A stretch of 51,202 bases of DNA, taken from NCBI GenBank assembly GCA_017623705.1, contig JAGAOQ010000007.1, positions 1 through 51,202 of the forward strand, given 5' to 3'. The position numbers were made by a program, and so were the translations under genes. The DNA comes from Clostridia bacterium (GTDB lineage Bacteria; Bacillota; Clostridia; Christensenellales; UBA1242). Under the pieces are notes generated by a model that saw only the letters and a program-made list of their open reading frames with translations, ran no database searches and was not told the origin of the DNA. Numbering within the stretch: position 1 is the stretch's first letter; each line of letters starts with the position of its first letter. Shown piece by piece: positions 1 to 51,202 of this stretch.

Positions 1-1739
1 CCATATTCATTAATGCGAGCATACATAGCCAAACTATTAACCAAACCAATAGATTGACCTTCTGGAGTTTCAACCGCACAAAGACGACTGTTGTGTGTGT
101 AGTGTAAGTCACGAACTTCACTGGTTGCACGTTCTTTAACAATACCACCTGGACCAACAGCTGTAATTTTACGTTTTTGTGTAATTTCAGTTAATGGGTT
201 GTTAGTATCCATCACGTGTGATAATTGTGAAACAGCACAGAAATCACGTAACGAACGAGTAATTGCTTTCGCATTGATAATGTTTAATGGGTTAATCGCT
301 TTACTATTGATTTCCATGGTTTGCATGGTTTCACGCATGTTATTACGCAATTTCAACATACCATCTTTGAAGTGGCGAGCCATTAAATCACCAACAGTAT
401 TCAAACGACGGTTACCCAAGTGGTCAATATTATCTTCGTAACCAACACCATCGCACATGTTTAATAAATAAGAAACAGTAGCGATAATATCATCACGATG
501 TAAATGACGCATTACCAAATCTTTGGCATTTTCTTTAACAGCTTTAATCTTATCTGCCTTGGTAGTTTTACCTTCCAAAACTTTTAACAAGGTTGGATAG
601 TGAACTAATTCTTTAATACCTGTATCAGCTTCGGTACAATCCAAGTATGCGTTAACATTAACACGATTGTTACCGATAACTTGAACTGCGTCGCCTAATT
701 CATTTTTAATTGTTACAACATTGATACCAGCATTTTGAATTTTATCAGCCATTTGTTTGTCGATTTCAGTATCATGTGGAACAACTACTTTACCGTTAAT
801 CTTAATATCTTCGGCAGCGATGTGCTTCAAAATACGAGTACTAATACATAATTTTTTATTGAATTTATAACGACCAACAACTGCCAAGTCATAGTTCGGG
901 AAAGTAAAGAACATATTGTTCAAACCTGTTTCCATAACTTCGGCATTTGGTAATTCAGATGGACGCATTTTACGTGATAATTCAAGCAAAGCTTTCTCTT
1001 TTGAAACTTCTTCGCCAGCGTCTAATGATTTTTCAATCGTTGCTTTTAAGACTGGGTGATGAGCAAACATTTCTAACAATTCTTTATCGCTACCAATACT
1101 TAAAGCACGCAAGAAGGTAATCAAGTTAACTTTGTTTGCTTTGTTTGGACTAACCGAGATAACGTTATTTACGTCTTTGGTCATTTCAATGTAAGCACCA
1201 TGAGTTGGGCTCATTGTACATTCAATAATACCCTTACCAGTTTTGTGGTCTTTTGATTGGTTGAAATAAACACTAGGACTCTTAATAATTTGGTTAACGA
1301 TAACACGAGCTACACCGTTAACAATGAAATAACCACTGTCGGTCATTTGTGGAACATCACCTAAAAAGACATCTTGTTCGATGACTTCATTGGTCTTATG
1401 TCCTTCTGCATCTTCTTTGAAAACCACACGCACTTTAACACGTAATGGTTTGACGTACATTTGTCCACGACGCAAACATTCACTTTCACTATATTTAGCA
1501 TCTTCGCCAATATAGTAGTCTAAGAAATAGACTTCACATTTTCCCGAGTAATCGGTGATTGGATTAAATTCATCCAAAACTTCGCGAATCCCTTTATCCA
1601 AGAAACGCTTGAAACTTTCCTTTTGGATATCCAAAAGGTATGGGACAGTCAACAACTCTGGAACCTTACGGAACGTCATACGTTCTGTTTTTCCATAGGT
1701 GTCCTTAAAAAGTCCCGTCTTTTTAAGATTAACAGCCAT
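1..1739 (-). CDS. rpoB: RNA polymerase beta subunit, 5' part (partial)
   Basis: Beta subunit of RNA polymerase, cut by the left window edge; about 579 residues are present. The reading frame runs open from ATG at 1739 (start MAVNLKKTG) to base 1. A Shine-Dalgarno GGAAGG lies just upstream. The rifampicin region is clear near residues 504-530 (SQLSHVMD, then NNPLTEITQKRK, then AVGPGG), followed by EVRDLHYTH and ETPEG, which are beta-subunit signatures. Compared with E. coli numbering, positions 513, 526, 529 and 531 are His, Gln, Lys and Thr instead of Gln, His, Arg and Ser. No rplL or rplJ lies directly upstream; an unrelated large gene is there, so rpoB has its own promoter. Identity is certain; only the 5' part can be judged. 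Confidence 0.97.
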   Translation of the reverse strand, partial: MAVNLKKTGLFKDTYGKTERMTFRKVPELLTVPYLLDIQKESFKRFLDKGIREVLDEFNPITDYSGKCEVYFLDYYIGEDAKYSESECLRRGQMYVKPLRVKVRVVFKEDAEGHKTNEVIEQDVFLGDVPQMTDSGYFIVNGVARVIVNQIIKSPSVYFNQSKDHKTGKGIIECTMSPTHGAYIEMTKDVNNVISVSPNKANKVNLITFLRALSIGSDKELLEMFAHHPVLKATIEKSLDAGEEVSKEKALLELSRKMRPSELPNAEVMETGLNNMFFTFPNYDLAVVGRYKFNKKLCISTRILKHIAAEDIKINGKVVVPHDTEIDKQMADKIQNAGINVVTIKNELGDAVQVIGNNRVNVNAYLDCTEADTGIKELVHYPTLLKVLEGKTTKADKIKAVKENAKDLVMRHLHRDDIIATVSYLLNMCDGVGYEDNIDHLGNRRLNTVGDLMARHFKDGMLKLRNNMRETMQTMEINSKAINPLNIINAKAITRSLRDFCAVSQLSHVMDTNNPLTEITQKRKITAVGPGGIVKERATSEVRDLHYTHNSRLCAVETPEGQSIGLVNSLAMYARINEY

Positions 1740-1813
1740 TTTTACCTTCCTTAAATATATTTTTTGCCGGGCTTTATTTCAATCCGCCCAGTCAAAATCA
1801 CAACAATAGATAA

Positions 1814-1842
1814 AAAATACCACAACAAACAATGGTTGTCAA
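1814..1842 (-). promoter_or_regulatory. rpoB promoter (sigma-A type)
   Basis: On the minus strand: TTGACA (1842-1837), 17 nt spacer, TATTTT (1819-1814). The start point would be near 1807, giving a leader of about 68 nt with a Shine-Dalgarno site before the ATG at 1739. This contrasts with the leaderless genes elsewhere in the window. Confidence 0.75.
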
Positions 1843-1886
1843 TCAGTTTTTATATTTTTATTATAACCAAAAGAACGCAATTTTCC

Positions 1887-4800
1887 TTACAAATCACGAG
1901 TTGACAAAGGGATTTTAGTTGCTGATTCATAAAATTGTCCGTGTTCCGGCAATTGAACCGAAGTTTCCGTAGCTACTGTTACTCCGTTAGATAATTCATG
2001 TTCAGGCGATGAGACAACCGCTTCCGTCGCCGCAGGTGAATTTACAGGTTCATTAAAATGAATACCCGAAAGATTAAGATTCAGATTTGGGGAAAACCAT
2101 GGGAAATTATTGTCAGTTACACTTTCAGTTACGTTCTCAGTTACACTTGTATCACTTTGATAATCAAGACTATTTTCCGTTGTACCAAATAATTGTCCAT
2201 GTTCCGGCATACGCACAGAAGCATAATCATCACTATCTTCAACAGTTTCTTGAAGTATCGAATCATGATTCACATTTGGCAGCGGAACACTTTCTGTAAC
2301 GACTTCATTGACAGTGTTTTCAAAGGTTTGACCGTGTTTAGGTAAGACAACAGTTTCTGTAACCAATTCACTCGCACCGCCAAAAGTTTGATTATGTGCT
2401 GGCATAGGAACAGTAACACCCGACGCCAAGCCACCTTCTTCATTGATTAAACTCAATGATTCAATAATATTTTCAACGTCTTGATTGTTAAGGTTTCCTG
2501 CACACAAATGATCCAAAGTACTTTGATATTCACCACCAAAGAAACGTGCCGCACTACCCAATTTACGCAGAACACCCATTGGATCTTCAACACCTGCATG
2601 CTCCAACAAATCAACAGCCTTAGCTTGTTCCGCATGAGTATACCAATCCTGTTTTACACCGTCAACATATTGACGATGATTGTTTACATCAGCTGTGCTA
2701 CGAGCATCTGGGGTTAATTCGATTTTATCATTCAGAGCGTCCAACTCAGCTAAGCTTTCCGGGCTAAGATTTTTAATCATATCATCTTGATATCTTTGGT
2801 TATAAATTTTTTGAACATCTTCATAGCTGCGGTTATTTTCATAAGTGTCCATTAAATCTTCATCATTACATAGATCTTGATATCTTTGGTGATAATTTTT
2901 TTGAACATCTTCATAACTACGGTTATTTTCATAAGTGTCCATTAAAACTTGCTCATCATTTGAAACAACAGGACTTTCCGATTGACGATTAAAGATACCC
3001 TTAAACTTATCACCAACCTTTGAACCAAACTCGGAAAGCTTTGGACTGAACTCCGAACCAAGCTTCGCACCAACCGAAGCACCCAAATACATTGCACCAC
3101 CCTTTGCAGCAGCATACGTCAACGACTTAAAACCATCAACAAGGTTAACATTATGACCAATCGCTTTAAGCTTTTTACCAAAACTTTTAATTTTGTTTTT
3201 AATACCATGTACTTCTTCTTTTTCAACACCAGCACGACGAGCTAAATCATTGAATAATGTTTTTGCAAAAACCATTGAAGCACCAACCGTTCTACCATAA
3301 GGACCAAATGCTGACGCAACTGCATAAGGTACAGCTTTGCGAACCATGGCAAAACCCGCACGCATCGCAATTTTTCTCGCTTGTGCTTTGGTTACTTCAC
3401 CTTTTTGTTTTTCTTGTTGATAAGTCGAAACTAACGAACCAACGCCTGCCCCAACAACCGTCGCAAGCCCTACCAATGGTCCAACGACTTGACCAACACC
3501 TGGAATTGCTGTGATTGTTGAAATCGTTGCAGAACCAACTAACGAAAGTCCAAATGTTTTCGCTACATCTAACACTGGGTGAAAGTCGTTATTATTGTTA
3601 ACTTGTTTTTTTGTTTCAACAACTTCGCCTTGTGATTGAGTGTTGATTTGTTCAGCTTTTTGCTCAAATTTTTCTGCGTTCTTTTCTACTGATGATTTAA
3701 TCAAAATAGATTTCAATTCTTCATTCGTCCAACTCTTTCTTTGAGCGACGGCACAAAGAATTTTATTGGTATGAATTCCAATACCCAATTTCAATGCTTC
3801 ACGTTCTTTTGGTTTCTTCGCACTTAAAACCGCACTATCAATTGTTTCATTTAACAAACTTGCAGTATCTTCGTTGCACAAAATTTGATTAACGCCTTTA
3901 ATAGCATCGGCATAACGTCTACCCGATGAGGCATTAGCTTGTAATTCTTTCAAAGCATCTTGTGATTGATGTTTGACGTATGTTTCATCAAACTGTTCAA
4001 TTTTTTGATCAATTTCTTTGAAATAGTTGCCTTTTTGTTTTTCTTGAACAAGTTTATTAACAACACGCTTCAAACCATCGGCATTCAAAACAACATCAAC
4101 GTCTTGCGTTTGATTTATTTTTGATAGCATTGATTTTTTGGTTACCCAATTTTTAAATTTGCTTTTTGCATGGTGATCAGCAGACAAAGCATGTTTACCA
4201 AAATTTTGATAAGCATCACTTTCCACCAAATCGGCAATCATATCAAAAGTCATCAAACCAGGATCGTTATTAACTTTGTCGACCACAAAACGAACGAAAT
4301 CTTCGTCTTTGAAATTTGTGCCTTGGTAACTACCAATTTCAAACAGTGCTTTTGTGGCTTTTAATAATTCTGCTGGATCACTAGGCACTTCCATGCGTGG
4401 ATTAAAATAACTAAATAATGATTTCCCAAAATCCACTGAACGTAACAAATTTGCTGGTGTGTTTTCAAAAAACCTTTTGAACTTTGTCATCAAAGGCGGT
4501 AACGTGCTTGTGTTCGCTTGATTTGGTTGAGGAGTCGTTTGTTGATTAACCGTATTAGTTCCAGCTAAATTTTGTTTCGTTGCAATTACTTGCATAAGAT
4601 TATCATAAATATTTTTGAAGTTAATCAATGTATTACCAAGGTTCGTGATATTGTCCCTCGCAGATTCAAAATCGTTGTTTACAATATTTTTATTTGCGAG
4701 TTCATATTCTTGACGAGCAGTTGTTCTTAAAGCAAAAATCTTTCTAATTTCATCTACATGGTCTTGAAGCAAATCCTTACCCTTGTGAAGTTCTTCTAAA

Positions 4801-4931
4801 TAACTGTTGATATTACGAACCACATTGCCGAGTTTAATTAACTCGGTTTTTAATTTATTTATATCGTCCGCATCATTCAATGCGAAAACTTTGTTCATAT
4901 CGTCTTGATTCATATTTACATCATTTCCCAT
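1887..4931 (-). CDS. large repeat protein of unknown function (1014 aa)
   Basis: I do not recognise this protein. No signal peptide is seen. The first 115 residues look helical and coiled-coil-like, followed by a Gln/Thr/Pro-rich linker. A helical region follows to about residue 445. Residues about 450-500 and 560-640 are Gly/Ala/Val-rich and hydrophobic, with glycine-zipper character (for example PGVGQVVGPLVGLATVVGAG), so membrane insertion is possible. Near 660-715 a 30-residue unit (LMDTYENNRSYEDVQK...) occurs twice. The acidic C-terminal third carries four degenerate units built around PxHGQxF and VTETV. The start is taken as ATG 4931 because a promoter sits 6 nt upstream; a TTG at 4949 extends the frame but overlaps that promoter. 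It lies between tRNA-Phe and rpoB. Function cannot be inferred. Confidence 0.85.
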   Translation of the reverse strand: MGNDVNMNQDDMNKVFALNDADDINKLKTELIKLGNVVRNINSYLEELHKGKDLLQDHVDEIRKIFALRTTARQEYELANKNIVNNDFESARDNITNLGNTLINFKNIYDNLMQVIATKQNLAGTNTVNQQTTPQPNQANTSTLPPLMTKFKRFFENTPANLLRSVDFGKSLFSYFNPRMEVPSDPAELLKATKALFEIGSYQGTNFKDEDFVRFVVDKVNNDPGLMTFDMIADLVESDAYQNFGKHALSADHHAKSKFKNWVTKKSMLSKINQTQDVDVVLNADGLKRVVNKLVQEKQKGNYFKEIDQKIEQFDETYVKHQSQDALKELQANASSGRRYADAIKGVNQILCNEDTASLLNETIDSAVLSAKKPKEREALKLGIGIHTNKILCAVAQRKSWTNEELKSILIKSSVEKNAEKFEQKAEQINTQSQGEVVETKKQVNNNNDFHPVLDVAKTFGLSLVGSATISTITAIPGVGQVVGPLVGLATVVGAGVGSLVSTYQQEKQKGEVTKAQARKIAMRAGFAMVRKAVPYAVASAFGPYGRTVGASMVFAKTLFNDLARRAGVEKEEVHGIKNKIKSFGKKLKAIGHNVNLVDGFKSLTYAAAKGGAMYLGASVGAKLGSEFSPKLSEFGSKVGDKFKGIFNRQSESPVVSNDEQVLMDTYENNRSYEDVQKNYHQRYQDLCNDEDLMDTYENNRSYEDVQKIYNQRYQDDMIKNLSPESLAELDALNDKIELTPDARSTADVNNHRQYVDGVKQDWYTHAEQAKAVDLLEHAGVEDPMGVLRKLGSAARFFGGEYQSTLDHLCAGNLNNQDVENIIESLSLINEEGGLASGVTVPMPAHNQTFGGASELVTETVVLPKHGQTFENTVNEVVTESVPLPNVNHDSILQETVEDSDDYASVRMPEHGQLFGTTENSLDYQSDTSVTENVTESVTDNNFPWFSPNLNLNLSGIHFNEPVNSPAATEAVVSSPEHELSNGVTVATETSVQLPEHGQFYESATKIPLSTRDL
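2785..2950 (-). repeat. tandem 90-bp repeat within the 1014-aa gene
   Basis: Bases 2785-2860 and 2875-2950 are two copies of the same 76-nt block, offset by exactly 90 bp (30 codons), with about five differences. They encode two copies of LMDTYENNRSYEDVQK followed by a QRYQD segment. The frame-preserving period and low divergence point to a recent in-frame duplication. Confidence 0.9.
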
Positions 4932-4937
4932 ACGATA

Positions 4938-4966
4938 ATCATAGCACAAATCGCTATTTGGTACAA
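4938..4966 (-). promoter_or_regulatory. leaderless promoter of the 1014-aa gene
   Basis: Minus strand: TTGTAC (4966-4961), 17 nt, TATGAT (4943-4938) preceded by TGC (extended -10), then 6 nt to ATG 4931. Transcription should start at or within 1 nt of the A of the ATG. There is no Shine-Dalgarno sequence. Confidence 0.75.
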
Positions 4967-5023
4967 TATAATTAAATAAAAAAATTTAATTATTTTTATC
5001 TGTTACAAAGTATGACTTTTTAT

Positions 5024-5052
5024 TTGCAATTTTAGTTTTCGTGTGTTATATT
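5024..5052 (+). promoter_or_regulatory. tRNA-Phe promoter
   Basis: TTGCAA (5024-5029), 17 nt, TATATT (5047-5052) with TGT directly before it (extended -10). The predicted start is near 5059, 6 nt before the mature tRNA 5' end. Confidence 0.75.
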
Positions 5053-5064
5053 GCTAATGGTTAT

Positions 5065-5140
5065 GCCTTCGTAGCTCAGTCGGTAGAGCAAGGGACTGAA
5101 AATCCCTGTGTCCGTGGTTCGATTCCGCGCGAAGGCACCA
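5065..5140 (+). tRNA. tRNA-Phe (GAA)
   Basis: A 76-nt cloverleaf: acceptor GCCTTCG/CGAAGGC, D-stem GCTC/GAGC, anticodon loop CTGAAAA (anticodon GAA), T-arm with loop TTCGATT, and encoded CCA at 5138-5140. The last A is immediately followed by the stop codon of the convergent spmB gene, with no spacer and no visible terminator on the plus strand. Confidence 0.98.
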
Positions 5141-5647
5141 TTAAAAAATTTTACAAACCCACGACGCCAGAATAGCTGAAAAGAATGTACAAAACAAAGC
5201 TATGGGGATTGCAAGCCCCAATTTTTTTATGTTCGTTTTTGAAAAATAAATTGTTGCAATATAGAATACTGTATCACTACTCCCCGCTATAATACTCGCC
5301 ACACGTGATATGTAACTGTCCGCACCATAAGTCGCAACAATATCATTAAACAAAGCGATTGAACCTGCCCCACTAAACGGTTTCAAAAAGATAAAGTGTG
5401 CTAATTCATTGGGAACACCGAGCAACGTAAAAAGTGGAGCAAACAAATCACAAATTGCTTTTAATAGCCCCGATGCTTCAAACAATTTCACAGCAACCAA
5501 AATAGCAACGATATATGGCAAAATTTCAAAGATTAACTTGATGGCGTCTTTTGCTCCTTTCACAAAACCACCGTAGGCGTCTGTATTTTTCGCAAAGGCA
5601 AAGATGAAAATAAAGATAATAAAAACTGGCACAATGTATAACGCCAT
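5141..5647 (-). CDS. spmB: spore maturation protein B family
   Basis: SpmB-type membrane protein of 168 residues, the usual length. It is hydrophobic with several membrane segments and belongs to the nucleoside-recognition (Gate) family. Family features include KPFSGAGSIALFNDI near residues 90-105 and AGSSDTVFYIATIYF near 121-135. In B. subtilis SpmA and SpmB are needed for full spore core dehydration; homologues also occur outside spore formers, so the exact role is open. It follows spmA with a 2-nt gap, as in the usual spmA-spmB operon. Its stop abuts the tRNA-Phe 3' end. Confidence 0.93.
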   Translation of the reverse strand: MALYIVPVFIIFIFIFAFAKNTDAYGGFVKGAKDAIKLIFEILPYIVAILVAVKLFEASGLLKAICDLFAPLFTLLGVPNELAHFIFLKPFSGAGSIALFNDIVATYGADSYISRVASIIAGSSDTVFYIATIYFSKTNIKKLGLAIPIALFCTFFSAILASWVCKIF

Positions 5648-5649
5648 GA

Positions 5650-6222
5650 TTAAGCACCACCCTTCTTACGTTGTCGACAGAAAAGTTTAACCATGATAAC
5701 ACCTACCACAGTTGAAACTAACGACACGATTAAAGTCGGCAAAATGATAGCTGCTGGATTCGCACTACCATTTGCTTGCAAAATACCGATAATAGTTGTT
5801 GGAATAATTTGTAAAGATGTAGCCGCTAAAATAAACAACATTATCATCGGCTGTGAAGCTTTGATTTGTTCTGGCTTTGCCATACTTGCGATTGCATTGA
5901 TTGCCGCTGGTGTTGCTGCCCCAGACGCACCAATCATATTTGCTGCAATGTTCGTTGCCAAATGAGAATTAGTTTCCTCGCTTTGTTCACCAAATAAAAA
6001 CTTAATCGGTTTCTTTAACAATTTAGCAATCTTATCAATTAAACCAGAACGAGTGGCAATCTCAACTATCGCCATCCAAAAAATATAGATACCAGCCAAG
6101 GTTACTGCCAGCGACAAGGATTCATGCACAGCATTTAATGAAGTTGCCAAAATAGCGTCTGGATTTTGAAACAAAAGCCACACACACGACGCAATCATCA
6201 TTACAAAAAAAATTGCTGTCAT
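5650..6222 (-). CDS. spmA: spore maturation protein A family
   Basis: SpmA-type membrane protein, 190 residues, partner of SpmB. It has an N-terminal membrane segment, a GIYIFWMAIVEIATRSGL segment and the family core NIAANMIGASGAATPAAINA (near residues 90-110). A basic tail (CRQRKKGGA) ends it. The start at ATG 6222 has TATTCA 6 nt upstream on the minus strand, in line with the leaderless arrangement of other genes here. It is divergent from tmk across 32 bp. Confidence 0.93.
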   Translation of the reverse strand: MTAIFFVMMIASCVWLLFQNPDAILATSLNAVHESLSLAVTLAGIYIFWMAIVEIATRSGLIDKIAKLLKKPIKFLFGEQSEETNSHLATNIAANMIGASGAATPAAINAIASMAKPEQIKASQPMIMLFILAATSLQIIPTTIIGILQANGSANPAAIILPTLIVSLVSTVVGVIMVKLFCRQRKKGGA

Positions 6223-6228
6223 TTTCCA

Positions 6229-6245
6229 TGAATATGCGATACACT
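6229..6245. promoter_or_regulatory. overlapping divergent -10 boxes for spmA and tmk
   Basis: The 32-bp gap between the two start codons holds TATTCA for spmA (6234-6229, 6 nt from ATG) and TACACT for tmk (6240-6245, 9 nt from ATG). No strong -35 is seen for either. Neither gene has a Shine-Dalgarno site. Confidence 0.4.
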
Positions 6246-6254
6246 ATTTGAGTT

Positions 6255-6920
6255 ATGAAATTATATGCAATTGAAGGAACTGATGGTTCTGGTAAAAAAA
6301 CACAAATTAAAAAACTTTACGATTACTTAAAAGAGCAAGGAGCTGACGTGCATATTGTTTCCTTCCCTGATTACGACAGCCCAAGTTCTGGCCCAATTAA
6401 AATGTATTTATCTGGCGAATTTGGTGATGACCCCAATGTACTTGACGCTTATCAAGCCAGCACGTTGTACGCTGCGGATCGTATCTGCAAAATGACTAAA
6501 TTATTACGTGAACTGAAACCAGACTCAATTATCCTGTTTGATCGTTATGTACAATCAAATATGCTCCACCAAGCTGGTAAAATTCAAGGTCGCAAAGAAC
6601 GTGAAACTTTTATTCGCTGGGTTGATGATTTTGAATTTAACGTCCTAAAACTTCCCCGCACGGATAAAGTTATTTTTATTGACTTACCTGCGAACAAAGC
6701 TATGGAATTGATTAACAAACGTGGACAACTAAAAATCGGCGAAGAATTCGACAAAGATATTCATGAAGCTAATTACAACCATTTGCTCAATGCTTATAAC
6801 GCTGGTGTTGAAGCAAGTGAAGTATTTGGCTGGTCAAAGATTCAATGCCTGAATGAGTTCGACGAAATTTTAACTCCTGACGAAATTCACGAAAAAATCA
6901 AAACCGCATTGGAGATTTAA
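6255..6920 (+). CDS. tmk: thymidylate kinase
   Basis: Phosphorylates dTMP to dTDP with ATP, needed for DNA synthesis in the cytoplasm. 221 residues, normal length. The P-loop is EGTDGSGKKTQ at residues 7-17; the usual Ser/Thr pair after GK is Lys-Thr here. A DRYVQSN motif, typical of the family, follows near residue 95. It overlaps holB by 1 nt (TAATG), a pairing common in Bacillota. No Shine-Dalgarno site precedes the ATG. Confidence 0.93.
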   Translation: MKLYAIEGTDGSGKKTQIKKLYDYLKEQGADVHIVSFPDYDSPSSGPIKMYLSGEFGDDPNVLDAYQASTLYAADRICKMTKLLRELKPDSIILFDRYVQSNMLHQAGKIQGRKERETFIRWVDDFEFNVLKLPRTDKVIFIDLPANKAMELINKRGQLKIGEEFDKDIHEANYNHLLNAYNAGVEASEVFGWSKIQCLNEFDEILTPDEIHEKIKTALEI

Positions 6921-7576
6921 TGAATTATTTAATTATCACAACTGACCCTGTTAGTACCGAACAAGCTGTTTTAGATTACGCCAAGACTTACAATCCAAGC
7001 GATGTTTTTTGGGTCAAAAAATCTGCCGATAAAAAAGAAATTACAGTAGATGTAATCAATAACATGATTGATCAATTTAACTTAACATCGATTGCTGGCA
7101 AAAAGTTGTTCATAGTTTTCCAAGCTGAACTAATGAATACAAACGCTCAAAATAAATTACTCAAAACGATTGAAGAAGCCATCGATACGACTGTGTTGTT
7201 TATTTGTCAAAATCTGGAACGTATTTTACCAACTGTTCGCAGTCGTTGTATCACCTACTACCACAACACGACCGAGAACCAAACACTCAAACAAATGGCG
7301 GAAAGTAACCCTGACGCAACAGCGATTTCGACTGCGGCTCGTCAATTTTTTGCAGCAACAAAAATTGAAACAGCTATGTCATGTTTGCCAATTTTTACCA
7401 AGCCCGAAAACTTAACACTTGCCCTACACGCACTCAGTCAAGAATTAGCAAACGCCAAATTACCTGCCGAGAAAAAATTTTCATTACACCAAGCACTGGC
7501 TAAAATTTCACGCAATGCTACTGCAAACTGCAACTTAACAAACGCCTTTGATTTATTGTTATTGGCAATGTTTTAA
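6920..7576 (+). CDS. holB: DNA polymerase III delta' subunit, short form
   Basis: Clamp-loader delta' subunit. Recognised by the conserved block KLFIVFQAELMNTNAQNKLLKTIEE, then TTVLFICQNLERILPTVRSRC, which is the delta'/tau AAA+ core with the SRC sensor motif. At 218 residues it is shorter than typical delta' proteins (about 320); the N-terminal nucleotide-binding part is abbreviated and no Walker A is seen, which is normal for delta'. It is translationally coupled to tmk by TAATG, and a GGAG precedes its ATG. Its end overlaps yraN by 4 nt (convergent). Confidence 0.85.
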   Translation: MNYLIITTDPVSTEQAVLDYAKTYNPSDVFWVKKSADKKEITVDVINNMIDQFNLTSIAGKKLFIVFQAELMNTNAQNKLLKTIEEAIDTTVLFICQNLERILPTVRSRCITYYHNTTENQTLKQMAESNPDATAISTAARQFFAATKIETAMSCLPIFTKPENLTLALHALSQELANAKLPAEKKFSLHQALAKISRNATANCNLTNAFDLLLLAMF

Positions 7577-7929
7577 TAAAAACAGTTTTCTAAAAATTCT
7601 AACTTGCCGTCCGTAATTTCAATCACGTCAAACGAAACTAAACACTCATTGACTAAACGATTTTGCACCAAATAAGCTTGTGCCGTTTGGCGTATGTGTC
7701 GTTGCTTTTTCGTATCAACAGCGTAACGCCCTGGAACTAAATCACTCGACCGATTTTTAACTTCGATAAAATGAAGCACGTCGCCCTGCTGTGCAATGAT
7801 GTCTATTTCACCAAACCGACTGCGGTAATTGCGTTTAATAATTTTGAAATTTTGCTGACGACAAAAACTAGTGGCTAAATCTTCACCGTGTTTTCCAAAC
7901 TCTTGATTAAAAGTTTGTTTGTTCGTCAT
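7573..7929 (-). CDS. YraN/UPF0102 family endonuclease-like protein
   Basis: 118 residues, usual family length. It has the YraN layout: FGKHGEDLATSFC near the N-terminus, then FGEIDIIAQQGDVLHFIEVKNRSS, which carries the E-D...ExK residues of the restriction-endonuclease fold. The biochemical role of this family is not firmly known. It overlaps rbgA by 4 nt (ATGA), as part of the rimM-trmD-rbgA-yraN type cluster. Confidence 0.9.
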   Translation of the reverse strand: MTNKQTFNQEFGKHGEDLATSFCRQQNFKIIKRNYRSRFGEIDIIAQQGDVLHFIEVKNRSSDLVPGRYAVDTKKQRHIRQTAQAYLVQNRLVNECLVSFDVIEITDGKLEFLENCFY

Positions 7930-8768
7930 AGCAATTCGTCCAAATTAAATTTACCGATTTTACCTTCACGGAATTCAGTCAAAATTAACTTAGCGGCACG
8001 TAATGTATCCAACACGCCACCACGCAACAAGCAACCACGCTTTTTAGCAATTTCTTCAAACTGGGTTACGCCAAAACGGCTTAAAACGGCATCAGGTTGC
8101 AATTTAGTTAAATCCATGAGTAATGATTGACTCAATGATACGATGTCGAGAATATCATCTTTAATTGAACCAACATAAGCTAAATTGCGTGCAATTTGTT
8201 GATTACTAAATGACGGCCACAAAGTTCCTGGGGTATCCAAAAGCCACAAATTATCAGTAATTGAAACCCACTGTTTCGTTCTAGTTACCCCTGGACGATT
8301 GCCAGTTTGTGTTTTACCTTTATTTGTCATGTTATTGATAAAAGTCGATTTGCCACAGTTTGTAACGCCAATTACTGCGACACGTAATGTCTTTGTAATA
8401 CCATGCGACAACTTAGCTTGAATACGGTCTGCCAATAATTTTTGTAAAGCATTGATGACTGGTTGTGTGCCACCACTCTTTACAGAATTACGAGTAATTA
8501 CATCGAACGGTGTTTTTAATTGCAACGACTTAATAAATTTTTCTTTCACACCATGAACAGCTAAATCAATTTTATTCAACACAAACAACACTGGTTTACG
8601 CCCAACAAAATCATCAAATTGCGGGTTAATACACGATTGTGGGCAACGAGCATCAACAACATAAATAATGGCATCACAGTTTTTCAATTCGGCATCAATC
8701 ATTTTCAAAGTTTGTGCCATGTGTCCTGGGAACCAATTGATTTGGATTTTTGACAAAGAATTTTCCAT
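7926..8768 (-). CDS. rbgA: ribosome biogenesis GTPase RbgA (YlqF)
   Basis: Circularly permuted GTPase that assists late 50S subunit assembly. The N-terminus has WFPGHMAQT; the G4 motif NKIDL (near residue 66) precedes the G1 P-loop GVTNCGKST (near 134) and G3 DTPG, confirming the permuted order. 280 residues, near the usual 280. I take ATG 8768 as start because a TATGAT -10 box ends 6 nt upstream; the GTG at 8771 would add one residue. rplS, which normally precedes this gene, is replaced here by an acyltransferase gene. Confidence 0.94.
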   Translation of the reverse strand: MENSLSKIQINWFPGHMAQTLKMIDAELKNCDAIIYVVDARCPQSCINPQFDDFVGRKPVLFVLNKIDLAVHGVKEKFIKSLQLKTPFDVITRNSVKSGGTQPVINALQKLLADRIQAKLSHGITKTLRVAVIGVTNCGKSTFINNMTNKGKTQTGNRPGVTRTKQWVSITDNLWLLDTPGTLWPSFSNQQIARNLAYVGSIKDDILDIVSLSQSLLMDLTKLQPDAVLSRFGVTQFEEIAKKRGCLLRGGVLDTLRAAKLILTEFREGKIGKFNLDELL

Positions 8769-8774
8769 CACACC

Positions 8775-8783
8775 ATCATACCA
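8775..8783 (-). promoter_or_regulatory. extended -10 of rbgA
   Basis: Minus strand TGG-TATGAT (8783-8775), 6 nt before ATG 8768. No good -35 is seen, but the TGn extension can compensate. It implies a leaderless mRNA and a separate promoter downstream of the acyltransferase gene. Confidence 0.55.
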
Positions 8784-8812
8784 TCAAAACACAAATTTAG
8801 AAATAAGATAAT

Positions 8813-9901
8813 TTAGGATTTAAATAATTTTTTCACCAAAGGTAACCGATACAATATCATACTGGAAAGTAATGACATTATTAAGGCATAAAGGAAGAAA
8901 ACTAATTCTCCAATACCCATTGGAAATGGTGACAAAATATATGGAAATTTCGAAATAAGTAAAATCCAAAAAGGATGAACAAGATAAATACCCAAACTAT
9001 ATTTAGAAACACAGTTAATAATTTTATTATTTTTAATTTTAATTTTATTCGTCGAAAAAATCTTAATTATTAATATAGACTCAAAAAATGATAAAAAATC
9101 AAAATAGTAGTTATCAAACCAGCATGCAATAAAAACTCCAATAAAACCAATGACACCAATCAAATAAATGTATAGCTCTTTTATCAAATTTGTTTTTGCT
9201 ACAAAATAGCCCAATAAATATACAAAAAGATACTCATTTAAAATATTAAACCCAAATAAACATATTTTATTAGGAATAATCCAATTTGTCGCAAATATAA
9301 ATATTAAAACAAATATTACAGTTTCTTTATCAGCATACTCTACAAATTTCCGCAAAATTGGAGTAATAATATACAAACCTATAAGCATTACAACATACCA
9401 CATATGGTTAAAATAATTAATCCTTCCATTAAAAAAAGAAAATATACGTGATAAATCAACAAGACTCGTTAATAACCATTGTTTAACATTTGAATCGTTC
9501 CATAATAATTTATAATTATTGAATAAATTTATACCTAAACCAAAAATAAAATAAATTAAAGTCAATTTAAAAATCTTTTTAAGTATTTTTGATAATGTTA
9601 CATTATGTTTCGGGTCCAACATTAATGCTCCACTAATCATAATAAAACATGGTACGGCGAAACGCACAAAAGGCTGCAATATAACTTTATCAAGTACTAC
9701 TCTTTCAATTTTGTTTAGTAAATTAGTGCTTTCAAATAAAGTAATAATGTGCAGCATAACTACTGCCATGCAAGCAAAAGCACGCAAAACGACTATCCAT
9801 TCGATTTTTTCGCTTGTTGGCTTTTTTATTTCATTGACAATCGGCTCATTGGTACTGATAGAATTTTTACTTTCCTCATCGACACTTGTTTTAATTTCCA
9901 T
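8813..9901 (-). CDS. membrane O-acyltransferase (acyltransferase 3 family)
   Basis: 362-residue integral membrane protein of the acyltransferase-3 (OafA/WecH) family, which transfers acyl groups to surface sugars. Near residues 36-52 is WIVVLRAFACMAVVMLHI, with the family Arg and His. Then FAVPCFIMISGALML follows (WecH-like). About ten membrane segments are visible, ending in LPLVKKLFKS. The substrate cannot be told. Base composition is clearly more AT-rich than rbgA and trmD on either side, and the gene breaks a conserved ribosome-maturation cluster, so horizontal acquisition is likely. Confidence 0.9.
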   Translation of the reverse strand: MEIKTSVDEESKNSISTNEPIVNEIKKPTSEKIEWIVVLRAFACMAVVMLHIITLFESTNLLNKIERVVLDKVILQPFVRFAVPCFIMISGALMLDPKHNVTLSKILKKIFKLTLIYFIFGLGINLFNNYKLLWNDSNVKQWLLTSLVDLSRIFSFFNGRINYFNHMWYVVMLIGLYIITPILRKFVEYADKETVIFVLIFIFATNWIIPNKICLFGFNILNEYLFVYLLGYFVAKTNLIKELYIYLIGVIGFIGVFIACWFDNYYFDFLSFFESILIIKIFSTNKIKIKNNKIINCVSKYSLGIYLVHPFWILLISKFPYILSPFPMGIGELVFFLYALIMSLLSSMILYRLPLVKKLFKS

Positions 9902-9906
9902 ACAAT

Positions 9907-9935
9907 TTTATATAACAAGCACGGAAAGAACGCAA
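9907..9935 (-). promoter_or_regulatory. leaderless promoter of the acyltransferase gene
   Basis: Minus strand: TTGCGT (9935-9930), 17 nt, TATAAA (9912-9907), 5 nt, ATG 9901. No Shine-Dalgarno site. Confidence 0.7.
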
Positions 9936-9948
9936 ATAATTTACTCAC

Positions 9949-10605
9949 TTAATTTTTAGTAAATTTTTCGGTAACGGCTTTGCTGGCTTCGTCTTTCCAT
10001 TTTTGGATTGCAGCGTGGTTGCCAGAGAATAAAACTTCGGGGACTGATATTCCCTGCCAGACTCGTGGGCGGGTGTATTGTGGGTGTTCCAACTTTCCGT
10101 CAAGATAACTTTCGCTAATTAAACTTGCTTTGTTAATTACGCCGTCAACATAGCGAGAAACCGAATCAACCAAAACCATTGCAGGAATTTCACCACCAGT
10201 TAAAACATATTCGCCAATCGAAACAACTTCATCAAAACAAGTGTCAATTACACGTTGATCAACGCCTTCATAGTGTCCACACAAAATAATTATGTGTTCA
10301 TATTGTGCCAATTCAATGACCCGCTTTTGATTTAAGATTGGTGCTGCGGGAGTCATAAAAATGCGATGTGCTTTGTGTTCAGGGTCAATAGCTTGCAAAC
10401 AATCATAAATTGGCTGACATGACAAAACTAACCCTGCCCCTGGCGAATATGAATTGTCATCAACTTTGTGATGCTTGTCGGTTGAATAATCACGAAAGTT
10501 TACAACTTCTATTTGAAGCTTACCAGCTTTTGTTGCTCGTCCTAAAATACTGGTTTGTAGCGGGACAAACATCTCGGGGAACAAAGACAAAATTGTCCAA
10601 CGCAT
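9949..10605 (-). CDS. trmD: tRNA (guanine-37-N1) methyltransferase
   Basis: Methylates G37 next to the anticodon of certain tRNAs, preventing frameshifts. 218 residues. The start MRWTILSLFPEMF and the trefoil-knot SAM-binding parts (CGHYEGVDQR, SIGEYVLTGGEIPAMVL) are diagnostic; VDDNSYSPGAG is the usual family loop. It is somewhat shorter than E. coli TrmD (255). Coupled to rimM by a TAATG overlap. Confidence 0.97.
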   Translation of the reverse strand: MRWTILSLFPEMFVPLQTSILGRATKAGKLQIEVVNFRDYSTDKHHKVDDNSYSPGAGLVLSCQPIYDCLQAIDPEHKAHRIFMTPAAPILNQKRVIELAQYEHIIILCGHYEGVDQRVIDTCFDEVVSIGEYVLTGGEIPAMVLVDSVSRYVDGVINKASLISESYLDGKLEHPQYTRPRVWQGISVPEVLFSGNHAAIQKWKDEASKAVTEKFTKN

Positions 10606-11096
10606 TAAACCAACTCCGCTTCTAACGCATTAGGCGTTAAAACCAAAGTGCGTGTCGTAAGATTTGTTTCCAAGATGAAATCATCTTCATTAGGGATTAA
10701 GACAAACTCCTTACCTGTAATCGCAATCTCAAAGAAATCACCGCCACCATAGTTTTCAACCGCTGCGACACGGCCAACTTTCTTACCTAAATGAACAACG
10801 TCGAAGCCAATCAATTCACTAGACAAAACTTCGTCTGCTTGTAAATGCAACGTACTATCTTCAACCATGACAGTTTGATTACGAAATTGTTCAGCTTTTT
10901 CTATGGTGTCAATCCCGTCCAAACGCAAATAAGCAAAACCATTTTGTACACTACCACGGACAACAGAATAAACTTTTCCATTTAAGAAAACTTCATTTAA
11001 TTCATTAAAAACTTCGGGGTGATTATAAGTTATCCCAACCTTTAATTCCCCCTGCAAGCCACGTGGTTTTAAGACTGTACCAATGGCAACTAACAT
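10605..11096 (-). CDS. rimM: 16S rRNA processing protein RimM
   Basis: RimM assists maturation of the 30S head near S19. 163 residues, normal. The N-terminal RimM barrel (IGTVLKPRGLQGELKV) is followed by a PRC-barrel part (LIGFDVVHLGKKVGRVAAV). It overlaps thrS upstream and trmD downstream, each by TAATG, so the three form one translationally coupled operon. An AAGGA precedes its ATG inside thrS. Having thrS rather than rpsP upstream is unusual. Confidence 0.95.
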   Translation of the reverse strand: MLVAIGTVLKPRGLQGELKVGITYNHPEVFNELNEVFLNGKVYSVVRGSVQNGFAYLRLDGIDTIEKAEQFRNQTVMVEDSTLHLQADEVLSSELIGFDVVHLGKKVGRVAAVENYGGGDFFEIAITGKEFVLIPNEDDFILETNLTTRTLVLTPNALEAELV

Positions 11097-12832
11097 TACT
11101 TAAATTCCTTCACTTGTTTAGTAATCATTTCGATGAAAGCTTCCAATGACATTTGTCCCAAATCTTGACCTTCACGAGTACGGACAGCAACAGTATTCGT
11201 TTCTTGTTCTTTGGCACCAATGATTAGATTGTAAGGAATTTTTTTCAAAGTCGATTCACGAATTTTCAAACCAATTTTTTCGTTACGCAAATCAGTTACC
11301 GAGCGAATATTTGCATTTAACAAAGCACGATTAATTGATGCACAGTATTCGTCTTGTGCATTTGTGATATTCATAATACGAACTTGCGTTGGCGACAACC
11401 AAACTGGTAAAGCACCCATAGTCTTTTCAATCAACATTGCCAAAGTACGTTCATAACAACCGATTGAAGAACGGTGAATCAAATATGGTTTTGCTTTCTT
11501 GCCGTTTTCATCAATATAAGTCAAACCAAAACGTTCTGCCAAAGCAAAGTCTAATTGAATCGTAAATAAGGTGTCTTCTTTGCCGTAAGTATTCTTGGCT
11601 TGAATATCAATTTTAGGACCATAGAAAGCTGCCTCACCGTCTGCCTCAACAAATTTTAAGTTATTACGTACCAAGGCATTACGAATTTCGTCTTGACTCC
11701 ATTTCCATGCGTCAGGCAAATCAATGTATTTATCTTTGTTTGCCGGATCCCATTTAGATAAACGAATCGTTACGTCGTCTTGCATGTTTAACACTTTCAA
11801 GAAGTAGCTTGTTAATTCCATACATTCATCAACGACTTGTTGAATTTGGTCTGGACGCACAATGATATGACCATCACTCAAAGTATACTCACGCAAACGA
11901 ATTAAGCCGTGCATTTCACCACTGTTTTCGTTACGGAATTGTTTAGCCGTTTCTGCATATCGAATTGGCAAATCTTTGTAAGAACGTAATTCACTACGAT
12001 ATAACAAAATGTGCATTGGACAAGTCATTGGACGCAATGCCATTAAATTTTCATCTAAGACTTCATCACCAATCAGGAACATTGAATCTTTGTAGTGTTG
12101 CCAATGTCCACTAACTTTGTACAAATCGTTTTTAGCAAATGACGGAGTTTTAACGTGCATGTAACCACGACGGATTTCTTCGTCTTCAACAAAACGTTGC
12201 ATAATACGTAAAATCGTTGCCCCCGCAGGAGTAAATAAAGGTAACCCTTGACCGACCAATTCAGACGATACATAGTAACCTAGTTCACGACAAATTTTAT
12301 TGTGATCACGTTTCTTCACTTCTTCTTGCCATGCGTTATACGCCTCTAATTCGCTCTTGCTTGCGAATGCTACACCGTAGATACGAGTTAACATTTTATT
12401 CTTCTCATCACCACGCCAGTACGCACCAGTGATTTGCGTCAACTTAAACGCTTTAATTTTCTTCACATACTCAACGTGAGGACCGGCACACAAATCAGTA
12501 AAATTACCAATCGTATACATTGTAATCGTTTGTCCTCGGGGAATATCGTGTAATAACTCGGCCTTATAAATTTCTTTATTTTTATTGATTAAGCGAGCAG
12601 CTTCGGTACGTGTTACTTCCTTACGTTCAACCTTAAAATTCTCTTTAATAATGCGAGACATCTCAGCTTCAATCTTCAACAAATCGTCGTCTTTAATCGG
12701 TGTCGCAAAATCAAAATCATAATAGAATCCCGAATCTGTGGCAGGACCAATCGCCAATTTCGTGTTCGGGTAAATGTTTTTTACTGCATAAGCTAATACA
12801 TGTGCAGCCGTATGATTTAATACTTTATCCAT
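11096..12832 (-). CDS. thrS: threonyl-tRNA synthetase without the TGS domain
   Basis: Charges tRNA-Thr. The protein starts directly with the editing domain: HTAAH at residues 7-11, then CAGPHVE near 115-121. The class II catalytic core follows (RPMTCPMHI motif 2 region, then FAERFGL-type motif and HRSSIGCYERTLAML motif 3), ending in an anticodon-binding domain. Usual bacterial ThrS is about 640 residues and begins with a TGS domain of about 60; here there are 578 and no TGS. The start is set at ATG 12832 because a promoter lies 7 nt upstream. The longer frame from 12874 adds 14 hydrophobic residues across that promoter and is unlikely. Confidence 0.95.
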   Translation of the reverse strand: MDKVLNHTAAHVLAYAVKNIYPNTKLAIGPATDSGFYYDFDFATPIKDDDLLKIEAEMSRIIKENFKVERKEVTRTEAARLINKNKEIYKAELLHDIPRGQTITMYTIGNFTDLCAGPHVEYVKKIKAFKLTQITGAYWRGDEKNKMLTRIYGVAFASKSELEAYNAWQEEVKKRDHNKICRELGYYVSSELVGQGLPLFTPAGATILRIMQRFVEDEEIRRGYMHVKTPSFAKNDLYKVSGHWQHYKDSMFLIGDEVLDENLMALRPMTCPMHILLYRSELRSYKDLPIRYAETAKQFRNENSGEMHGLIRLREYTLSDGHIIVRPDQIQQVVDECMELTSYFLKVLNMQDDVTIRLSKWDPANKDKYIDLPDAWKWSQDEIRNALVRNNLKFVEADGEAAFYGPKIDIQAKNTYGKEDTLFTIQLDFALAERFGLTYIDENGKKAKPYLIHRSSIGCYERTLAMLIEKTMGALPVWLSPTQVRIMNITNAQDEYCASINRALLNANIRSVTDLRNEKIGLKIRESTLKKIPYNLIIGAKEQETNTVAVRTREGQDLGQMSLEAFIEMITKQVKEFK

Positions 12833-12839
12833 AACAAAC

Positions 12840-12867
12840 AGTATAACACTAAATCCAAATAAATCAA
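12840..12867 (-). promoter_or_regulatory. leaderless promoter of thrS-rimM-trmD
   Basis: Minus strand: TTGATT (12867-12862), 16 nt, TATACT (12845-12840) preceded by TGT, then 7 nt to ATG 12832. No T-box-like leader is possible because there is no leader. Confidence 0.65.
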
Positions 12868-12927
12868 ATAGCAAATCTGTGGCAAATACATTTACTAAAT
12901 ATTTTAATAATTACATAGACTATGGTT

Positions 12928-13599
12928 ATGAAGATTTCTACTGATGAACGCTTTTACACTTGTCTGCAACATTTAGCAAAAAAATTTGGCGGACAAATTA
13001 CAAACAACCAGGACCGTTATTTTTTGCAATTAAAAGGAAGAGTCAACAAGTATCAATTATTCGATAGCATCGTAAATCAAATTGTAACCAACATGAAAGC
13101 TTTTTATTTGAACCAAAAACTTAAAATAAAAAACAAAACTTTGGTTAAGGTTTTAATCAATTACGATAAGAAATCCGACATAGTAATTGCTGGCTCTTTG
13201 TTGAGCATTACACCGACAATTTTATTGGATTCAATTTATGATTTTTGTTTAACACGGCTGAAATGTCGTTGGAACGAAGTAATTCAATTAGTTAATGAAA
13301 ACTACATACAATTAACACAGAAAGTCTTATTTAACGAGCTGTTACGCTTTTTAATCGTTAATATGGATTGTCGTATGCCCGAAGCACATGTCATGGTAAT
13401 CAACCATCAAACAACCATTTGCGACAAAAAAATGCAACCAATTCCCCGCAACGAAGAAGATATTATCAACGCCTTAATTGATTTTGCTCCACGTCAAATT
13501 TATATTCACAACGACCGTGAACTAACCCAAGATGTGGTTGAGCAAATTGAAACATTATTCCCAAACTGCGTTTGCATTGAATACAACGCAGTGTTATAA
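12928..13599 (+). CDS. ytxC: YtxC-like putative sporulation protein
   Basis: 223 residues. The C-terminal part EEDIINALIDFAPRQIYIH then ETLFPNCVCIEY matches the YtxC family pattern (ISALI-LAPK-I-IH). YtxC is listed as a putative sporulation protein of unknown mechanism. It lies beside thrS, as ytxC does in Bacillus, which supports the call. Two ATGs are in frame; I prefer 12928 (MKISTDERF) because TAGACT (12916-12921) ends 6 nt upstream of it. The other ATG at 12922 touches the -10 box. The ricT promoter lies in its last 10 codons. Confidence 0.75.
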   Translation: MKISTDERFYTCLQHLAKKFGGQITNNQDRYFLQLKGRVNKYQLFDSIVNQIVTNMKAFYLNQKLKIKNKTLVKVLINYDKKSDIVIAGSLLSITPTILLDSIYDFCLTRLKCRWNEVIQLVNENYIQLTQKVLFNELLRFLIVNMDCRMPEAHVMVINHQTTICDKKMQPIPRNEEDIINALIDFAPRQIYIHNDRELTQDVVEQIETLFPNCVCIEYNAVL

Positions 13600-13600
13600 T
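13572..13600 (+). promoter_or_regulatory. leaderless promoter of ricT
   Basis: TTGCAT (13572-13577), 17 nt, TATAAT (13595-13600), 5 nt, ATG 13606. This near-consensus promoter sits within the 3' end of ytxC. Confidence 0.8.
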
Positions 13601-13605
13601 GCACT

Positions 13606-14232
13606 ATGCAAACTTATCATGTAAGAGTATTTAATAAAACGCAAACAACTAAATTTGACAGCGACATAGCGGACTTAAAGCCGAACGAATATGTAATTGT
13701 TGAAACCGATACAGGTGCTGAATGGGGCGTGGTTGCCAATGAAGGCATAAAAAAGAAAAACCACGAACCAAACAATGCACAAATTTTTCGACGTGCTACT
13801 GCCAAAGATTTAAGCCAAATTAACCTACTATTAAAGTCCGCAGAGTTCGCCAAAGAAAAAGCCATTGCAATGGTAAAACAATTCAAACTTGATATGAACA
13901 TCATGTCTGCTTACTACACTTTTGACGCCAGCAAAGTTGTGATTGATTTTTCTGCTGAACAACGAATCGACTTCCGTGAGTTAGTACGCAGTTTAGCCAG
14001 TGCTTTACGAACTCGCATTGAATTGCATCAAGTAGGAGCAAGAGATGAAGTCAAGGCACTAGGAGCGTTAGGTGTCTGTGGACAAGAATGTTGTTGCAAA
14101 CGTTTTGCACACAGCTACCCTGATGTATCTATTAAAATGGCAAAGCAACAAAACCTATCTTTAACACCTGACAAAATTAACGGTATTTGCGGACGATTAA
14201 AATGTTGCTTGTCATACGAAACGGAAAAATGA
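13606..14232 (+). CDS. ricT: PSP1-domain protein RicT (YaaT)
   Basis: RicT is part of the RicA-RicF-RicT complex that carries Fe-S clusters and, in B. subtilis, helps RNase Y and the sporulation phosphorelay. 208 residues, shorter than the Bacillus protein (about 275). The PSP1 core VGARDEVKALGALGVCGQEC is present, with the cysteine clusters GVCGQECCCKRF and GICGRLKCCLSYE that bind the cluster. RNase Y is also encoded in this window (34.8 kb), so both partners exist in this genome. Confidence 0.92.
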   Translation: MQTYHVRVFNKTQTTKFDSDIADLKPNEYVIVETDTGAEWGVVANEGIKKKNHEPNNAQIFRRATAKDLSQINLLLKSAEFAKEKAIAMVKQFKLDMNIMSAYYTFDASKVVIDFSAEQRIDFRELVRSLASALRTRIELHQVGARDEVKALGALGVCGQECCCKRFAHSYPDVSIKMAKQQNLSLTPDKINGICGRLKCCLSYETEK

Positions 14233-14238
14233 TAAACT
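14209..14238 (+). promoter_or_regulatory. possible nrdR promoter
   Basis: TTGTCA (14209-14214), 18 nt, TAAACT (14233-14238) preceded by TGA. It would give a leader of about 30 nt containing AAAGGAG before the nrdR ATG, so nrdR is not leaderless. Confidence 0.45.
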
Positions 14239-14274
14239 AAACAAGAATATCTTACGAAACAAAGGAGTTAAATT

Positions 14275-14751
14275 ATGAGATGTCCAAATTGTGGTTCACA
14301 CGATAATAAGGTTGTCGATAGCCGTACTAATGATAATTCAAATTCAATTCGTCGTCGCCGTGAATGTTTGAAATGCAACAAACGTTTCACCAGTTACGAA
14401 ACAATTGAACGTGTTTCTTTATTAGTCATTAAAAACGACGGCAGTCGTCAATCATTTGATTCACAAAAAATCAAAAACAGCATTATTGCTGCAACAGCTA
14501 AACGTCCAGTTTCCATGAAACAAATCGACAACATTGTTGAAAGCATTGAAATGCAAATTGCCAACACCGCCATGGGTGATCAACAAGAAATTGCAACTAG
14601 CGTAATCGGCGACATGGTCATGGAAGAATTAAAAAAAGTTGACGAAGTAGCTTACATTCGCTTCGCAGCGGTCTATCGTCAATTCAAAGACGTATCGACA
14701 TTTGTTAACTTCATCAAAGAATTTGAAAAAGAAATTCAAGAAAACATTTAA
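14275..14751 (+). CDS. nrdR: ribonucleotide reductase repressor NrdR
   Basis: Zinc-ribbon plus ATP-cone regulator that represses ribonucleotide reductase genes when dATP is high. 158 residues, normal. The zinc ribbon has CPNCGSHD (residues 3-10) and CLKC, followed by the ATP-cone (VIKNDGSRQSFDSQKI). A Shine-Dalgarno AAAGGAG lies 8 nt before ATG 14275. Its mRNA should end at the hairpin at 14811-14840, inside the end of the convergent gene. Confidence 0.96.
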   Translation: MRCPNCGSHDNKVVDSRTNDNSNSIRRRRECLKCNKRFTSYETIERVSLLVIKNDGSRQSFDSQKIKNSIIAATAKRPVSMKQIDNIVESIEMQIANTAMGDQQEIATSVIGDMVMEELKKVDEVAYIRFAAVYRQFKDVSTFVNFIKEFEKEIQENI

Positions 14752-14760
14752 CTAACCAAT

Positions 14761-15939
14761 CTAAATAAAAAAACGCAGGAAATGGTTAGTACCTTTTGAA
14801 ACTAGCGGAAAAACTCTCATAACTTGAGAGTTTTTTGTTTTAAAGTGTTTTTCAAATTGTAATTTTTTGTTCATAACAGTTTCTTTAGTTAAAAACGGAT
14901 AATCCACAGAATAACAAGTTTTTTCGATATATGGCTTTAAATTATCATAAGTAACATATTCATCAATTACTTTTGTAGGCAATGTGTTCAAGTTTTCAAC
15001 ACCGAGTTTTTTGCGTAAATCCGCTTTAAAAGGTATAATAACTTCTGAACAATATGTATCATTAAAAGAACCACCTTCTTTTGTTGGTTCATCTGCAATC
15101 CCAAACAATAAATGTTGATTAGGGGCATATACTTTGGATACCAGCGGTAACTTACATGTTCCATTAAACCATTCTTTATGCTCACGACAAATTTGAAGCA
15201 TTAAATCGAGCATTATATCAAAATTCTTTTCCGTACAATAAGTCAACATTGTATCGTTACGCCTATCCCTAGTAGTAAATTTCACATACGGTCGATAGTT
15301 TTCATCACCAGGATATGCAGAGCATTTTCTAAATAACTCAGTAGCAATGGAAGTTGCATTTCTCGGTGTGGTGTTAACGTAAATCCGTTTTGTGATATTT
15401 CCAGGGTGTCCAAATGGATATAGATGGATAAAACAATCAATTATCTCATCACTGAGTCCCACCTCCATATTAGCCCACCTATCAAATCTTTCATTAGTCA
15501 ATGCGTTCATCGCACTGGCTACTCCATCTTGCACAAACTCAAAATATCTTCCACATGCTTTTCCTTCAGGATGAACATAGTGAAAAGGATAATTTTCTTT
15601 ATCTTCTGGACTAGCTAGAAAGAAGTTATATGCGAGCATTTCCTTTTCTTTGGATTGGTTCGCCCCTAATTGATTATACATGGAAAAGAAATCATCAACA
15701 CCAACATTAATTTCCTTATCTTTATAATAAAGTACCATGGTATCCGCAACATTACGATAAAAAGTTGCCAATTGCTTAACGGTTAATTCTTTTTTAGTAG
15801 CGTCCGGATTGCTTTGTAAAAAATCATATTCCGCCTTGTGCGGAGTTTTGATACTATATTTAATATAGTCAATAATGTTTTGGGCAGTTACAGGATATTG
15901 GCTTTCATGCGCCATGATTCTTTTGAAAATATCTTCCAT
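14761..15939 (-). CDS. uncharacterised 392-aa protein, weakly HopA1-like
   Basis: Not confidently recognised. The N-terminal half is helical. The centre has KRIYVNTTPRNATSIA (near 190-205), YVKFTTRDRRNDTMLTY (near 221-237), then LPLVSKVYAPNQHLLFGIADEP and SFNDTYCSEV. This order of an RIYVN strand, an RRND segment and a GIADEP-SF segment recalls HopA1-domain proteins, which include phospho-threonine lyase-like enzymes; this is inference from memory. There is no signal peptide or membrane segment. The last 15 residues (PLVSKGTNHFLRFFI) are encoded by a 44-nt sequence that recurs inverted at 16266-16312. A leaderless promoter precedes ATG 15939. The gene end overlaps the nrdR terminator. Confidence 0.75.
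   Translation of the reverse strand: MEDIFKRIMAHESQYPVTAQNIIDYIKYSIKTPHKAEYDFLQSNPDATKKELTVKQLATFYRNVADTMVLYYKDKEINVGVDDFFSMYNQLGANQSKEKEMLAYNFFLASPEDKENYPFHYVHPEGKACGRYFEFVQDGVASAMNALTNERFDRWANMEVGLSDEIIDCFIHLYPFGHPGNITKRIYVNTTPRNATSIATELFRKCSAYPGDENYRPYVKFTTRDRRNDTMLTYCTEKNFDIMLDLMLQICREHKEWFNGTCKLPLVSKVYAPNQHLLFGIADEPTKEGGSFNDTYCSEVIIPFKADLRKKLGVENLNTLPTKVIDEYVTYDNLKPYIEKTCYSVDYPFLTKETVMNKKLQFEKHFKTKNSQVMRVFPLVSKGTNHFLRFFI
14767..14810 (+). repeat. conserved 3' element, copy 1
   Basis: 44 nt starting 15 nt after the nrdR stop. It shares AAAAAAACGCA at its start and TTTTGAAACTAGCGGAA at its end with copy 2 (16266-16312, opposite strand); the middle differs and is 3 nt shorter here. A terminator hairpin follows directly in both copies. 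It also encodes the C-terminus of the convergent 392-aa gene. Confidence 0.85.
14811..14840 (+). terminator. terminator after nrdR
   Basis: Stem AAACTCTCA (14811-14819) / TGAGAGTTT (14825-14833), loop of 5, with six Ts ending at 14836. It lies inside the coding end of the convergent 392-aa gene. Confidence 0.85.
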
Positions 15940-15945
15940 AATTAA

Positions 15946-15974
15946 ATTATAAATATTTCCAACACATTTAGCAA
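15946..15974 (-). promoter_or_regulatory. leaderless promoter of the 392-aa gene
   Basis: Minus strand: TTGCTA (15974-15969), 17 nt, TATAAT (15951-15946), 6 nt, ATG 15939. No Shine-Dalgarno site. Confidence 0.8.
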
Positions 15975-16002
15975 CATGTAATTAATTATGGCAGTAAAAC
16001 GT

Positions 16003-16055
16003 GTGCTTGTCTATATATACAAGTGGCGTCGCTTTGCTCCGCCATAGACAAGCAC
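16003..16055. repeat. large hairpin with nested stem
   Basis: A perfect 12-bp outer stem, GTGCTTGTCTAT (16003-16014) with ATAGACAAGCAC (16044-16055), encloses an inner stem GGCG/CGCC (16025-16028 / 16040-16043). The motif GTGCTTGT of its arms recurs in the neighbouring hairpin at 16061-16090, so the two hairpins are related. It is intergenic and non-coding; it could be part of an RNA or a small palindromic element. Confidence 0.8.
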
Positions 16056-16152
16056 AAAAAAGTGCGTGCTTGTAAACAAGCGCACGCACTTTTCTTTTTC
16101 TGGTTTGTTAGAGTAAACAGATATTCTTTGTTGTCAAGGTTAAAATAAATGT
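16056..16152 (-). ncRNA. candidate small RNA with strong 3' hairpin
   Basis: A promoter at 16159-16186 on the minus strand should start a transcript near 16152. It would end at a strong hairpin, 16090-16076 pairing with 16073-16061 (AGTGCGTGCTTGT arm, with a 2-nt bulge), followed by six Ts on the minus strand. The resulting RNA of about 95 nt has no evident ORF. The hairpin also has T-rich sequence on the plus side, so it may act as a two-way terminator only. Not matched to any RNA family I know. Confidence 0.4.
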
Positions 16153-16158
16153 CAAATA

Positions 16159-16186
16159 ATTATAAAACTTAAAACTATAACGACAA
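16159..16186 (-). promoter_or_regulatory. promoter of the candidate small RNA
   Basis: Minus strand: TTGTCG (16186-16181), 16 nt, TATAAT (16164-16159). No start codon with a gene lies close downstream, unlike the other promoters here. Confidence 0.5.
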
Positions 16187-16223
16187 CCTATGACAACGGC
16201 AGAAATATCTGTTTTAACAAGGG

Positions 16224-16260
16224 CAAAAGAAAACACCCTAACCAAATTGGTTAGAGTGTT
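16224..16260 (-). terminator. terminator after prfA
   Basis: Inverted repeat of 14 bp with one mismatch: AACACCCTAACCAA (16232-16245) with TTGGTTAGAGTGTT (16247-16260). A T-rich stretch follows on the minus strand. It ends the rpmE-prmC-prfA transcript and directly follows copy 2 of the conserved 3' element. Confidence 0.8.
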
Positions 16261-16265
16261 GATTA

Positions 16266-16312
16266 TTCCGCTAGTTTCAAAACGATGCAACTATAAATTC
16301 TTGCGTTTTTTT
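16266..16312 (-). repeat. conserved 3' element, copy 2
   Basis: 47 nt on the minus strand starting 4 nt after the prfA stop. It has the same AAAAAAACGCA start and TTTTGAAACTAGCGGAA end as copy 1, with a middle longer by one codon-sized unit (3 nt). The two copies face each other and bracket 1.5 kb. On the plus strand this copy would read PLVSKRCNYKFLRFF, close to the C-terminus of the 392-aa protein. Confidence 0.85.
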
Positions 16313-16316
16313 ACTT

Positions 16317-17369
16317 TTATTGTGCTTGTGTTTTTGCTTTTAATTCTGCCAAGCGTAAAGCTTCCACCATGTCTATAATTTCACCGTCCACAAATCTAGT
16401 TAAATTATACTCCGTGCGGTTAATACGGTGGTCTGTTACCCTGCCTTGCGGATAATTATAAGTTCTAATGCGTTCACTACGGTCGCCTGTCCCAATTTGA
16501 TCATGTCGTGCCGATGCGTATTTTTCATCTTCCAAACTTTGATAATAATGTGCCAGTTTGGAAACCAAAACCGTCATTGCTTTTTCACGGTTGGCAAGTT
16601 GACTACGCCCGTCCTGACAAGTTACTACCGTATTTGTTGGTAAGTGCGTGATACGAATTGCACTTTCAGTTTTGTTAATGTGTTGTCCACCCGCACCAGA
16701 TGCACGATAAACATCAATACGTAAATCTTTTTCGTCAATTTGGAAGTCAACAGTTGTGGCTTCGGGTAAAACTGCAACAGTTGCGGTAGATGTATGAACA
16801 CGACCTTGCGACTCAGTTTCAGGAACACGTTGTACACGATGAACACCGCTTTCAAACTTGAACTTTGAAAAAGCACCCTCGCCTTTAACCAAGAAAGTTA
16901 CGTTTTTCACTCCACCGATACCATTTTCTTCAATATCCGTAATTTCAATTTTGAAGCCCAAATTTGTTGCATATAACGAATACATACGCAACAAAACCGA
17001 CGCAAATAAACAAGCTTCATCACCACCCGCAGCAGGACGAATTTCAATAATAACATTCGCATCATCACGCTCGTCCTTTGGTGTCAAAAGCATTTGTAAT
17101 TCTTCGGTTGTCGATGCTAATAATTTTTGATTTGCTGCAATTTCTTCTTTGGCTAACTCGGCCAATTCTGGATCAGTAATTTCCTGTGCGGCAGAAATAT
17201 CTTTCAATAATTTTTGATATTTGCGATAAGCATTGACTGTTGGCTCAATTTTAGCAACTTCCTTTGAAATTTGTGAGTAACGTGCAAAATCATTAAAAAC
17301 TTCGGGCAAAGTTAATTGCTCCAAAAGTTGCACATACTTTTCTTCTAAAACACTTACTTCTTCAAACAT
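16317..17369 (-). CDS. prfA: peptide chain release factor 1
   Basis: Recognises UAA and UAG stop codons and releases the peptide. 350 residues, typical. The catalytic GGQ is in ASGAGGQHINKTESAIR (near 228-244), and HRVQRVPETESQGRVHTS marks class RF1. It follows prmC, which methylates the GGQ glutamine, by a TAATG overlap. The operon order is rpmE-prmC-prfA. A terminator follows at 16224-16260. Confidence 0.96.
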   Translation of the reverse strand: MFEEVSVLEEKYVQLLEQLTLPEVFNDFARYSQISKEVAKIEPTVNAYRKYQKLLKDISAAQEITDPELAELAKEEIAANQKLLASTTEELQMLLTPKDERDDANVIIEIRPAAGGDEACLFASVLLRMYSLYATNLGFKIEITDIEENGIGGVKNVTFLVKGEGAFSKFKFESGVHRVQRVPETESQGRVHTSTATVAVLPEATTVDFQIDEKDLRIDVYRASGAGGQHINKTESAIRITHLPTNTVVTCQDGRSQLANREKAMTVLVSKLAHYYQSLEDEKYASARHDQIGTGDRSERIRTYNYPQGRVTDHRINRTEYNLTRFVDGEIIDMVEALRLAELKAKTQAQ

Positions 17370-18211
17370 TATACCCTTATTGTAACCACTCGATCGTGAT
17401 TTGCCAAATCTTTATAAACCTTAACACTATGATACCCTAGCTGCAAAGCAATTTTTTCAAGCGGTTTAGCTTGGTCATAACCTATTTCAAACAAAATCAT
17501 GCCATTTGCTCGTAAATTTTTTTTCGCAGTCGCCAGAATACGACGATAAAAAAACAATCCGTCAACGCCTCCGTCAAGAGCTATGCGTGGTTCTTTTAAC
17601 GTGCGTTTGTCCTCAACACCAATATCCATGGTACGCACGTAAGGCGGATTACATACAATGACATCAAATTGCTGTGGCACGTCTTCAAGTAAATCACTGT
17701 GTACAAAATTTATATCAGCATGATGCAATGCTGCATTCTTGGCCGCAAGCTCCAACGCTGATTGACTGTAATCAACAGCAGTGATTTCGTATTGCAAATC
17801 TTTATGACGTTGTCTTAACCAATCACATAAATAAGCCAATGAAATACCAATAATACCTGAACCACAACATAAATCTAAAATACGGTAAGGTGTATACTCA
17901 TGACCAATAATCGAGTCAGCTATAATTTTCTTTTCAGCTAAATCAACTAATACTTCGGTATCGTGGCGAGGAACTAAAACATTTTCATTGACTAAAAATT
18001 TGCGATTATAAAAATATGTACTCCCTAGCAAGTACGCTAACGGAGTACCATTTTTATATTGTTCAATGATTTTAATTGTTTGTTCAGCAACTTCATTACT
18101 GATGTCTTTAACTAAAAAAACGTTAGTTCGTTCAGCTTCTAACAAATGACACAAAACTTGAATTGTTGCTTCGTGTTCACCAGTTTGTGCAACTAATTGA
18201 GCTAATTTCAT
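17369..18211 (-). CDS. prmC: release factor glutamine N5-methyltransferase
   Basis: Methylates the GGQ glutamine of release factors using SAM. 280 residues, typical. It has the N-terminal helical domain, the SAM motif [17 protein letters not shown] (near 110-127) and the catalytic NPPY motif (VCNPPYVRT, near 185-193). It overlaps rpmE by 4 nt (ATGA) and prfA by TAATG, giving tight coupling with its substrate gene. Confidence 0.96.
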
Positions 18212-18417
18212 TTTGATTGAGCATAACGTTTGTTGAATTTGTCAACACGACCTGCCGTATCAACAATTTTTTGTTTTCCAGTATAGAATGGATGACATTT
18301 TGAACAAATATCAATTTTTACAACACTACCTTCTTTGGTTGTTCCGCAAGTAAATTTATTACCGCATGCACATTCGAATTCGGTTTCGTGATAATTAGGA
18401 TGAATATTTTCTTTCAT
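18208..18417 (-). CDS. rpmE: ribosomal protein L31
   Basis: 69 residues, zinc-binding (C+) type: Cys at 16, 18, 38 and 41 (ECACGN and [11 protein letters not shown]). The [11 protein letters not shown] start and HPFYTGKQK box are family signatures. First gene of the rpmE-prmC-prfA operon and leaderless by promoter position. Confidence 0.97.
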
Positions 18418-18424
18418 AGAGAAA

Positions 18425-18453
18425 ATATTAGCACGTAAAACTTAACTTGTCAA
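18425..18453 (-). promoter_or_regulatory. leaderless promoter of rpmE-prmC-prfA
   Basis: Minus strand: perfect TTGACA (18453-18448), 17 nt, TAATAT (18430-18425) preceded by TGC, 7 nt, ATG 18417. The -35 overlaps the stop region of murC. Confidence 0.85.
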
Positions 18454-19787
18454 TCAAATGTTACAAATGACGTATTTCGTAAAAATTCACCACTTACAAC
18501 ATCACCAGCCCCGCATAGTATAATTGCATCATAGTTACCTGCCTGTTCATGCAGATACTCTGCTAGCTTTTCAGTTGTAGCGATGTATTTAACCTTTAAG
18601 GCACGACTCAAATCCAAAGCACGACCACCGATGATTGTCTTACCACGTGCCGCATAAGTTTTGAACAAAACTAAATTTGGCACTCGACCAAGTACTTGCA
18701 AAAAATCGTCCCACAGCGATAACGTACGAGTATAAGTGTGTGGTTGAAACACTATTAAATAGCGGGCGTATAAGTTTTCCGCAGTTTGAATAGTTGTTAA
18801 TAACTCACGTGGGTGATGTGCATAATCTAAAATTATCGGCGTCGCACCGACTTTTGCAAACAGTTGGAAACGGCGAGCAATCCCCTTGTATTCCGCAAGT
18901 GCTTTACGAATAGCAAATAAATCAAGATGTTGTACCAAAGCACATGTAATCGCTCCTAAGGCGTTGACAACGTTATGGATACCCGGAATTTGGATTAAAA
19001 AATTTGGGATTGCATAATATGTACCAAAAATTTTGGGATTTACTACTAAATCAAATTGATACCCACCTTGCGGTAATTGCTTTAAGTTTTTTGCATGTAC
19101 ATCGCCATAGTCAATACCAAAAGTTATCGTTTGTTGCTTGCCACGCAAATGGAAACTATTTGGGTCAGTTGCACTTTTAATCAAAATATTACTTTGTTGT
19201 GCAAATTGTAAAAAACATTTTTTAATATCATCTAAATCACGGTAACAATCTAAATGATCAGCATCAACATTTGTAACCACGGCAATACTGGGTTTCAATT
19301 TCAAAAAACTTTTTCTAAATTCACAAGCTTCGGTAATAAACCACTGCTTACTACCAATCACTAAATTATTTTGCACACCATTATGAACAGTTGGTTGCTG
19401 GCCTGCTTGTTGAAAGATTGCACCAATCATTGCCGTAGTCGAACTTTTACCATGACAACCCGCAACTGCAATAACTCGTTGATACTTGCGGGCAATTTGT
19501 GCTAAAAGCGTTTCCCGATAGATAACCTTAATGCCCTTTTTTTGTGCATATAAAAGTTCTGGATTATCATCACTGATTGCCCCATTGATTACCAAATAAT
19601 CGACTGGTTCATGTTGCAAATTTTCAGCACTATGCCCTAAATAAACAGGAATGCCTAACGCAGACAATTCTCTCGTAATCGCCGAAGCAACAACATCACT
19701 ACCAGCAACTAACCTTCCTTGTTGGCGAAGTAATTTTGCTAACGCCGACATTGACACACCGCCAATACCAACAAAAAAATAACGCAC
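18450..19787 (-). CDS. murC: UDP-N-acetylmuramate--L-alanine ligase
   Basis: Adds L-Ala to UDP-MurNAc in peptidoglycan synthesis. 445 residues, typical. N-terminal FVGIGGVSMSALA binds the nucleotide sugar; the ATP P-loop is VAGCHGKSSTTAMI (near 110-123); NVDADHLDCY and LDYAHHP follow. The start is GTG 19787, which lies in a 13-bp palindrome together with its -10 box (TATATT, 19798-19793, 5 nt upstream). No Shine-Dalgarno site is seen. Confidence 0.95.
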   Translation of the reverse strand: MRYFFVGIGGVSMSALAKLLRQQGRLVAGSDVVASAITRELSALGIPVYLGHSAENLQHEPVDYLVINGAISDDNPELLYAQKKGIKVIYRETLLAQIARKYQRVIAVAGCHGKSSTTAMIGAIFQQAGQQPTVHNGVQNNLVIGSKQWFITEACEFRKSFLKLKPSIAVVTNVDADHLDCYRDLDDIKKCFLQFAQQSNILIKSATDPNSFHLRGKQQTITFGIDYGDVHAKNLKQLPQGGYQFDLVVNPKIFGTYYAIPNFLIQIPGIHNVVNALGAITCALVQHLDLFAIRKALAEYKGIARRFQLFAKVGATPIILDYAHHPRELLTTIQTAENLYARYLIVFQPHTYTRTLSLWDDFLQVLGRVPNLVLFKTYAARGKTIIGGRALDLSRALKVKYIATTEKLAEYLHEQAGNYDAIILCGAGDVVSGEFLRNTSFVTFD

Positions 19788-19811
19788 GATTTAATATATG
19801 CGTTATTTTTT
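19774..19811. terminator. palindrome: rpsR terminator overlapping the murC promoter and start
   Basis: Perfect 13-bp inverted repeat: AAAAAATAACGCA (19774-19786) and TGCGTTATTTTTT (19799-19811), 12-nt loop. For minus-strand transcripts from rpsR it is an intrinsic terminator whose T-run lies in murC codons 3-6. The loop holds the -10 box TATATT and the G of the murC GTG. One element thus seems to end one operon and start the next gene. Confidence 0.7.
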
Positions 19812-19837
19812 AAGACTGCTATTCAACTAACTGTAAA

Positions 19838-20158
19838 TTACAATAAACCCATTGATTTTGCAACTTTAACAGCACGAGCTAATTCACGTTGATGAGCTGC
19901 ACATAAACCTGTTTGACGACGTGGGAAGATTTTGCCACCTTCTGAAACATATTTCTTCAAACGAGGATCTTTATAGTCAATATACAACGGACGTTTAGCT
20001 TCATCTTTTTCCATACAGAACGCACAAACACGACGTTTTTGTCTTGGTGCACGTTTTTCTTTACGTTCTTCAACAGCTTCACTAGAATTTCTTTTTGCCT
20101 TGTTTTCTTGACGGCTCAATTCTTCAATAACTTCACGTGTTGATAAATTTTCTCCCAT
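19838..20158 (-). CDS. rpsR: ribosomal protein S18 with N-terminal extension
   Basis: 106 residues; S18 is usually 75-80. The core is ordinary ([44 protein letters not shown]). About 35 extra charged residues precede it, rich in Glu, Arg and Lys. A Shine-Dalgarno AAGGAG supports ATG 20158. Third gene of rpsF-ssb-rpsR. Confidence 0.96.
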
Positions 20159-20173
20159 AATTTCTCCTTTTAA

Positions 20174-20563
20174 TTAAAATGGTAATGAATCATCAGTAAT
20201 TGGTTTCATTTCAACATTACTGGTTTGATCATAAGAACTGCTTGGATTATCACCTTTGCGATCGCAGAATTCTACTGAATCAGCAATAACTTCAACAGAA
20301 GTACGTTTATTGCCTTCTTTATCTTCATAATTGCGAATTTGGATATCGCCAGAAATTGCTACTTTGCTACCTTTCTTAATGAACTTAGCACAGTTTTCGC
20401 CTAACGCACGCCAAGCAGTAATGTTATAAAAATCTGTTTCTTGATTACCACCAGCACGACGATTGACTGCAATACCAAATTTACATACGCTAGCACCAGT
20501 AGCACCAACGGTAGATAATTCTGGATCACGTGTTAAGTTACCAACTAAAAAAACTTTATTCAT
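20174..20563 (-). CDS. ssb: single-stranded DNA-binding protein
   Basis: 129 residues: OB-fold starting MNKVFLVGNLTRDPEL, with TDFYNITAWRALGENCAKFIKKG, and a short acidic tail ending DDSLPF, the partner-binding tip of SSB proteins. It is shorter than B. subtilis SSB (172) because the disordered linker is short. AAGGAG precedes the ATG. Lies between rpsF and rpsR, the standard arrangement. Confidence 0.96.
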   Translation of the reverse strand: MNKVFLVGNLTRDPELSTVGATGASVCKFGIAVNRRAGGNQETDFYNITAWRALGENCAKFIKKGSKVAISGDIQIRNYEDKEGNKRTSVEVIADSVEFCDRKGDNPSSSYDQTSNVEMKPITDDSLPF

Positions 20564-20569
20564 GGTAAA

Positions 20570-20941
20570 TTATTCTCCTTCTTTAACTTCTTTCGCTTCT
20601 TTTTCACGCAATTCTTTTTTTGCTAAATATTCTTCACGAGCCTTAGCACGGTTTTGTTTACGAATAACATCTTGTGCCAACATAACGTCAGTTTTAGCAA
20701 TGAACAAATAACGGTCAACACCTTCGGTAATGTTCATCATAGCTGTCATTTTTGCTGGAACATCAGAAGTTGCGTGGAAATTTAATAGGTAATAGAAACC
20801 ATATTTCTTTTGACCCATTTTTTCAACGGTAGTTTGTTCACCTGCCATTTTTTTGAAACGGTCAACTAATTCATCACGCTTTGCCTCATTAAGTTTTGCG
20901 TCCACAACAAGCATACATTCATATGCAGTTTTGTTTTCCAT
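20570..20941 (-). CDS. rpsF: ribosomal protein S6
   Basis: 123 residues with the S6 ferredoxin-like fold; YECMLVVDAKL start, GQKKYGFYYLLNFHAT and the end of the fold at DRYLFIAKTD. A Lys/Glu-rich tail (KELREKEAKEVKEGE) extends it. Strong AAAGGAGG Shine-Dalgarno. First gene of the operon, preceded by a leader with a hairpin at 20969-20990. Confidence 0.96.
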   Translation of the reverse strand: MENKTAYECMLVVDAKLNEAKRDELVDRFKKMAGEQTTVEKMGQKKYGFYYLLNFHATSDVPAKMTAMMNITEGVDRYLFIAKTDVMLAQDVIRKQNRAKAREEYLAKKELREKEAKEVKEGE

Positions 20942-20968
20942 TGTTTTACCTCCTTTTATGGTCTAACG

Positions 20969-20990
20969 CCTGCATGCGAAAACATGCAGG
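20969..20990 (-). promoter_or_regulatory. hairpin in the rpsF leader
   Basis: Perfect 8-bp stem CCTGCATG/CATGCAGG with a 6-nt loop, about 30 nt before the rpsF ATG and inside the predicted leader. S6-S18 pairs are known to control their own operon through a leader RNA in many bacteria; whether this hairpin is that motif is inference. Confidence 0.6.
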
Positions 20991-21005
20991 AAAAAGATAC
21001 TTTAT

Positions 21006-21034
21006 ATCATACACTATACCCACCAAAAAAGCAA
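21006..21034 (-). promoter_or_regulatory. rpsF-ssb-rpsR promoter
   Basis: Minus strand: TTGCTT (21034-21029), 17 nt, TATGAT (21011-21006). The start near 21000 leaves a leader of about 55-60 nt that includes the hairpin and the Shine-Dalgarno site. Confidence 0.65.
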
Positions 21035-21045
21035 CCATAAATATC

Positions 21046-21074
21046 TTGCGTTATTTTTAATTGTTTGGTATTAT
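21046..21074 (+). promoter_or_regulatory. tRNA-Met promoter
   Basis: TTGCGT (21046-21051), 17 nt, TATTAT (21069-21074) preceded by TGG. The start would be near 21081, 2 nt before the tRNA. Confidence 0.7.
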
Positions 21075-21082
21075 AGATATAC

Positions 21083-21158
21083 GGCGATGTAGCACAGCGG
21101 TTAATGCACCGAGTTCATACCCCGGGTATCGCTGGTTCGATTCCAGCCATCGCCACCA
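21083..21158 (+). tRNA. tRNA-Met (CAT), probably elongator
   Basis: 76 nt with acceptor GGCGATG/CATCGCC, anticodon loop TTCATAC (CAT), T-arm GCTGG/CCAGC and encoded CCA. The paired first base and GGCGATG acceptor fit elongator Met rather than initiator. The anticodon stem has one A-C mismatch (positions 30 and 40). An Ile tRNA with a modified C34 is the less likely alternative. Confidence 0.93.
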
Positions 21159-21210
21159 TTAACTCGTTATATTTGTTTATAAAATCTTTGTGTTTTTAGG
21201 AGAAACTAAC

Positions 21211-21462
21211 ATGAACGAGATAAAAATTAAATCAATCTATAAACATTTCAAGGGCGACTTGTATTTAGTTGAAGATATTGCAGTTCACAGTGAAACTCGT
21301 GAAAAGTATGTCGTCTATCGAGCATTATACGGTGATACGGGCTTATATATAAGACCTTACGACATGTTTTGTTCCGAAGTCGACCATGTAAAATATCCAA
21401 ACGTCAAACAGAAATATCGTTTTGAACTACAAAAAATTGCAAGCATTAAAGACAAAAATTAA
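21211..21462 (+). CDS. DUF1653 family protein
   Basis: 83 residues. It fits the DUF1653 pattern: SIYKHFKGDLYLVEDIAVHSE, then VVYRALYGDTGLYIRPYDMF. The function of the family is unknown. ATG 21211 is chosen over the in-frame upstream start at 21190 because TTAGGAGA lies 7-10 nt before it. It follows tRNA-Met by 52 bp and may share its transcript. Confidence 0.88.
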   Translation: MNEIKIKSIYKHFKGDLYLVEDIAVHSETREKYVVYRALYGDTGLYIRPYDMFCSEVDHVKYPNVKQKYRFELQKIASIKDKN

Positions 21463-22238
21463 AGGCATTTCTTTAATAAAGTATAACTATCATTTTTTAG
21501 CAACCACTGCTCTAAATCATTTTCATAAAAAACTTGATTGTGATTATCGACAACAACAAATTCTGTCGGGTGTTTACGATTGACTAAACGATAAACTTCC
21601 CACAAAGACATTGAAGATGAAACTGCACATTTAACAAATTTACCACATTTATTTTTATTTAGATTAAATTTGTCTAAATACAGATTTTGCTTAAACTCCC
21701 AGTTGATTTGTAACAACATAGTTACGCCAAAGAAAATCCACCACCAACGAAAAGTAAGCACAGCAAAAATTAAAATACCAATAAACACAAGATTTGACCA
21801 AATAAAAATCAATCGAGCCGACACAACTTGTGCCAAGACCTTACCACCATCAAGTGGATAAATTGGCAAAAGGTTAATAACACCAACCAAAAAATTTGCC
21901 ACGACCAAATATTCGAGATAATTAAAAATTACTGGGAAAAGCCATACCATAACACCAAACAACAAACTCAACAATAAACTAGCAAGCGGACCAGCTAAAT
22001 AAATGACACTTTTTTGATGTGGCGTTAAAACCTTAGACTGCAAATTCAAAACACCACCAAAAGGAGCTAAGGTAATGCGAGCAACAGTAACACCAAAGTT
22101 TTTAGCAATAACAGCATGAGCAAATTCATGCAAAAAAACAGCAATCGTTAAGGCAATAAAAAACTCAGTAACAGCAAAAAAAATTGCCACGACAGCAGTT
22201 ATAATAAACAATGGATGTACAAAGAAACGCACAACCAA
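21459..22238 (-). CDS. site-2 type zinc metalloprotease (SpoIVFB-like, M50)
   Basis: Membrane metalloprotease of the M50B family, about 259 residues. HEFAH (residues 37-41, HExxH) and NLLPIYPLDGGKVLAQ (near 124-140, the NxxPxxPLDGG second site) supply the zinc ligands. Several membrane segments surround them, and a soluble C-terminal domain follows, as in SpoIVFB, which cleaves pro-sigma-K. The substrate here cannot be told; no sigma-K or SpoIVFA gene is adjacent. The first start codon is TTG 22238, 2 nt after the stop of the MreB-like gene; GTG 22232 is equally possible. The two genes form an operon. Confidence 0.88.
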   Translation of the reverse strand: MVVRFFVHPLFIITAVVAIFFAVTEFFIALTIAVFLHEFAHAVIAKNFGVTVARITLAPFGGVLNLQSKVLTPHQKSVIYLAGPLASLLLSLLFGVMVWLFPVIFNYLEYLVVANFLVGVINLLPIYPLDGGKVLAQVVSARLIFIWSNLVFIGILIFAVLTFRWWWIFFGVTMLLQINWEFKQNLYLDKFNLNKNKCGKFVKCAVSSSMSLWEVYRLVNRKHPTEFVVVDNHNQVFYENDLEQWLLKNDSYTLLKKCL

Positions 22239-22240
22239 AC

Positions 22241-23065
22241 TTATGCATCACATGACAATTTTAGAAATAGTTGTGGACTATCCAACAAAGTACCCGCACC
22301 TAAAAGCGTAGCATTTTCTTCATCAACAGCAATCATTGATTGAAGTTGTAGACTCCAATAAACCGCCTCCGATAAACCACGAATCCCAGCACCGACACCA
22401 CCAAAAATTACACCGGTATTGATGATTTGTCGCATCACATCAGCACTTGTTTGTGGTAACAAGTGATTGATTGCACCAATAATTTGAGCATAAATTGGAT
22501 AGATAATTTCACGCACTTGTTCGGCTTTCAAAATAAAATCAGGAAACTTAACGTAGCGACTATCATTTTTAAGTAAAGATGCTACTTCAAAAAAGATGTT
22601 ACTTGCGGTTTCATAGTTGATATTAACATTATATTTCTTTTCCACGAGTTCAATAATTTCATTGATACAAGAATCAACACCAACGTCAAGTATTCCACTA
22701 TACAAAATTTTATCACCTAAAATAATAGCTAAATCCGTAGCAGTTTCACCAATTACAACTGACATCACAGGCACTTGTTCATTAAACGGATAACCAAAAT
22801 AAGCAGCCAAAGCAACCGTTGGTTGTACATAAACTAAATCGGAAAAACCAGCATCGTACAAAATCGTTTTTTCACAAGACAAACGATCTTCGGTTTCACC
22901 AGACGCAGCAACAACTGCAATCTTTTTTTGTTCTTGGTCTGTAACAACTTGTTTAAGCTTTTTAACCAACTTATCATCAACTTCTTCATTAAAAATGATG
23001 CCCAGACCACGTTTATATAGTCTTAGGCTATCATTGTTAAAATTCGCTACAATTTCAATAGGCAC
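22241..23065 (-). CDS. degenerate MreB-like protein
   Basis: 274 residues, actin-fold protein related to MreB/Mbl (about 335). The match is visible at LRLYKRGLGIIFNEE (like LVYVKGKGIVLNEP), then LAIILGDKILYSGILDVGVDSCINEIIELVEKKYNVNI and IFGGVGAGIRGL. The nucleotide-binding loops are damaged: the first DLGTAN-type loop reads VANFNN, and DIGGGTT is replaced by VIGETATD. About 60 residues are missing from the N-terminal half. It probably does not bind ATP as MreB does. Start GTG 23065 is leaderless. Operon partner: the site-2 protease downstream. Confidence 0.8.
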   Translation of the reverse strand: MPIEIVANFNNDSLRLYKRGLGIIFNEEVDDKLVKKLKQVVTDQEQKKIAVVAASGETEDRLSCEKTILYDAGFSDLVYVQPTVALAAYFGYPFNEQVPVMSVVIGETATDLAIILGDKILYSGILDVGVDSCINEIIELVEKKYNVNINYETASNIFFEVASLLKNDSRYVKFPDFILKAEQVREIIYPIYAQIIGAINHLLPQTSADVMRQIINTGVIFGGVGAGIRGLSEAVYWSLQLQSMIAVDEENATLLGAGTLLDSPQLFLKLSCDA

Positions 23066-23070
23066 AAAAC

Positions 23071-23099
23071 ATTATACCCAAAGAGAAAATAAATGGCAA
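23071..23099 (-). promoter_or_regulatory. leaderless promoter of the MreB-like gene
   Basis: Minus strand: TTGCCA (23099-23094), 17 nt, TATAAT (23076-23071), 5 nt, GTG 23065. Confidence 0.8.
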
Positions 23100-23100
23100 C

Positions 23101-23505
23101 TTATCTTTTTGAGAATTGTGGAGCACGACGTGCTTTTTTCAAACCATATTTCTTACGTTCTTTCATACGAGGATCACGAGTTAAGAAACCTGCTTTCTTT
23201 AATTCAGTTTTGAAGTTTGCATCTTCTTTAACCAAAGCACGAGCAATACCATGGCGAATAGCACCAGCTTGACCTGTCAAACCACCACCATTAACATTAA
23301 CAATCGCATCAAAAGTATTTAAGTCCAACAAAGTAAATGGTTGATTAACTGTCAAACGCATAAAACCATCACCAAAATATTCTTCCAATGGTTTATCATT
23401 AATAACAACTTTACCAGTACCTTTTACCAAACGAACACGTGCAACACTTGATTTGCGACGTCCTGTACCCAAAGTTTGAGCTACTGCATTTTTCTTTACT
23501 GCCAT
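23101..23505 (-). CDS. rpsI: ribosomal protein S9
   Basis: 134 residues: [39 protein letters not shown], and the basic end [12 protein letters not shown] whose last Arg reaches the P-site tRNA. Follows rplM by 2 nt; GGGAAGG at the rplM end can serve as Shine-Dalgarno. Confidence 0.98.
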
Positions 23506-23507
23506 GA

Positions 23508-23960
23508 TTAATTTGCCTTCCCTTTAATATCAATTTTACGTGGTTTTTGTGCTTCATGTGGATGTTCCGCTTCGTTATAAACTTTCAATTTTTTGAACAT
23601 TTCACGACCTAATGAATTTTTAGGCAACATACCTTTAATCGCATGTTCAATTACCCATGACGGATTTTTACGCATAGCTTCTTTTGCTTGTGTGTATTTA
23701 TCCCCACCAACATAACCACTATAACGGAAATAATATTTATCGGTCATTTTTTTACCAGTAAATATTGCCTTTGACGCATTAACGATAATAACATAGTCCC
23801 CTGCATCACTGTGTGGAGTGTAAGTTGGTTTGTGTTTGCCACGCAAAATTAAAGCAACACGACTACATAGACGCCCAACTGGCAAACCAGTTGCATCTAC
23901 CAATACCCATTCACGTTTAGTATTTTGTTTGTCTGCAAAAAATGTTTTCTGTGCTATCAT
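23508..23960 (-). CDS. rplM: ribosomal protein L13
   Basis: 150 residues: [39 protein letters not shown] and [18 protein letters not shown] are L13 signatures. First gene of the usual rplM-rpsI operon. ATG 23960 has no Shine-Dalgarno site; the promoter lies 8 nt upstream. Confidence 0.98.
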
Positions 23961-23968
23961 ATTTTATG

Positions 23969-23997
23969 AGTATACCTGCTCATGCGTAATTTGTCAA
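23969..23997 (-). promoter_or_regulatory. leaderless promoter of rplM-rpsI
   Basis: Minus strand: TTGACA (23997-23992), 17 nt, TATACT (23974-23969), 8 nt, ATG 23960. The expected 5' leader is 0-2 nt. Confidence 0.85.
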
Positions 23998-24027
23998 ACA
24001 TTATTTATAATAACGACGACAGATTAC

Positions 24028-27000
24028 TTAAATCGACAATTTACGTTTTTTACGCATAATGATGTAAACGGTCAATGACGCAACAGTTGCCACTACGCCT
24101 AATGCAAGAATGATAAACATTGGAACATAATCATCCCAAGTAATTTGTTCTTGGTTAGTTGCTGGTTGTTCTTCGATTACTGTTTTAGCTCCTAAATCAT
24201 AACGCAATACCCCATCAGGAGTTTTTGAAGCATCTAAGTAATCGAAACCATAACGTTGTACCCAATCCGTGTAACCATCATAGTATTCGTTAATTGTATT
24301 AGCTGACATACCTGACAATGCCATGTAAGCTTTTGCACCATCAGCAACTTGACCCGAATAATGAATTACATCGCCAAATTCGTCTTTGAACTCGCATTCA
24401 ACATAATTATTCAAATCATCACTTAATTCAGCAATAAATGTTACATTACGTGATGCTGTCATACCAACTGAGTAAGGTGTACTATCATCAACTGTGTGCC
24501 AACCTAAAATATAACCACCAAAAATACCTGATAATGATTCGTCTGTTTCGTCAACTTGAACTTGTGGTAAGACAATCAATTCGCCCTCAGCAATTAACAT
24601 ACCAGTATCTCTGGATTCATAATTTGGATTGGCTGTATCAAACCAAACGCCGAAATCACGAGAAAGTGTGTAACGCTTTGACCCATTGTCGATAATCCAT
24701 TCAACGGTATAGAAATTTTCGCCAGGTTTGAAGAACTTTGCGTAGAAAACCTGAGAAGCATTTTCACGGTAATACATTGAACCACTGTTGTAGTTATTGC
24801 CATTACCAGCTTTTGAAGTATTCCAACCATTTGCAGTCATTGACTTACCATCTTCGGTCTTTGTGAATTTATTTTCTTCTAAGCGGTAGTCAATATTGTG
24901 CCACTTCCAACCTTCTTCAAGATCATCACCAATACCGCCATTAGCATCATATTGGATACGATAGATTTCATATAAGTAAATTGTTTTATATGGCTCAATT
25001 AGACCTGGGTTAAACGCATTGATAACATTTTTAACCTTAGATGATGTTAATTCAATCTTAGCTTTGTTATCATTCGACAATGCGTCTTCGCTCATATAGT
25101 AGTAACTAGCATTAACAGTTTGTAAGCGAATCACAGCACCACCATAACGTCCAGTTGAATCAACATCAAGGAATGGAATTTCCAACTTACCGTTCTTATC
25201 CACCCAACCTTCAAATTTGAATTTTGCATCATCAAACTTCGTTGTTAAGGTTAAGTCAATCCAAGCACGGACATAAGCAGGTGTATTGTATTGTTTTTCC
25301 GGCATTACAATTTGAATAACACGGTCTTCTTTAATTGTGTAGCTATCGAAAGCTTCAAGATAACCAGTTTGTGTATAATCGTTGAAGTTTGAAGTTGAAC
25401 CTTCTGGCGTTACAACCGACAACATAAATTGGTAAGTACCCAAACCTAAATCGGCAATATTAGTTTCACCCTCTACCCATGGCAACCAGCTAACATCTTG
25501 GGTGTATTCATCATATTTACGATAAAAGTATTGAATATTGTTTTCAATTTCAGCTAACAAAGCATCAGAATACATTGGAACAGTTTCATATTCGCCAGTT
25601 TCAGAATTAAAGATTTCAGTAGTATCGGCTTTGTAAGTTAATGTACCACCGTTTTCAGGATTAAAGACAGCATGCAACGAATCGTAGTTAAGTTGCTTGG
25701 TTTCAATAGCAACAACTAATTGCATTGGTTCAACACGACCATCATTTTCACCCTTAAATTCAAACAGTGTCGAGTTATAATTCAAGCGATAATAAACAAT
25801 GTATTCACCGCAATCTTTGGCTTTAATAACACGAGACCACTCTTCATCACTAGCATTTTTGTCGAAACTGTATTCAATGAAAGGTGCATTTGTTTGATCC
25901 AAGTCGATAATATCATTTGTCGACAAGTAGTAATAATCAACCAAGCTTTGTTCTTCGGCAGTATATTGTAAAGTGTTTGGTCTTGGTAAATCTCGAATAG
26001 TTAAAATATTTTTTTCAATTAAGACAACAATCATTGTACCTTCGTCTTCATCATTATTTTCAGGTCCAACAAAGACGTTATTGTCGTCAACTTCAACACG
26101 ATACCAAACGTACCAAAGATCTGGGTAACTAACCACTGGAATTTTTTCTTGCCAATTACGTTCATCAGAACCAGGTTCATCAAGCGTATACAGAACTCGA
26201 ACCCCATTGGCTGTACATGGTTGAGTACCACCAACATTCAATTCACCGGCAATCAAAATCGGTTGTTCGCTACTGGTAAATTTTAATCCGTAGATTGATT
26301 GTGGGTTTATTTTCCAATAAATTTCACGTTGAGCAATAACAATATTCAAATCATAAACAGCAGATTCCTTAAAGTTTCCCGTCGTTGAAGCCGTTACATA
26401 ATACTTAATCGTATAATTTCCAACTTCGTTTCTGCCAGGCAATGGACCATTAACCGAATCCCAAACATATTCGCCACTTTCAGTGTCGTAATAATATTTG
26501 TATTTAGTTTGACGGTCATCATCAGCGTAATAGAAGACAATCTTTGAACCTTCCAAAGCAGCACCACGACCAGCAACTGGCAAGTTATCCGACAAGATAC
26601 CAAATGAAATCAAATCTTGTGCCGTTTCGTTATAGCTTAAATCAGTTAACACTTTTGGTGCTTCAATTAAACCAACACCATTCTTGCTTGCATCGGCAGC
26701 TGCAATTACAACATCAATTTCTTCTTGTGCTGAATACCAGTTATCCCCTTCGGCAACACGATAAGCAACGGTATAAGTTTTCGCATCTAACGCAGTAACA
26801 TCACGGTAAGCACTTGACCATGCCGAGTTCGTAGTTACATTGCGGTATTCAATTACAGGACTAAACGCATCATAGTAAACTTTGGTAGAATCATAATGCG
26901 TACCCTCGGCGTAGAATTTAATCACAGGAACAGCACTGACTAATTCTTGATAATCACCAGTATAGACTAAATCATTGTAAACAACTGGTTTTTGCGTAAA

Positions 27001-30000
27001 GTGGATTGTCGCTTTATCAATACTAATTGTTGCGTAGTAAGCTTTGTATTCGTTAATGTTTTTTGATTCAGGTACCCAAACCCACAAATAATAATCGCCG
27101 TGATCTTTACCTTGGTTTTCTTTAATATCGTTAGTCCAAGCAGTTGTAGCTGGTGCATCTTTTGAGCCAGTACCCGTACCCAAAGCCCAGTAGATTGTCA
27201 AATCATTATTGAACTCTGCGGTGTTAAGGTCTTTGCCCGAACTGTCTAAACTCAAAACCAACTTTTCAGGAATTGAAGCCAAAACTTGATTTTCGGCGAT
27301 GTAGACAAGTTTTTGGTGTAACAAGACACCGTCGAAATTATTATTACTTAACGTTGCACGCATAATTTCCGAATAGCTAACGTCCGAATAGCAACGAGTA
27401 TAGTCTGCGATATTCTTTTGATTGGTTACCGAGTTCGTCTTTGCCGTTACACGCACCCAAATGTAGTACTTACCAGCATTCAAGCCAGTCAAGGTTGCAA
27501 GGTCAGCTTCGTCGACCCATGTATCATTAGCAGGTGCAATTTCAGGATTATTAGAATAAGCGTATTCAATCTTTGAATATTCGTCCGTTGTGCCTAAAAC
27601 TTTGTTATTACTATTGAAAGTTTGTGTTACAACCGAAGTAGCTAATTTGTGGCTTTCGCCATTGTAAGTATTCGTCGTAAAAGTAATACCACTTAACTTA
27701 ATTTGATCCATGGTTGCTTGTGCGATCGAAACCGAACCAACATAGCGTGGAGCTACCGCCACATGGCTATCTCCTTGTGCATAACCAACCCAAATGTAAT
27801 AAGTACCAACATGTTTTTCTTTCAAAGCACCATAGCCAGTATAACCAGTTTCACCACCCGCAGTTGTGCCGGTTGCCGTAATGACTGTTGGACTGCCACT
27901 AATGTAATAAGTTACCGCACCCAATGCACCATTCAAGGCATTACCGCTCTTCATTTCTAACTTAGCTGCACTGTTCAATAAATTCAAATTTGAACCATTG
28001 TAAACCAAAGTTGTAACGAAACCAGGAGCAACAATGTCAAGTTTGTCGGCATCGACACGAACCATTTCGGCATAGTTTGTACCCAACAACGGATAAATCA
28101 ACGGTTTAGTTGTGCTGTCAATATTATCAGTTGTCGTCAATTTAACGTATAATTGATATTCGCCAACATTCGTTACTTTGGTATCCGCAAAAGCTGTCCA
28201 AGTTGAACTTGTGGTTGGTGCGGAATTACCTTTCTTGACAAAGCAGTACGTTTGTCCTGTGATTTGGCTGGTAAGATTTTTATCGCTGGTTGTATGTGTT
28301 ACGGTTAAAGTACCACTGGCAAGCGTTTGTGCTGTACCCGTATACATTTTTTCCAAACCAACGATACCCGAAAGTTTATCGATGTCATCATACGTTGCCG
28401 GTGAAATTTGTGGATAACCTGATGGATACAAATTTTGTAATTGTTTAGTTAACTCAATACTTGTACCAGTAAAATTGCTGTTTGTACTTGGTAGAACCAT
28501 TAAGCACAAGTAATAAGTACCCACGTCAGTTTTGGTCAACGTATCCCAGTTCTTTTGCCAACCTGTTGATGAGGTGTCGGTTGACTCAGGATAGGTGTTA
28601 TCCGCACTTAAATAGTAATATACAGTACCTGTTACATCACCAGCTGGAATAATGTTGTACTTAACACTTGCAGCCGTTGTCGCTACATTTCCACTGGCAT
28701 TAAGCACCTCACCGTTATCATTACGGTTCGGAACAGCATAAGTAATTTCCAAGGCACTTAAAAGACTTTGTGGTTGTCCTGTATAACGTAATCCTGTAAT
28801 TGAAGTTGCTTTGAAACCACCTAAGGCAAAACCACGATATCCAGTATCCAAATCAGTGTACCATACATTACATGGCACGATAGTAATTGGACTGTTTGTG
28901 TTGTAACAGGTTGCAGCTTTACCGTTGTGGTTTGTACCAGCGTCGACTTTCATCCAAACGTAGTATTTACCGACCGTACGCACAACAACGTCGGTGTAAG
29001 TTGTTTTCCAACTGGTTGGTGCCGTTGTTGCCGATGTTGAGTAACCATAATAGATGGTACCCATTGTACCCGCACCCGAAGTCGCACGGTTTGCGTAGGT
29101 AAGTTTAACATTGCTACTGTTAGTCAACGTTGTGTTCGAGCTGTTAACAATACCATAATCACCCGTTGCCAAGAATAAATGGTAATTAGCTGCTTTGTAA
29201 ATCAAACTCTTGCCAGCATTTGTCGTCGGTGATGTTACCAAAATATTTGCTTTAATAATTTCCACAGCAATATTTTCAACTGTCGCATCAATCGAGACAC
29301 TGGTATTTGTCGTGTAAAGTTTATAATACAAAGTATAACTACCAGCAGTAGACTTAGCTGCCAAACCAGAAGCGTCAACCCAACTTGATTTATCCCATGA
29401 ATATTTAATCGAAACATTAGAGTTAGTTGTTGTTCCCGCTGTAAACAACGAAGTGGCAGCAATCGGACGACCTGTGTAAACAACATTAGACTTTGTTGTC
29501 GGGTGAGTATTAAAACCAGCATTGGCAGAATTGATTGTAACCGAAATGTAGCGGTTTGCATCATGTGCTTGTGCTGTAAACATCGGCGAACGTGCTGCCC
29601 CACGGTAATAAACTTTGTAAGTGCCAGCCGCAGTACCTTCAATCACACCAGCGTCAGTATACCAATTTGTACCATTCAATGAATATTCAACATCAGGATC
29701 AGATTGCGAACTTGCGGTAATCAAATCTTTGGCACTACCGTCATATTTCAAGCCAGTTATGGGTTTTGGTGCAATGTCAACAAATGAACTGGTTGCCACA
29801 ATTGCCGCCGTATTGCTTATCAACAGACAAACTTTGGTCGTGCTGACGTTTGTTGAACTAATCGCAATTTTTACCCAGAGGTAATATTTTGCCGCAACAT
29901 CAGTCTTTTTGGCACTCGCAATCGAATTAACCCAACCAGTCGTGCTGGCAGTAACCCCAGAACTTGCCGTCGATACCAAATATTGATACGATACCCCCGT

Positions 30001-33000
30001 ACTGTACGCTACACCGTTAATATTAATCGCTGGGGTTCCGCTGGCATCAAATAACGGCTGTGCAGTTCCCGTAAAAGTACCGCTTGTTGGTTTGGTATAT
30101 TGATACGGTACACTGCCCTTGGTCGTCGCATACGTTCCCGCCAACGCTACATTTGTATTTGCGGTTAATTGCGTAATTTGGAAAGCCGGCGTGTAGATAT
30201 CGTTGTTAGAATTTTTGTAACGGTAAGCACGTGCACCTGGGGTAACATTATATTTACTATTACCATTGGTTTTACCATCCCACTTAATCCATAAGTAATA
30301 AGTACCAACATCGGTTTTTGTTAATTGTGAGAAATTTGCCACCGTTTTGTATGCCGATGCCGCAGGTCCATCTGTCGACGAAGTTCCGACCGCAAAAGTA
30401 AAGGCACCAAATTGTGCGGATTTAATGTTTGTTTTATCAGTAACCCCCGCCGAAATTGTACCAGCAGTACCAAAAGTATAACCAGAGTTCTTGAAAACTT
30501 GTTGGTAGGTTTGTACACCGCTACTTGTCGCAACTGCATTACCCCAGCCCAATGTTACGCCCGAGAAATATACGGTCGAACCAGAAGCACTGTAAGGTGT
30601 GATTTCGAATGTTCCCATTGATGCCGAACCAGCAGTAATAGTACCACTACCCGCCCATTTAACATGCAAGTAATATGTACCAACATCGGATTTCGTCGGC
30701 ACGTCAGCAAGTGCTACCCAATCGGTACTGGTACTTGCCGGCGATGTAGACGAAGTCGTAACGGCGTATTTAACCGTACCTAAACTACCTGTTACGCCCG
30801 TTAACGTTAAACCACTACCCGTGTAAACTTTGTGCCCACTACCATTATAAGTTTGTGTTGTTGCCGGTGCAAAACCGGTTAAATTTTCAACACCAATACC
30901 CAAACCATCGACGGTAAACGTCGCAGCCCGAACTTTTGTACCAGTTTTAAGGTTATTATGTTTATAAATATAGAAATACAAATACCATGTACCACTGGAA
31001 TTTACGGTTGCTGCCTTTAATTTGTTATTCATCTCCGTCATACTGCTTGCCTTAATGTTATATGACGCTTCATTCGTTGGTGCGATCTCATCCGTACTCA
31101 AACAAGCATGGAACCAGTTAGACAACCAACCAATTGTTCCCGTTGCGGTACTCAAATCATTATTACTTGAAAGACCATTATGGGCAGCAACACCACAAAC
31201 TGTCATATTCAAGCTTGACGCATTACTAATCACCGTACAAGTACCACTTGCACCGAGTACAGGATTTGTTACAGCGGTAATTCCAGTAACAGTGACTTTG
31301 CTGGTATCATCAATTTTGTTAATGTTGACCGTACCCAGCGTGGTACTGCCATTGACATAATTATATGTATTAGTTACCGAACTTTTCACCGCCCATGATG
31401 CCGACAGAGCAATTGAACCGGAACAAGTTCCACTCAAAGACGCATAATTAGTATTTGACACTGTACTCGTCCACGTACAACCTTGAACGTTACAATACGT
31501 ACCCACACATTTATACGTTACGGTGAAATTATTTTTAATATTTGCATTAGTAGAATTTGAAGTTACCGTAACCCCAGTAATAAACTGGTGTGGCTGACCG
31601 TCGTAATTGCAATCCGCCATCTTTGTCGCCGTTACCGACAACGTAGCACGTTGAATAGTTGTTGTTTTAAGTTTCTTCCATCCACAAGAATCATAGTTAC
31701 CATAGACATCACAACGCCCCCATAAGTAATAAGTGATTGCTGCACCACCGGATGTATAAGCATCAGTTCCCTTTAGACTAGAAAGAGTTGTTGTACCCGT
31801 TACAGTAGCAGCAGGAGCAGAATCTGATGTCGTAACATCATAGTAAACTGGCTGTCCTGTACAATTCGTTACAAGTGCCGCACCAGAGAATAAAGACTGT
31901 GGCGAACCAGAATAAACTGGATTCAACCCAGCAAGCGTATTAGCAGTAAGATTTGGTGCCTGCCGGGCAATGGTAACAGTAATTGATTGCCACTCTGAAT
32001 TATTATAATATCCACTTCCTTTGGCACGGTAATAAAGCGTGTATGTACCGGCATAATACCTTTTTACAGCTGATGCAACGGTAGTACAATCAGTTTTATT
32101 GAACGAATATTCCATAACGCCATTTTCGGCACTTCCCGCATCATCAATAACCTCTTGATCAGTAAAATTAACAACTAAGTCTGTTTTTACCGTTGGTGCT
32201 TTTGTAACCGTCGCCGTGCCGTTGTTGGTAATTGTTAAAACTGCTTCATGAATAATATAATCCCAGCTACTTTTAGCCGCAGTTACCGCATCAGTATATT
32301 GCATATTATAACATGGAGTTAATGTTTTAGTATCACCTTTGGCATAAATAACATATCGACAAGAGACGTACATTTGAGTTCCAACAGGACAAGTTGGCAC
32401 ACTTGTAGACCAACCAAGCCAACCAGACCAAGCAGCACTCGACGATGTTCGTGTTTTCCAGCCGTATACCCAATCCGTAGCAATATATTCACCAACCTTA
32501 GAATTCGCACTAGAAATTGTATAACGTCCAGTACCTACATCTGTACCTGGATCACTGATAGTTGCACCACTAACTGTTGGAAATTTAACAGGATCAATAC
32601 GCCAAAATGTCATACCTGCGGTTTGCGATTTAGCACCTAGTACAGCATCAGCTGCATAAACAGGGTAACAGTTTGGCGAACAAACGCCACCGCCACCGGG
32701 GAATCTAGTTGCACGCCAATTAAAATCACCATGTTGTTCATCGGTTGTACCTGGATGACCACCACCACCGCCATCATGATAACCAGACCCACCACCAGAT
32801 GAAGTAATAGACTTCCATGACGTGTTATATGTACCATCTTCACAAACTGTCCTTGACACACCATCTATTGAAACTGTCCCTGCTGTACCAGCACTGTTTC
32901 CTCGTGCAGCATTACCAGACCTCGTTGCGGGAGCACCTACATACATCGTAGCTTGCGAACTGCGACTTGGACTACTTGAATAACCATCAAAACTGGCATG

Positions 33001-33468
33001 TGTATATGCCGTACTTGGGGTTGTACTTGGAGTTTGACGAGCATAACTATAACCACCGCCACCGCCAGCAGCATCTGAATACCCGTCATTGCCACCACTT
33101 GGTTTAGCAAAATTACTATAACCTTCACTTTGTCCACCACCTACAAGGTCTCCACTACCACCAAGCATATTAACATGATAAGATCCAGTATGAGTTGATG
33201 TAAATTTTGCAAAAGAAATGATCGTAGCACCATATCCACCACCAGTACCGCCGCCATTACCACCAGTAACACTATACATATACGTACCTGCGTCAAGAGT
33301 AACAGCATGTGTACCCTGTGAACTAATACTTCCAGTAGTTTTTCCAGCAAAAGAAACGGCATTTGGAGAAGTTATACTAAAAGACATATTAGAAACAAAC
33401 GGAAACACCGCAAGAGCGGCAATGATTGCCACAATAACGAACAGTGATGCCTTTCTTTTGTTCCCCAT
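24028..33468 (-). CDS. giant surface protein with MBG-like repeats (about 3146 aa)
   Basis: Predicted wall or membrane-attached surface protein. From ATG 33468: a signal-type N-terminus (GNKRK, then a hydrophobic stretch to about residue 30), a Gly-rich domain (about 40-200, runs of GGG), then about 20 repeats of 90-150 residues. Each repeat has a YTG/YNG motif, a VxYxxS segment with a Trp, and a VGTYYLWVK-like end, resembling MBG-type beta-sandwich repeats of Bacillota adhesins. Near the C-terminus are Listeria-Bacteroides-type units (IQYDANGGIGDD, ILGWHT). The protein ends with a membrane helix and KKRKLSI. No LPXTG motif. An in-frame GTG at 33489 is an alternative start. It starts 22 bp after a shortened mtaB. 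The ligand is unknown. Confidence 0.9.
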   Translation of the reverse strand: MGNKRKASLFVIVAIIAALAVFPFVSNMSFSITSPNAVSFAGKTTGSISSQGTHAVTLDAGTYMYSVTGGNGGGTGGGYGATIISFAKFTSTHTGSYHVNMLGGSGDLVGGGQSEGYSNFAKPSGGNDGYSDAAGGGGGYSYARQTPSTTPSTAYTHASFDGYSSSPSRSSQATMYVGAPATRSGNAARGNSAGTAGTVSIDGVSRTVCEDGTYNTSWKSITSSGGGSGYHDGGGGGHPGTTDEQHGDFNWRATRFPGGGGVCSPNCYPVYAADAVLGAKSQTAGMTFWRIDPVKFPTVSGATISDPGTDVGTGRYTISSANSKVGEYIATDWVYGWKTRTSSSAAWSGWLGWSTSVPTCPVGTQMYVSCRYVIYAKGDTKTLTPCYNMQYTDAVTAAKSSWDYIIHEAVLTITNNGTATVTKAPTVKTDLVVNFTDQEVIDDAGSAENGVMEYSFNKTDCTTVASAVKRYYAGTYTLYYRAKGSGYYNNSEWQSITVTIARQAPNLTANTLAGLNPVYSGSPQSLFSGAALVTNCTGQPVYYDVTTSDSAPAATVTGTTTLSSLKGTDAYTSGGAAITYYLWGRCDVYGNYDSCGWKKLKTTTIQRATLSVTATKMADCNYDGQPHQFITGVTVTSNSTNANIKNNFTVTYKCVGTYCNVQGCTWTSTVSNTNYASLSGTCSGSIALSASWAVKSSVTNTYNYVNGSTTLGTVNINKIDDTSKVTVTGITAVTNPVLGASGTCTVISNASSLNMTVCGVAAHNGLSSNNDLSTATGTIGWLSNWFHACLSTDEIAPTNEASYNIKASSMTEMNNKLKAATVNSSGTWYLYFYIYKHNNLKTGTKVRAATFTVDGLGIGVENLTGFAPATTQTYNGSGHKVYTGSGLTLTGVTGSLGTVKYAVTTSSTSPASTSTDWVALADVPTKSDVGTYYLHVKWAGSGTITAGSASMGTFEITPYSASGSTVYFSGVTLGWGNAVATSSGVQTYQQVFKNSGYTFGTAGTISAGVTDKTNIKSAQFGAFTFAVGTSSTDGPAASAYKTVANFSQLTKTDVGTYYLWIKWDGKTNGNSKYNVTPGARAYRYKNSNNDIYTPAFQITQLTANTNVALAGTYATTKGSVPYQYTKPTSGTFTGTAQPLFDASGTPAININGVAYSTGVSYQYLVSTASSGVTASTTGWVNSIASAKKTDVAAKYYLWVKIAISSTNVSTTKVCLLISNTAAIVATSSFVDIAPKPITGLKYDGSAKDLITASSQSDPDVEYSLNGTNWYTDAGVIEGTAAGTYKVYYRGAARSPMFTAQAHDANRYISVTINSANAGFNTHPTTKSNVVYTGRPIAATSLFTAGTTTNSNVSIKYSWDKSSWVDASGLAAKSTAGSYTLYYKLYTTNTSVSIDATVENIAVEIIKANILVTSPTTNAGKSLIYKAANYHLFLATGDYGIVNSSNTTLTNSSNVKLTYANRATSGAGTMGTIYYGYSTSATTAPTSWKTTYTDVVVRTVGKYYVWMKVDAGTNHNGKAATCYNTNSPITIVPCNVWYTDLDTGYRGFALGGFKATSITGLRYTGQPQSLLSALEITYAVPNRNDNGEVLNASGNVATTAASVKYNIIPAGDVTGTVYYYLSADNTYPESTDTSSTGWQKNWDTLTKTDVGTYYLCLMVLPSTNSNFTGTSIELTKQLQNLYPSGYPQISPATYDDIDKLSGIVGLEKMYTGTAQTLASGTLTVTHTTSDKNLTSQITGQTYCFVKKGNSAPTTSSTWTAFADTKVTNVGEYQLYVKLTTTDNIDSTTKPLIYPLLGTNYAEMVRVDADKLDIVAPGFVTTLVYNGSNLNLLNSAAKLEMKSGNALNGALGAVTYYISGSPTVITATGTTAGGETGYTGYGALKEKHVGTYYIWVGYAQGDSHVAVAPRYVGSVSIAQATMDQIKLSGITFTTNTYNGESHKLATSVVTQTFNSNNKVLGTTDEYSKIEYAYSNNPEIAPANDTWVDEADLATLTGLNAGKYYIWVRVTAKTNSVTNQKNIADYTRCYSDVSYSEIMRATLSNNNFDGVLLHQKLVYIAENQVLASIPEKLVLSLDSSGKDLNTAEFNNDLTIYWALGTGTGSKDAPATTAWTNDIKENQGKDHGDYYLWVWVPESKNINEYKAYYATISIDKATIHFTQKPVVYNDLVYTGDYQELVSAVPVIKFYAEGTHYDSTKVYYDAFSPVIEYRNVTTNSAWSSAYRDVTALDAKTYTVAYRVAEGDNWYSAQEEIDVVIAAADASKNGVGLIEAPKVLTDLSYNETAQDLISFGILSDNLPVAGRGAALEGSKIVFYYADDDRQTKYKYYYDTESGEYVWDSVNGPLPGRNEVGNYTIKYYVTASTTGNFKESAVYDLNIVIAQREIYWKINPQSIYGLKFTSSEQPILIAGELNVGGTQPCTANGVRVLYTLDEPGSDERNWQEKIPVVSYPDLWYVWYRVEVDDNNVFVGPENNDEDEGTMIVVLIEKNILTIRDLPRPNTLQYTAEEQSLVDYYYLSTNDIIDLDQTNAPFIEYSFDKNASDEEWSRVIKAKDCGEYIVYYRLNYNSTLFEFKGENDGRVEPMQLVVAIETKQLNYDSLHAVFNPENGGTLTYKADTTEIFNSETGEYETVPMYSDALLAEIENNIQYFYRKYDEYTQDVSWLPWVEGETNIADLGLGTYQFMLSVVTPEGSTSNFNDYTQTGYLEAFDSYTIKEDRVIQIVMPEKQYNTPAYVRAWIDLTLTTKFDDAKFKFEGWVDKNGKLEIPFLDVDSTGRYGGAVIRLQTVNASYYYMSEDALSNDNKAKIELTSSKVKNVINAFNPGLIEPYKTIYLYEIYRIQYDANGGIGDDLEEGWKWHNIDYRLEENKFTKTEDGKSMTANGWNTSKAGNGNNYNSGSMYYRENASQVFYAKFFKPGENFYTVEWIIDNGSKRYTLSRDFGVWFDTANPNYESRDTGMLIAEGELIVLPQVQVDETDESLSGIFGGYILGWHTVDDSTPYSVGMTASRNVTFIAELSDDLNNYVECEFKDEFGDVIHYSGQVADGAKAYMALSGMSANTINEYYDGYTDWVQRYGFDYLDASKTPDGVLRYDLGAKTVIEEQPATNQEQITWDDYVPMFIILALGVVATVASLTVYIIMRKKRKLSI

Positions 33469-33490
33469 AATATAGTTAGTATTTATCACA

Positions 33491-34498
33491 TTATGAAAAT
33501 AATGTAAAATGAATTTTGTCGATGCGGGCGGTTACCGTGGCGTTGGGAACGGGTTTCATTTTACTGGCGGGAGTACCATGCCGTGGCGAGTACGGGAAGA
33601 TGTGAATTTTATCCAATTTGATGGTTTGCAGGAACGATAAGGTGGTGGCAAAATGGGCGTCGGTTTCGGTGGGGAAACCAACAATCAAATCCGTACCAAT
33701 GACAGCGTGCGGAAAAGCGGTACGCAAACGTGTAACAATGGTGGCATATTCCTGCGTGGTATAATGGCGGTTCATATCCCGTAAAACCGCATCGCAACCC
33801 GATTGCAAGCAAACGTGGAAATGCGGGACAAAATAATGACAAGCCCGCAAGGTGGCAATCAACTGCTCCGTCATCATCGGCGGTTCAAGACTGGAAATTT
33901 CCCACGGGATACCACATTCATCGACGGCTTGGCACAACAAATCAAAGTCGGGATAATAACAAAGGTTGATACCACACAGCACGATTGATGTAACGTGCGG
34001 AGCTTGGGCTTTAATTTCGGCGACGACTTCGGGAATGGGACGATAGCTAACTTGATTACGCAAATACGGAATAATGCAGTAGGTACAAAAATTACGGCAA
34101 CCGTCCTGAACTTTGATAAACGCTTTTTCTCGGCGATGTAAGACAGGAACTTGCCCGTTAACCGACTGCCCCACCTGCAAACGGTCGGCAACTTCCAGTG
34201 CCACCATTTCAGGTGTCTTCCGTCCAAAGGCACAACCCATACTGACCAACTCTGCTGTCGGGTGATATTTTTTAATCTTCGAAACGCCGTAACGGGACTT
34301 CTTTTCCGCCATACTGGTTACCGCACAAGAATTTACCACAAATGCCCTAGCGTTCGTTAGACGGGAAATGGCACCGTCAGAGACCATCTCATTAGCAATA
34401 TCCATCGCATCTAACTGCGACGCTACGGCTTCACTTTCGTAATAATTAACTTTACAACCGTAAGTGATAATATAAACTAACGGTGCTTGACTTTGCAT
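33491..34498 (-). CDS. mtaB: tRNA methylthiotransferase MtaB-like, lacking the C-terminal domain
   Basis: Radical SAM enzyme that adds a methylthio group to t6A37 of tRNA. It has the N-terminal MTTase domain (TYGCKVNYYES, NSCAVTSMAEKKS, SMGCAFG) and the radical SAM motif CRNFCTYCIIPYLR. The frame ends just after the SPRHGTPASKM segment, with 335 residues against about 430 usual, so the C-terminal TRAM RNA-binding domain is missing. I choose ATG 34498 (MQSQAPLVYI) because a promoter ends 7 nt before it; an ATG at 34510 overlaps that promoter. Base composition looks more GC-rich than the neighbours. The giant surface gene starts right after it. Confidence 0.88.
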   Translation of the reverse strand: MQSQAPLVYIITYGCKVNYYESEAVASQLDAMDIANEMVSDGAISRLTNARAFVVNSCAVTSMAEKKSRYGVSKIKKYHPTAELVSMGCAFGRKTPEMVALEVADRLQVGQSVNGQVPVLHRREKAFIKVQDGCRNFCTYCIIPYLRNQVSYRPIPEVVAEIKAQAPHVTSIVLCGINLCYYPDFDLLCQAVDECGIPWEISSLEPPMMTEQLIATLRACHYFVPHFHVCLQSGCDAVLRDMNRHYTTQEYATIVTRLRTAFPHAVIGTDLIVGFPTETDAHFATTLSFLQTIKLDKIHIFPYSPRHGTPASKMKPVPNATVTARIDKIHFTLFS

Positions 34499-34505
34499 AT
34501 CAAAC

Positions 34506-34534
34506 AGCATATACTATCAACATTATTTTGTAAA
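34506..34534 (-). promoter_or_regulatory. leaderless promoter of mtaB
   Basis: Minus strand: TTTACA (34534-34529), 17 nt, TATGCT (34511-34506), 7 nt, ATG 34498. Confidence 0.65.
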
Positions 34535-34554
34535 TTAAAAGCGGGGTGAGAAAA

Positions 34555-34752
34555 GTGAGTCAAGTTATCGTTGGTGAAAATGAAAGTTTAGAAAACGCCT
34601 TAAAACGTTTCAAACGCAAAGTTCAAAAAGACGGCATTATCGCTGATATGAAACGCAAAGAAGAATATGTTAAACCTAGCGTTGCTCGTAAATTAAAAAG
34701 TGCTAATGCTCGTAAACGTGCCCGCAAAGAAGCACGTGGTTCAAAAATCTAA
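34555..34752 (+). CDS. rpsU: ribosomal protein S21
   Basis: 65 residues: [27 protein letters not shown] and a very basic C-terminus ([10 protein letters not shown]). I choose GTG 34555 over the in-frame GTG at 34546 because GGGGTGA lies 5 nt before 34555 and S21 proteins normally begin near SxxxVxENE. A bidirectional terminator follows. Confidence 0.94.
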
Positions 34753-34770
34753 TTCATGATTACGAATCTA

Positions 34771-34803
34771 AAAAAAAGACTGCCTAAAACCGCAGTCTTT
34801 TTT
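34771..34803. terminator. bidirectional terminator between rpsU and rny
   Basis: Stem GACTGC (34778-34783) / GCAGTC (34792-34797), extended by the flanking seven As and six Ts. It serves rpsU on the plus strand and rny on the minus strand. Confidence 0.9.
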
Positions 34804-34821
34804 AGTATCAATTTTCCGTAC

Positions 34822-36384
34822 TTATTTTGCCAGTTCGGTCGCACGTGTTTCACGAATCACGTTAACTTTAATTTGTCCCGGATATTGTAATTTCGCTTCA
34901 ATTTCTTTGGCGATGTCTTTTGCCATGAACATTGCTTGGCTATCCGAAACTTGGTCGGGTTTTACGATAACACGAACTTCACGACCTGCCGAAATAGCGT
35001 AACATTTTTCAACACCAGTTTTCGCTTTACAAATGTCTTCCAAATCATGCAAACGCTTAATGTAGTTTTCTAAATTTTCTCGGCGTGCCCCTGGACGTGA
35101 TGAACTGATTGCATCGGCGACTTGGACAATAATTGCTTCCACCGAGTGATATGGTACGTCGCCATGGTGTGCTTCAATACAGTGAATTACGGCTTCACTT
35201 TCCTTACAACGTCGTGCCAACTCAACACCGATTGAAACGTGCGTACCATCGACTTCGTGGTCCGTCGCTTTACCGATGTCATGTAACAAACCTGCTCGAC
35301 GACAGACTTGTTCATTGGCTCCTAATTCAACCGCCAACATGCCCGCCAACAACGAAACTTCAACACTGTGTTTCAAGACGTTTTGTCCGTAACTGTAACG
35401 GTATTTCAAGCGTCCTAAATGTTTAATAATTTCCATCGACAAACCGTTAACTCTGGCGTCATAAGCTGCATGCTCGCCAACGTTTTTGCAGTTCTGCTCC
35501 ATGTCTTTTTTGGTACGTTCGACAATCTCTTCAATCCTTGCGGGGTTAACTCGACCGTCCATAATCAATTTTTCCAAAGATAAACGTGCAATCTCTCGGC
35601 GATACGGGTCAAACGAAGACACCGTAATCACATCAGGTGTATCGTCAATAATCAAGTCAACACCAGTCGCCGCTTCAATCGAACGAATATTACGGCCTTC
35701 TTTACCAATCAAACGACCTTTAATTTCATCGCCTGAGATAGTTACTGTCGATGTCGTCATTTCGTTACTGGTATCCGTAGACAAACGTTGTACGGCGTTC
35801 GTAATAATCTCACGAGCTTTACTGTCAGCGTTCTCTTTCGCATCTTCTTCGATTTCACGAATCAATTTTACCGCATCGGCTTTGGCTTCATCGGTCAAGT
35901 TGTCGATAATCAATTTCTTGGCTTCGGTTTTGGTTAAGCCAGACATTTTTTCTAACTGACTGACTGCTTCGGCTTTGGTTTTTTCCGCCGCTTGCAAGCT
36001 AATCTCAACTTGCTTTTTAGTACTTTCGACTTGTGAACGTAACTTATCCAGAGCCAACTCTTTGTTCTCTAAATTTTCCTCACGTTTGCCGATTTGTTCT
36101 TCACGGGTAAGAATACGAGCTTCCATGCGTTGAATTTCCGCACGGCGTTCACGAATCTCATTATCGCACTCGACTTTTAATTTGTGGACTTCTTCCTTGG
36201 CTTCAAGTAGTGATTCTTTCTTCATCGTGGCAGCATCGCTAATCGCTTTTTTCGCCAGTTCACTGGCAGCCATTCGATTCTTTTTCATTGTATTGGATTG
36301 TAGTAGTATACACAAAAACCAACCACCAACTAATCCAGCAATTAAGGCCACGATGATGAGGGCTATTGCTAATCCTGCATTCAT
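34822..36384 (-). CDS. rny: ribonuclease Y
   Basis: Membrane-anchored endoribonuclease that starts mRNA decay in Bacillota. 520 residues, typical. N-terminal membrane helix (residues 3-30), long charged coiled coil (to about 200), KH domain (GRLIGKEGRNIRSIE) and HD domain (LLHDIGKATDHEVDGTH). AAAGGAG precedes ATG 36384. RicT, a known RNase Y partner in B. subtilis, is also encoded in the window. Confidence 0.97.
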   Translation of the reverse strand: MNAGLAIALIIVALIAGLVGGWFLCILLQSNTMKKNRMAASELAKKAISDAATMKKESLLEAKEEVHKLKVECDNEIRERRAEIQRMEARILTREEQIGKREENLENKELALDKLRSQVESTKKQVEISLQAAEKTKAEAVSQLEKMSGLTKTEAKKLIIDNLTDEAKADAVKLIREIEEDAKENADSKAREIITNAVQRLSTDTSNEMTTSTVTISGDEIKGRLIGKEGRNIRSIEAATGVDLIIDDTPDVITVSSFDPYRREIARLSLEKLIMDGRVNPARIEEIVERTKKDMEQNCKNVGEHAAYDARVNGLSMEIIKHLGRLKYRYSYGQNVLKHSVEVSLLAGMLAVELGANEQVCRRAGLLHDIGKATDHEVDGTHVSIGVELARRCKESEAVIHCIEAHHGDVPYHSVEAIIVQVADAISSSRPGARRENLENYIKRLHDLEDICKAKTGVEKCYAISAGREVRVIVKPDQVSDSQAMFMAKDIAKEIEAKLQYPGQIKVNVIRETRATELAK

Positions 36385-36422
36385 CGTTAATTTTCTCCTT
36401 TACTTTTTATTAAGTATGTTCC

Positions 36423-36451
36423 ATTATACATTTTGGAGGTACTTATGTCAA
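36423..36451 (-). promoter_or_regulatory. rny promoter, overlapping the pgsA start
   Basis: Minus strand: consensus TTGACA (36451-36446), 17 nt, TATAAT (36428-36423). It gives a leader of about 32 nt with a Shine-Dalgarno site. The -35 covers the pgsA start codon and the spacer covers its Shine-Dalgarno site, so transcription of the two divergent genes may interfere. Confidence 0.85.
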
Positions 36452-37023
36452 AACATATTCCCAATATCATTACAACTATTCGCATCGCTTTATTGCCTTT
36501 GGTGTTCTTTTTTTACCTAACCAATTTCGTGCCGTTTAGTCAATACATCGCTATCGCTATCTTCTTAATTGCGGCGGCAACCGACTTCCTTGACGGTATG
36601 ATTGCTCGTAAATACAACTTAGTTTCTAATGTCGGAAAATTACTCGACCCAATCGCCGATAAGATGCTCTATTACACTGGTTTGTTCTTAATCATTGTAA
36701 CTGGCATTTTACCTGTTTGGGCTTGTGCTATTATCTACACCATCAACTTATGCCGTGATTTTGCGATTGACTGTTTACGCATGATCGCTGCAACCAAAGG
36801 TTCGGTTTTAGCGGCAAACATTTACGGCAAATTCAAAACGGTAATTGCTTTCGTGGCAACTCCTTGGCTTTTATTACAAGGTTGCTTACCAACTGCTTGG
36901 GTTGGCTTACAAGTCTTCCAAATCATTGGTTTCGTCTTAATCGGCGTGCAAACATTCTTCTGTTTGTTGTCGGGTATTATCTATTTAGTTCAAAACCGCA
37001 AAGTTCTTGCTAACAACGACTAA
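36445..37023 (+). CDS. pgsA: CDP-diacylglycerol--glycerol-3-phosphate phosphatidyltransferase
   Basis: Makes phosphatidylglycerol phosphate in the membrane. 192 residues. The CDP-alcohol phosphotransferase motif D-x2-DG-x2-AR...G-x3-D-x3-D is present as TDFLDGMIARKYNLVSNVGKLLDPIADKM (split around residues 46-75). About five membrane segments. Start ATG 36445 has TTGGAGG upstream; the ORF extension to 36433 lacks a site. Confidence 0.95.
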   Translation: MSKHIPNIITTIRIALLPLVFFFYLTNFVPFSQYIAIAIFLIAAATDFLDGMIARKYNLVSNVGKLLDPIADKMLYYTGLFLIIVTGILPVWACAIIYTINLCRDFAIDCLRMIAATKGSVLAANIYGKFKTVIAFVATPWLLLQGCLPTAWVGLQVFQIIGFVLIGVQTFFCLLSGIIYLVQNRKVLANND

Positions 37024-37026
37024 ACC

Positions 37027-39111
37027 TTAAAGCGTATCATCAACACTAACGTTAACGTCCAATTTTACCGCTAGTTGGACAGTGTTTTCCATTTGGCGTT
37101 TAACGATTTCACTAACGACAGCTACTTCTTCTGGCACACAATTAAAGACTAATTCGTCATGAATTTGCAAAACCATCAAACTCTTTAAGCCACGCTCTGT
37201 CATTTCTTTGGCAATATTTACCATGGCTTTTTTAATGATATCAGCCGCACTGCCTTGCATTGGCATATTCATTGCTGCCCGTGTGGCAAACGCAACAACA
37301 TTATTGTTATTTGAATACAACTCTGGTATGTAGCGACGACGACCAAACATTGTCGAGATGTAGCCATTCTGTTTAGCACTTTCAACACAGTGGTCGAGAA
37401 AAGCTTTTACTTTGGGGAAAGTCGTGAAATAGTTTTTAATTACTGCCGCCGCTTCATGAAAGCCACAATGTAAATCCTTAGCAAGACCGAACGACGAAAT
37501 ACCATAAATAATACCAAAGTTTACTGTTTTAGCTTCACGCCGTTTATTAGCATCACCAAAAAGTTTTTCCGCTGTATCACGGTGAATATCTGCCCCCGAA
37601 TTAAAACCATCAATCAAACTTTGTTCACCCGACAATGCCGCCAACAGTCGCAATTCGATTTGTGAATAATCAGCAGATAAAATCTTACCATTAGCAAAAC
37701 GAGAAACAAAAACTTTACGGAAACAATCACTATCAGTTGAACGCTGCGGGATATTTTGCAAATTAGGTTCACTTGAAGACAAACGACCAGTAGCTGTTTT
37801 ATCTAAATTGAATGTTGTATGAATTAGACCTTCTAAATCAACCGCATTGCCGTATCCTTTCACGTAAGTTGAATATAATTTATACTTTCCACGATAAGCC
37901 AACACTTTTGCTGCCAACGGTACATTCGGTGCAATTTGCGTTAAAACTTCTTCGTTCGTCGAGTAACCAGTTTTTGTTTTCTTTGTTAAGTTTACACCTA
38001 ACTTACGTTGCAAAACATCACTCAATTCTTGCGTGGATTTAATATTAAAACGCTCACCAGCTAAATCAAAAATTTCTGCTTCCAATGCGGCAATTTCACT
38101 TTCCAACTTCACACCTAAGGCGTTGAGTGCGGCTACATCAACTTTTATCCCGTTAATCGACATTTGACGCAAGATTGGCAAGACTTGCTCATCTAACGCC
38201 TTACTCTCGTCTTTAACGTCATGAAACAAAGGTTGAACACGCTGTTCGGCCGTAACACCACTAAGCCACAAATTACGGCGTAATAAACTTTTGAAACCTG
38301 CTTGTTCAAATTTCTTTTTTACCTGATCATCAAAAGGGAAAACAAATTTACAATCTTCAATTTGAAATTCAATCGGAACTTGACAGTTAATGGCAGCAAG
38401 TTTTTTCGACAACTCAACCATAGCAACACAGTCATTAACTTTCTTATTTGCACCCGACTCAATCACGGATTCTACCGAACCATATTTTTGAATCAATGCA
38501 ACTGCGGTCTTTTCACCAATACCAGCTGCACCTGGAATATTATCGCTTTTATCGCCCATCAAAGCTTTAACATCAATTAACTGTTTTGGCAGTAAACCAT
38601 ATTCTTTTTGAATCCTTTCAACAGTCCAAACATCTAAATTAGTAACACCAGTCTTAGTCAAATGTAATTCAACATTTGGAGCAACCAACTGTAAACCATC
38701 ACGATCAGCGGTTAAATTTACAACGGTTACGTTTTTCGCTTGACCAGCGATTGTACCAATAATATCATCGGCTTCATAGCCAGCACATTGATAGATTTTA
38801 ACTTGCATCGTTTTGAGTATGTCTTTTAATTGATCAAATTGTACCGCTAAATCATCTGGCATTTTGTGGCGATTAGCTTTATAGCCATCAAACATTTGAT
38901 GACGGAAAGTTGGTTGACGCATATCAAAAGCCACACAAACGTACTTAACTTTTAAGTCAGTTGCCGCCTTGATAAACATATTCAAGAAACCATACACAGC
39001 ATTTGTCGGCATACCACCAAAACTTAATTCGCCAACTTCGCCACGGCCACCGAACGCATAATACGCACGATTAAGTAAACTATTTCCGTCAATTACTAAA
39101 AATTTATCCAC
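37027..39111 (-). CDS. polA: DNA polymerase I without a 3'-5' exonuclease domain
   Basis: Fills gaps and removes RNA primers. 694 residues against 850-930 usual. An N-terminal 5' nuclease domain (residues 1 to about 280; IDGNSLLNRAYYAF, LMGDKSDNIPG) is joined by a short linker of about 30 residues to the polymerase domain, so the middle exonuclease domain is absent, not merely inactive. Polymerase motifs: A, DYSQIELRLLAAL (near 478); B, RREAKTVNFGIIYG (near 522); C, QIHDELVF (near 646). Start GTG 39111 has TATAAT 6 nt upstream. The end is 4 bp from the convergent pgsA stop. Confidence 0.95.
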   Translation of the reverse strand: MDKFLVIDGNSLLNRAYYAFGGRGEVGELSFGGMPTNAVYGFLNMFIKAATDLKVKYVCVAFDMRQPTFRHQMFDGYKANRHKMPDDLAVQFDQLKDILKTMQVKIYQCAGYEADDIIGTIAGQAKNVTVVNLTADRDGLQLVAPNVELHLTKTGVTNLDVWTVERIQKEYGLLPKQLIDVKALMGDKSDNIPGAAGIGEKTAVALIQKYGSVESVIESGANKKVNDCVAMVELSKKLAAINCQVPIEFQIEDCKFVFPFDDQVKKKFEQAGFKSLLRRNLWLSGVTAEQRVQPLFHDVKDESKALDEQVLPILRQMSINGIKVDVAALNALGVKLESEIAALEAEIFDLAGERFNIKSTQELSDVLQRKLGVNLTKKTKTGYSTNEEVLTQIAPNVPLAAKVLAYRGKYKLYSTYVKGYGNAVDLEGLIHTTFNLDKTATGRLSSSEPNLQNIPQRSTDSDCFRKVFVSRFANGKILSADYSQIELRLLAALSGEQSLIDGFNSGADIHRDTAEKLFGDANKRREAKTVNFGIIYGISSFGLAKDLHCGFHEAAAVIKNYFTTFPKVKAFLDHCVESAKQNGYISTMFGRRRYIPELYSNNNNVVAFATRAAMNMPMQGSAADIIKKAMVNIAKEMTERGLKSLMVLQIHDELVFNCVPEEVAVVSEIVKRQMENTVQLAVKLDVNVSVDDTL

Positions 39112-39117
39112 AAAGTA

Positions 39118-39126
39118 ATTATAACA
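39118..39126 (-). promoter_or_regulatory. extended -10 of polA (leaderless)
   Basis: Minus strand TGT-TATAAT (39126-39118), 6 nt before GTG 39111. No clear -35. It overlaps the end of the upstream membrane-protein gene. Confidence 0.6.
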
Positions 39127-39129
39127 TAA

Positions 39130-39504
39130 TTATATGACTTCTACATCTTTATTTCGCAGGCGTAGAACAACTGCCGAAACTAAGCCAACAAGAACTTGAA
39201 ATAACAAATCACTGCATGCACTAGCATCTACAACAAATTGACCGTCAAGTAAGGAAAAGACCAAGAATGTCAAAACCATATACAAGAAACCAACCAAAGC
39301 TCCGTATAACCACATTTTACTTTTGGCTGGCTTAATCGCAATCGCAACCGCTACAAAAATTGAAATTACTTTAACCACTTGCATGACGGGAAAAATCACA
39401 TCACTACTTAATCCACTGATTTGAACGACTAACGCAAACAGCAAAATAAAAAGGAGTGTGATGATCATTGAACACAAAACTCCTTTTCCAATACTTTTAA
39501 TCAT
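39130..39504 (-). CDS. small four-helix membrane protein, TIGR04086-like
   Basis: 124 residues with four predicted membrane helices (about 10-32, 38-58, 66-88, 98-115) and a short charged tail. Pattern and size fit the TIGR04086 (YrzE-like) membrane protein family of Bacillota, whose function is unknown. It lies just downstream of rpmA on the same strand, near rplU-rpmA, a setting in keeping with Bacillota. A TACAAA box is 5 nt before the ATG. Confidence 0.7.
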   Translation of the reverse strand: MIKSIGKGVLCSMIITLLFILLFALVVQISGLSSDVIFPVMQVVKVISIFVAVAIAIKPAKSKMWLYGALVGFLYMVLTFLVFSLLDGQFVVDASACSDLLFQVLVGLVSAVVLRLRNKDVEVI

Positions 39505-39532
39505 GACAATTTGTATGCCAGATTTTTTTCAA

Positions 39533-39781
39533 TTATTCTACTGAACAGAATTTTTTATTGTTAGCTTTACGAGTAAATTTAACTGTACCTTCTTTCAAAG
39601 CGAACAAAGTGTGGTCATGTCCACAACCAACATTGTTTCCAGCTTTTACATCTGTTCCACGTTGACGCACAATAATAGCACCTGCCTTAGCCATTTGACC
39701 GTCAGCAATTTTTACGCCTAAACGTTTTGAATTACTATCTCTTCCATTAGCGGTTGATCCGCCCCCTTTATGATGAGCCAT
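39533..39781 (-). CDS. rpmA: ribosomal protein L27, no N-terminal extension
   Basis: 82 residues: starts [20 protein letters not shown], the mature L27 form. Many Bacillota make L27 with about 9 extra N-terminal residues that the protease Prp removes, and encode Prp between rplU and rpmA. Neither is present here: rplU and rpmA are 2 nt apart. Confidence 0.97.
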
Positions 39782-39783
39782 GC

Positions 39784-40074
39784 TTAGTTATCTCCTCCGA
39801 TTTTAATTTTTGTATAAGGTTGACGATGACCGTATTTTTTGCGTACATTATTTTTTGGTTTATATTTGAAACCATTAATTTTGTCACCTTTTCCATGTTC
39901 CACGATGGTGGCTGTTACTTTACCAGGTTTAGTATCAACTTTACCGTTGTCATAAGACATCACAGTAGGCACAGTAACTTTGTCGCCAACGTTACCGTCG
40001 ATTTTTTCCACTATAACTTCGTCGCCTGGTTGCACGCGATATTGTTTACCACCTTGCATAATAATTGCGTTCAT
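39784..40074 (-). CDS. rplU: ribosomal protein L21
   Basis: 96 residues: [23 protein letters not shown], then [28 protein letters not shown], the L21 signature. First gene of rplU-rpmA and leaderless by promoter position. Confidence 0.97.
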
Positions 40075-40081
40075 AACTTTT

Positions 40082-40110
40082 ATAATAAAATAATTTCACA
40101 CTTTTGTCAA
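40082..40110 (-). promoter_or_regulatory. leaderless promoter of rplU-rpmA
   Basis: Minus strand: TTGACA (40110-40105), 17 nt, TATTAT (40087-40082), 7 nt, ATG 40074. Confidence 0.85.
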
Positions 40111-40135
40111 TCACTAATTGTATGAGTTGCTTTTA

Positions 40136-40870
40136 TTATATGACGCTTTCGTCGGCAGTCAAGTATGCTTTCATTCCGCTTAACACTTTTCTTTCGATAC
40201 GACTCACTTGCACTTGCGAAAGATGTAACGTACGAGCAACTTCACTTTGCGTTGCATTACGAAAATAACGCAACAAAATAACTTGTCTTTCCCGCAAGGA
40301 TAAACGTGCTAACATATTTTTAACCAAAATCTTATCTAAAAAAGCAGAGTCATCACTGGCAACAATTTTATCGGCCAAGCATGCTGTTTCTTCGCTATCA
40401 TCATTTGTCGTCGTTGCAAATAATGGCAATGGCATGTGCGAAGCTTCCATTGCAAAGATAATTTCTTCTTTACTCACCCCAAATTCAGTAGCAAGTTCTT
40501 CCACTGTTGGCGGATCAATTTCGCCACTTTTTAACAGTAAATACTTTTTAATTTTAACGTACAAAGTTTTAACCGAGCGACTAACTTTAATCGCACCATC
40601 ATCTCGTAAATAGCGTTTAATCTCGCCGATAATTAACGGCGTGGCGTACGTGGTGAATTTGACTTGGTATTGAGGATCAAACTTATTGATCGCTTTCACA
40701 AAGCCCAAACAACCTAACTGAAACAAATCATCATACTCCACGCCCTTACCAAGGTAACGCTTCAACAACGATTTAATGAGCGGTTGATTCTGTTGAACTA
40801 GTGTGTTCTTGGCTTGTTCGTCGCCGTTTTTAGCACGCAGCACTAACTCTATAACTACATCTTGTTGCAT
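40136..40870 (-). CDS. sigF: sporulation sigma factor F
   Basis: Forespore-specific sigma factor. 244 residues. Region 2: DDLFQLGCLGFVKAINKFDP, then FTTYATPLIIGEIKRYLRDDG; region 3 follows; region 4: LSLRERQVILLRYF with the helix-turn-helix NATQSEVARTLHLSQVQVSRIERK. Position after spoIIAA-spoIIAB identifies it as SigF rather than SigG. It starts 6 nt after the spoIIAB stop. Confidence 0.95.
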   Translation of the reverse strand: MQQDVVIELVLRAKNGDEQAKNTLVQQNQPLIKSLLKRYLGKGVEYDDLFQLGCLGFVKAINKFDPQYQVKFTTYATPLIIGEIKRYLRDDGAIKVSRSVKTLYVKIKKYLLLKSGEIDPPTVEELATEFGVSKEEIIFAMEASHMPLPLFATTTNDDSEETACLADKIVASDDSAFLDKILVKNMLARLSLRERQVILLRYFRNATQSEVARTLHLSQVQVSRIERKVLSGMKAYLTADESVI

Positions 40871-40876
40871 GGGAAA

Positions 40877-41338
40877 TTATTCCCCACTTACTTTCTGCTT
40901 ATCCTTTGTGAAGTTTTTTTGCATAGTTACCACTGTTCCGCCTCCGCTTTGATTATTGACGGAAATCGTATCCATAAAACTTTGCATAACTGTAAATCCC
41001 ATACCGCTACGTTCGCCATTTGGTTCAGTGGTATAAAACGGTTCCATTGCCTGTGTAATATTCGCAATTCCTACGCCACGATCGCTAATCTTAACTTCTA
41101 ACATCGCTGGAAATAATTTACACTCGATCGTAATCATGTCTTGATTGCTTTGTCTTTTTTGATATGCATGCACGACACAGTTGGTAACCGCCTCGCTAAC
41201 TGCCGTCTTGATGTCATTGATTTCATCAACAGTTGGATTCAAGCCAACACAAAATGACGCCACAACTGCACGAGCAAATGACTCGTTCTCACTTTTTGCC
41301 GGAATATTCATTGATAATGTATTGATTACTTCGTTCAT
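40877..41338 (-). CDS. spoIIAB: anti-sigma F factor (serine kinase)
   Basis: Binds and holds SigF and phosphorylates SpoIIAA. 153 residues. GHKL ATPase motifs: N-box TAVSEAVTNCVVHAY, G1 ISDRGVGIANI, G2 ERSGMGFTVM. Overlaps spoIIAA by 4 nt (ATGA), which keeps the two partners coupled in translation. Confidence 0.96.
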   Translation of the reverse strand: MNEVINTLSMNIPAKSENESFARAVVASFCVGLNPTVDEINDIKTAVSEAVTNCVVHAYQKRQSNQDMITIECKLFPAMLEVKISDRGVGIANITQAMEPFYTTEPNGERSGMGFTVMQSFMDTISVNNQSGGGTVVTMQKNFTKDKQKVSGE

Positions 41339-41655
41339 AAAACCGCCCCTTTTATTTTTGGCATAATCTTATATAGTCCTGTCATTTGGAAAATTCGTTC
41401 AGCTTGTACCGATGGATTAGTAATGTAAATCGGAATCCCACGGTCTTTCATTTTTTTATAACGTCCTAATAAGACGCCAATGCCTGTGGAATCCATAAAT
41501 GTTAAATTTGCTAAATCAATTACAATTTGGCTTGCAACTGCATTTAGCATCACTTGTTCTAACGCCAATCGTGTGTATTCCGCAGTCTTTTCGTCTAATT
41601 CACCATTTAATGAAATGTACAAAACATTGTGGTGTGTCCGTGTTAAAACATTCAT
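41335..41655 (-). CDS. spoIIAA: anti-sigma F factor antagonist
   Basis: STAS-domain protein that frees SigF when unphosphorylated. 106 residues, with the phosphorylation-site region NLTFMDSTGIGVLLGRY (Ser56 likely the site, matching Ser58 of B. subtilis). Start ATG 41655 follows AAAGGAGG; the open frame extends to 41778 but that part looks non-coding. First gene of a complete spoIIA operon; asd lies upstream on the same strand. Confidence 0.95.
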   Translation of the reverse strand: MNVLTRTHHNVLYISLNGELDEKTAEYTRLALEQVMLNAVASQIVIDLANLTFMDSTGIGVLLGRYKKMKDRGIPIYITNPSVQAERIFQMTGLYKIMPKIKGAVL

Positions 41656-41664
41656 TGTGCCTCC

Positions 41665-41684
41665 TTTATGCTTACCAGCATAAG
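41665..41684 (-). promoter_or_regulatory. hairpin over the spoIIAA ribosome binding site
   Basis: Stem TTATGC/GCATAA (6 bp plus one wobble pair, loop of 6) directly upstream of and partly including the AAAGGAGG site. It could limit translation of spoIIAA. The stem is short, so this is only a possibility. No clear sigma-A or sigma-H promoter was found in the 140 bp upstream. Confidence 0.35.
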
Positions 41685-41796
41685 AGATAGCAGTATGTCG
41701 AAAAATGACGGACTTTATTTTTTTATCAATAAAATTGTCGTAACCGCTGTAACAAGTACGAACGCAATGCCAACACAAAAATCAATTAACAAACAA

Positions 41797-42723
41797 TCAA
41801 GCAAGTAACGACTCCAAAATTTGCACGGCGTTAGTTGCCGCACCTTTTCGCAGATTATCACTAACCGTCCACAAATTGATTGTATTTGGTTGCGATGAAT
41901 CTAAACGCACACGACCAACATAGACTTCATCATGTCCTGACACAAAGGTTGGCACAGCATAATCTTCACAATAAACAACGCCTGGGGCTTGTGATAAAAT
42001 TTCTTTCACACGTTTCAAATCTGGTTGCTGATAAAATTCTACATTGATTGCTACACAATGACAGTTTGCTACGGGAACACGTGCCGCCGTTGCTGAAATT
42101 GCTAAATCTTCCCGCCCTAAAATTTTACGAGTTTCGTAAATCATTTTAGCTTCTTCTTTGGTGTTACCATCGGGCAACAACACGTCTATATCAGGCAACA
42201 CATTATTAGTAATTGGATATTTGAAGTGCGGATTACGACCAGCTCCACTGATTGCTTGATACGTTGCATAAACTATCCTTTTGATTTTATAAACACGTTC
42301 TAACGGCGACAATGCCACCACAGCACCGATTGTCGAGCAATTCGGGTTCGCAATCAACTTGCTTTGACCAATGCTAGCTAAATTGATTTCAGGCACGACC
42401 AAAGGCACTTCGGGTTGCAAACGGAAGTAACTACTGTTATCAATTACGGTTGTTCCAGCATTGACAAAACGACTTGCCCATTCACGTGCAACATCACCAC
42501 CCGCCGCAAACAAAGCAAAATCGGCTTTAATTTCTTTGACCCGAGATACAGTCAAACTTTCCAAAACATATTCTTCACCATTCACAATTACTTTTTCGCC
42601 AGCGTGTGCTTCACTAGCAAATAAAAAATATTCAGCATCAATGCAACGCTCTTGTAAAACTTTTAACATCATTTCACCGACCAAACCAGTTGCACCGACC
42701 ACAGCAATTTTAGTTGTTCTCAT
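41797..42723 (-). CDS. asd: aspartate-semialdehyde dehydrogenase
   Basis: Reduces aspartyl phosphate to the semialdehyde for lysine/DAP, threonine and methionine synthesis. 308 residues, slightly short (about 330-350 usual). NADP site VVGATGLVGEMML (8-20), catalytic Cys in NPNCSTIGAV (near 130), and ATAARVPVANCHC. A TATATT -10 box (42735-42730) is 6 nt before ATG 42723, without a clear -35, fitting a leaderless mRNA. Confidence 0.95.
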   Translation of the reverse strand: MRTTKIAVVGATGLVGEMMLKVLQERCIDAEYFLFASEAHAGEKVIVNGEEYVLESLTVSRVKEIKADFALFAAGGDVAREWASRFVNAGTTVIDNSSYFRLQPEVPLVVPEINLASIGQSKLIANPNCSTIGAVVALSPLERVYKIKRIVYATYQAISGAGRNPHFKYPITNNVLPDIDVLLPDGNTKEEAKMIYETRKILGREDLAISATAARVPVANCHCVAINVEFYQQPDLKRVKEILSQAPGVVYCEDYAVPTFVSGHDEVYVGRVRLDSSQPNTINLWTVSDNLRKGAATNAVQILESLLA

Positions 42724-42768
42724 AGCAATAATATATTAAAATGAAGCTAAACTTGTGATGGGGGAAAT

Positions 42769-44298
42769 ATGTTATTTGGTTACGAATTGAAAAAAATTTG
42801 GCGACGAGTTTCACCGCTTGCGGTTCTGGTAGTTTTACTAATCGCCTGCATTTTAACAATGACGGTTACCTTATGTTTTTTCAACAAAGCACCCGCAACA
42901 AATCCAGACGTAAGTGCTAACTACGCTACCCTAGCAAACAAAATCAACAACTGGAACACCACCCTAGACCGCCAAGCATTTACATCAGCTTTCAATAACT
43001 TTTATGACGATTACAAAACAATGAACGCCAGCACGTTAAACGGAGTAAATTTAGTTCAAAACTATAACACTGCTAACGCATCTTTCCAAAGTTTCTACAC
43101 CGACTATTATCAAAAATACATTAACAATGGTACACAAAATAATACCGTTGAGTACTTACTTGTACAAAAAAAATACGCTAATAGTCTTGATTCCATACTA
43201 ACACACCTAGATCAATTCTTTACCGCTGGACATAGCACAGGCGAAGCAATTATTAACGGCTTAAAAACCACCAACAACGCATGGGAAGATGCAAACCTGC
43301 AAAACATTTTAGACAAAATATTTTATATCCAAACAATCAAGACCGAAGACTTAACGGCATTAAAAGCTTTCTTTGCCACCTATCCTGCGAACCAAGTAGA
43401 TTACGACTACGAAGACGCTTACGAATACGCACTCAATCGTTATTGGGTAGCGATTGCAACTTCATCAAAATACACTGGTGAATTATCACAATACGCAGGT
43501 TTTGAAAAGTATCAAGATCTTGCGACTTCCACCAAAGCTTATAAACTCGCAGATTATCGAATCCAACACGCCGAAACTGACTTTGCCACTCCTTTTAAGT
43601 TTGGTAACATTTTTAATCAATCATCTAACCAAATTAGTTTATTTGATTTTGTTTTTACCAACATGGAAATGGGAATGTTTTTCATTGTCTTATTGGTCAT
43701 CATTTGGACTGCCAGTGCGTTTTTCACTGACACCTATCAAAGCACTTTAATCTCACCAATCACAGCAGGCAAAAAAAGATCAACTATCGTGGTTACAAAA
43801 ATGTTCGCCGTCATGCTGTATGCAGTACTAGCAATTTTATTGCTAATTGCTATGTACACGACCTGTGGCTTGTTGTTCTTCAAAGCTTACATCAGTCCAG
43901 ATATTCTTTTCCTATTTAACGGCACGAAACCTGCGGTAATGTCAGCAATCAACTATTTTGCACTCTATTTCTTAAATTTATTTTTCAAGCTACTGCCGTT
44001 AATTGCAGTCTGCGGTTTATTCTCTTTCATTAAAACTAAACCTTTTGTTATTGTCGGTTCTACGATTCTAATTTACGCAATCATTTTAGTGCTAAATTTA
44101 TGTCTTGGCAGTTTTGGGTTTTATCAATTTGTGCCATTGCTCGGTTTAGATCCGATTCGTTATTTTGGAGCTGAACTATTACTATCACCGATGCCAAGTT
44201 CTTACAATATTTGGTATACGCTACCTGTAATGTTAGGGATAGACGTTATTCTTTACTGGGCTTTAATTTATAAATTCCGTCATCATGATTTTTATTGA
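42769..44298 (+). CDS. ABC-2 type permease-like membrane protein
   Basis: 509 residues. One membrane helix near residues 18-38, then about 260 mostly helical extracytoplasmic residues rich in Asn and Tyr, then five or six more helices (about 300-320, 345-370, 395-420, 425-450, 480-500). This is the layout of ABC-2 permeases with a large first outer loop (ABC transporter membrane subunits). No ATPase gene is adjacent, so its partner must be elsewhere. GGGGGA precedes ATG 42769. The substrate is unknown. Its stop overlaps the rnhA -35. Confidence 0.75.
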   Translation: MLFGYELKKIWRRVSPLAVLVVLLIACILTMTVTLCFFNKAPATNPDVSANYATLANKINNWNTTLDRQAFTSAFNNFYDDYKTMNASTLNGVNLVQNYNTANASFQSFYTDYYQKYINNGTQNNTVEYLLVQKKYANSLDSILTHLDQFFTAGHSTGEAIINGLKTTNNAWEDANLQNILDKIFYIQTIKTEDLTALKAFFATYPANQVDYDYEDAYEYALNRYWVAIATSSKYTGELSQYAGFEKYQDLATSTKAYKLADYRIQHAETDFATPFKFGNIFNQSSNQISLFDFVFTNMEMGMFFIVLLVIIWTASAFFTDTYQSTLISPITAGKKRSTIVVTKMFAVMLYAVLAILLLIAMYTTCGLLFFKAYISPDILFLFNGTKPAVMSAINYFALYFLNLFFKLLPLIAVCGLFSFIKTKPFVIVGSTILIYAIILVLNLCLGSFGFYQFVPLLGLDPIRYFGAELLLSPMPSSYNIWYTLPVMLGIDVILYWALIYKFRHHDFY

Positions 44299-44328
44299 TT
44301 GCCAAAAATAAATTTCCAAAGGTACAAT
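44299..44328 (+). promoter_or_regulatory. leaderless promoter of rnhA
   Basis: TTGCCA (44299-44304), 18 nt, TACAAT (44323-44328), 5 nt, ATG 44334. Confidence 0.6.
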
Positions 44329-44333
44329 AAGTC

Positions 44334-44780
44334 ATGGAAAATTCGATTGCTGTTTATACTGATGGTGCTTGTAGTTATAACCCCGGACCTGGTGGCTGGG
44401 GGGCAATTATTTTGCGTAATAACCAAGAAACCGAACTATCTGGCTTTGAACCAGACACAACTAACAACCGTATGGAATTAACAGCAGTGATTCAAGGTTT
44501 AACCGCACTACAAGATACAACAGCATCGGTAACGCTCTATACCGATAGTCAATACATTGTAAATGCAATCAATCAACACTGGCTAGATAATTGGCAAATT
44601 AAAGGTTGGGTTAATGCCAGCAAAAAACCTGTTGCTAATCGTGATTTATGGGAAGAAATTATTCAACTGAATAAAAAGTACAAACCGACTTATGTGTGGG
44701 TGAAAGGACACAGCACAAACGAATACAATAATCGCTGTGATGCATTAGCTGTACAAGCAATTAAAAATAATGTTAACTAA
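44334..44780 (+). CDS. rnhA: ribonuclease HI
   Basis: Cleaves RNA in RNA-DNA hybrids. 148 residues, typical bacterial type without a hybrid-binding domain. Catalytic acids: Asp10 (YTDGACSYNPGPGGWG), Glu48 (NNRMEL), Asp70 (YTDSQYIVNAI) and Asp near 134 (NNRCDALA). The WVKGHS motif carries the conserved His. Confidence 0.97.
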   Translation: MENSIAVYTDGACSYNPGPGGWGAIILRNNQETELSGFEPDTTNNRMELTAVIQGLTALQDTTASVTLYTDSQYIVNAINQHWLDNWQIKGWVNASKKPVANRDLWEEIIQLNKKYKPTYVWVKGHSTNEYNNRCDALAVQAIKNNVN

Positions 44781-45399
44781 TTTTAACGTCGTTTTGCCAG
44801 CGACCTTCTTCACGAGTTCCATTGGCGTATAAATAAATTCCATCGCCATTCTTTTTGTTGTTTTTCCACTCGCCAAAAAATTGTTCATTATTAGCAAAGA
44901 CTTGACGCCCTTTACCACTGCGTTGATCGTTTAGCCAACCGCCTTCATAACCATTGCCATCGCCATAACTAAGTACACCTTGACCGTGGCGTTTACCGTT
45001 CACCCATTCACCTGAATAGCGTCCACCTTCGGCATAAGTAAAATTACCTTTACCATGTGGTTGTCCGTTTTGAAATTCACCTTCGTAAACATTTTTATTG
45101 TGATAGCGGTAAATATCTTTGCCGTGTATTTGGTTATTAAGAACGTCACCTTCGTATTGATCGCCATTGGCAAAGCGATAAACAACTTGCCCTTGTAAGG
45201 CGTCATTTTGCCAACTAGCGACCATCATATCGCCATTAGTAAAATAATACAAACCACGGCCGTGCTTAACGTCGCCTTGAAATTGACCCTCATAGCGTGC
45301 CCCACTTTGATAAGTGTACGCACCGATACCTTCTTTTTTATCGTTGACAACTTGACCGTTGTAAGTATCTCCGTTTGGATAATTAATAACCTTTTCCAA
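44773..45399 (-). CDS. MORN-repeat protein
   Basis: 208 residues made of about eight MORN repeats (pattern YxGxxxNGxxHGxGxYxY), for example YEGQFQGDVKHGRGLYYF and YSGEWVNGKRHGQGVLSY. MORN repeats bind lipids or proteins; no enzymatic domain is seen. The best start is TTG 45399, because GGAGGAG lies 3-9 nt before it; this gives a 17-nt overlap with the end of the clpX-like gene. A GTG at 45435 is possible but lacks a site. It is most likely cotranscribed with the clpX-like gene. Confidence 0.85.
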   Translation of the reverse strand: MEKVINYPNGDTYNGQVVNDKKEGIGAYTYQSGARYEGQFQGDVKHGRGLYYFTNGDMMVASWQNDALQGQVVYRFANGDQYEGDVLNNQIHGKDIYRYHNKNVYEGEFQNGQPHGKGNFTYAEGGRYSGEWVNGKRHGQGVLSYGDGNGYEGGWLNDQRSGKGRQVFANNEQFFGEWKNNKKNGDGIYLYANGTREEGRWQNDVKIS

Positions 45400-46477
45400 G
45401 ATCTCCTCCTTCTTCCGAATACGGGCTGGTTTCACGTAATGATAATGGTGTTAACGGAACTAGCTCATTGCTTGCCTGTGAAACACTGTAATGATAAATC
45501 GGCTTAGCATCACCAGTTACAACCTCTGGCGTAATCGTGATTTTCTTCAAGTTCTTTTCATTAGGAATATCGTACATGATTTGTGTCATAAAGCGTTCAC
45601 AAACTGTACGCAAACCACGTGCCCCTGTTTGTAGTTTTTCGGCGATTTCGGCAATCTTATCAATACTTGCTTCGTTAAATTCAACTGCAACATTTTCAAC
45701 AGCTAACATTTTTTCATACTGTGAAATTAAAGAATTTTTGGGTTTTACAAGTGCTTCTTTTAATGCAGCGTGATTCAATGCTTGCAAAACAACAACCATC
45801 GGGAAACGACCACAAAACTCGGGAATCATACCAAAGGTCGCAAAGTCATCGGCAACAACTTGTTTCAAGACGTCAAAATCACTTAACAAAATTGTATCAC
45901 GTTCCCCCATACGAGTACGAACAATACCTGGCAAATCCACGAACGCACCGCCACAAATAAACAAAATATTATTCGTGTTCATTTTAACAGTCTGCCCGTT
46001 ATAAACTACATCGGCGATAGTACCTTCAACAATCTTTAACATGATTTGTTGGATACTTTCACCTTTCAAGCGATTTACACCCGTTACTAACTTATCAATT
46101 TCATCTAAGAAAACAATCCCCATTTCCGCTGCGTGAACATCACCATTGGTTTTATCCAACAACTTAACAAGCATTTTATTGATTTCATCACTAATATTAT
46201 CCGAAGCAACGATTGCTGTCGCATCTGCGGTAACAAAAGTTGTATTCAAAATTTTTGCCAATGAAGTAACAATCAATGTTTTACCCGAACCAGTCGGTCC
46301 TAGCATCATAATATTACTTTTTTTAACTTCAACATCGCTACCACCTGCTTGTGCAAACTGCACACGTTTATAGTGATTATAAACAGCCACAGCCAAAACA
46401 CGTTTTGCATCGTCTTGCCCAATCACATATTCGTCAAGTTTACCAACAATTTCAGACGGCGTATAAAGATTTATCAT
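45383..46477 (-). CDS. ClpX-like AAA+ ATPase lacking functional loops
   Basis: 364 residues, ClpX fold: YVIGQDDAKRVLAVAVYNHYKR, Walker A GPTGSGKT (60-67), Walker B GIVFLDEIDK (120-129), FICGGAF, IPEFCGR and sensor 2 GARGLR (285-290). Compared with ClpX, the N-terminal zinc domain is absent, the pore-1 loop GYVG is DNIS (93-96), the RKH loop region is shortened without RKH, and the IGF loop that docks ClpP is missing. It should still bind ATP but probably not unfold substrates for ClpP. Start ATG 46477 has a leaderless promoter; the frame from 46501 overlaps it. Operon partner: a MORN protein. Confidence 0.85.
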   Translation of the reverse strand: MINLYTPSEIVGKLDEYVIGQDDAKRVLAVAVYNHYKRVQFAQAGGSDVEVKKSNIMMLGPTGSGKTLIVTSLAKILNTTFVTADATAIVASDNISDEINKMLVKLLDKTNGDVHAAEMGIVFLDEIDKLVTGVNRLKGESIQQIMLKIVEGTIADVVYNGQTVKMNTNNILFICGGAFVDLPGIVRTRMGERDTILLSDFDVLKQVVADDFATFGMIPEFCGRFPMVVVLQALNHAALKEALVKPKNSLISQYEKMLAVENVAVEFNEASIDKIAEIAEKLQTGARGLRTVCERFMTQIMYDIPNEKNLKKITITPEVVTGDAKPIYHYSVSQASNELVPLTPLSLRETSPYSEEGGDLGKGY

Positions 46478-46483
46478 ACTCCT

Positions 46484-46512
46484 ATGATAAATGAAAAACA
46501 AAAAACTACCAA
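46484..46512 (-). promoter_or_regulatory. leaderless promoter of the ClpX-like gene
   Basis: Minus strand: TTGGTA (46512-46507), 17 nt, TATCAT (46489-46484), 6 nt, ATG 46477. Confidence 0.75.
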
Positions 46513-46559
46513 ATCAAATTTATTTAATTACGCCAAGACCAAAAGAATTTAGCAAAATT

Positions 46560-47276
46560 TTACATTTCATAATCATAATTAGCAAAACGCTCAACGTTTT
46601 TTGATTCTCTAAATTTTGTCAATGCCCTATTTTCAATTTGCCTAATCCGCTCTTTTGTAACACCTAAGATATGCCCAGTTTCTGTTAAGTTACGATAACA
46701 ACCATCTTCAAGACCAAAACGCAAGCGTAAAATTTCCATTTCATGTGGTGTTAATATTTGTTGCATTGATTGATTCATTTCTTCAATGAATATTTTATTT
46801 TCAGTTAACTTAATTGAGTCTACACAGTTATTTAAGAATGTATGGTTATTGCTTTTAAGACTTGTTTCGGGAAATGAATTTTTAGCTAAATGTTTATATT
46901 TATCAATGCTCACAGTATTCTTTTGCACTTTTACTTGCTGTTCTAATTTTTGAACCCACCCATTTTTTTTAACATTTTCCACACAAAAAGAAACTGCTTC
47001 ATCAATATTAGCTGTCAACTTATAAACATCTTTCAAAAAATATTCATCAAGACCATAAACTTTCGCAATTTGATTGATTGTCATTTTTTCACCCAAAAAA
47101 TCAATGTACTTACGTGGACCTTTATGTATCTCCTTGGAAATTGCAACTGCTTTATCAATATCACCAGTTTCTTTGTATTTATTCCATAACGTTTGATAAT
47201 TAAGGTCATTCAACCTAGCAACATCTTTAATGTATATTTTTTGACCATTATTATCAATTAAGTTTTCTCGATTCAT
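46560..47276 (-). CDS. sigma-70 region 4 protein with N-terminal HTH-like repeats
   Basis: 238 residues. The C-terminal 70 residues are sigma region 4: LTPHEMEILRLRFGLEDG, then the helix-turn-helix NLTETGHILGVTKERIRQIENRAL, close to group 1 sigma factors. No region 2 is present, so it is not a full sigma factor. The N-terminal 100 residues hold two similar helical units (VARLNDLNYQTLWNKYKETGDIDKAV and IAKVYGLDEYFLKDVYKLTANIDEAV), probably DNA-binding. Start ATG 47276 follows GGAAGGG. The gene is AT-rich. It could be a phage- or plasmid-type regulator; function unknown. Confidence 0.8.
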   Translation of the reverse strand: MNRENLIDNNGQKIYIKDVARLNDLNYQTLWNKYKETGDIDKAVAISKEIHKGPRKYIDFLGEKMTINQIAKVYGLDEYFLKDVYKLTANIDEAVSFCVENVKKNGWVQKLEQQVKVQKNTVSIDKYKHLAKNSFPETSLKSNNHTFLNNCVDSIKLTENKIFIEEMNQSMQQILTPHEMEILRLRFGLEDGCYRNLTETGHILGVTKERIRQIENRALTKFRESKNVERFANYDYEM

Positions 47277-47303
47277 AATTATATTCCCTTCCTTAGGATA
47301 CAT

Positions 47304-47331
47304 TTTATAATACGGCATAAATCAAAGTCAA
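47304..47331 (-). promoter_or_regulatory. promoter of the sigma region 4 gene
   Basis: Minus strand: TTGACT (47331-47326), 16 nt, TATAAA (47309-47304). Leaves a leader of about 20 nt containing the Shine-Dalgarno site. Confidence 0.6.
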
Positions 47332-47340
47332 TACCGCTAC

Positions 47341-47371
47341 AAAAAAAATAACCAGAAAAGTTTTTCTGGAT
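47341..47371 (-). terminator. terminator after tRNA-Trp
   Basis: Minus strand stem CCAGAA/TTCTGG (47369-47362 with 47359-47352, extendable by A-T pairs), followed after 3 nt by eight Ts. Confidence 0.8.
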
Positions 47372-47391
47372 ATACAATTAAAATTTTAATT

Positions 47392-47465
47392 TGGCAGGGG
47401 GTAAAGGAATTGAACCCTTATGAGCGGTTTTGGAGACCGCCATTCTACCATTAAATTAACCCCCT
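47392..47465 (-). tRNA. tRNA-Trp (CCA)
   Basis: 74 nt on the minus strand: acceptor AGGGGGT/ACCCCCT, anticodon stem GCGGT/ACCGC with loop CTCCAAA (anticodon CCA), T-loop TTCAATT, encoded CCA end. CCA reads UGG only, in line with TGA stops elsewhere in the window. Confidence 0.97.
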
Positions 47466-47479
47466 ACGATTAACATTAT

Positions 47480-47508
47480 ATAATAACCAATTTTGCACAA
47501 GCTGTCAA
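47480..47508 (-). promoter_or_regulatory. tRNA-Trp promoter
   Basis: Minus strand: TTGACA (47508-47503), 17 nt, TATTAT (47485-47480), with an overlapping TATAAT 5 nt further on. Confidence 0.75.
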
Positions 47509-47521
47509 ATTGTGAATTTGG

Positions 47522-48499
47522 TTAGACTAATTTTAGCCATAATTGGTTTAGAACTTTCAAACCTGCGTCAGTTGCTATCACGTGCGTCGGGGTAATTTTC
47601 ACAAAACCATGCTCGGCTAACATTTTTAATTCTTGCTCTTTGTTCGGTAATAAGTTTAATGCTACTCCGCTACGCAATCTCAAACCTAACATAACCTGCT
47701 CAGCATGTATATCTTCCGCTGTCCGCTCTTGAACATTTTCACGTCGATAATTCATGATTTGCGAACTGTTACAAAAGCGTTGATTGTTTAACAGCGAATG
47801 TGCTCCCGCCCCAAAACCGATGTATTCTCCACCCGTCCAGTAGACTAAATTATGTTGCGATTCGTAACCTTGGCGTGCGTAGTTACTAACTTCGTAACGG
47901 ATAAATTCGGGCGGTAAATTTACTGGTTCATCAGTATCTAAAACACATTGGTCATTCTTAGTCAAAGAATAAATTGAAATATGTTTAATCATGGCTAAAA
48001 CTTCTTGCGGTGGCACGACAAAAGCATGTTCGGGAATATCTTTAATTAAATCAATCGAAACATTATCAAAATACTTATGAGCTAGTTTAATTGCAGCAAT
48101 CGCTTGTTTAACGTCATGTAAACGCCCTAGACTGCGTAAAGTTGCTAAATCGAAAGATTGCACGCCTAAACTAAGGCGATTGATTCCAATGCGACGGTAC
48201 GCCTTACAATTTACCTCCGTCAACGAATTAGGATTAGCTTCCAAAGTAACTTCACCATTACAGGTTGGCAAACAATTCAGCAGTGATTCAAGTTGTTTTG
48301 GTGACAACAAACTAGGCGTACCACCACCGATGTAAATGGTTTTAACGGCGTAATGACTGAAATCGAAAGCACAAATTTCCGCACGTAAATTTTCAAGATA
48401 AGCATCAATATTTTGTGTTTGCGTACACGACACAAAATCACAATAACCACAACGTTTTTCGCAAAATGGAATATGCACATAAACTGCAAGTGGTTTCAT
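47522..48499 (-). CDS. hemW: HemW-like radical SAM protein
   Basis: 325 residues (378 in E. coli HemW). Radical SAM motif VHIPFCEKRCGYCDF (near 8-22), then IYIGGGTPSLLS and GINRLSLGVQSFD. HemW is thought to insert haem into proteins and lacks true coproporphyrinogen oxidase activity; older annotations call it HemN. Follows lepA by a TAATG overlap, the standard lepA-hemW order of Bacillota. Confidence 0.93.
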   Translation of the reverse strand: MKPLAVYVHIPFCEKRCGYCDFVSCTQTQNIDAYLENLRAEICAFDFSHYAVKTIYIGGGTPSLLSPKQLESLLNCLPTCNGEVTLEANPNSLTEVNCKAYRRIGINRLSLGVQSFDLATLRSLGRLHDVKQAIAAIKLAHKYFDNVSIDLIKDIPEHAFVVPPQEVLAMIKHISIYSLTKNDQCVLDTDEPVNLPPEFIRYEVSNYARQGYESQHNLVYWTGGEYIGFGAGAHSLLNNQRFCNSSQIMNYRRENVQERTAEDIHAEQVMLGLRLRSGVALNLLPNKEQELKMLAEHGFVKITPTHVIATDAGLKVLNQLWLKLV

Positions 48500-50280
48500 T
48501 AAATTTTCAAAATCTCCACAAAAGCTTCACTTGGTACTTCGACGTTACCGAGCATACGCATTTTCTTTTTACCTGCTTTTTGCTTTTCTAATAGTTTCAT
48601 CTTGCGGGTAATATCACCGCCATAACATTTTGCAAGCACATCTTTACGTAACGCTTTAACGGTTTCACGAGCAATAATTTTACCACCGATGGCAGCTTGA
48701 ATTGGAACTTCAAACATTTGTCTAGGGATAATATCTTTTAAGCGTTCCGCCAAAGCTTTGCCTTTTTGGTAAGCTACGGACTCATGCACGATTAAGGATA
48801 ACGCATCGCAAATTTTCCCGTTGAGCAAAATATCCATTTTTACCAATTTTGAAGTTTGGTAACCCGCAGGTTCATAGTCCAAACTAGCGTAACCATGACT
48901 GCAACTTTTCATGCGATCAAAGAAATCATAAACAATTTCATTCAAAGGAATTTGGAAGTTTAACAACGTACGATTATTTTCCAAATGTTGCATGTCAACA
49001 AAGACACCACGTTTATTTGTTGCCAAATCCATTAACGCACCGATGTATTCTGGTGGCGTCCACATTTTCAAAGCAACGATTGGTTCTTCGTAATAATCAA
49101 TCTCTGCTGGCTTCGGTAAGTTACTAGGATTTGAAACGTTCAAAGTTCGACCATCAACAGTATGTACAATATAACTAACACTAGGTGCAGTTGTAATAAT
49201 ATCCAAATTAAATTCACGTTCCAAACGTTCAGTAATGATTTCCATGTGTAGCAAACCCAAGAAACCAACACGGAAGCCAAACCCCAAGGCAGTACTTGTT
49301 TCTTTTGTAAATTCCAAACTGGCGTCATTAAGTTTTAATTTTTCCAAGGCATCTTTCAACTCGCCATACTTATCGCCCGCAATTGGATAAATCCCCGTAA
49401 ACACAACAGGTAAAACTTCTTTATAGCCCGGTAAAGCCAAACACGGTTGTTCCGCCGAAGTGATTGTATCCCCAATTTTAATTTCACTAACAGCTTTAAT
49501 GCTAGCACAAAGATAGCCAACGTCCCCCGCACTTAATTCAGCACATGGCGTTTGCTTCGGTGTAAAGAAACCAACTTCGGTAACTTCAAATTCTTTACCA
49601 GCTGCCAACATTTTGATTTTATCGCCAACTTTGACTTTACCGTCAAACAAACGCACTAAACAAACCGCTCCCAAAAAGTTATTATAATAACAGTCGAATA
49701 ACAACGCTTTCAACGGTTGATTTTCGTCGCCAGTAGGTGCTGGTAACAACTCAATTACTTGTTCTAAAACTTGGTCAATGTTTGTTCCGTTTTTCGCCGA
49801 GATAGCTGGTGCTAAGCCCGCAGGAACACCAATCACTTGTTCAATTTCGGTACGTACCGCTTCCACATTAGCGGCAGGCAAATCAATCTTATTGATAACC
49901 GGCAAAATTTCCAAATTGTTATCAATCGCCAAATAAGCATTAGATAGAGTTTGAGCTTCCACACCCTGCGTCGCATCAACAATTAAAATTGCCCCTTCGC
50001 AAGCGGCTAACGAACGTGATACTTCGTACGTAAAGTCGACATGTCCAGGAGTATCAATCAAATTCAAAATATACTCTTCGCCCTTATATTGATAACGCAT
50101 ACGTGTCGGCGTGAGCTTAATCGTAATGCCACGTTCACGTTCCAAATCCATACTATCTAAAAGTTGTGCTTCCATATCACGTTTAGCCACAGTGTCGGTA
50201 ATTTCCAGTAAGCGGTCAGCCAAAGTCGACTTACCGTGGTCAATATGAGCAACGATACAAAAGTTACGAATATGTTTCAC
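48499..50280 (-). CDS. lepA: elongation factor 4 (LepA)
   Basis: Ribosome-bound GTPase that affects initiation and back-translocation. 593 residues, typical. G1 AHIDHGKST (9-17), G3 DTPGHVDF, G4 NKIDLP; the C-terminal LepA domain includes [23 protein letters not shown]. Start GTG 50280 is leaderless. The start region forms one arm of an inverted repeat with the recO start. Confidence 0.98.
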
Positions 50281-50429
50281 GCATACATTTTAACGTTTTT
50301 TTTCGTCGAGTGCAATGTAAAGATTGTAATACCCAATTTCGCCTGTTGCCGTAAATAATTGCCATAACATATCTTTCAGTTCCATAATCTTATTATTTGC
50401 GTTAAAATGGAAATGTATGCGTGAAACAT
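50272..50429. repeat. inverted repeat at the divergent lepA and recO starts
   Basis: Arms 50272-50294 and 50401-50429 are the same 23 bases in opposite orientation, except for a 6-bp insertion (50410-50415) in the recO arm. Each arm contains a TAAAAT -10 box and the first codons of its gene (TATGCGTGAAACAT). The 106 bp between the arms hold no gene; apart from the lepA -35 I see nothing in it. Confidence 0.85.
50287..50315 (-). promoter_or_regulatory. leaderless promoter of lepA-hemW
   Basis: Minus strand: TTGCAC (50315-50310), 17 nt, TAAAAT (50292-50287), 6 nt, GTG 50280. Confidence 0.75.
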
Positions 50430-50980
50430 TTGTCGAAGTTGGTATTATCATCAAAGCGGTTCGCAGTGGCGACTACGACGCACGTTTAGGCATTTTTAAC
50501 GGCAAAGGTTTACAATGGCGGACGATAAAAGGTGTTTACCGACCCAAAGCAAAATTTGCGGCTTTGTGTGGTCTATTCACAGTCGCAGAATTTACAATTT
50601 CAGGTCAATCAATCACAGGGATTAACGTTTTGGTTGCTCCGTATAATCTTGCCAGAGATATTAACCGCTACTATTTAGCGTGTAGTTTTGCCGATGCTTT
50701 ATTACATTTGGATTTCGTCGAACAAGCTCCACAAGCACTAATTACCGCAGTGAACGCTTACACGGCACTTGCCACAACCAATGAAAGTTGCTATCTCATT
50801 TTTTTAGATTTTTACTGTAAAGTTTTAGAAATACTTGGCTACCAAATTGATTTGGATTATGAAACAGCTAACTTAACACACAGTCAAGCCAAAAAATTAG
50901 TACAACAAGTTATTGAAGCTTACCGTAACCATGTTGACTATGAAATTCAATTTTGTGAAAAATTATACCTTGACACTTGA
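50417..50980 (+). CDS. recO: RecO-like DNA repair protein, short
   Basis: 187 residues against about 240-255 usual. The N-terminal OB part (EVGIIIKAVRSGDYDARLGIFNGKG, then IKGVYRPKAKF) and the helical part (NRYYLACSFADALLHLDFVEQAP, LIFLDFYCKVLEILGY) fit RecO, which anneals DNA and loads RecA with RecR. The C-terminal zinc-finger cysteines of many RecO proteins are not present. A TAAAAT box lies 8 nt before ATG 50417. The gene end overlaps galU by 18 nt (convergent). Confidence 0.75.
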   Translation: MRETFVEVGIIIKAVRSGDYDARLGIFNGKGLQWRTIKGVYRPKAKFAALCGLFTVAEFTISGQSITGINVLVAPYNLARDINRYYLACSFADALLHLDFVEQAPQALITAVNAYTALATTNESCYLIFLDFYCKVLEILGYQIDLDYETANLTHSQAKKLVQQVIEAYRNHVDYEIQFCEKLYLDT

Positions 50981-51202
50981 AGCTTCGCTGTTCATCACAT
51001 ATTGGAAAGCCGTAAAAAAGCCATGTTTATTTCCCGTATCAAAACGTTTGGCTTTGGTAGTAATAATGTTTTTGACGGGAATTTGATTTAATGCTGCCAC
51101 AATATCGGTGCCTAATGTTTGGCAAAAACCTGCGGGTAACAAGTAACGTCCTACCGCCACCAAATTACTGGTGGGGTTTTTCGGTTTCTCAATAATTTGA
51201 CC
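50963..51202 (-). CDS. galU: UTP--glucose-1-phosphate uridylyltransferase, 3' part (partial)
   Basis: The last 79 residues of GalU; the rest lies beyond the right window edge. The frame is open to base 51202 and reads GQIIEKPKNPTSNLVAVGRY, then NQIPVKNIITTKAKRFDTGN and KHGFFTAFQYVM, matching the C-terminal part of GalU (EKP...VGRY...DTGN). It makes UDP-glucose for glycolipids and surface sugars. Confidence 0.9.
   Translation of the reverse strand, partial: GQIIEKPKNPTSNLVAVGRYLLPAGFCQTLGTDIVAALNQIPVKNIITTKAKRFDTGNKHGFFTAFQYVMNSEASSVKV

Follow-up and report, generated by a model that had tools for sequence, protein, structure and literature searches.

The window, by which we mean the whole stretch of 51,202 nucleotides analysed here (contig JAGAOQ010000007.1 of a Clostridia bacterium), carries many genes with a sigma-A-type -10 box immediately upstream of the start codon. 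Window genes were scored with a promoter model trained on other contigs only and without a start-codon penalty; elsewhere, some scorings include a penalty for GTG starts and others do not. A gene was called leaderless at a score (log-odds) of at least 4. When the model was trained without the window, 19 of the window's 48 genes reach that score, against 2.4 in shuffles (Poisson P ∼2 × 10−11). The features are given below, where the gap is the distance from the -10 box to the start codon and the spacer that between the -35 and -10 boxes, both in nt. Gene names are presumed, in part taken from an earlier sequence-only reading, except where a family was assigned in our analysis.

4929..4966, minus strand: 1014-aa gene; ATG 4931, -10 TATGAT 4938-4943, -35 TTGTAC 4961-4966; score 7.5, gap 6, spacer 17, no SD
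8766..8803, minus strand: rbgA; ATG 8768, -10 TATGAT 8775-8780, weak -35 TTTCTA 8798-8803; score 6.7, gap 6, spacer 17, no SD
9899..9935, minus strand: acyltransferase (Acyl_transf_3, family assigned in the analysis); ATG 9901, -10 TATAAA 9907-9912, -35 TTGCGT 9930-9935; score 5.0, gap 5, spacer 17
12830..12867, minus strand: thrS; ATG 12832, -10 TATACT 12840-12845, -35 TTGATT 12862-12867; score 7.0, gap 7, spacer 16
13572..13608, plus strand: ricT; -35 TTGCAT 13572-13577, -10 TATAAT 13595-13600, ATG 13606; score 10.4, gap 5, spacer 17
15937..15974, minus strand: 392-aa gene; ATG 15939, -10 TATAAT 15946-15951, -35 TTGCTA 15969-15974; score 9.2, gap 6, spacer 17
17367..17407, minus strand: prfA (presumed name); ATG 17369, -10 TACAAT 17379-17384, -35 TTGGCA 17402-17407; score 9.4 (model trained without the window), gap 9, spacer 17
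18415..18453, minus strand: rpmE; ATG 18417, -10 TAATAT 18425-18430, -35 TTGACA 18448-18453; score 9.0, gap 7, spacer 17
19785..19798, minus strand: murC (weak); GTG 19787, -10 TATATT 19793-19798, no clear -35; score 4.4 without codon penalty, 2.6 with it
20570..20961, minus strand: rpsF (contrast case); ATG 20941 preceded by SD AAGGAGGT and lacking a promoter at leaderless distance; score -7.9
23063..23099, minus strand: MreB-like; GTG 23065, -10 TATAAT 23071-23076, -35 TTGCCA 23094-23099; score 13.6 without codon penalty, 12.1 with it, gap 5, spacer 17
23958..23997, minus strand: rplM; ATG 23960, -10 TATACT 23969-23974, -35 TTGACA 23992-23997; score 11.7, gap 8, spacer 17
34496..34534, minus strand: mtaB; second ATG 34498, -10 TATGCT 34506-34511, -35 TTTACA 34529-34534; score 8.0, gap 7, spacer 17 (alternative ATG 34510, score -5.5)
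39109..39123, minus strand: polA; GTG 39111, -10 TATAAT 39118-39123, poor -35; score 6.2 without codon penalty, 4.7 with it, gap 6
40072..40110, minus strand: rplU; ATG 40074, -10 TATTAT 40082-40087, -35 TTGACA 40105-40110; score 10.3, gap 7, spacer 17
42721..42735, minus strand: asd; ATG 42723, -10 TATATT 42730-42735; score 4.7, gap 6
44299..44336, plus strand: rnhA; -35 TTGCCA 44299-44304, -10 TACAAT 44323-44328, ATG 44334; score 10.5, gap 5, spacer 18
46475..46512, minus strand: ClpX-like; ATG 46477, -10 TATCAT 46484-46489, -35 TTGGTA 46507-46512; score 7.2, gap 6, spacer 17
50278..50315, minus strand: lepA; GTG 50280, -10 TAAAAT 50287-50292, -35 TTGCAC 50310-50315; score 8.1 without codon penalty, 6.6 with it, gap 6, spacer 17
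50403..50419, plus strand: recO; -10 TAAAAT 50403-50408, ATG 50417; score 4.7, gap 8

The sequence-only reading had proposed leaderless starts for 20 window genes, and its observation is confirmed. The 13 genes that it listed with a -35 box all score from 5.0 to 13.6, with gaps of 5-8 nt, spacers of 16-18 nt and no SD site at a working distance. Five of the seven listed with only a -10 box score at least 4 (rbgA, murC, polA, asd and recO, murC dropping to 2.6 with the GTG penalty), and the other two, ytxC (2.3) and spmA (0.7), fall short. The six genes named as leadered (rpsF, rny, nrdR, pgsA, spoIIAA and rpoB) each have an SD motif and score below 0. The ClpX-like gene does carry an AGGAG, one base from the ATG, which is not a working SD distance. 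The prfA promoter, which sits within the end of prmC, was absent from the earlier list.

A genome-wide peak of boxes before starts, relative to shuffled controls, had been set beforehand as the test, and it was found: across the 632 kb read of the window's genome, 104 TAtaaT boxes end 4-9 nt before a start, against 21.7 expected from shuffles. For gaps of 4, 5, 6, 7, 8 and 9 nt the counts are 13, 24, 24, 20, 18 and 5, placing the peak at 5-8 nt. A -35 box (at least 4/6 matches) lies at spacer 17 for 42 of the 104 boxes and at spacer 18 for 21, other spacers having 1-9; no comparable spacer peak appears for 208 boxes at gaps of 30-90 nt. Promoter pairs (spacer 16-18) at gaps of 4-9 nt number 68, compared with 15 and 13 when wrong spacers are used. 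With hexamers of the TTGACA/TATAAT type 16-18 nt apart, these are by sequence sigma-A (sigma-70) type promoters. At 39% G+C, an A/T-rich genome might produce such a pattern by chance; this is contradicted by the shuffles, the wrong spacers, relatives of 25-32% G+C and 41 Bacillales loci without a peak of such size, and we give it practically no weight.

By the scored promoter model, 165 of the 559 genes in this genome are called leaderless (null 14.7), a share of ∼27% of genes once the shuffled null is subtracted, and 114 of 282 unit-first genes. SD motifs precede 157 of 562 starts (12.8 expected), so the two start modes described earlier do coexist. The two are largely separate, an SD site being present in 3/98 box genes versus 154/464 other genes. 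The base at -1 is a pyrimidine in 80% of the 98 box genes and in 35% of 183 operon-internal genes. The sequence evidence thus supports predicted leaderless starts as one of two main modes, beside SD-led starts.

Conservation was computed by gapped alignment, the ungapped profile being blurred by indels, and was limited to the core genus, beyond which the pairs are too thin (G003, two; G015, one; G012, five). Across 51 ortholog pairs from the same genus, covering 26 genes, identity is 0.91 for the -35 box, 0.89 for the -10 box, 0.77 for the spacer and 0.56 from the -10 box to the start (Wilcoxon ∼1e-6, for pairs that are not independent), and the leaderless call is kept in 48/51. An A/T-rich bias before non-SD starts occurs in some phyla and possibly does not come from leaderless promoters (PMC5397173, in the part cited), and the boxes might likewise be signals for translation, or unstructured patches, in mRNAs with ordinary leaders. 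We consider this very improbable, since a -35 box 17-18 nt from the -10 box, a pyrimidine at -1 and hexamers that are conserved when the stretch from -10 box to start is not are all promoter-like. Because the -35/-10 boxes end 5-8 nt upstream, RNA polymerase is predicted to start transcription on the start codon's first base, and mRNAs of box genes likely begin at the first codon, without a ribosome landing site.

Orthologs of leaderless genes within the clade that contains this genome are themselves leaderless in 70/96 cases and SD-led in 2, whereas outside it SD sites precede 23/35 in the family, 17/27 in the order and 101/143 in other named loci. Leaving out LepA, 65/88 clade orthologs are leaderless and the SD counts become 21/30, 13/16 and 53/75. 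The near named loci L023-L033 give 9/24 leaderless orthologs, or 2/14 without LepA. The starts themselves could have been miscalled, the true ones lying downstream behind SD-bearing leaders. Scoring did move some starts in the window, by 1-14 codons (thrS 14, mtaB 4), and, measured against the SD-preceded starts of outside orthologs, only 66/174 pairs agree within 3 residues and 106/174 differ by 4-10 (60/109 and 47 without LepA), compared with 59/77 within 3 for control SD genes. Per gene, on the other hand, the median offset is within 3 residues in 23/33 and exact in 14, a measure that uses the nearest SD-preceded start and so favours small offsets, and the box peak holds with either of two start rules. 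Such miscalling is in our judgement very unlikely.

The predicted leaderless trait is concentrated in one clade of uncultivated Clostridia and is not spread over Bacillota. Nine clade relatives give 147/536 leaderless genes and ten relatives outside it 46/682. The clade has support of 100/100, and 99 on LepA alone. Partial sequences (G004, G007, G009 and G022) were left out of the tree rows, so G009 was counted in the clade by its genus label; G013 is placed differently by the two trees. The long-stretch trait survey left out G004, G007, G019, G020, G022, G024, G025, G027 and G028. Four further genomes, three chosen by IF3 type and one by a short YchF, show 7/15 leaderless genes, against 4/132 elsewhere in the family. 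The earlier statement that leaderless starts are unusual for Bacillota holds for 717 genes in 41 Bacillales loci, which give 15 calls with 18.5 expected; eight mixed loci, mostly Proteobacteria, give 4 boxes versus 1.1.

The trait is not all-or-none. The 46 calls in the ten outside relatives compare with ∼14 in shuffles and come mainly from G013 (11/86, null 0.9) and G014 (10/80, null 1.8), and 19/183 genes are called leaderless in the near named loci L023-L033 (null 3.9). Promoter pairs at gaps of 4-9 nt also exceed wrong spacers outside the clade (G014, 6 versus 1 and 1; G016, 5 versus 1 and 0; L023-L033, 7 versus 2 and 2). Since an excess is seen in G013, G014, G016 and L023-L033, leaderlessness may have begun earlier and then expanded. 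Within the clade, a simple box test on samples of 20-84 genes gives P values no better than 0.015-0.023 for G001, G002 and G009, and samples of that size show no clear paired -35 excess in G001 (2 versus 3 and 1), G008 (4 versus 1 and 3) or G009 (0 versus 2 and 0).

The sequence-only reading had pointed to ribosomal protein S1 and IF3, and it is IF3 that is altered. The infC product (PF00707 match in G000, aligning to a solved IF3 over residues 3-178) carries a five-residue insert in 12/12 clade proteins and 0/34 others; the insert lies near the end of the C-terminal domain and is accompanied by a Cys to Ala change in the PPVC motif, both being clade-specific. An extra residue in the R-x-x-GR loop was rejected as a clade marker, segments in G010, G011, G049 and G050 being equally long, and so was loss of IF3, which was found in 7/10 genus members, the three misses being assemblies in 120-150 contigs. 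As for S1, all 10/10 genus assemblies (74-90% complete) yielded no more than one or two S1 matches, placed on different contigs, and five family members with weak or no leaderlessness likewise gave no multi-S1-domain protein; in leaderless G015, three S1 domains share one 350-aa frame. Absence of multi-domain bS1 therefore does not track leaderlessness and was rejected as its cause.

YchF, which has a P-loop domain and a C-terminal domain (PF06071), lacks its helical domain (1jal residues about 140-199) in G000, G001, G002, G003, G005, G006, G007, G008 and G012, and keeps it in leaderless G015 and in 11/11 non-clade relatives. The short form occurs in two of the four sampled clade genera (g1 and g4), genomes of g7 and g27 retaining the domain. 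The family sample comprised 78 genomes, and a YchF reduced only in part was seen in P0185, P0232 and P0239. Whole YchF was present in 10/10 genus members and bS21 in 8/10, the window's genome included, and loss of either was discarded. The 16S 3' end carries an intact anti-SD, GGATCACCTCCTTT, in G003, G005 and G012 of the clade and also in G013 and G023; damage to the anti-SD was accordingly rejected for the three clade genomes whose 16S end could be read, the window's own assembly giving no 16S match. IF3 at raised concentration has been reported to restrain leaderless mRNAs in E. coli. E. coli YchF, in the portion of the study cited, interacts with IF3 and inhibits leaderless translation, which rises in its absence (PMC8138138).

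We regard it as very probable that, in this clade, sigma-A-type -35/-10 boxes ending 5-8 nt before the starts of about a quarter of the genes yield predicted leaderless mRNAs; changes in IF3 and YchF would have made this switch tolerable. The ribosome would begin translation at the 5' end of these mRNAs, probably by the known 70S route, and the conventional SD route would be kept beside it, as the intact anti-SD suggests. Tolerance would come from the remodelled IF3 and, in two of the four sampled genera, would be added to by loss of the YchF helical domain.

The mRNAs may also be leaderless with the IF3 and YchF changes as mere passengers, genome compaction having pushed promoters onto starts and an ordinary ribosome coping. 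Clade genomes are small (0.6-1.2 Mb), leaderless translation is described for E. coli (review PMC9031893, in the part cited), and the IF3 change and leaderlessness fall on one stem branch, so that their link has no independent repeat. Family members of similar size (0.9-1.1 Mb) are nevertheless less leaderless (G010, 4/78; G013, 11/86; G014, 10/80; G016, 4/77), and their boxes are in excess 20-39 nt upstream (G010, 26 versus 15.2; G013, 52 versus 27.9; G014, 40 versus 22.1; slight in G016, 34 versus 28.3). In addition, YchF lost the same domain in g1 and g4 but not in g7, which is g4's sister in the tree, a pattern suggestive of more than one loss. We judge the chances of this compaction account to be evenly balanced. 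To a history in which the gatekeepers were rebuilt we give somewhat less than even credence: a quarter of the clade's genes would have switched from SD-led to leaderless as IF3 gained its insert and YchF was later shortened in two genera, 5'-terminal starts were no longer rejected, and promoters slid onto starts.

Among known systems, Actinobacteria have leaderless genes in 86/89 genomes, 19.2% on average (Zheng et al. 2011, PMC3160421). As described in the cited part of that survey, they share with the clade a -10 box just upstream of the start, the lack of an SD site and coexisting SD-led genes, and differ in a TAnnnT signal and high-G+C genomes, whereas the clade has a full TATAAT with a -35 box, mostly SD-led relatives, and an altered IF3 and YchF. 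The same part gives an average of 39.4% for Deinococcus-Thermus (PMC3160421). Those bacteria resemble the clade in their high gene share and in the IF3 chain of PDB 5lmn, which also reads PPVA and DYS; they are an unrelated lineage, and the YchF relative in PDB 2dby has 368 aa. Both structures we take to be from T. thermophilus. For Firmicutes, the cited part reports leaderless genes in 56/209 genomes, on average 4.2% (range 2.4-16.6), and 18.3% for five Mycoplasma (PMC3160421); words starting 'clostridi' occur 0 times in the main text. Lactobacillales subclades and Mycoplasma belong to the same phylum and, in that account, have TAtAAT just upstream of starts, but the window's genome reaches ∼27% of genes and has -35 boxes. 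RNA-seq of M. gallisepticum, in the section cited, gave nine apparently leaderless transcripts (PMC4245973). The predicted leaderless class of the GeneMarkS-2 survey also counts among the closest known systems. With the E. coli YchF system the clade shares the factor, which is present but without the helical domain in two genera; according to the cited part of the E. coli work, crosslinks to uS5 came from the N-terminus and not from the helical domain. Literature searches combining leaderless with Christensenellales, with metagenome-assembled genomes and Shine-Dalgarno, and with transcription start sites, Clostridia and gut bacteria found no report within that scope.

These results bear on the question of why leaderless mRNAs are common in certain bacterial lineages and scarce in their close relatives. 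On one branch, the predicted share of leaderless genes goes up from a few percent to roughly one quarter, the orthologs in sampled relatives being SD-led. Gene callers that have been tuned to SD sites may set wrong starts in genomes of the clade. The rise coincides with a defined change in IF3 and partly with one in YchF, the factors highlighted by work in E. coli, so that the question could be reduced to simple factor swaps in that organism. If IF3 and YchF did act as gatekeepers, a shift in initiation mode would here be readable alongside the changes in the factors that allowed it.

The window makes up contig 12 in a 21-contig assembly (635 kb, 73.7% complete), of which 632 kb were analysed, one 2.7-kb contig being N. 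By LepA, the closest named records, at 66–71% identity, come from uncultured Clostridia, Firmicutes and Christensenella-like assemblies. A custom coding-potential script called 564 genes, of which 562 had a usable upstream region and 559 entered the scored runs. Gene names in the window (mtaB, prfA, etc.), unless backed by a search, are assumed or taken from the sequence-only reading.

Strict -10 boxes were defined with T, A and the final T fixed and at most one internal mismatch, and their distance (gap) was counted to the longest start. At gaps of 4–9 nt, the 562 genes had 104 such boxes versus 21.7 in dinucleotide shuffles, distributed from gap 4 to gap 9 as 13, 24, 24, 20, 18 and 5. The background away from this peak averaged 3.8 boxes per position, similar to the shuffles (3.6), and starts chosen by coding score instead gave 111 boxes versus 22.6 expected. 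Unit-first genes supplied the bulk of the peak (72 boxes, 13.7 expected) and operon-internal genes only 13 (5.0 expected). RNA polymerase initiates 6–9 nt downstream of a -10 box; since the gaps are 5–8, the start codon begins within the initiation range. The sequence-only reading had proposed leaderless starts for about twenty window genes, and the peak extends this pattern to the genome.

The boxes before starts are, judged by their sequence, promoters. A -35 element with at least 4/6 matches to TTGACA lay at a spacer of 17 in 42 of the 104 boxes and at 18 in 21, with 1–9 boxes for each of the remaining spacers between 8 and 29; 208 control boxes at gaps of 30–90 had no comparable peak (19 at spacer 17, 7–18 elsewhere). 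Promoter pairs at gaps of 4–9 numbered 68 with spacers of 16–18, and 15 and 13 with wrong spacers. The base preceding the first transcribed base is usually a pyrimidine at transcription starts, and among 98 box genes 80% had one at position -1, versus 35% of 183 box-free operon-internal genes (Fisher P = 4 × 10−13, with counts rounded from the percentages). Shine-Dalgarno (SD) motifs were found in 3/98 box genes versus 154/464 others (P = 8 × 10−12), and TTG starts in 3/98 versus 85/464, the second figure being inflated by start miscalls.

Leaderless genes were counted with a log-odds model combining extended -10, -35, spacer and gap, including start choice, and trained in the full-genome run on strict promoters from the same genome. 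At score 5, 165 of 559 genes were called (14.7 in shuffles); calls fell on 114/282 unit-first genes and, at score 5, on 24/195 operon-internal genes. With contig 12 excluded from training, 19 of the 48 window genes scored at least 4 (null 2.4) and 14 at least 6 (null 0.6).

Individual features of the window.
16317–17407, minus strand: prfA, with a strong promoter 9 nt ahead of its start, lying within the 3' end of the preceding gene
1887–4931, minus strand: leaderless 1014-aa gene adjoining rpoB
14761–15939: 392-aa gene
24028–33489, minus strand: 3153-aa open frame, ~18% of the window
34561–34725, plus strand: bS21 (rpsU) match, divergent to leaderless mtaB
37027–39111, minus strand: PolA, 694 aa

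Because its strong promoter lies inside the end of the preceding gene, prfA may have a leaderless transcript beginning inside the operon. Pfam searches gave no match for the 3153-aa, 1014-aa or 392-aa frames; a hydrophobic stretch near the N-terminus of the first could be a signal peptide. PolA, 694 aa throughout the genus, matches in its 5' nuclease and polymerase parts and lacks a middle stretch, presumably the 3'-5' exonuclease-like domain, with which most relatives' frames reach 836–904 aa.

Within the genus, identity in gapped alignments of 51 ortholog pairs (26 genes) was 0.91 for the -35, 0.89 for the -10, 0.77 for the spacer, 0.83 upstream and 0.56 between the -10 and the start, so that the would-be SD stretch is the most variable part of leaderless genes. 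In SD genes, conservation of bases -10 to -4 was 0.78–0.88 (60 pairs, ungapped alignment). The call at score 4 was kept in 48 of the 51 pairs, the gap differing by 1 or 2 bases in 17.

The genus falls, together with genomes such as G012 and G015, in a clade whose monophyly has support of 100/100 (LepA + RpoB), with a long stem, and of 99 with LepA alone. Nine clade relatives gave 147 leaderless calls in 536 genes (nulls total ~12.5), and ten outside it 46 in 682 (~14).

Leaderless calls per number of genes in single relatives.
Seven genus members: 4–19 calls each, 20–84 genes each
Other clade genomes: G015, 32/90; G012, 29/74
Outside the clade: G010, 4/78; G011, 4/65; G013, 11/86; G014, 10/80; G016, 4/77; G017, 2/66; G018, 0/52; G021, 5/61; G023, 4/46; G026, 2/71

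As controls, 41 Bacillales loci gave 15/717 calls (null 18.5), nine loci of other Clostridia 4/128 (null 3.4) and nine Bacilli or Mollicutes-like assemblies 5/159 (null 4.2). Eleven near named loci, L023–L033, gave 19/183 (null 3.9). G013, G014 and L023–L033 thus show a slight excess, ~8–12% of genes, which may be a forerunner or separate small gains; because of it, the trait may have originated before the clade stem and then expanded on the stem.

Orthologs were accepted if at least 60% of the gene aligned, beginning within 15 residues. For the leaderless genes of the window's genome, 70/96 orthologs within the clade were leaderless, 2 SD-led and 24 neither. SD-led starts were found in 23/35 orthologs from other family members (3 leaderless), 17/27 at order level (none leaderless) and 101/143 from other named loci (2 leaderless); for L023–L033, 9/24 were leaderless and 7 SD-led. 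LepA contributes much to these counts, because the named loci were brought in through it. With LepA excluded, 65/88 clade orthologs were leaderless, SD-led fractions were 21/30 (family), 13/16 (order) and 53/75 (other named loci), and L023–L033 had 2/14 leaderless and 6 SD-led. Start calls were fair, not perfect: measured against outside orthologs, at whichever SD-preceded start was closest, 23 of 33 genes were within 3 residues (14 exact) and 10 were 4–10 off. By pair, 66/174 were within 3 residues and 106 at 4–10 (60/109 and 47 without LepA), with 59/77 within 3 in the SD-gene control.

Turning to the ribosome, three clade genomes (G003, G005, G012) have an intact anti-SD. A multi-domain S1 frame was found in none of 10 genus assemblies, nor in G012, nor outside the clade in G010, G011, G013, G014 and G016; leaderless G015 has one. 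In all 12 clade IF3 proteins examined, and in 0/34 others, the final segment, just ahead of the C-terminal strand, has five additional residues and Ala replaces the Cys of the PPVC motif. A protein search gave 514 relatives; of the best 120, 118 had the full insert, 2 were one residue shorter and 116 had the Ala. The IF3 gene and a YchF gene of genus member G000 are placed as follows.
Contig C17, 304–840, plus strand: infC (locus L379), with ATT at the expected start and a strong SD (AAGGAGGT) upstream
Contig C3, 57156–58070, minus strand: YchF without helical domain (locus L349), the form of genera g1 (the window's) and g4

The infC gene itself looks SD-led, since a clear SD, the same strong motif, precedes the expected start, an ATT, in the three genus members checked (G000, G001, G005); G012 and G015 have ATG there. 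The infC gene of E. coli is autoregulated through its rare start codon. The IF3 chain of PDB 5lmn, which we take to be from T. thermophilus, has PPVA and DYS in common with the genus, and this likeness to a lineage rich in leaderless genes is possibly convergence. E. coli IF3 is reported to inhibit leaderless translation at raised levels, to stimulate it at low ones and to be required in some conditions (PMC9031893), and E. coli YchF to inhibit it through IF3 (PMC8138138).

In nine clade genomes (G012 and eight genus members) YchF is ~60 residues shorter, the missing part being the helical domain of 1jal; G015 and 11/11 non-clade relatives retain it. Of 78 family genomes searched, 72 had a match, and among these short YchF matched whole across the junction only in G000, G005, G012 and G065; YchF is long in g7 (G015, G067, G089) and g27 (G035). 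Of 120 relatives listed, 32 had the short form and 19 were unparsed, and three (P0185, P0232, P0239) had intermediate stretches (25, 33 and 39 residues), which suggests that the loss was stepwise.

A prediction was tested on a small scale with four added genomes, three with clade-type IF3 (G035, G067, G089) and one with short YchF and no IF3 match (G065, genus g4). At their small ychF and infC loci, 7/15 genes were called leaderless (null 0.4): 3/6 in G035, 2/5 in G089, 1/3 in G067 and 1/1 in G065. The same loci of 35 other family genomes gave 4/132 (null 2.1; P = 7 × 10−6 versus the added genomes).

The leaderless mode is secure at the level of sequence and a prediction at the level of RNA. 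We hypothesize that IF3 and YchF have a role in it. The IF3 change happened a single time, on the clade stem as well, and its effect is therefore confounded with whatever else lies on this stem; loss of the YchF domain is confined to two of the four genera. That a rebuilt IF3, with later loss in YchF in two genera, permitted the shift from SD-led to leaderless starts is put forward tentatively, and the limited spread of the YchF loss lowers its standing slightly, to where we lean a little against it. Leaderless initiation as such is already known; what is novel is how widely a Clostridia clade uses it, how little of it relatives with similarly sized genomes have, and that an initiation factor has changed to match.
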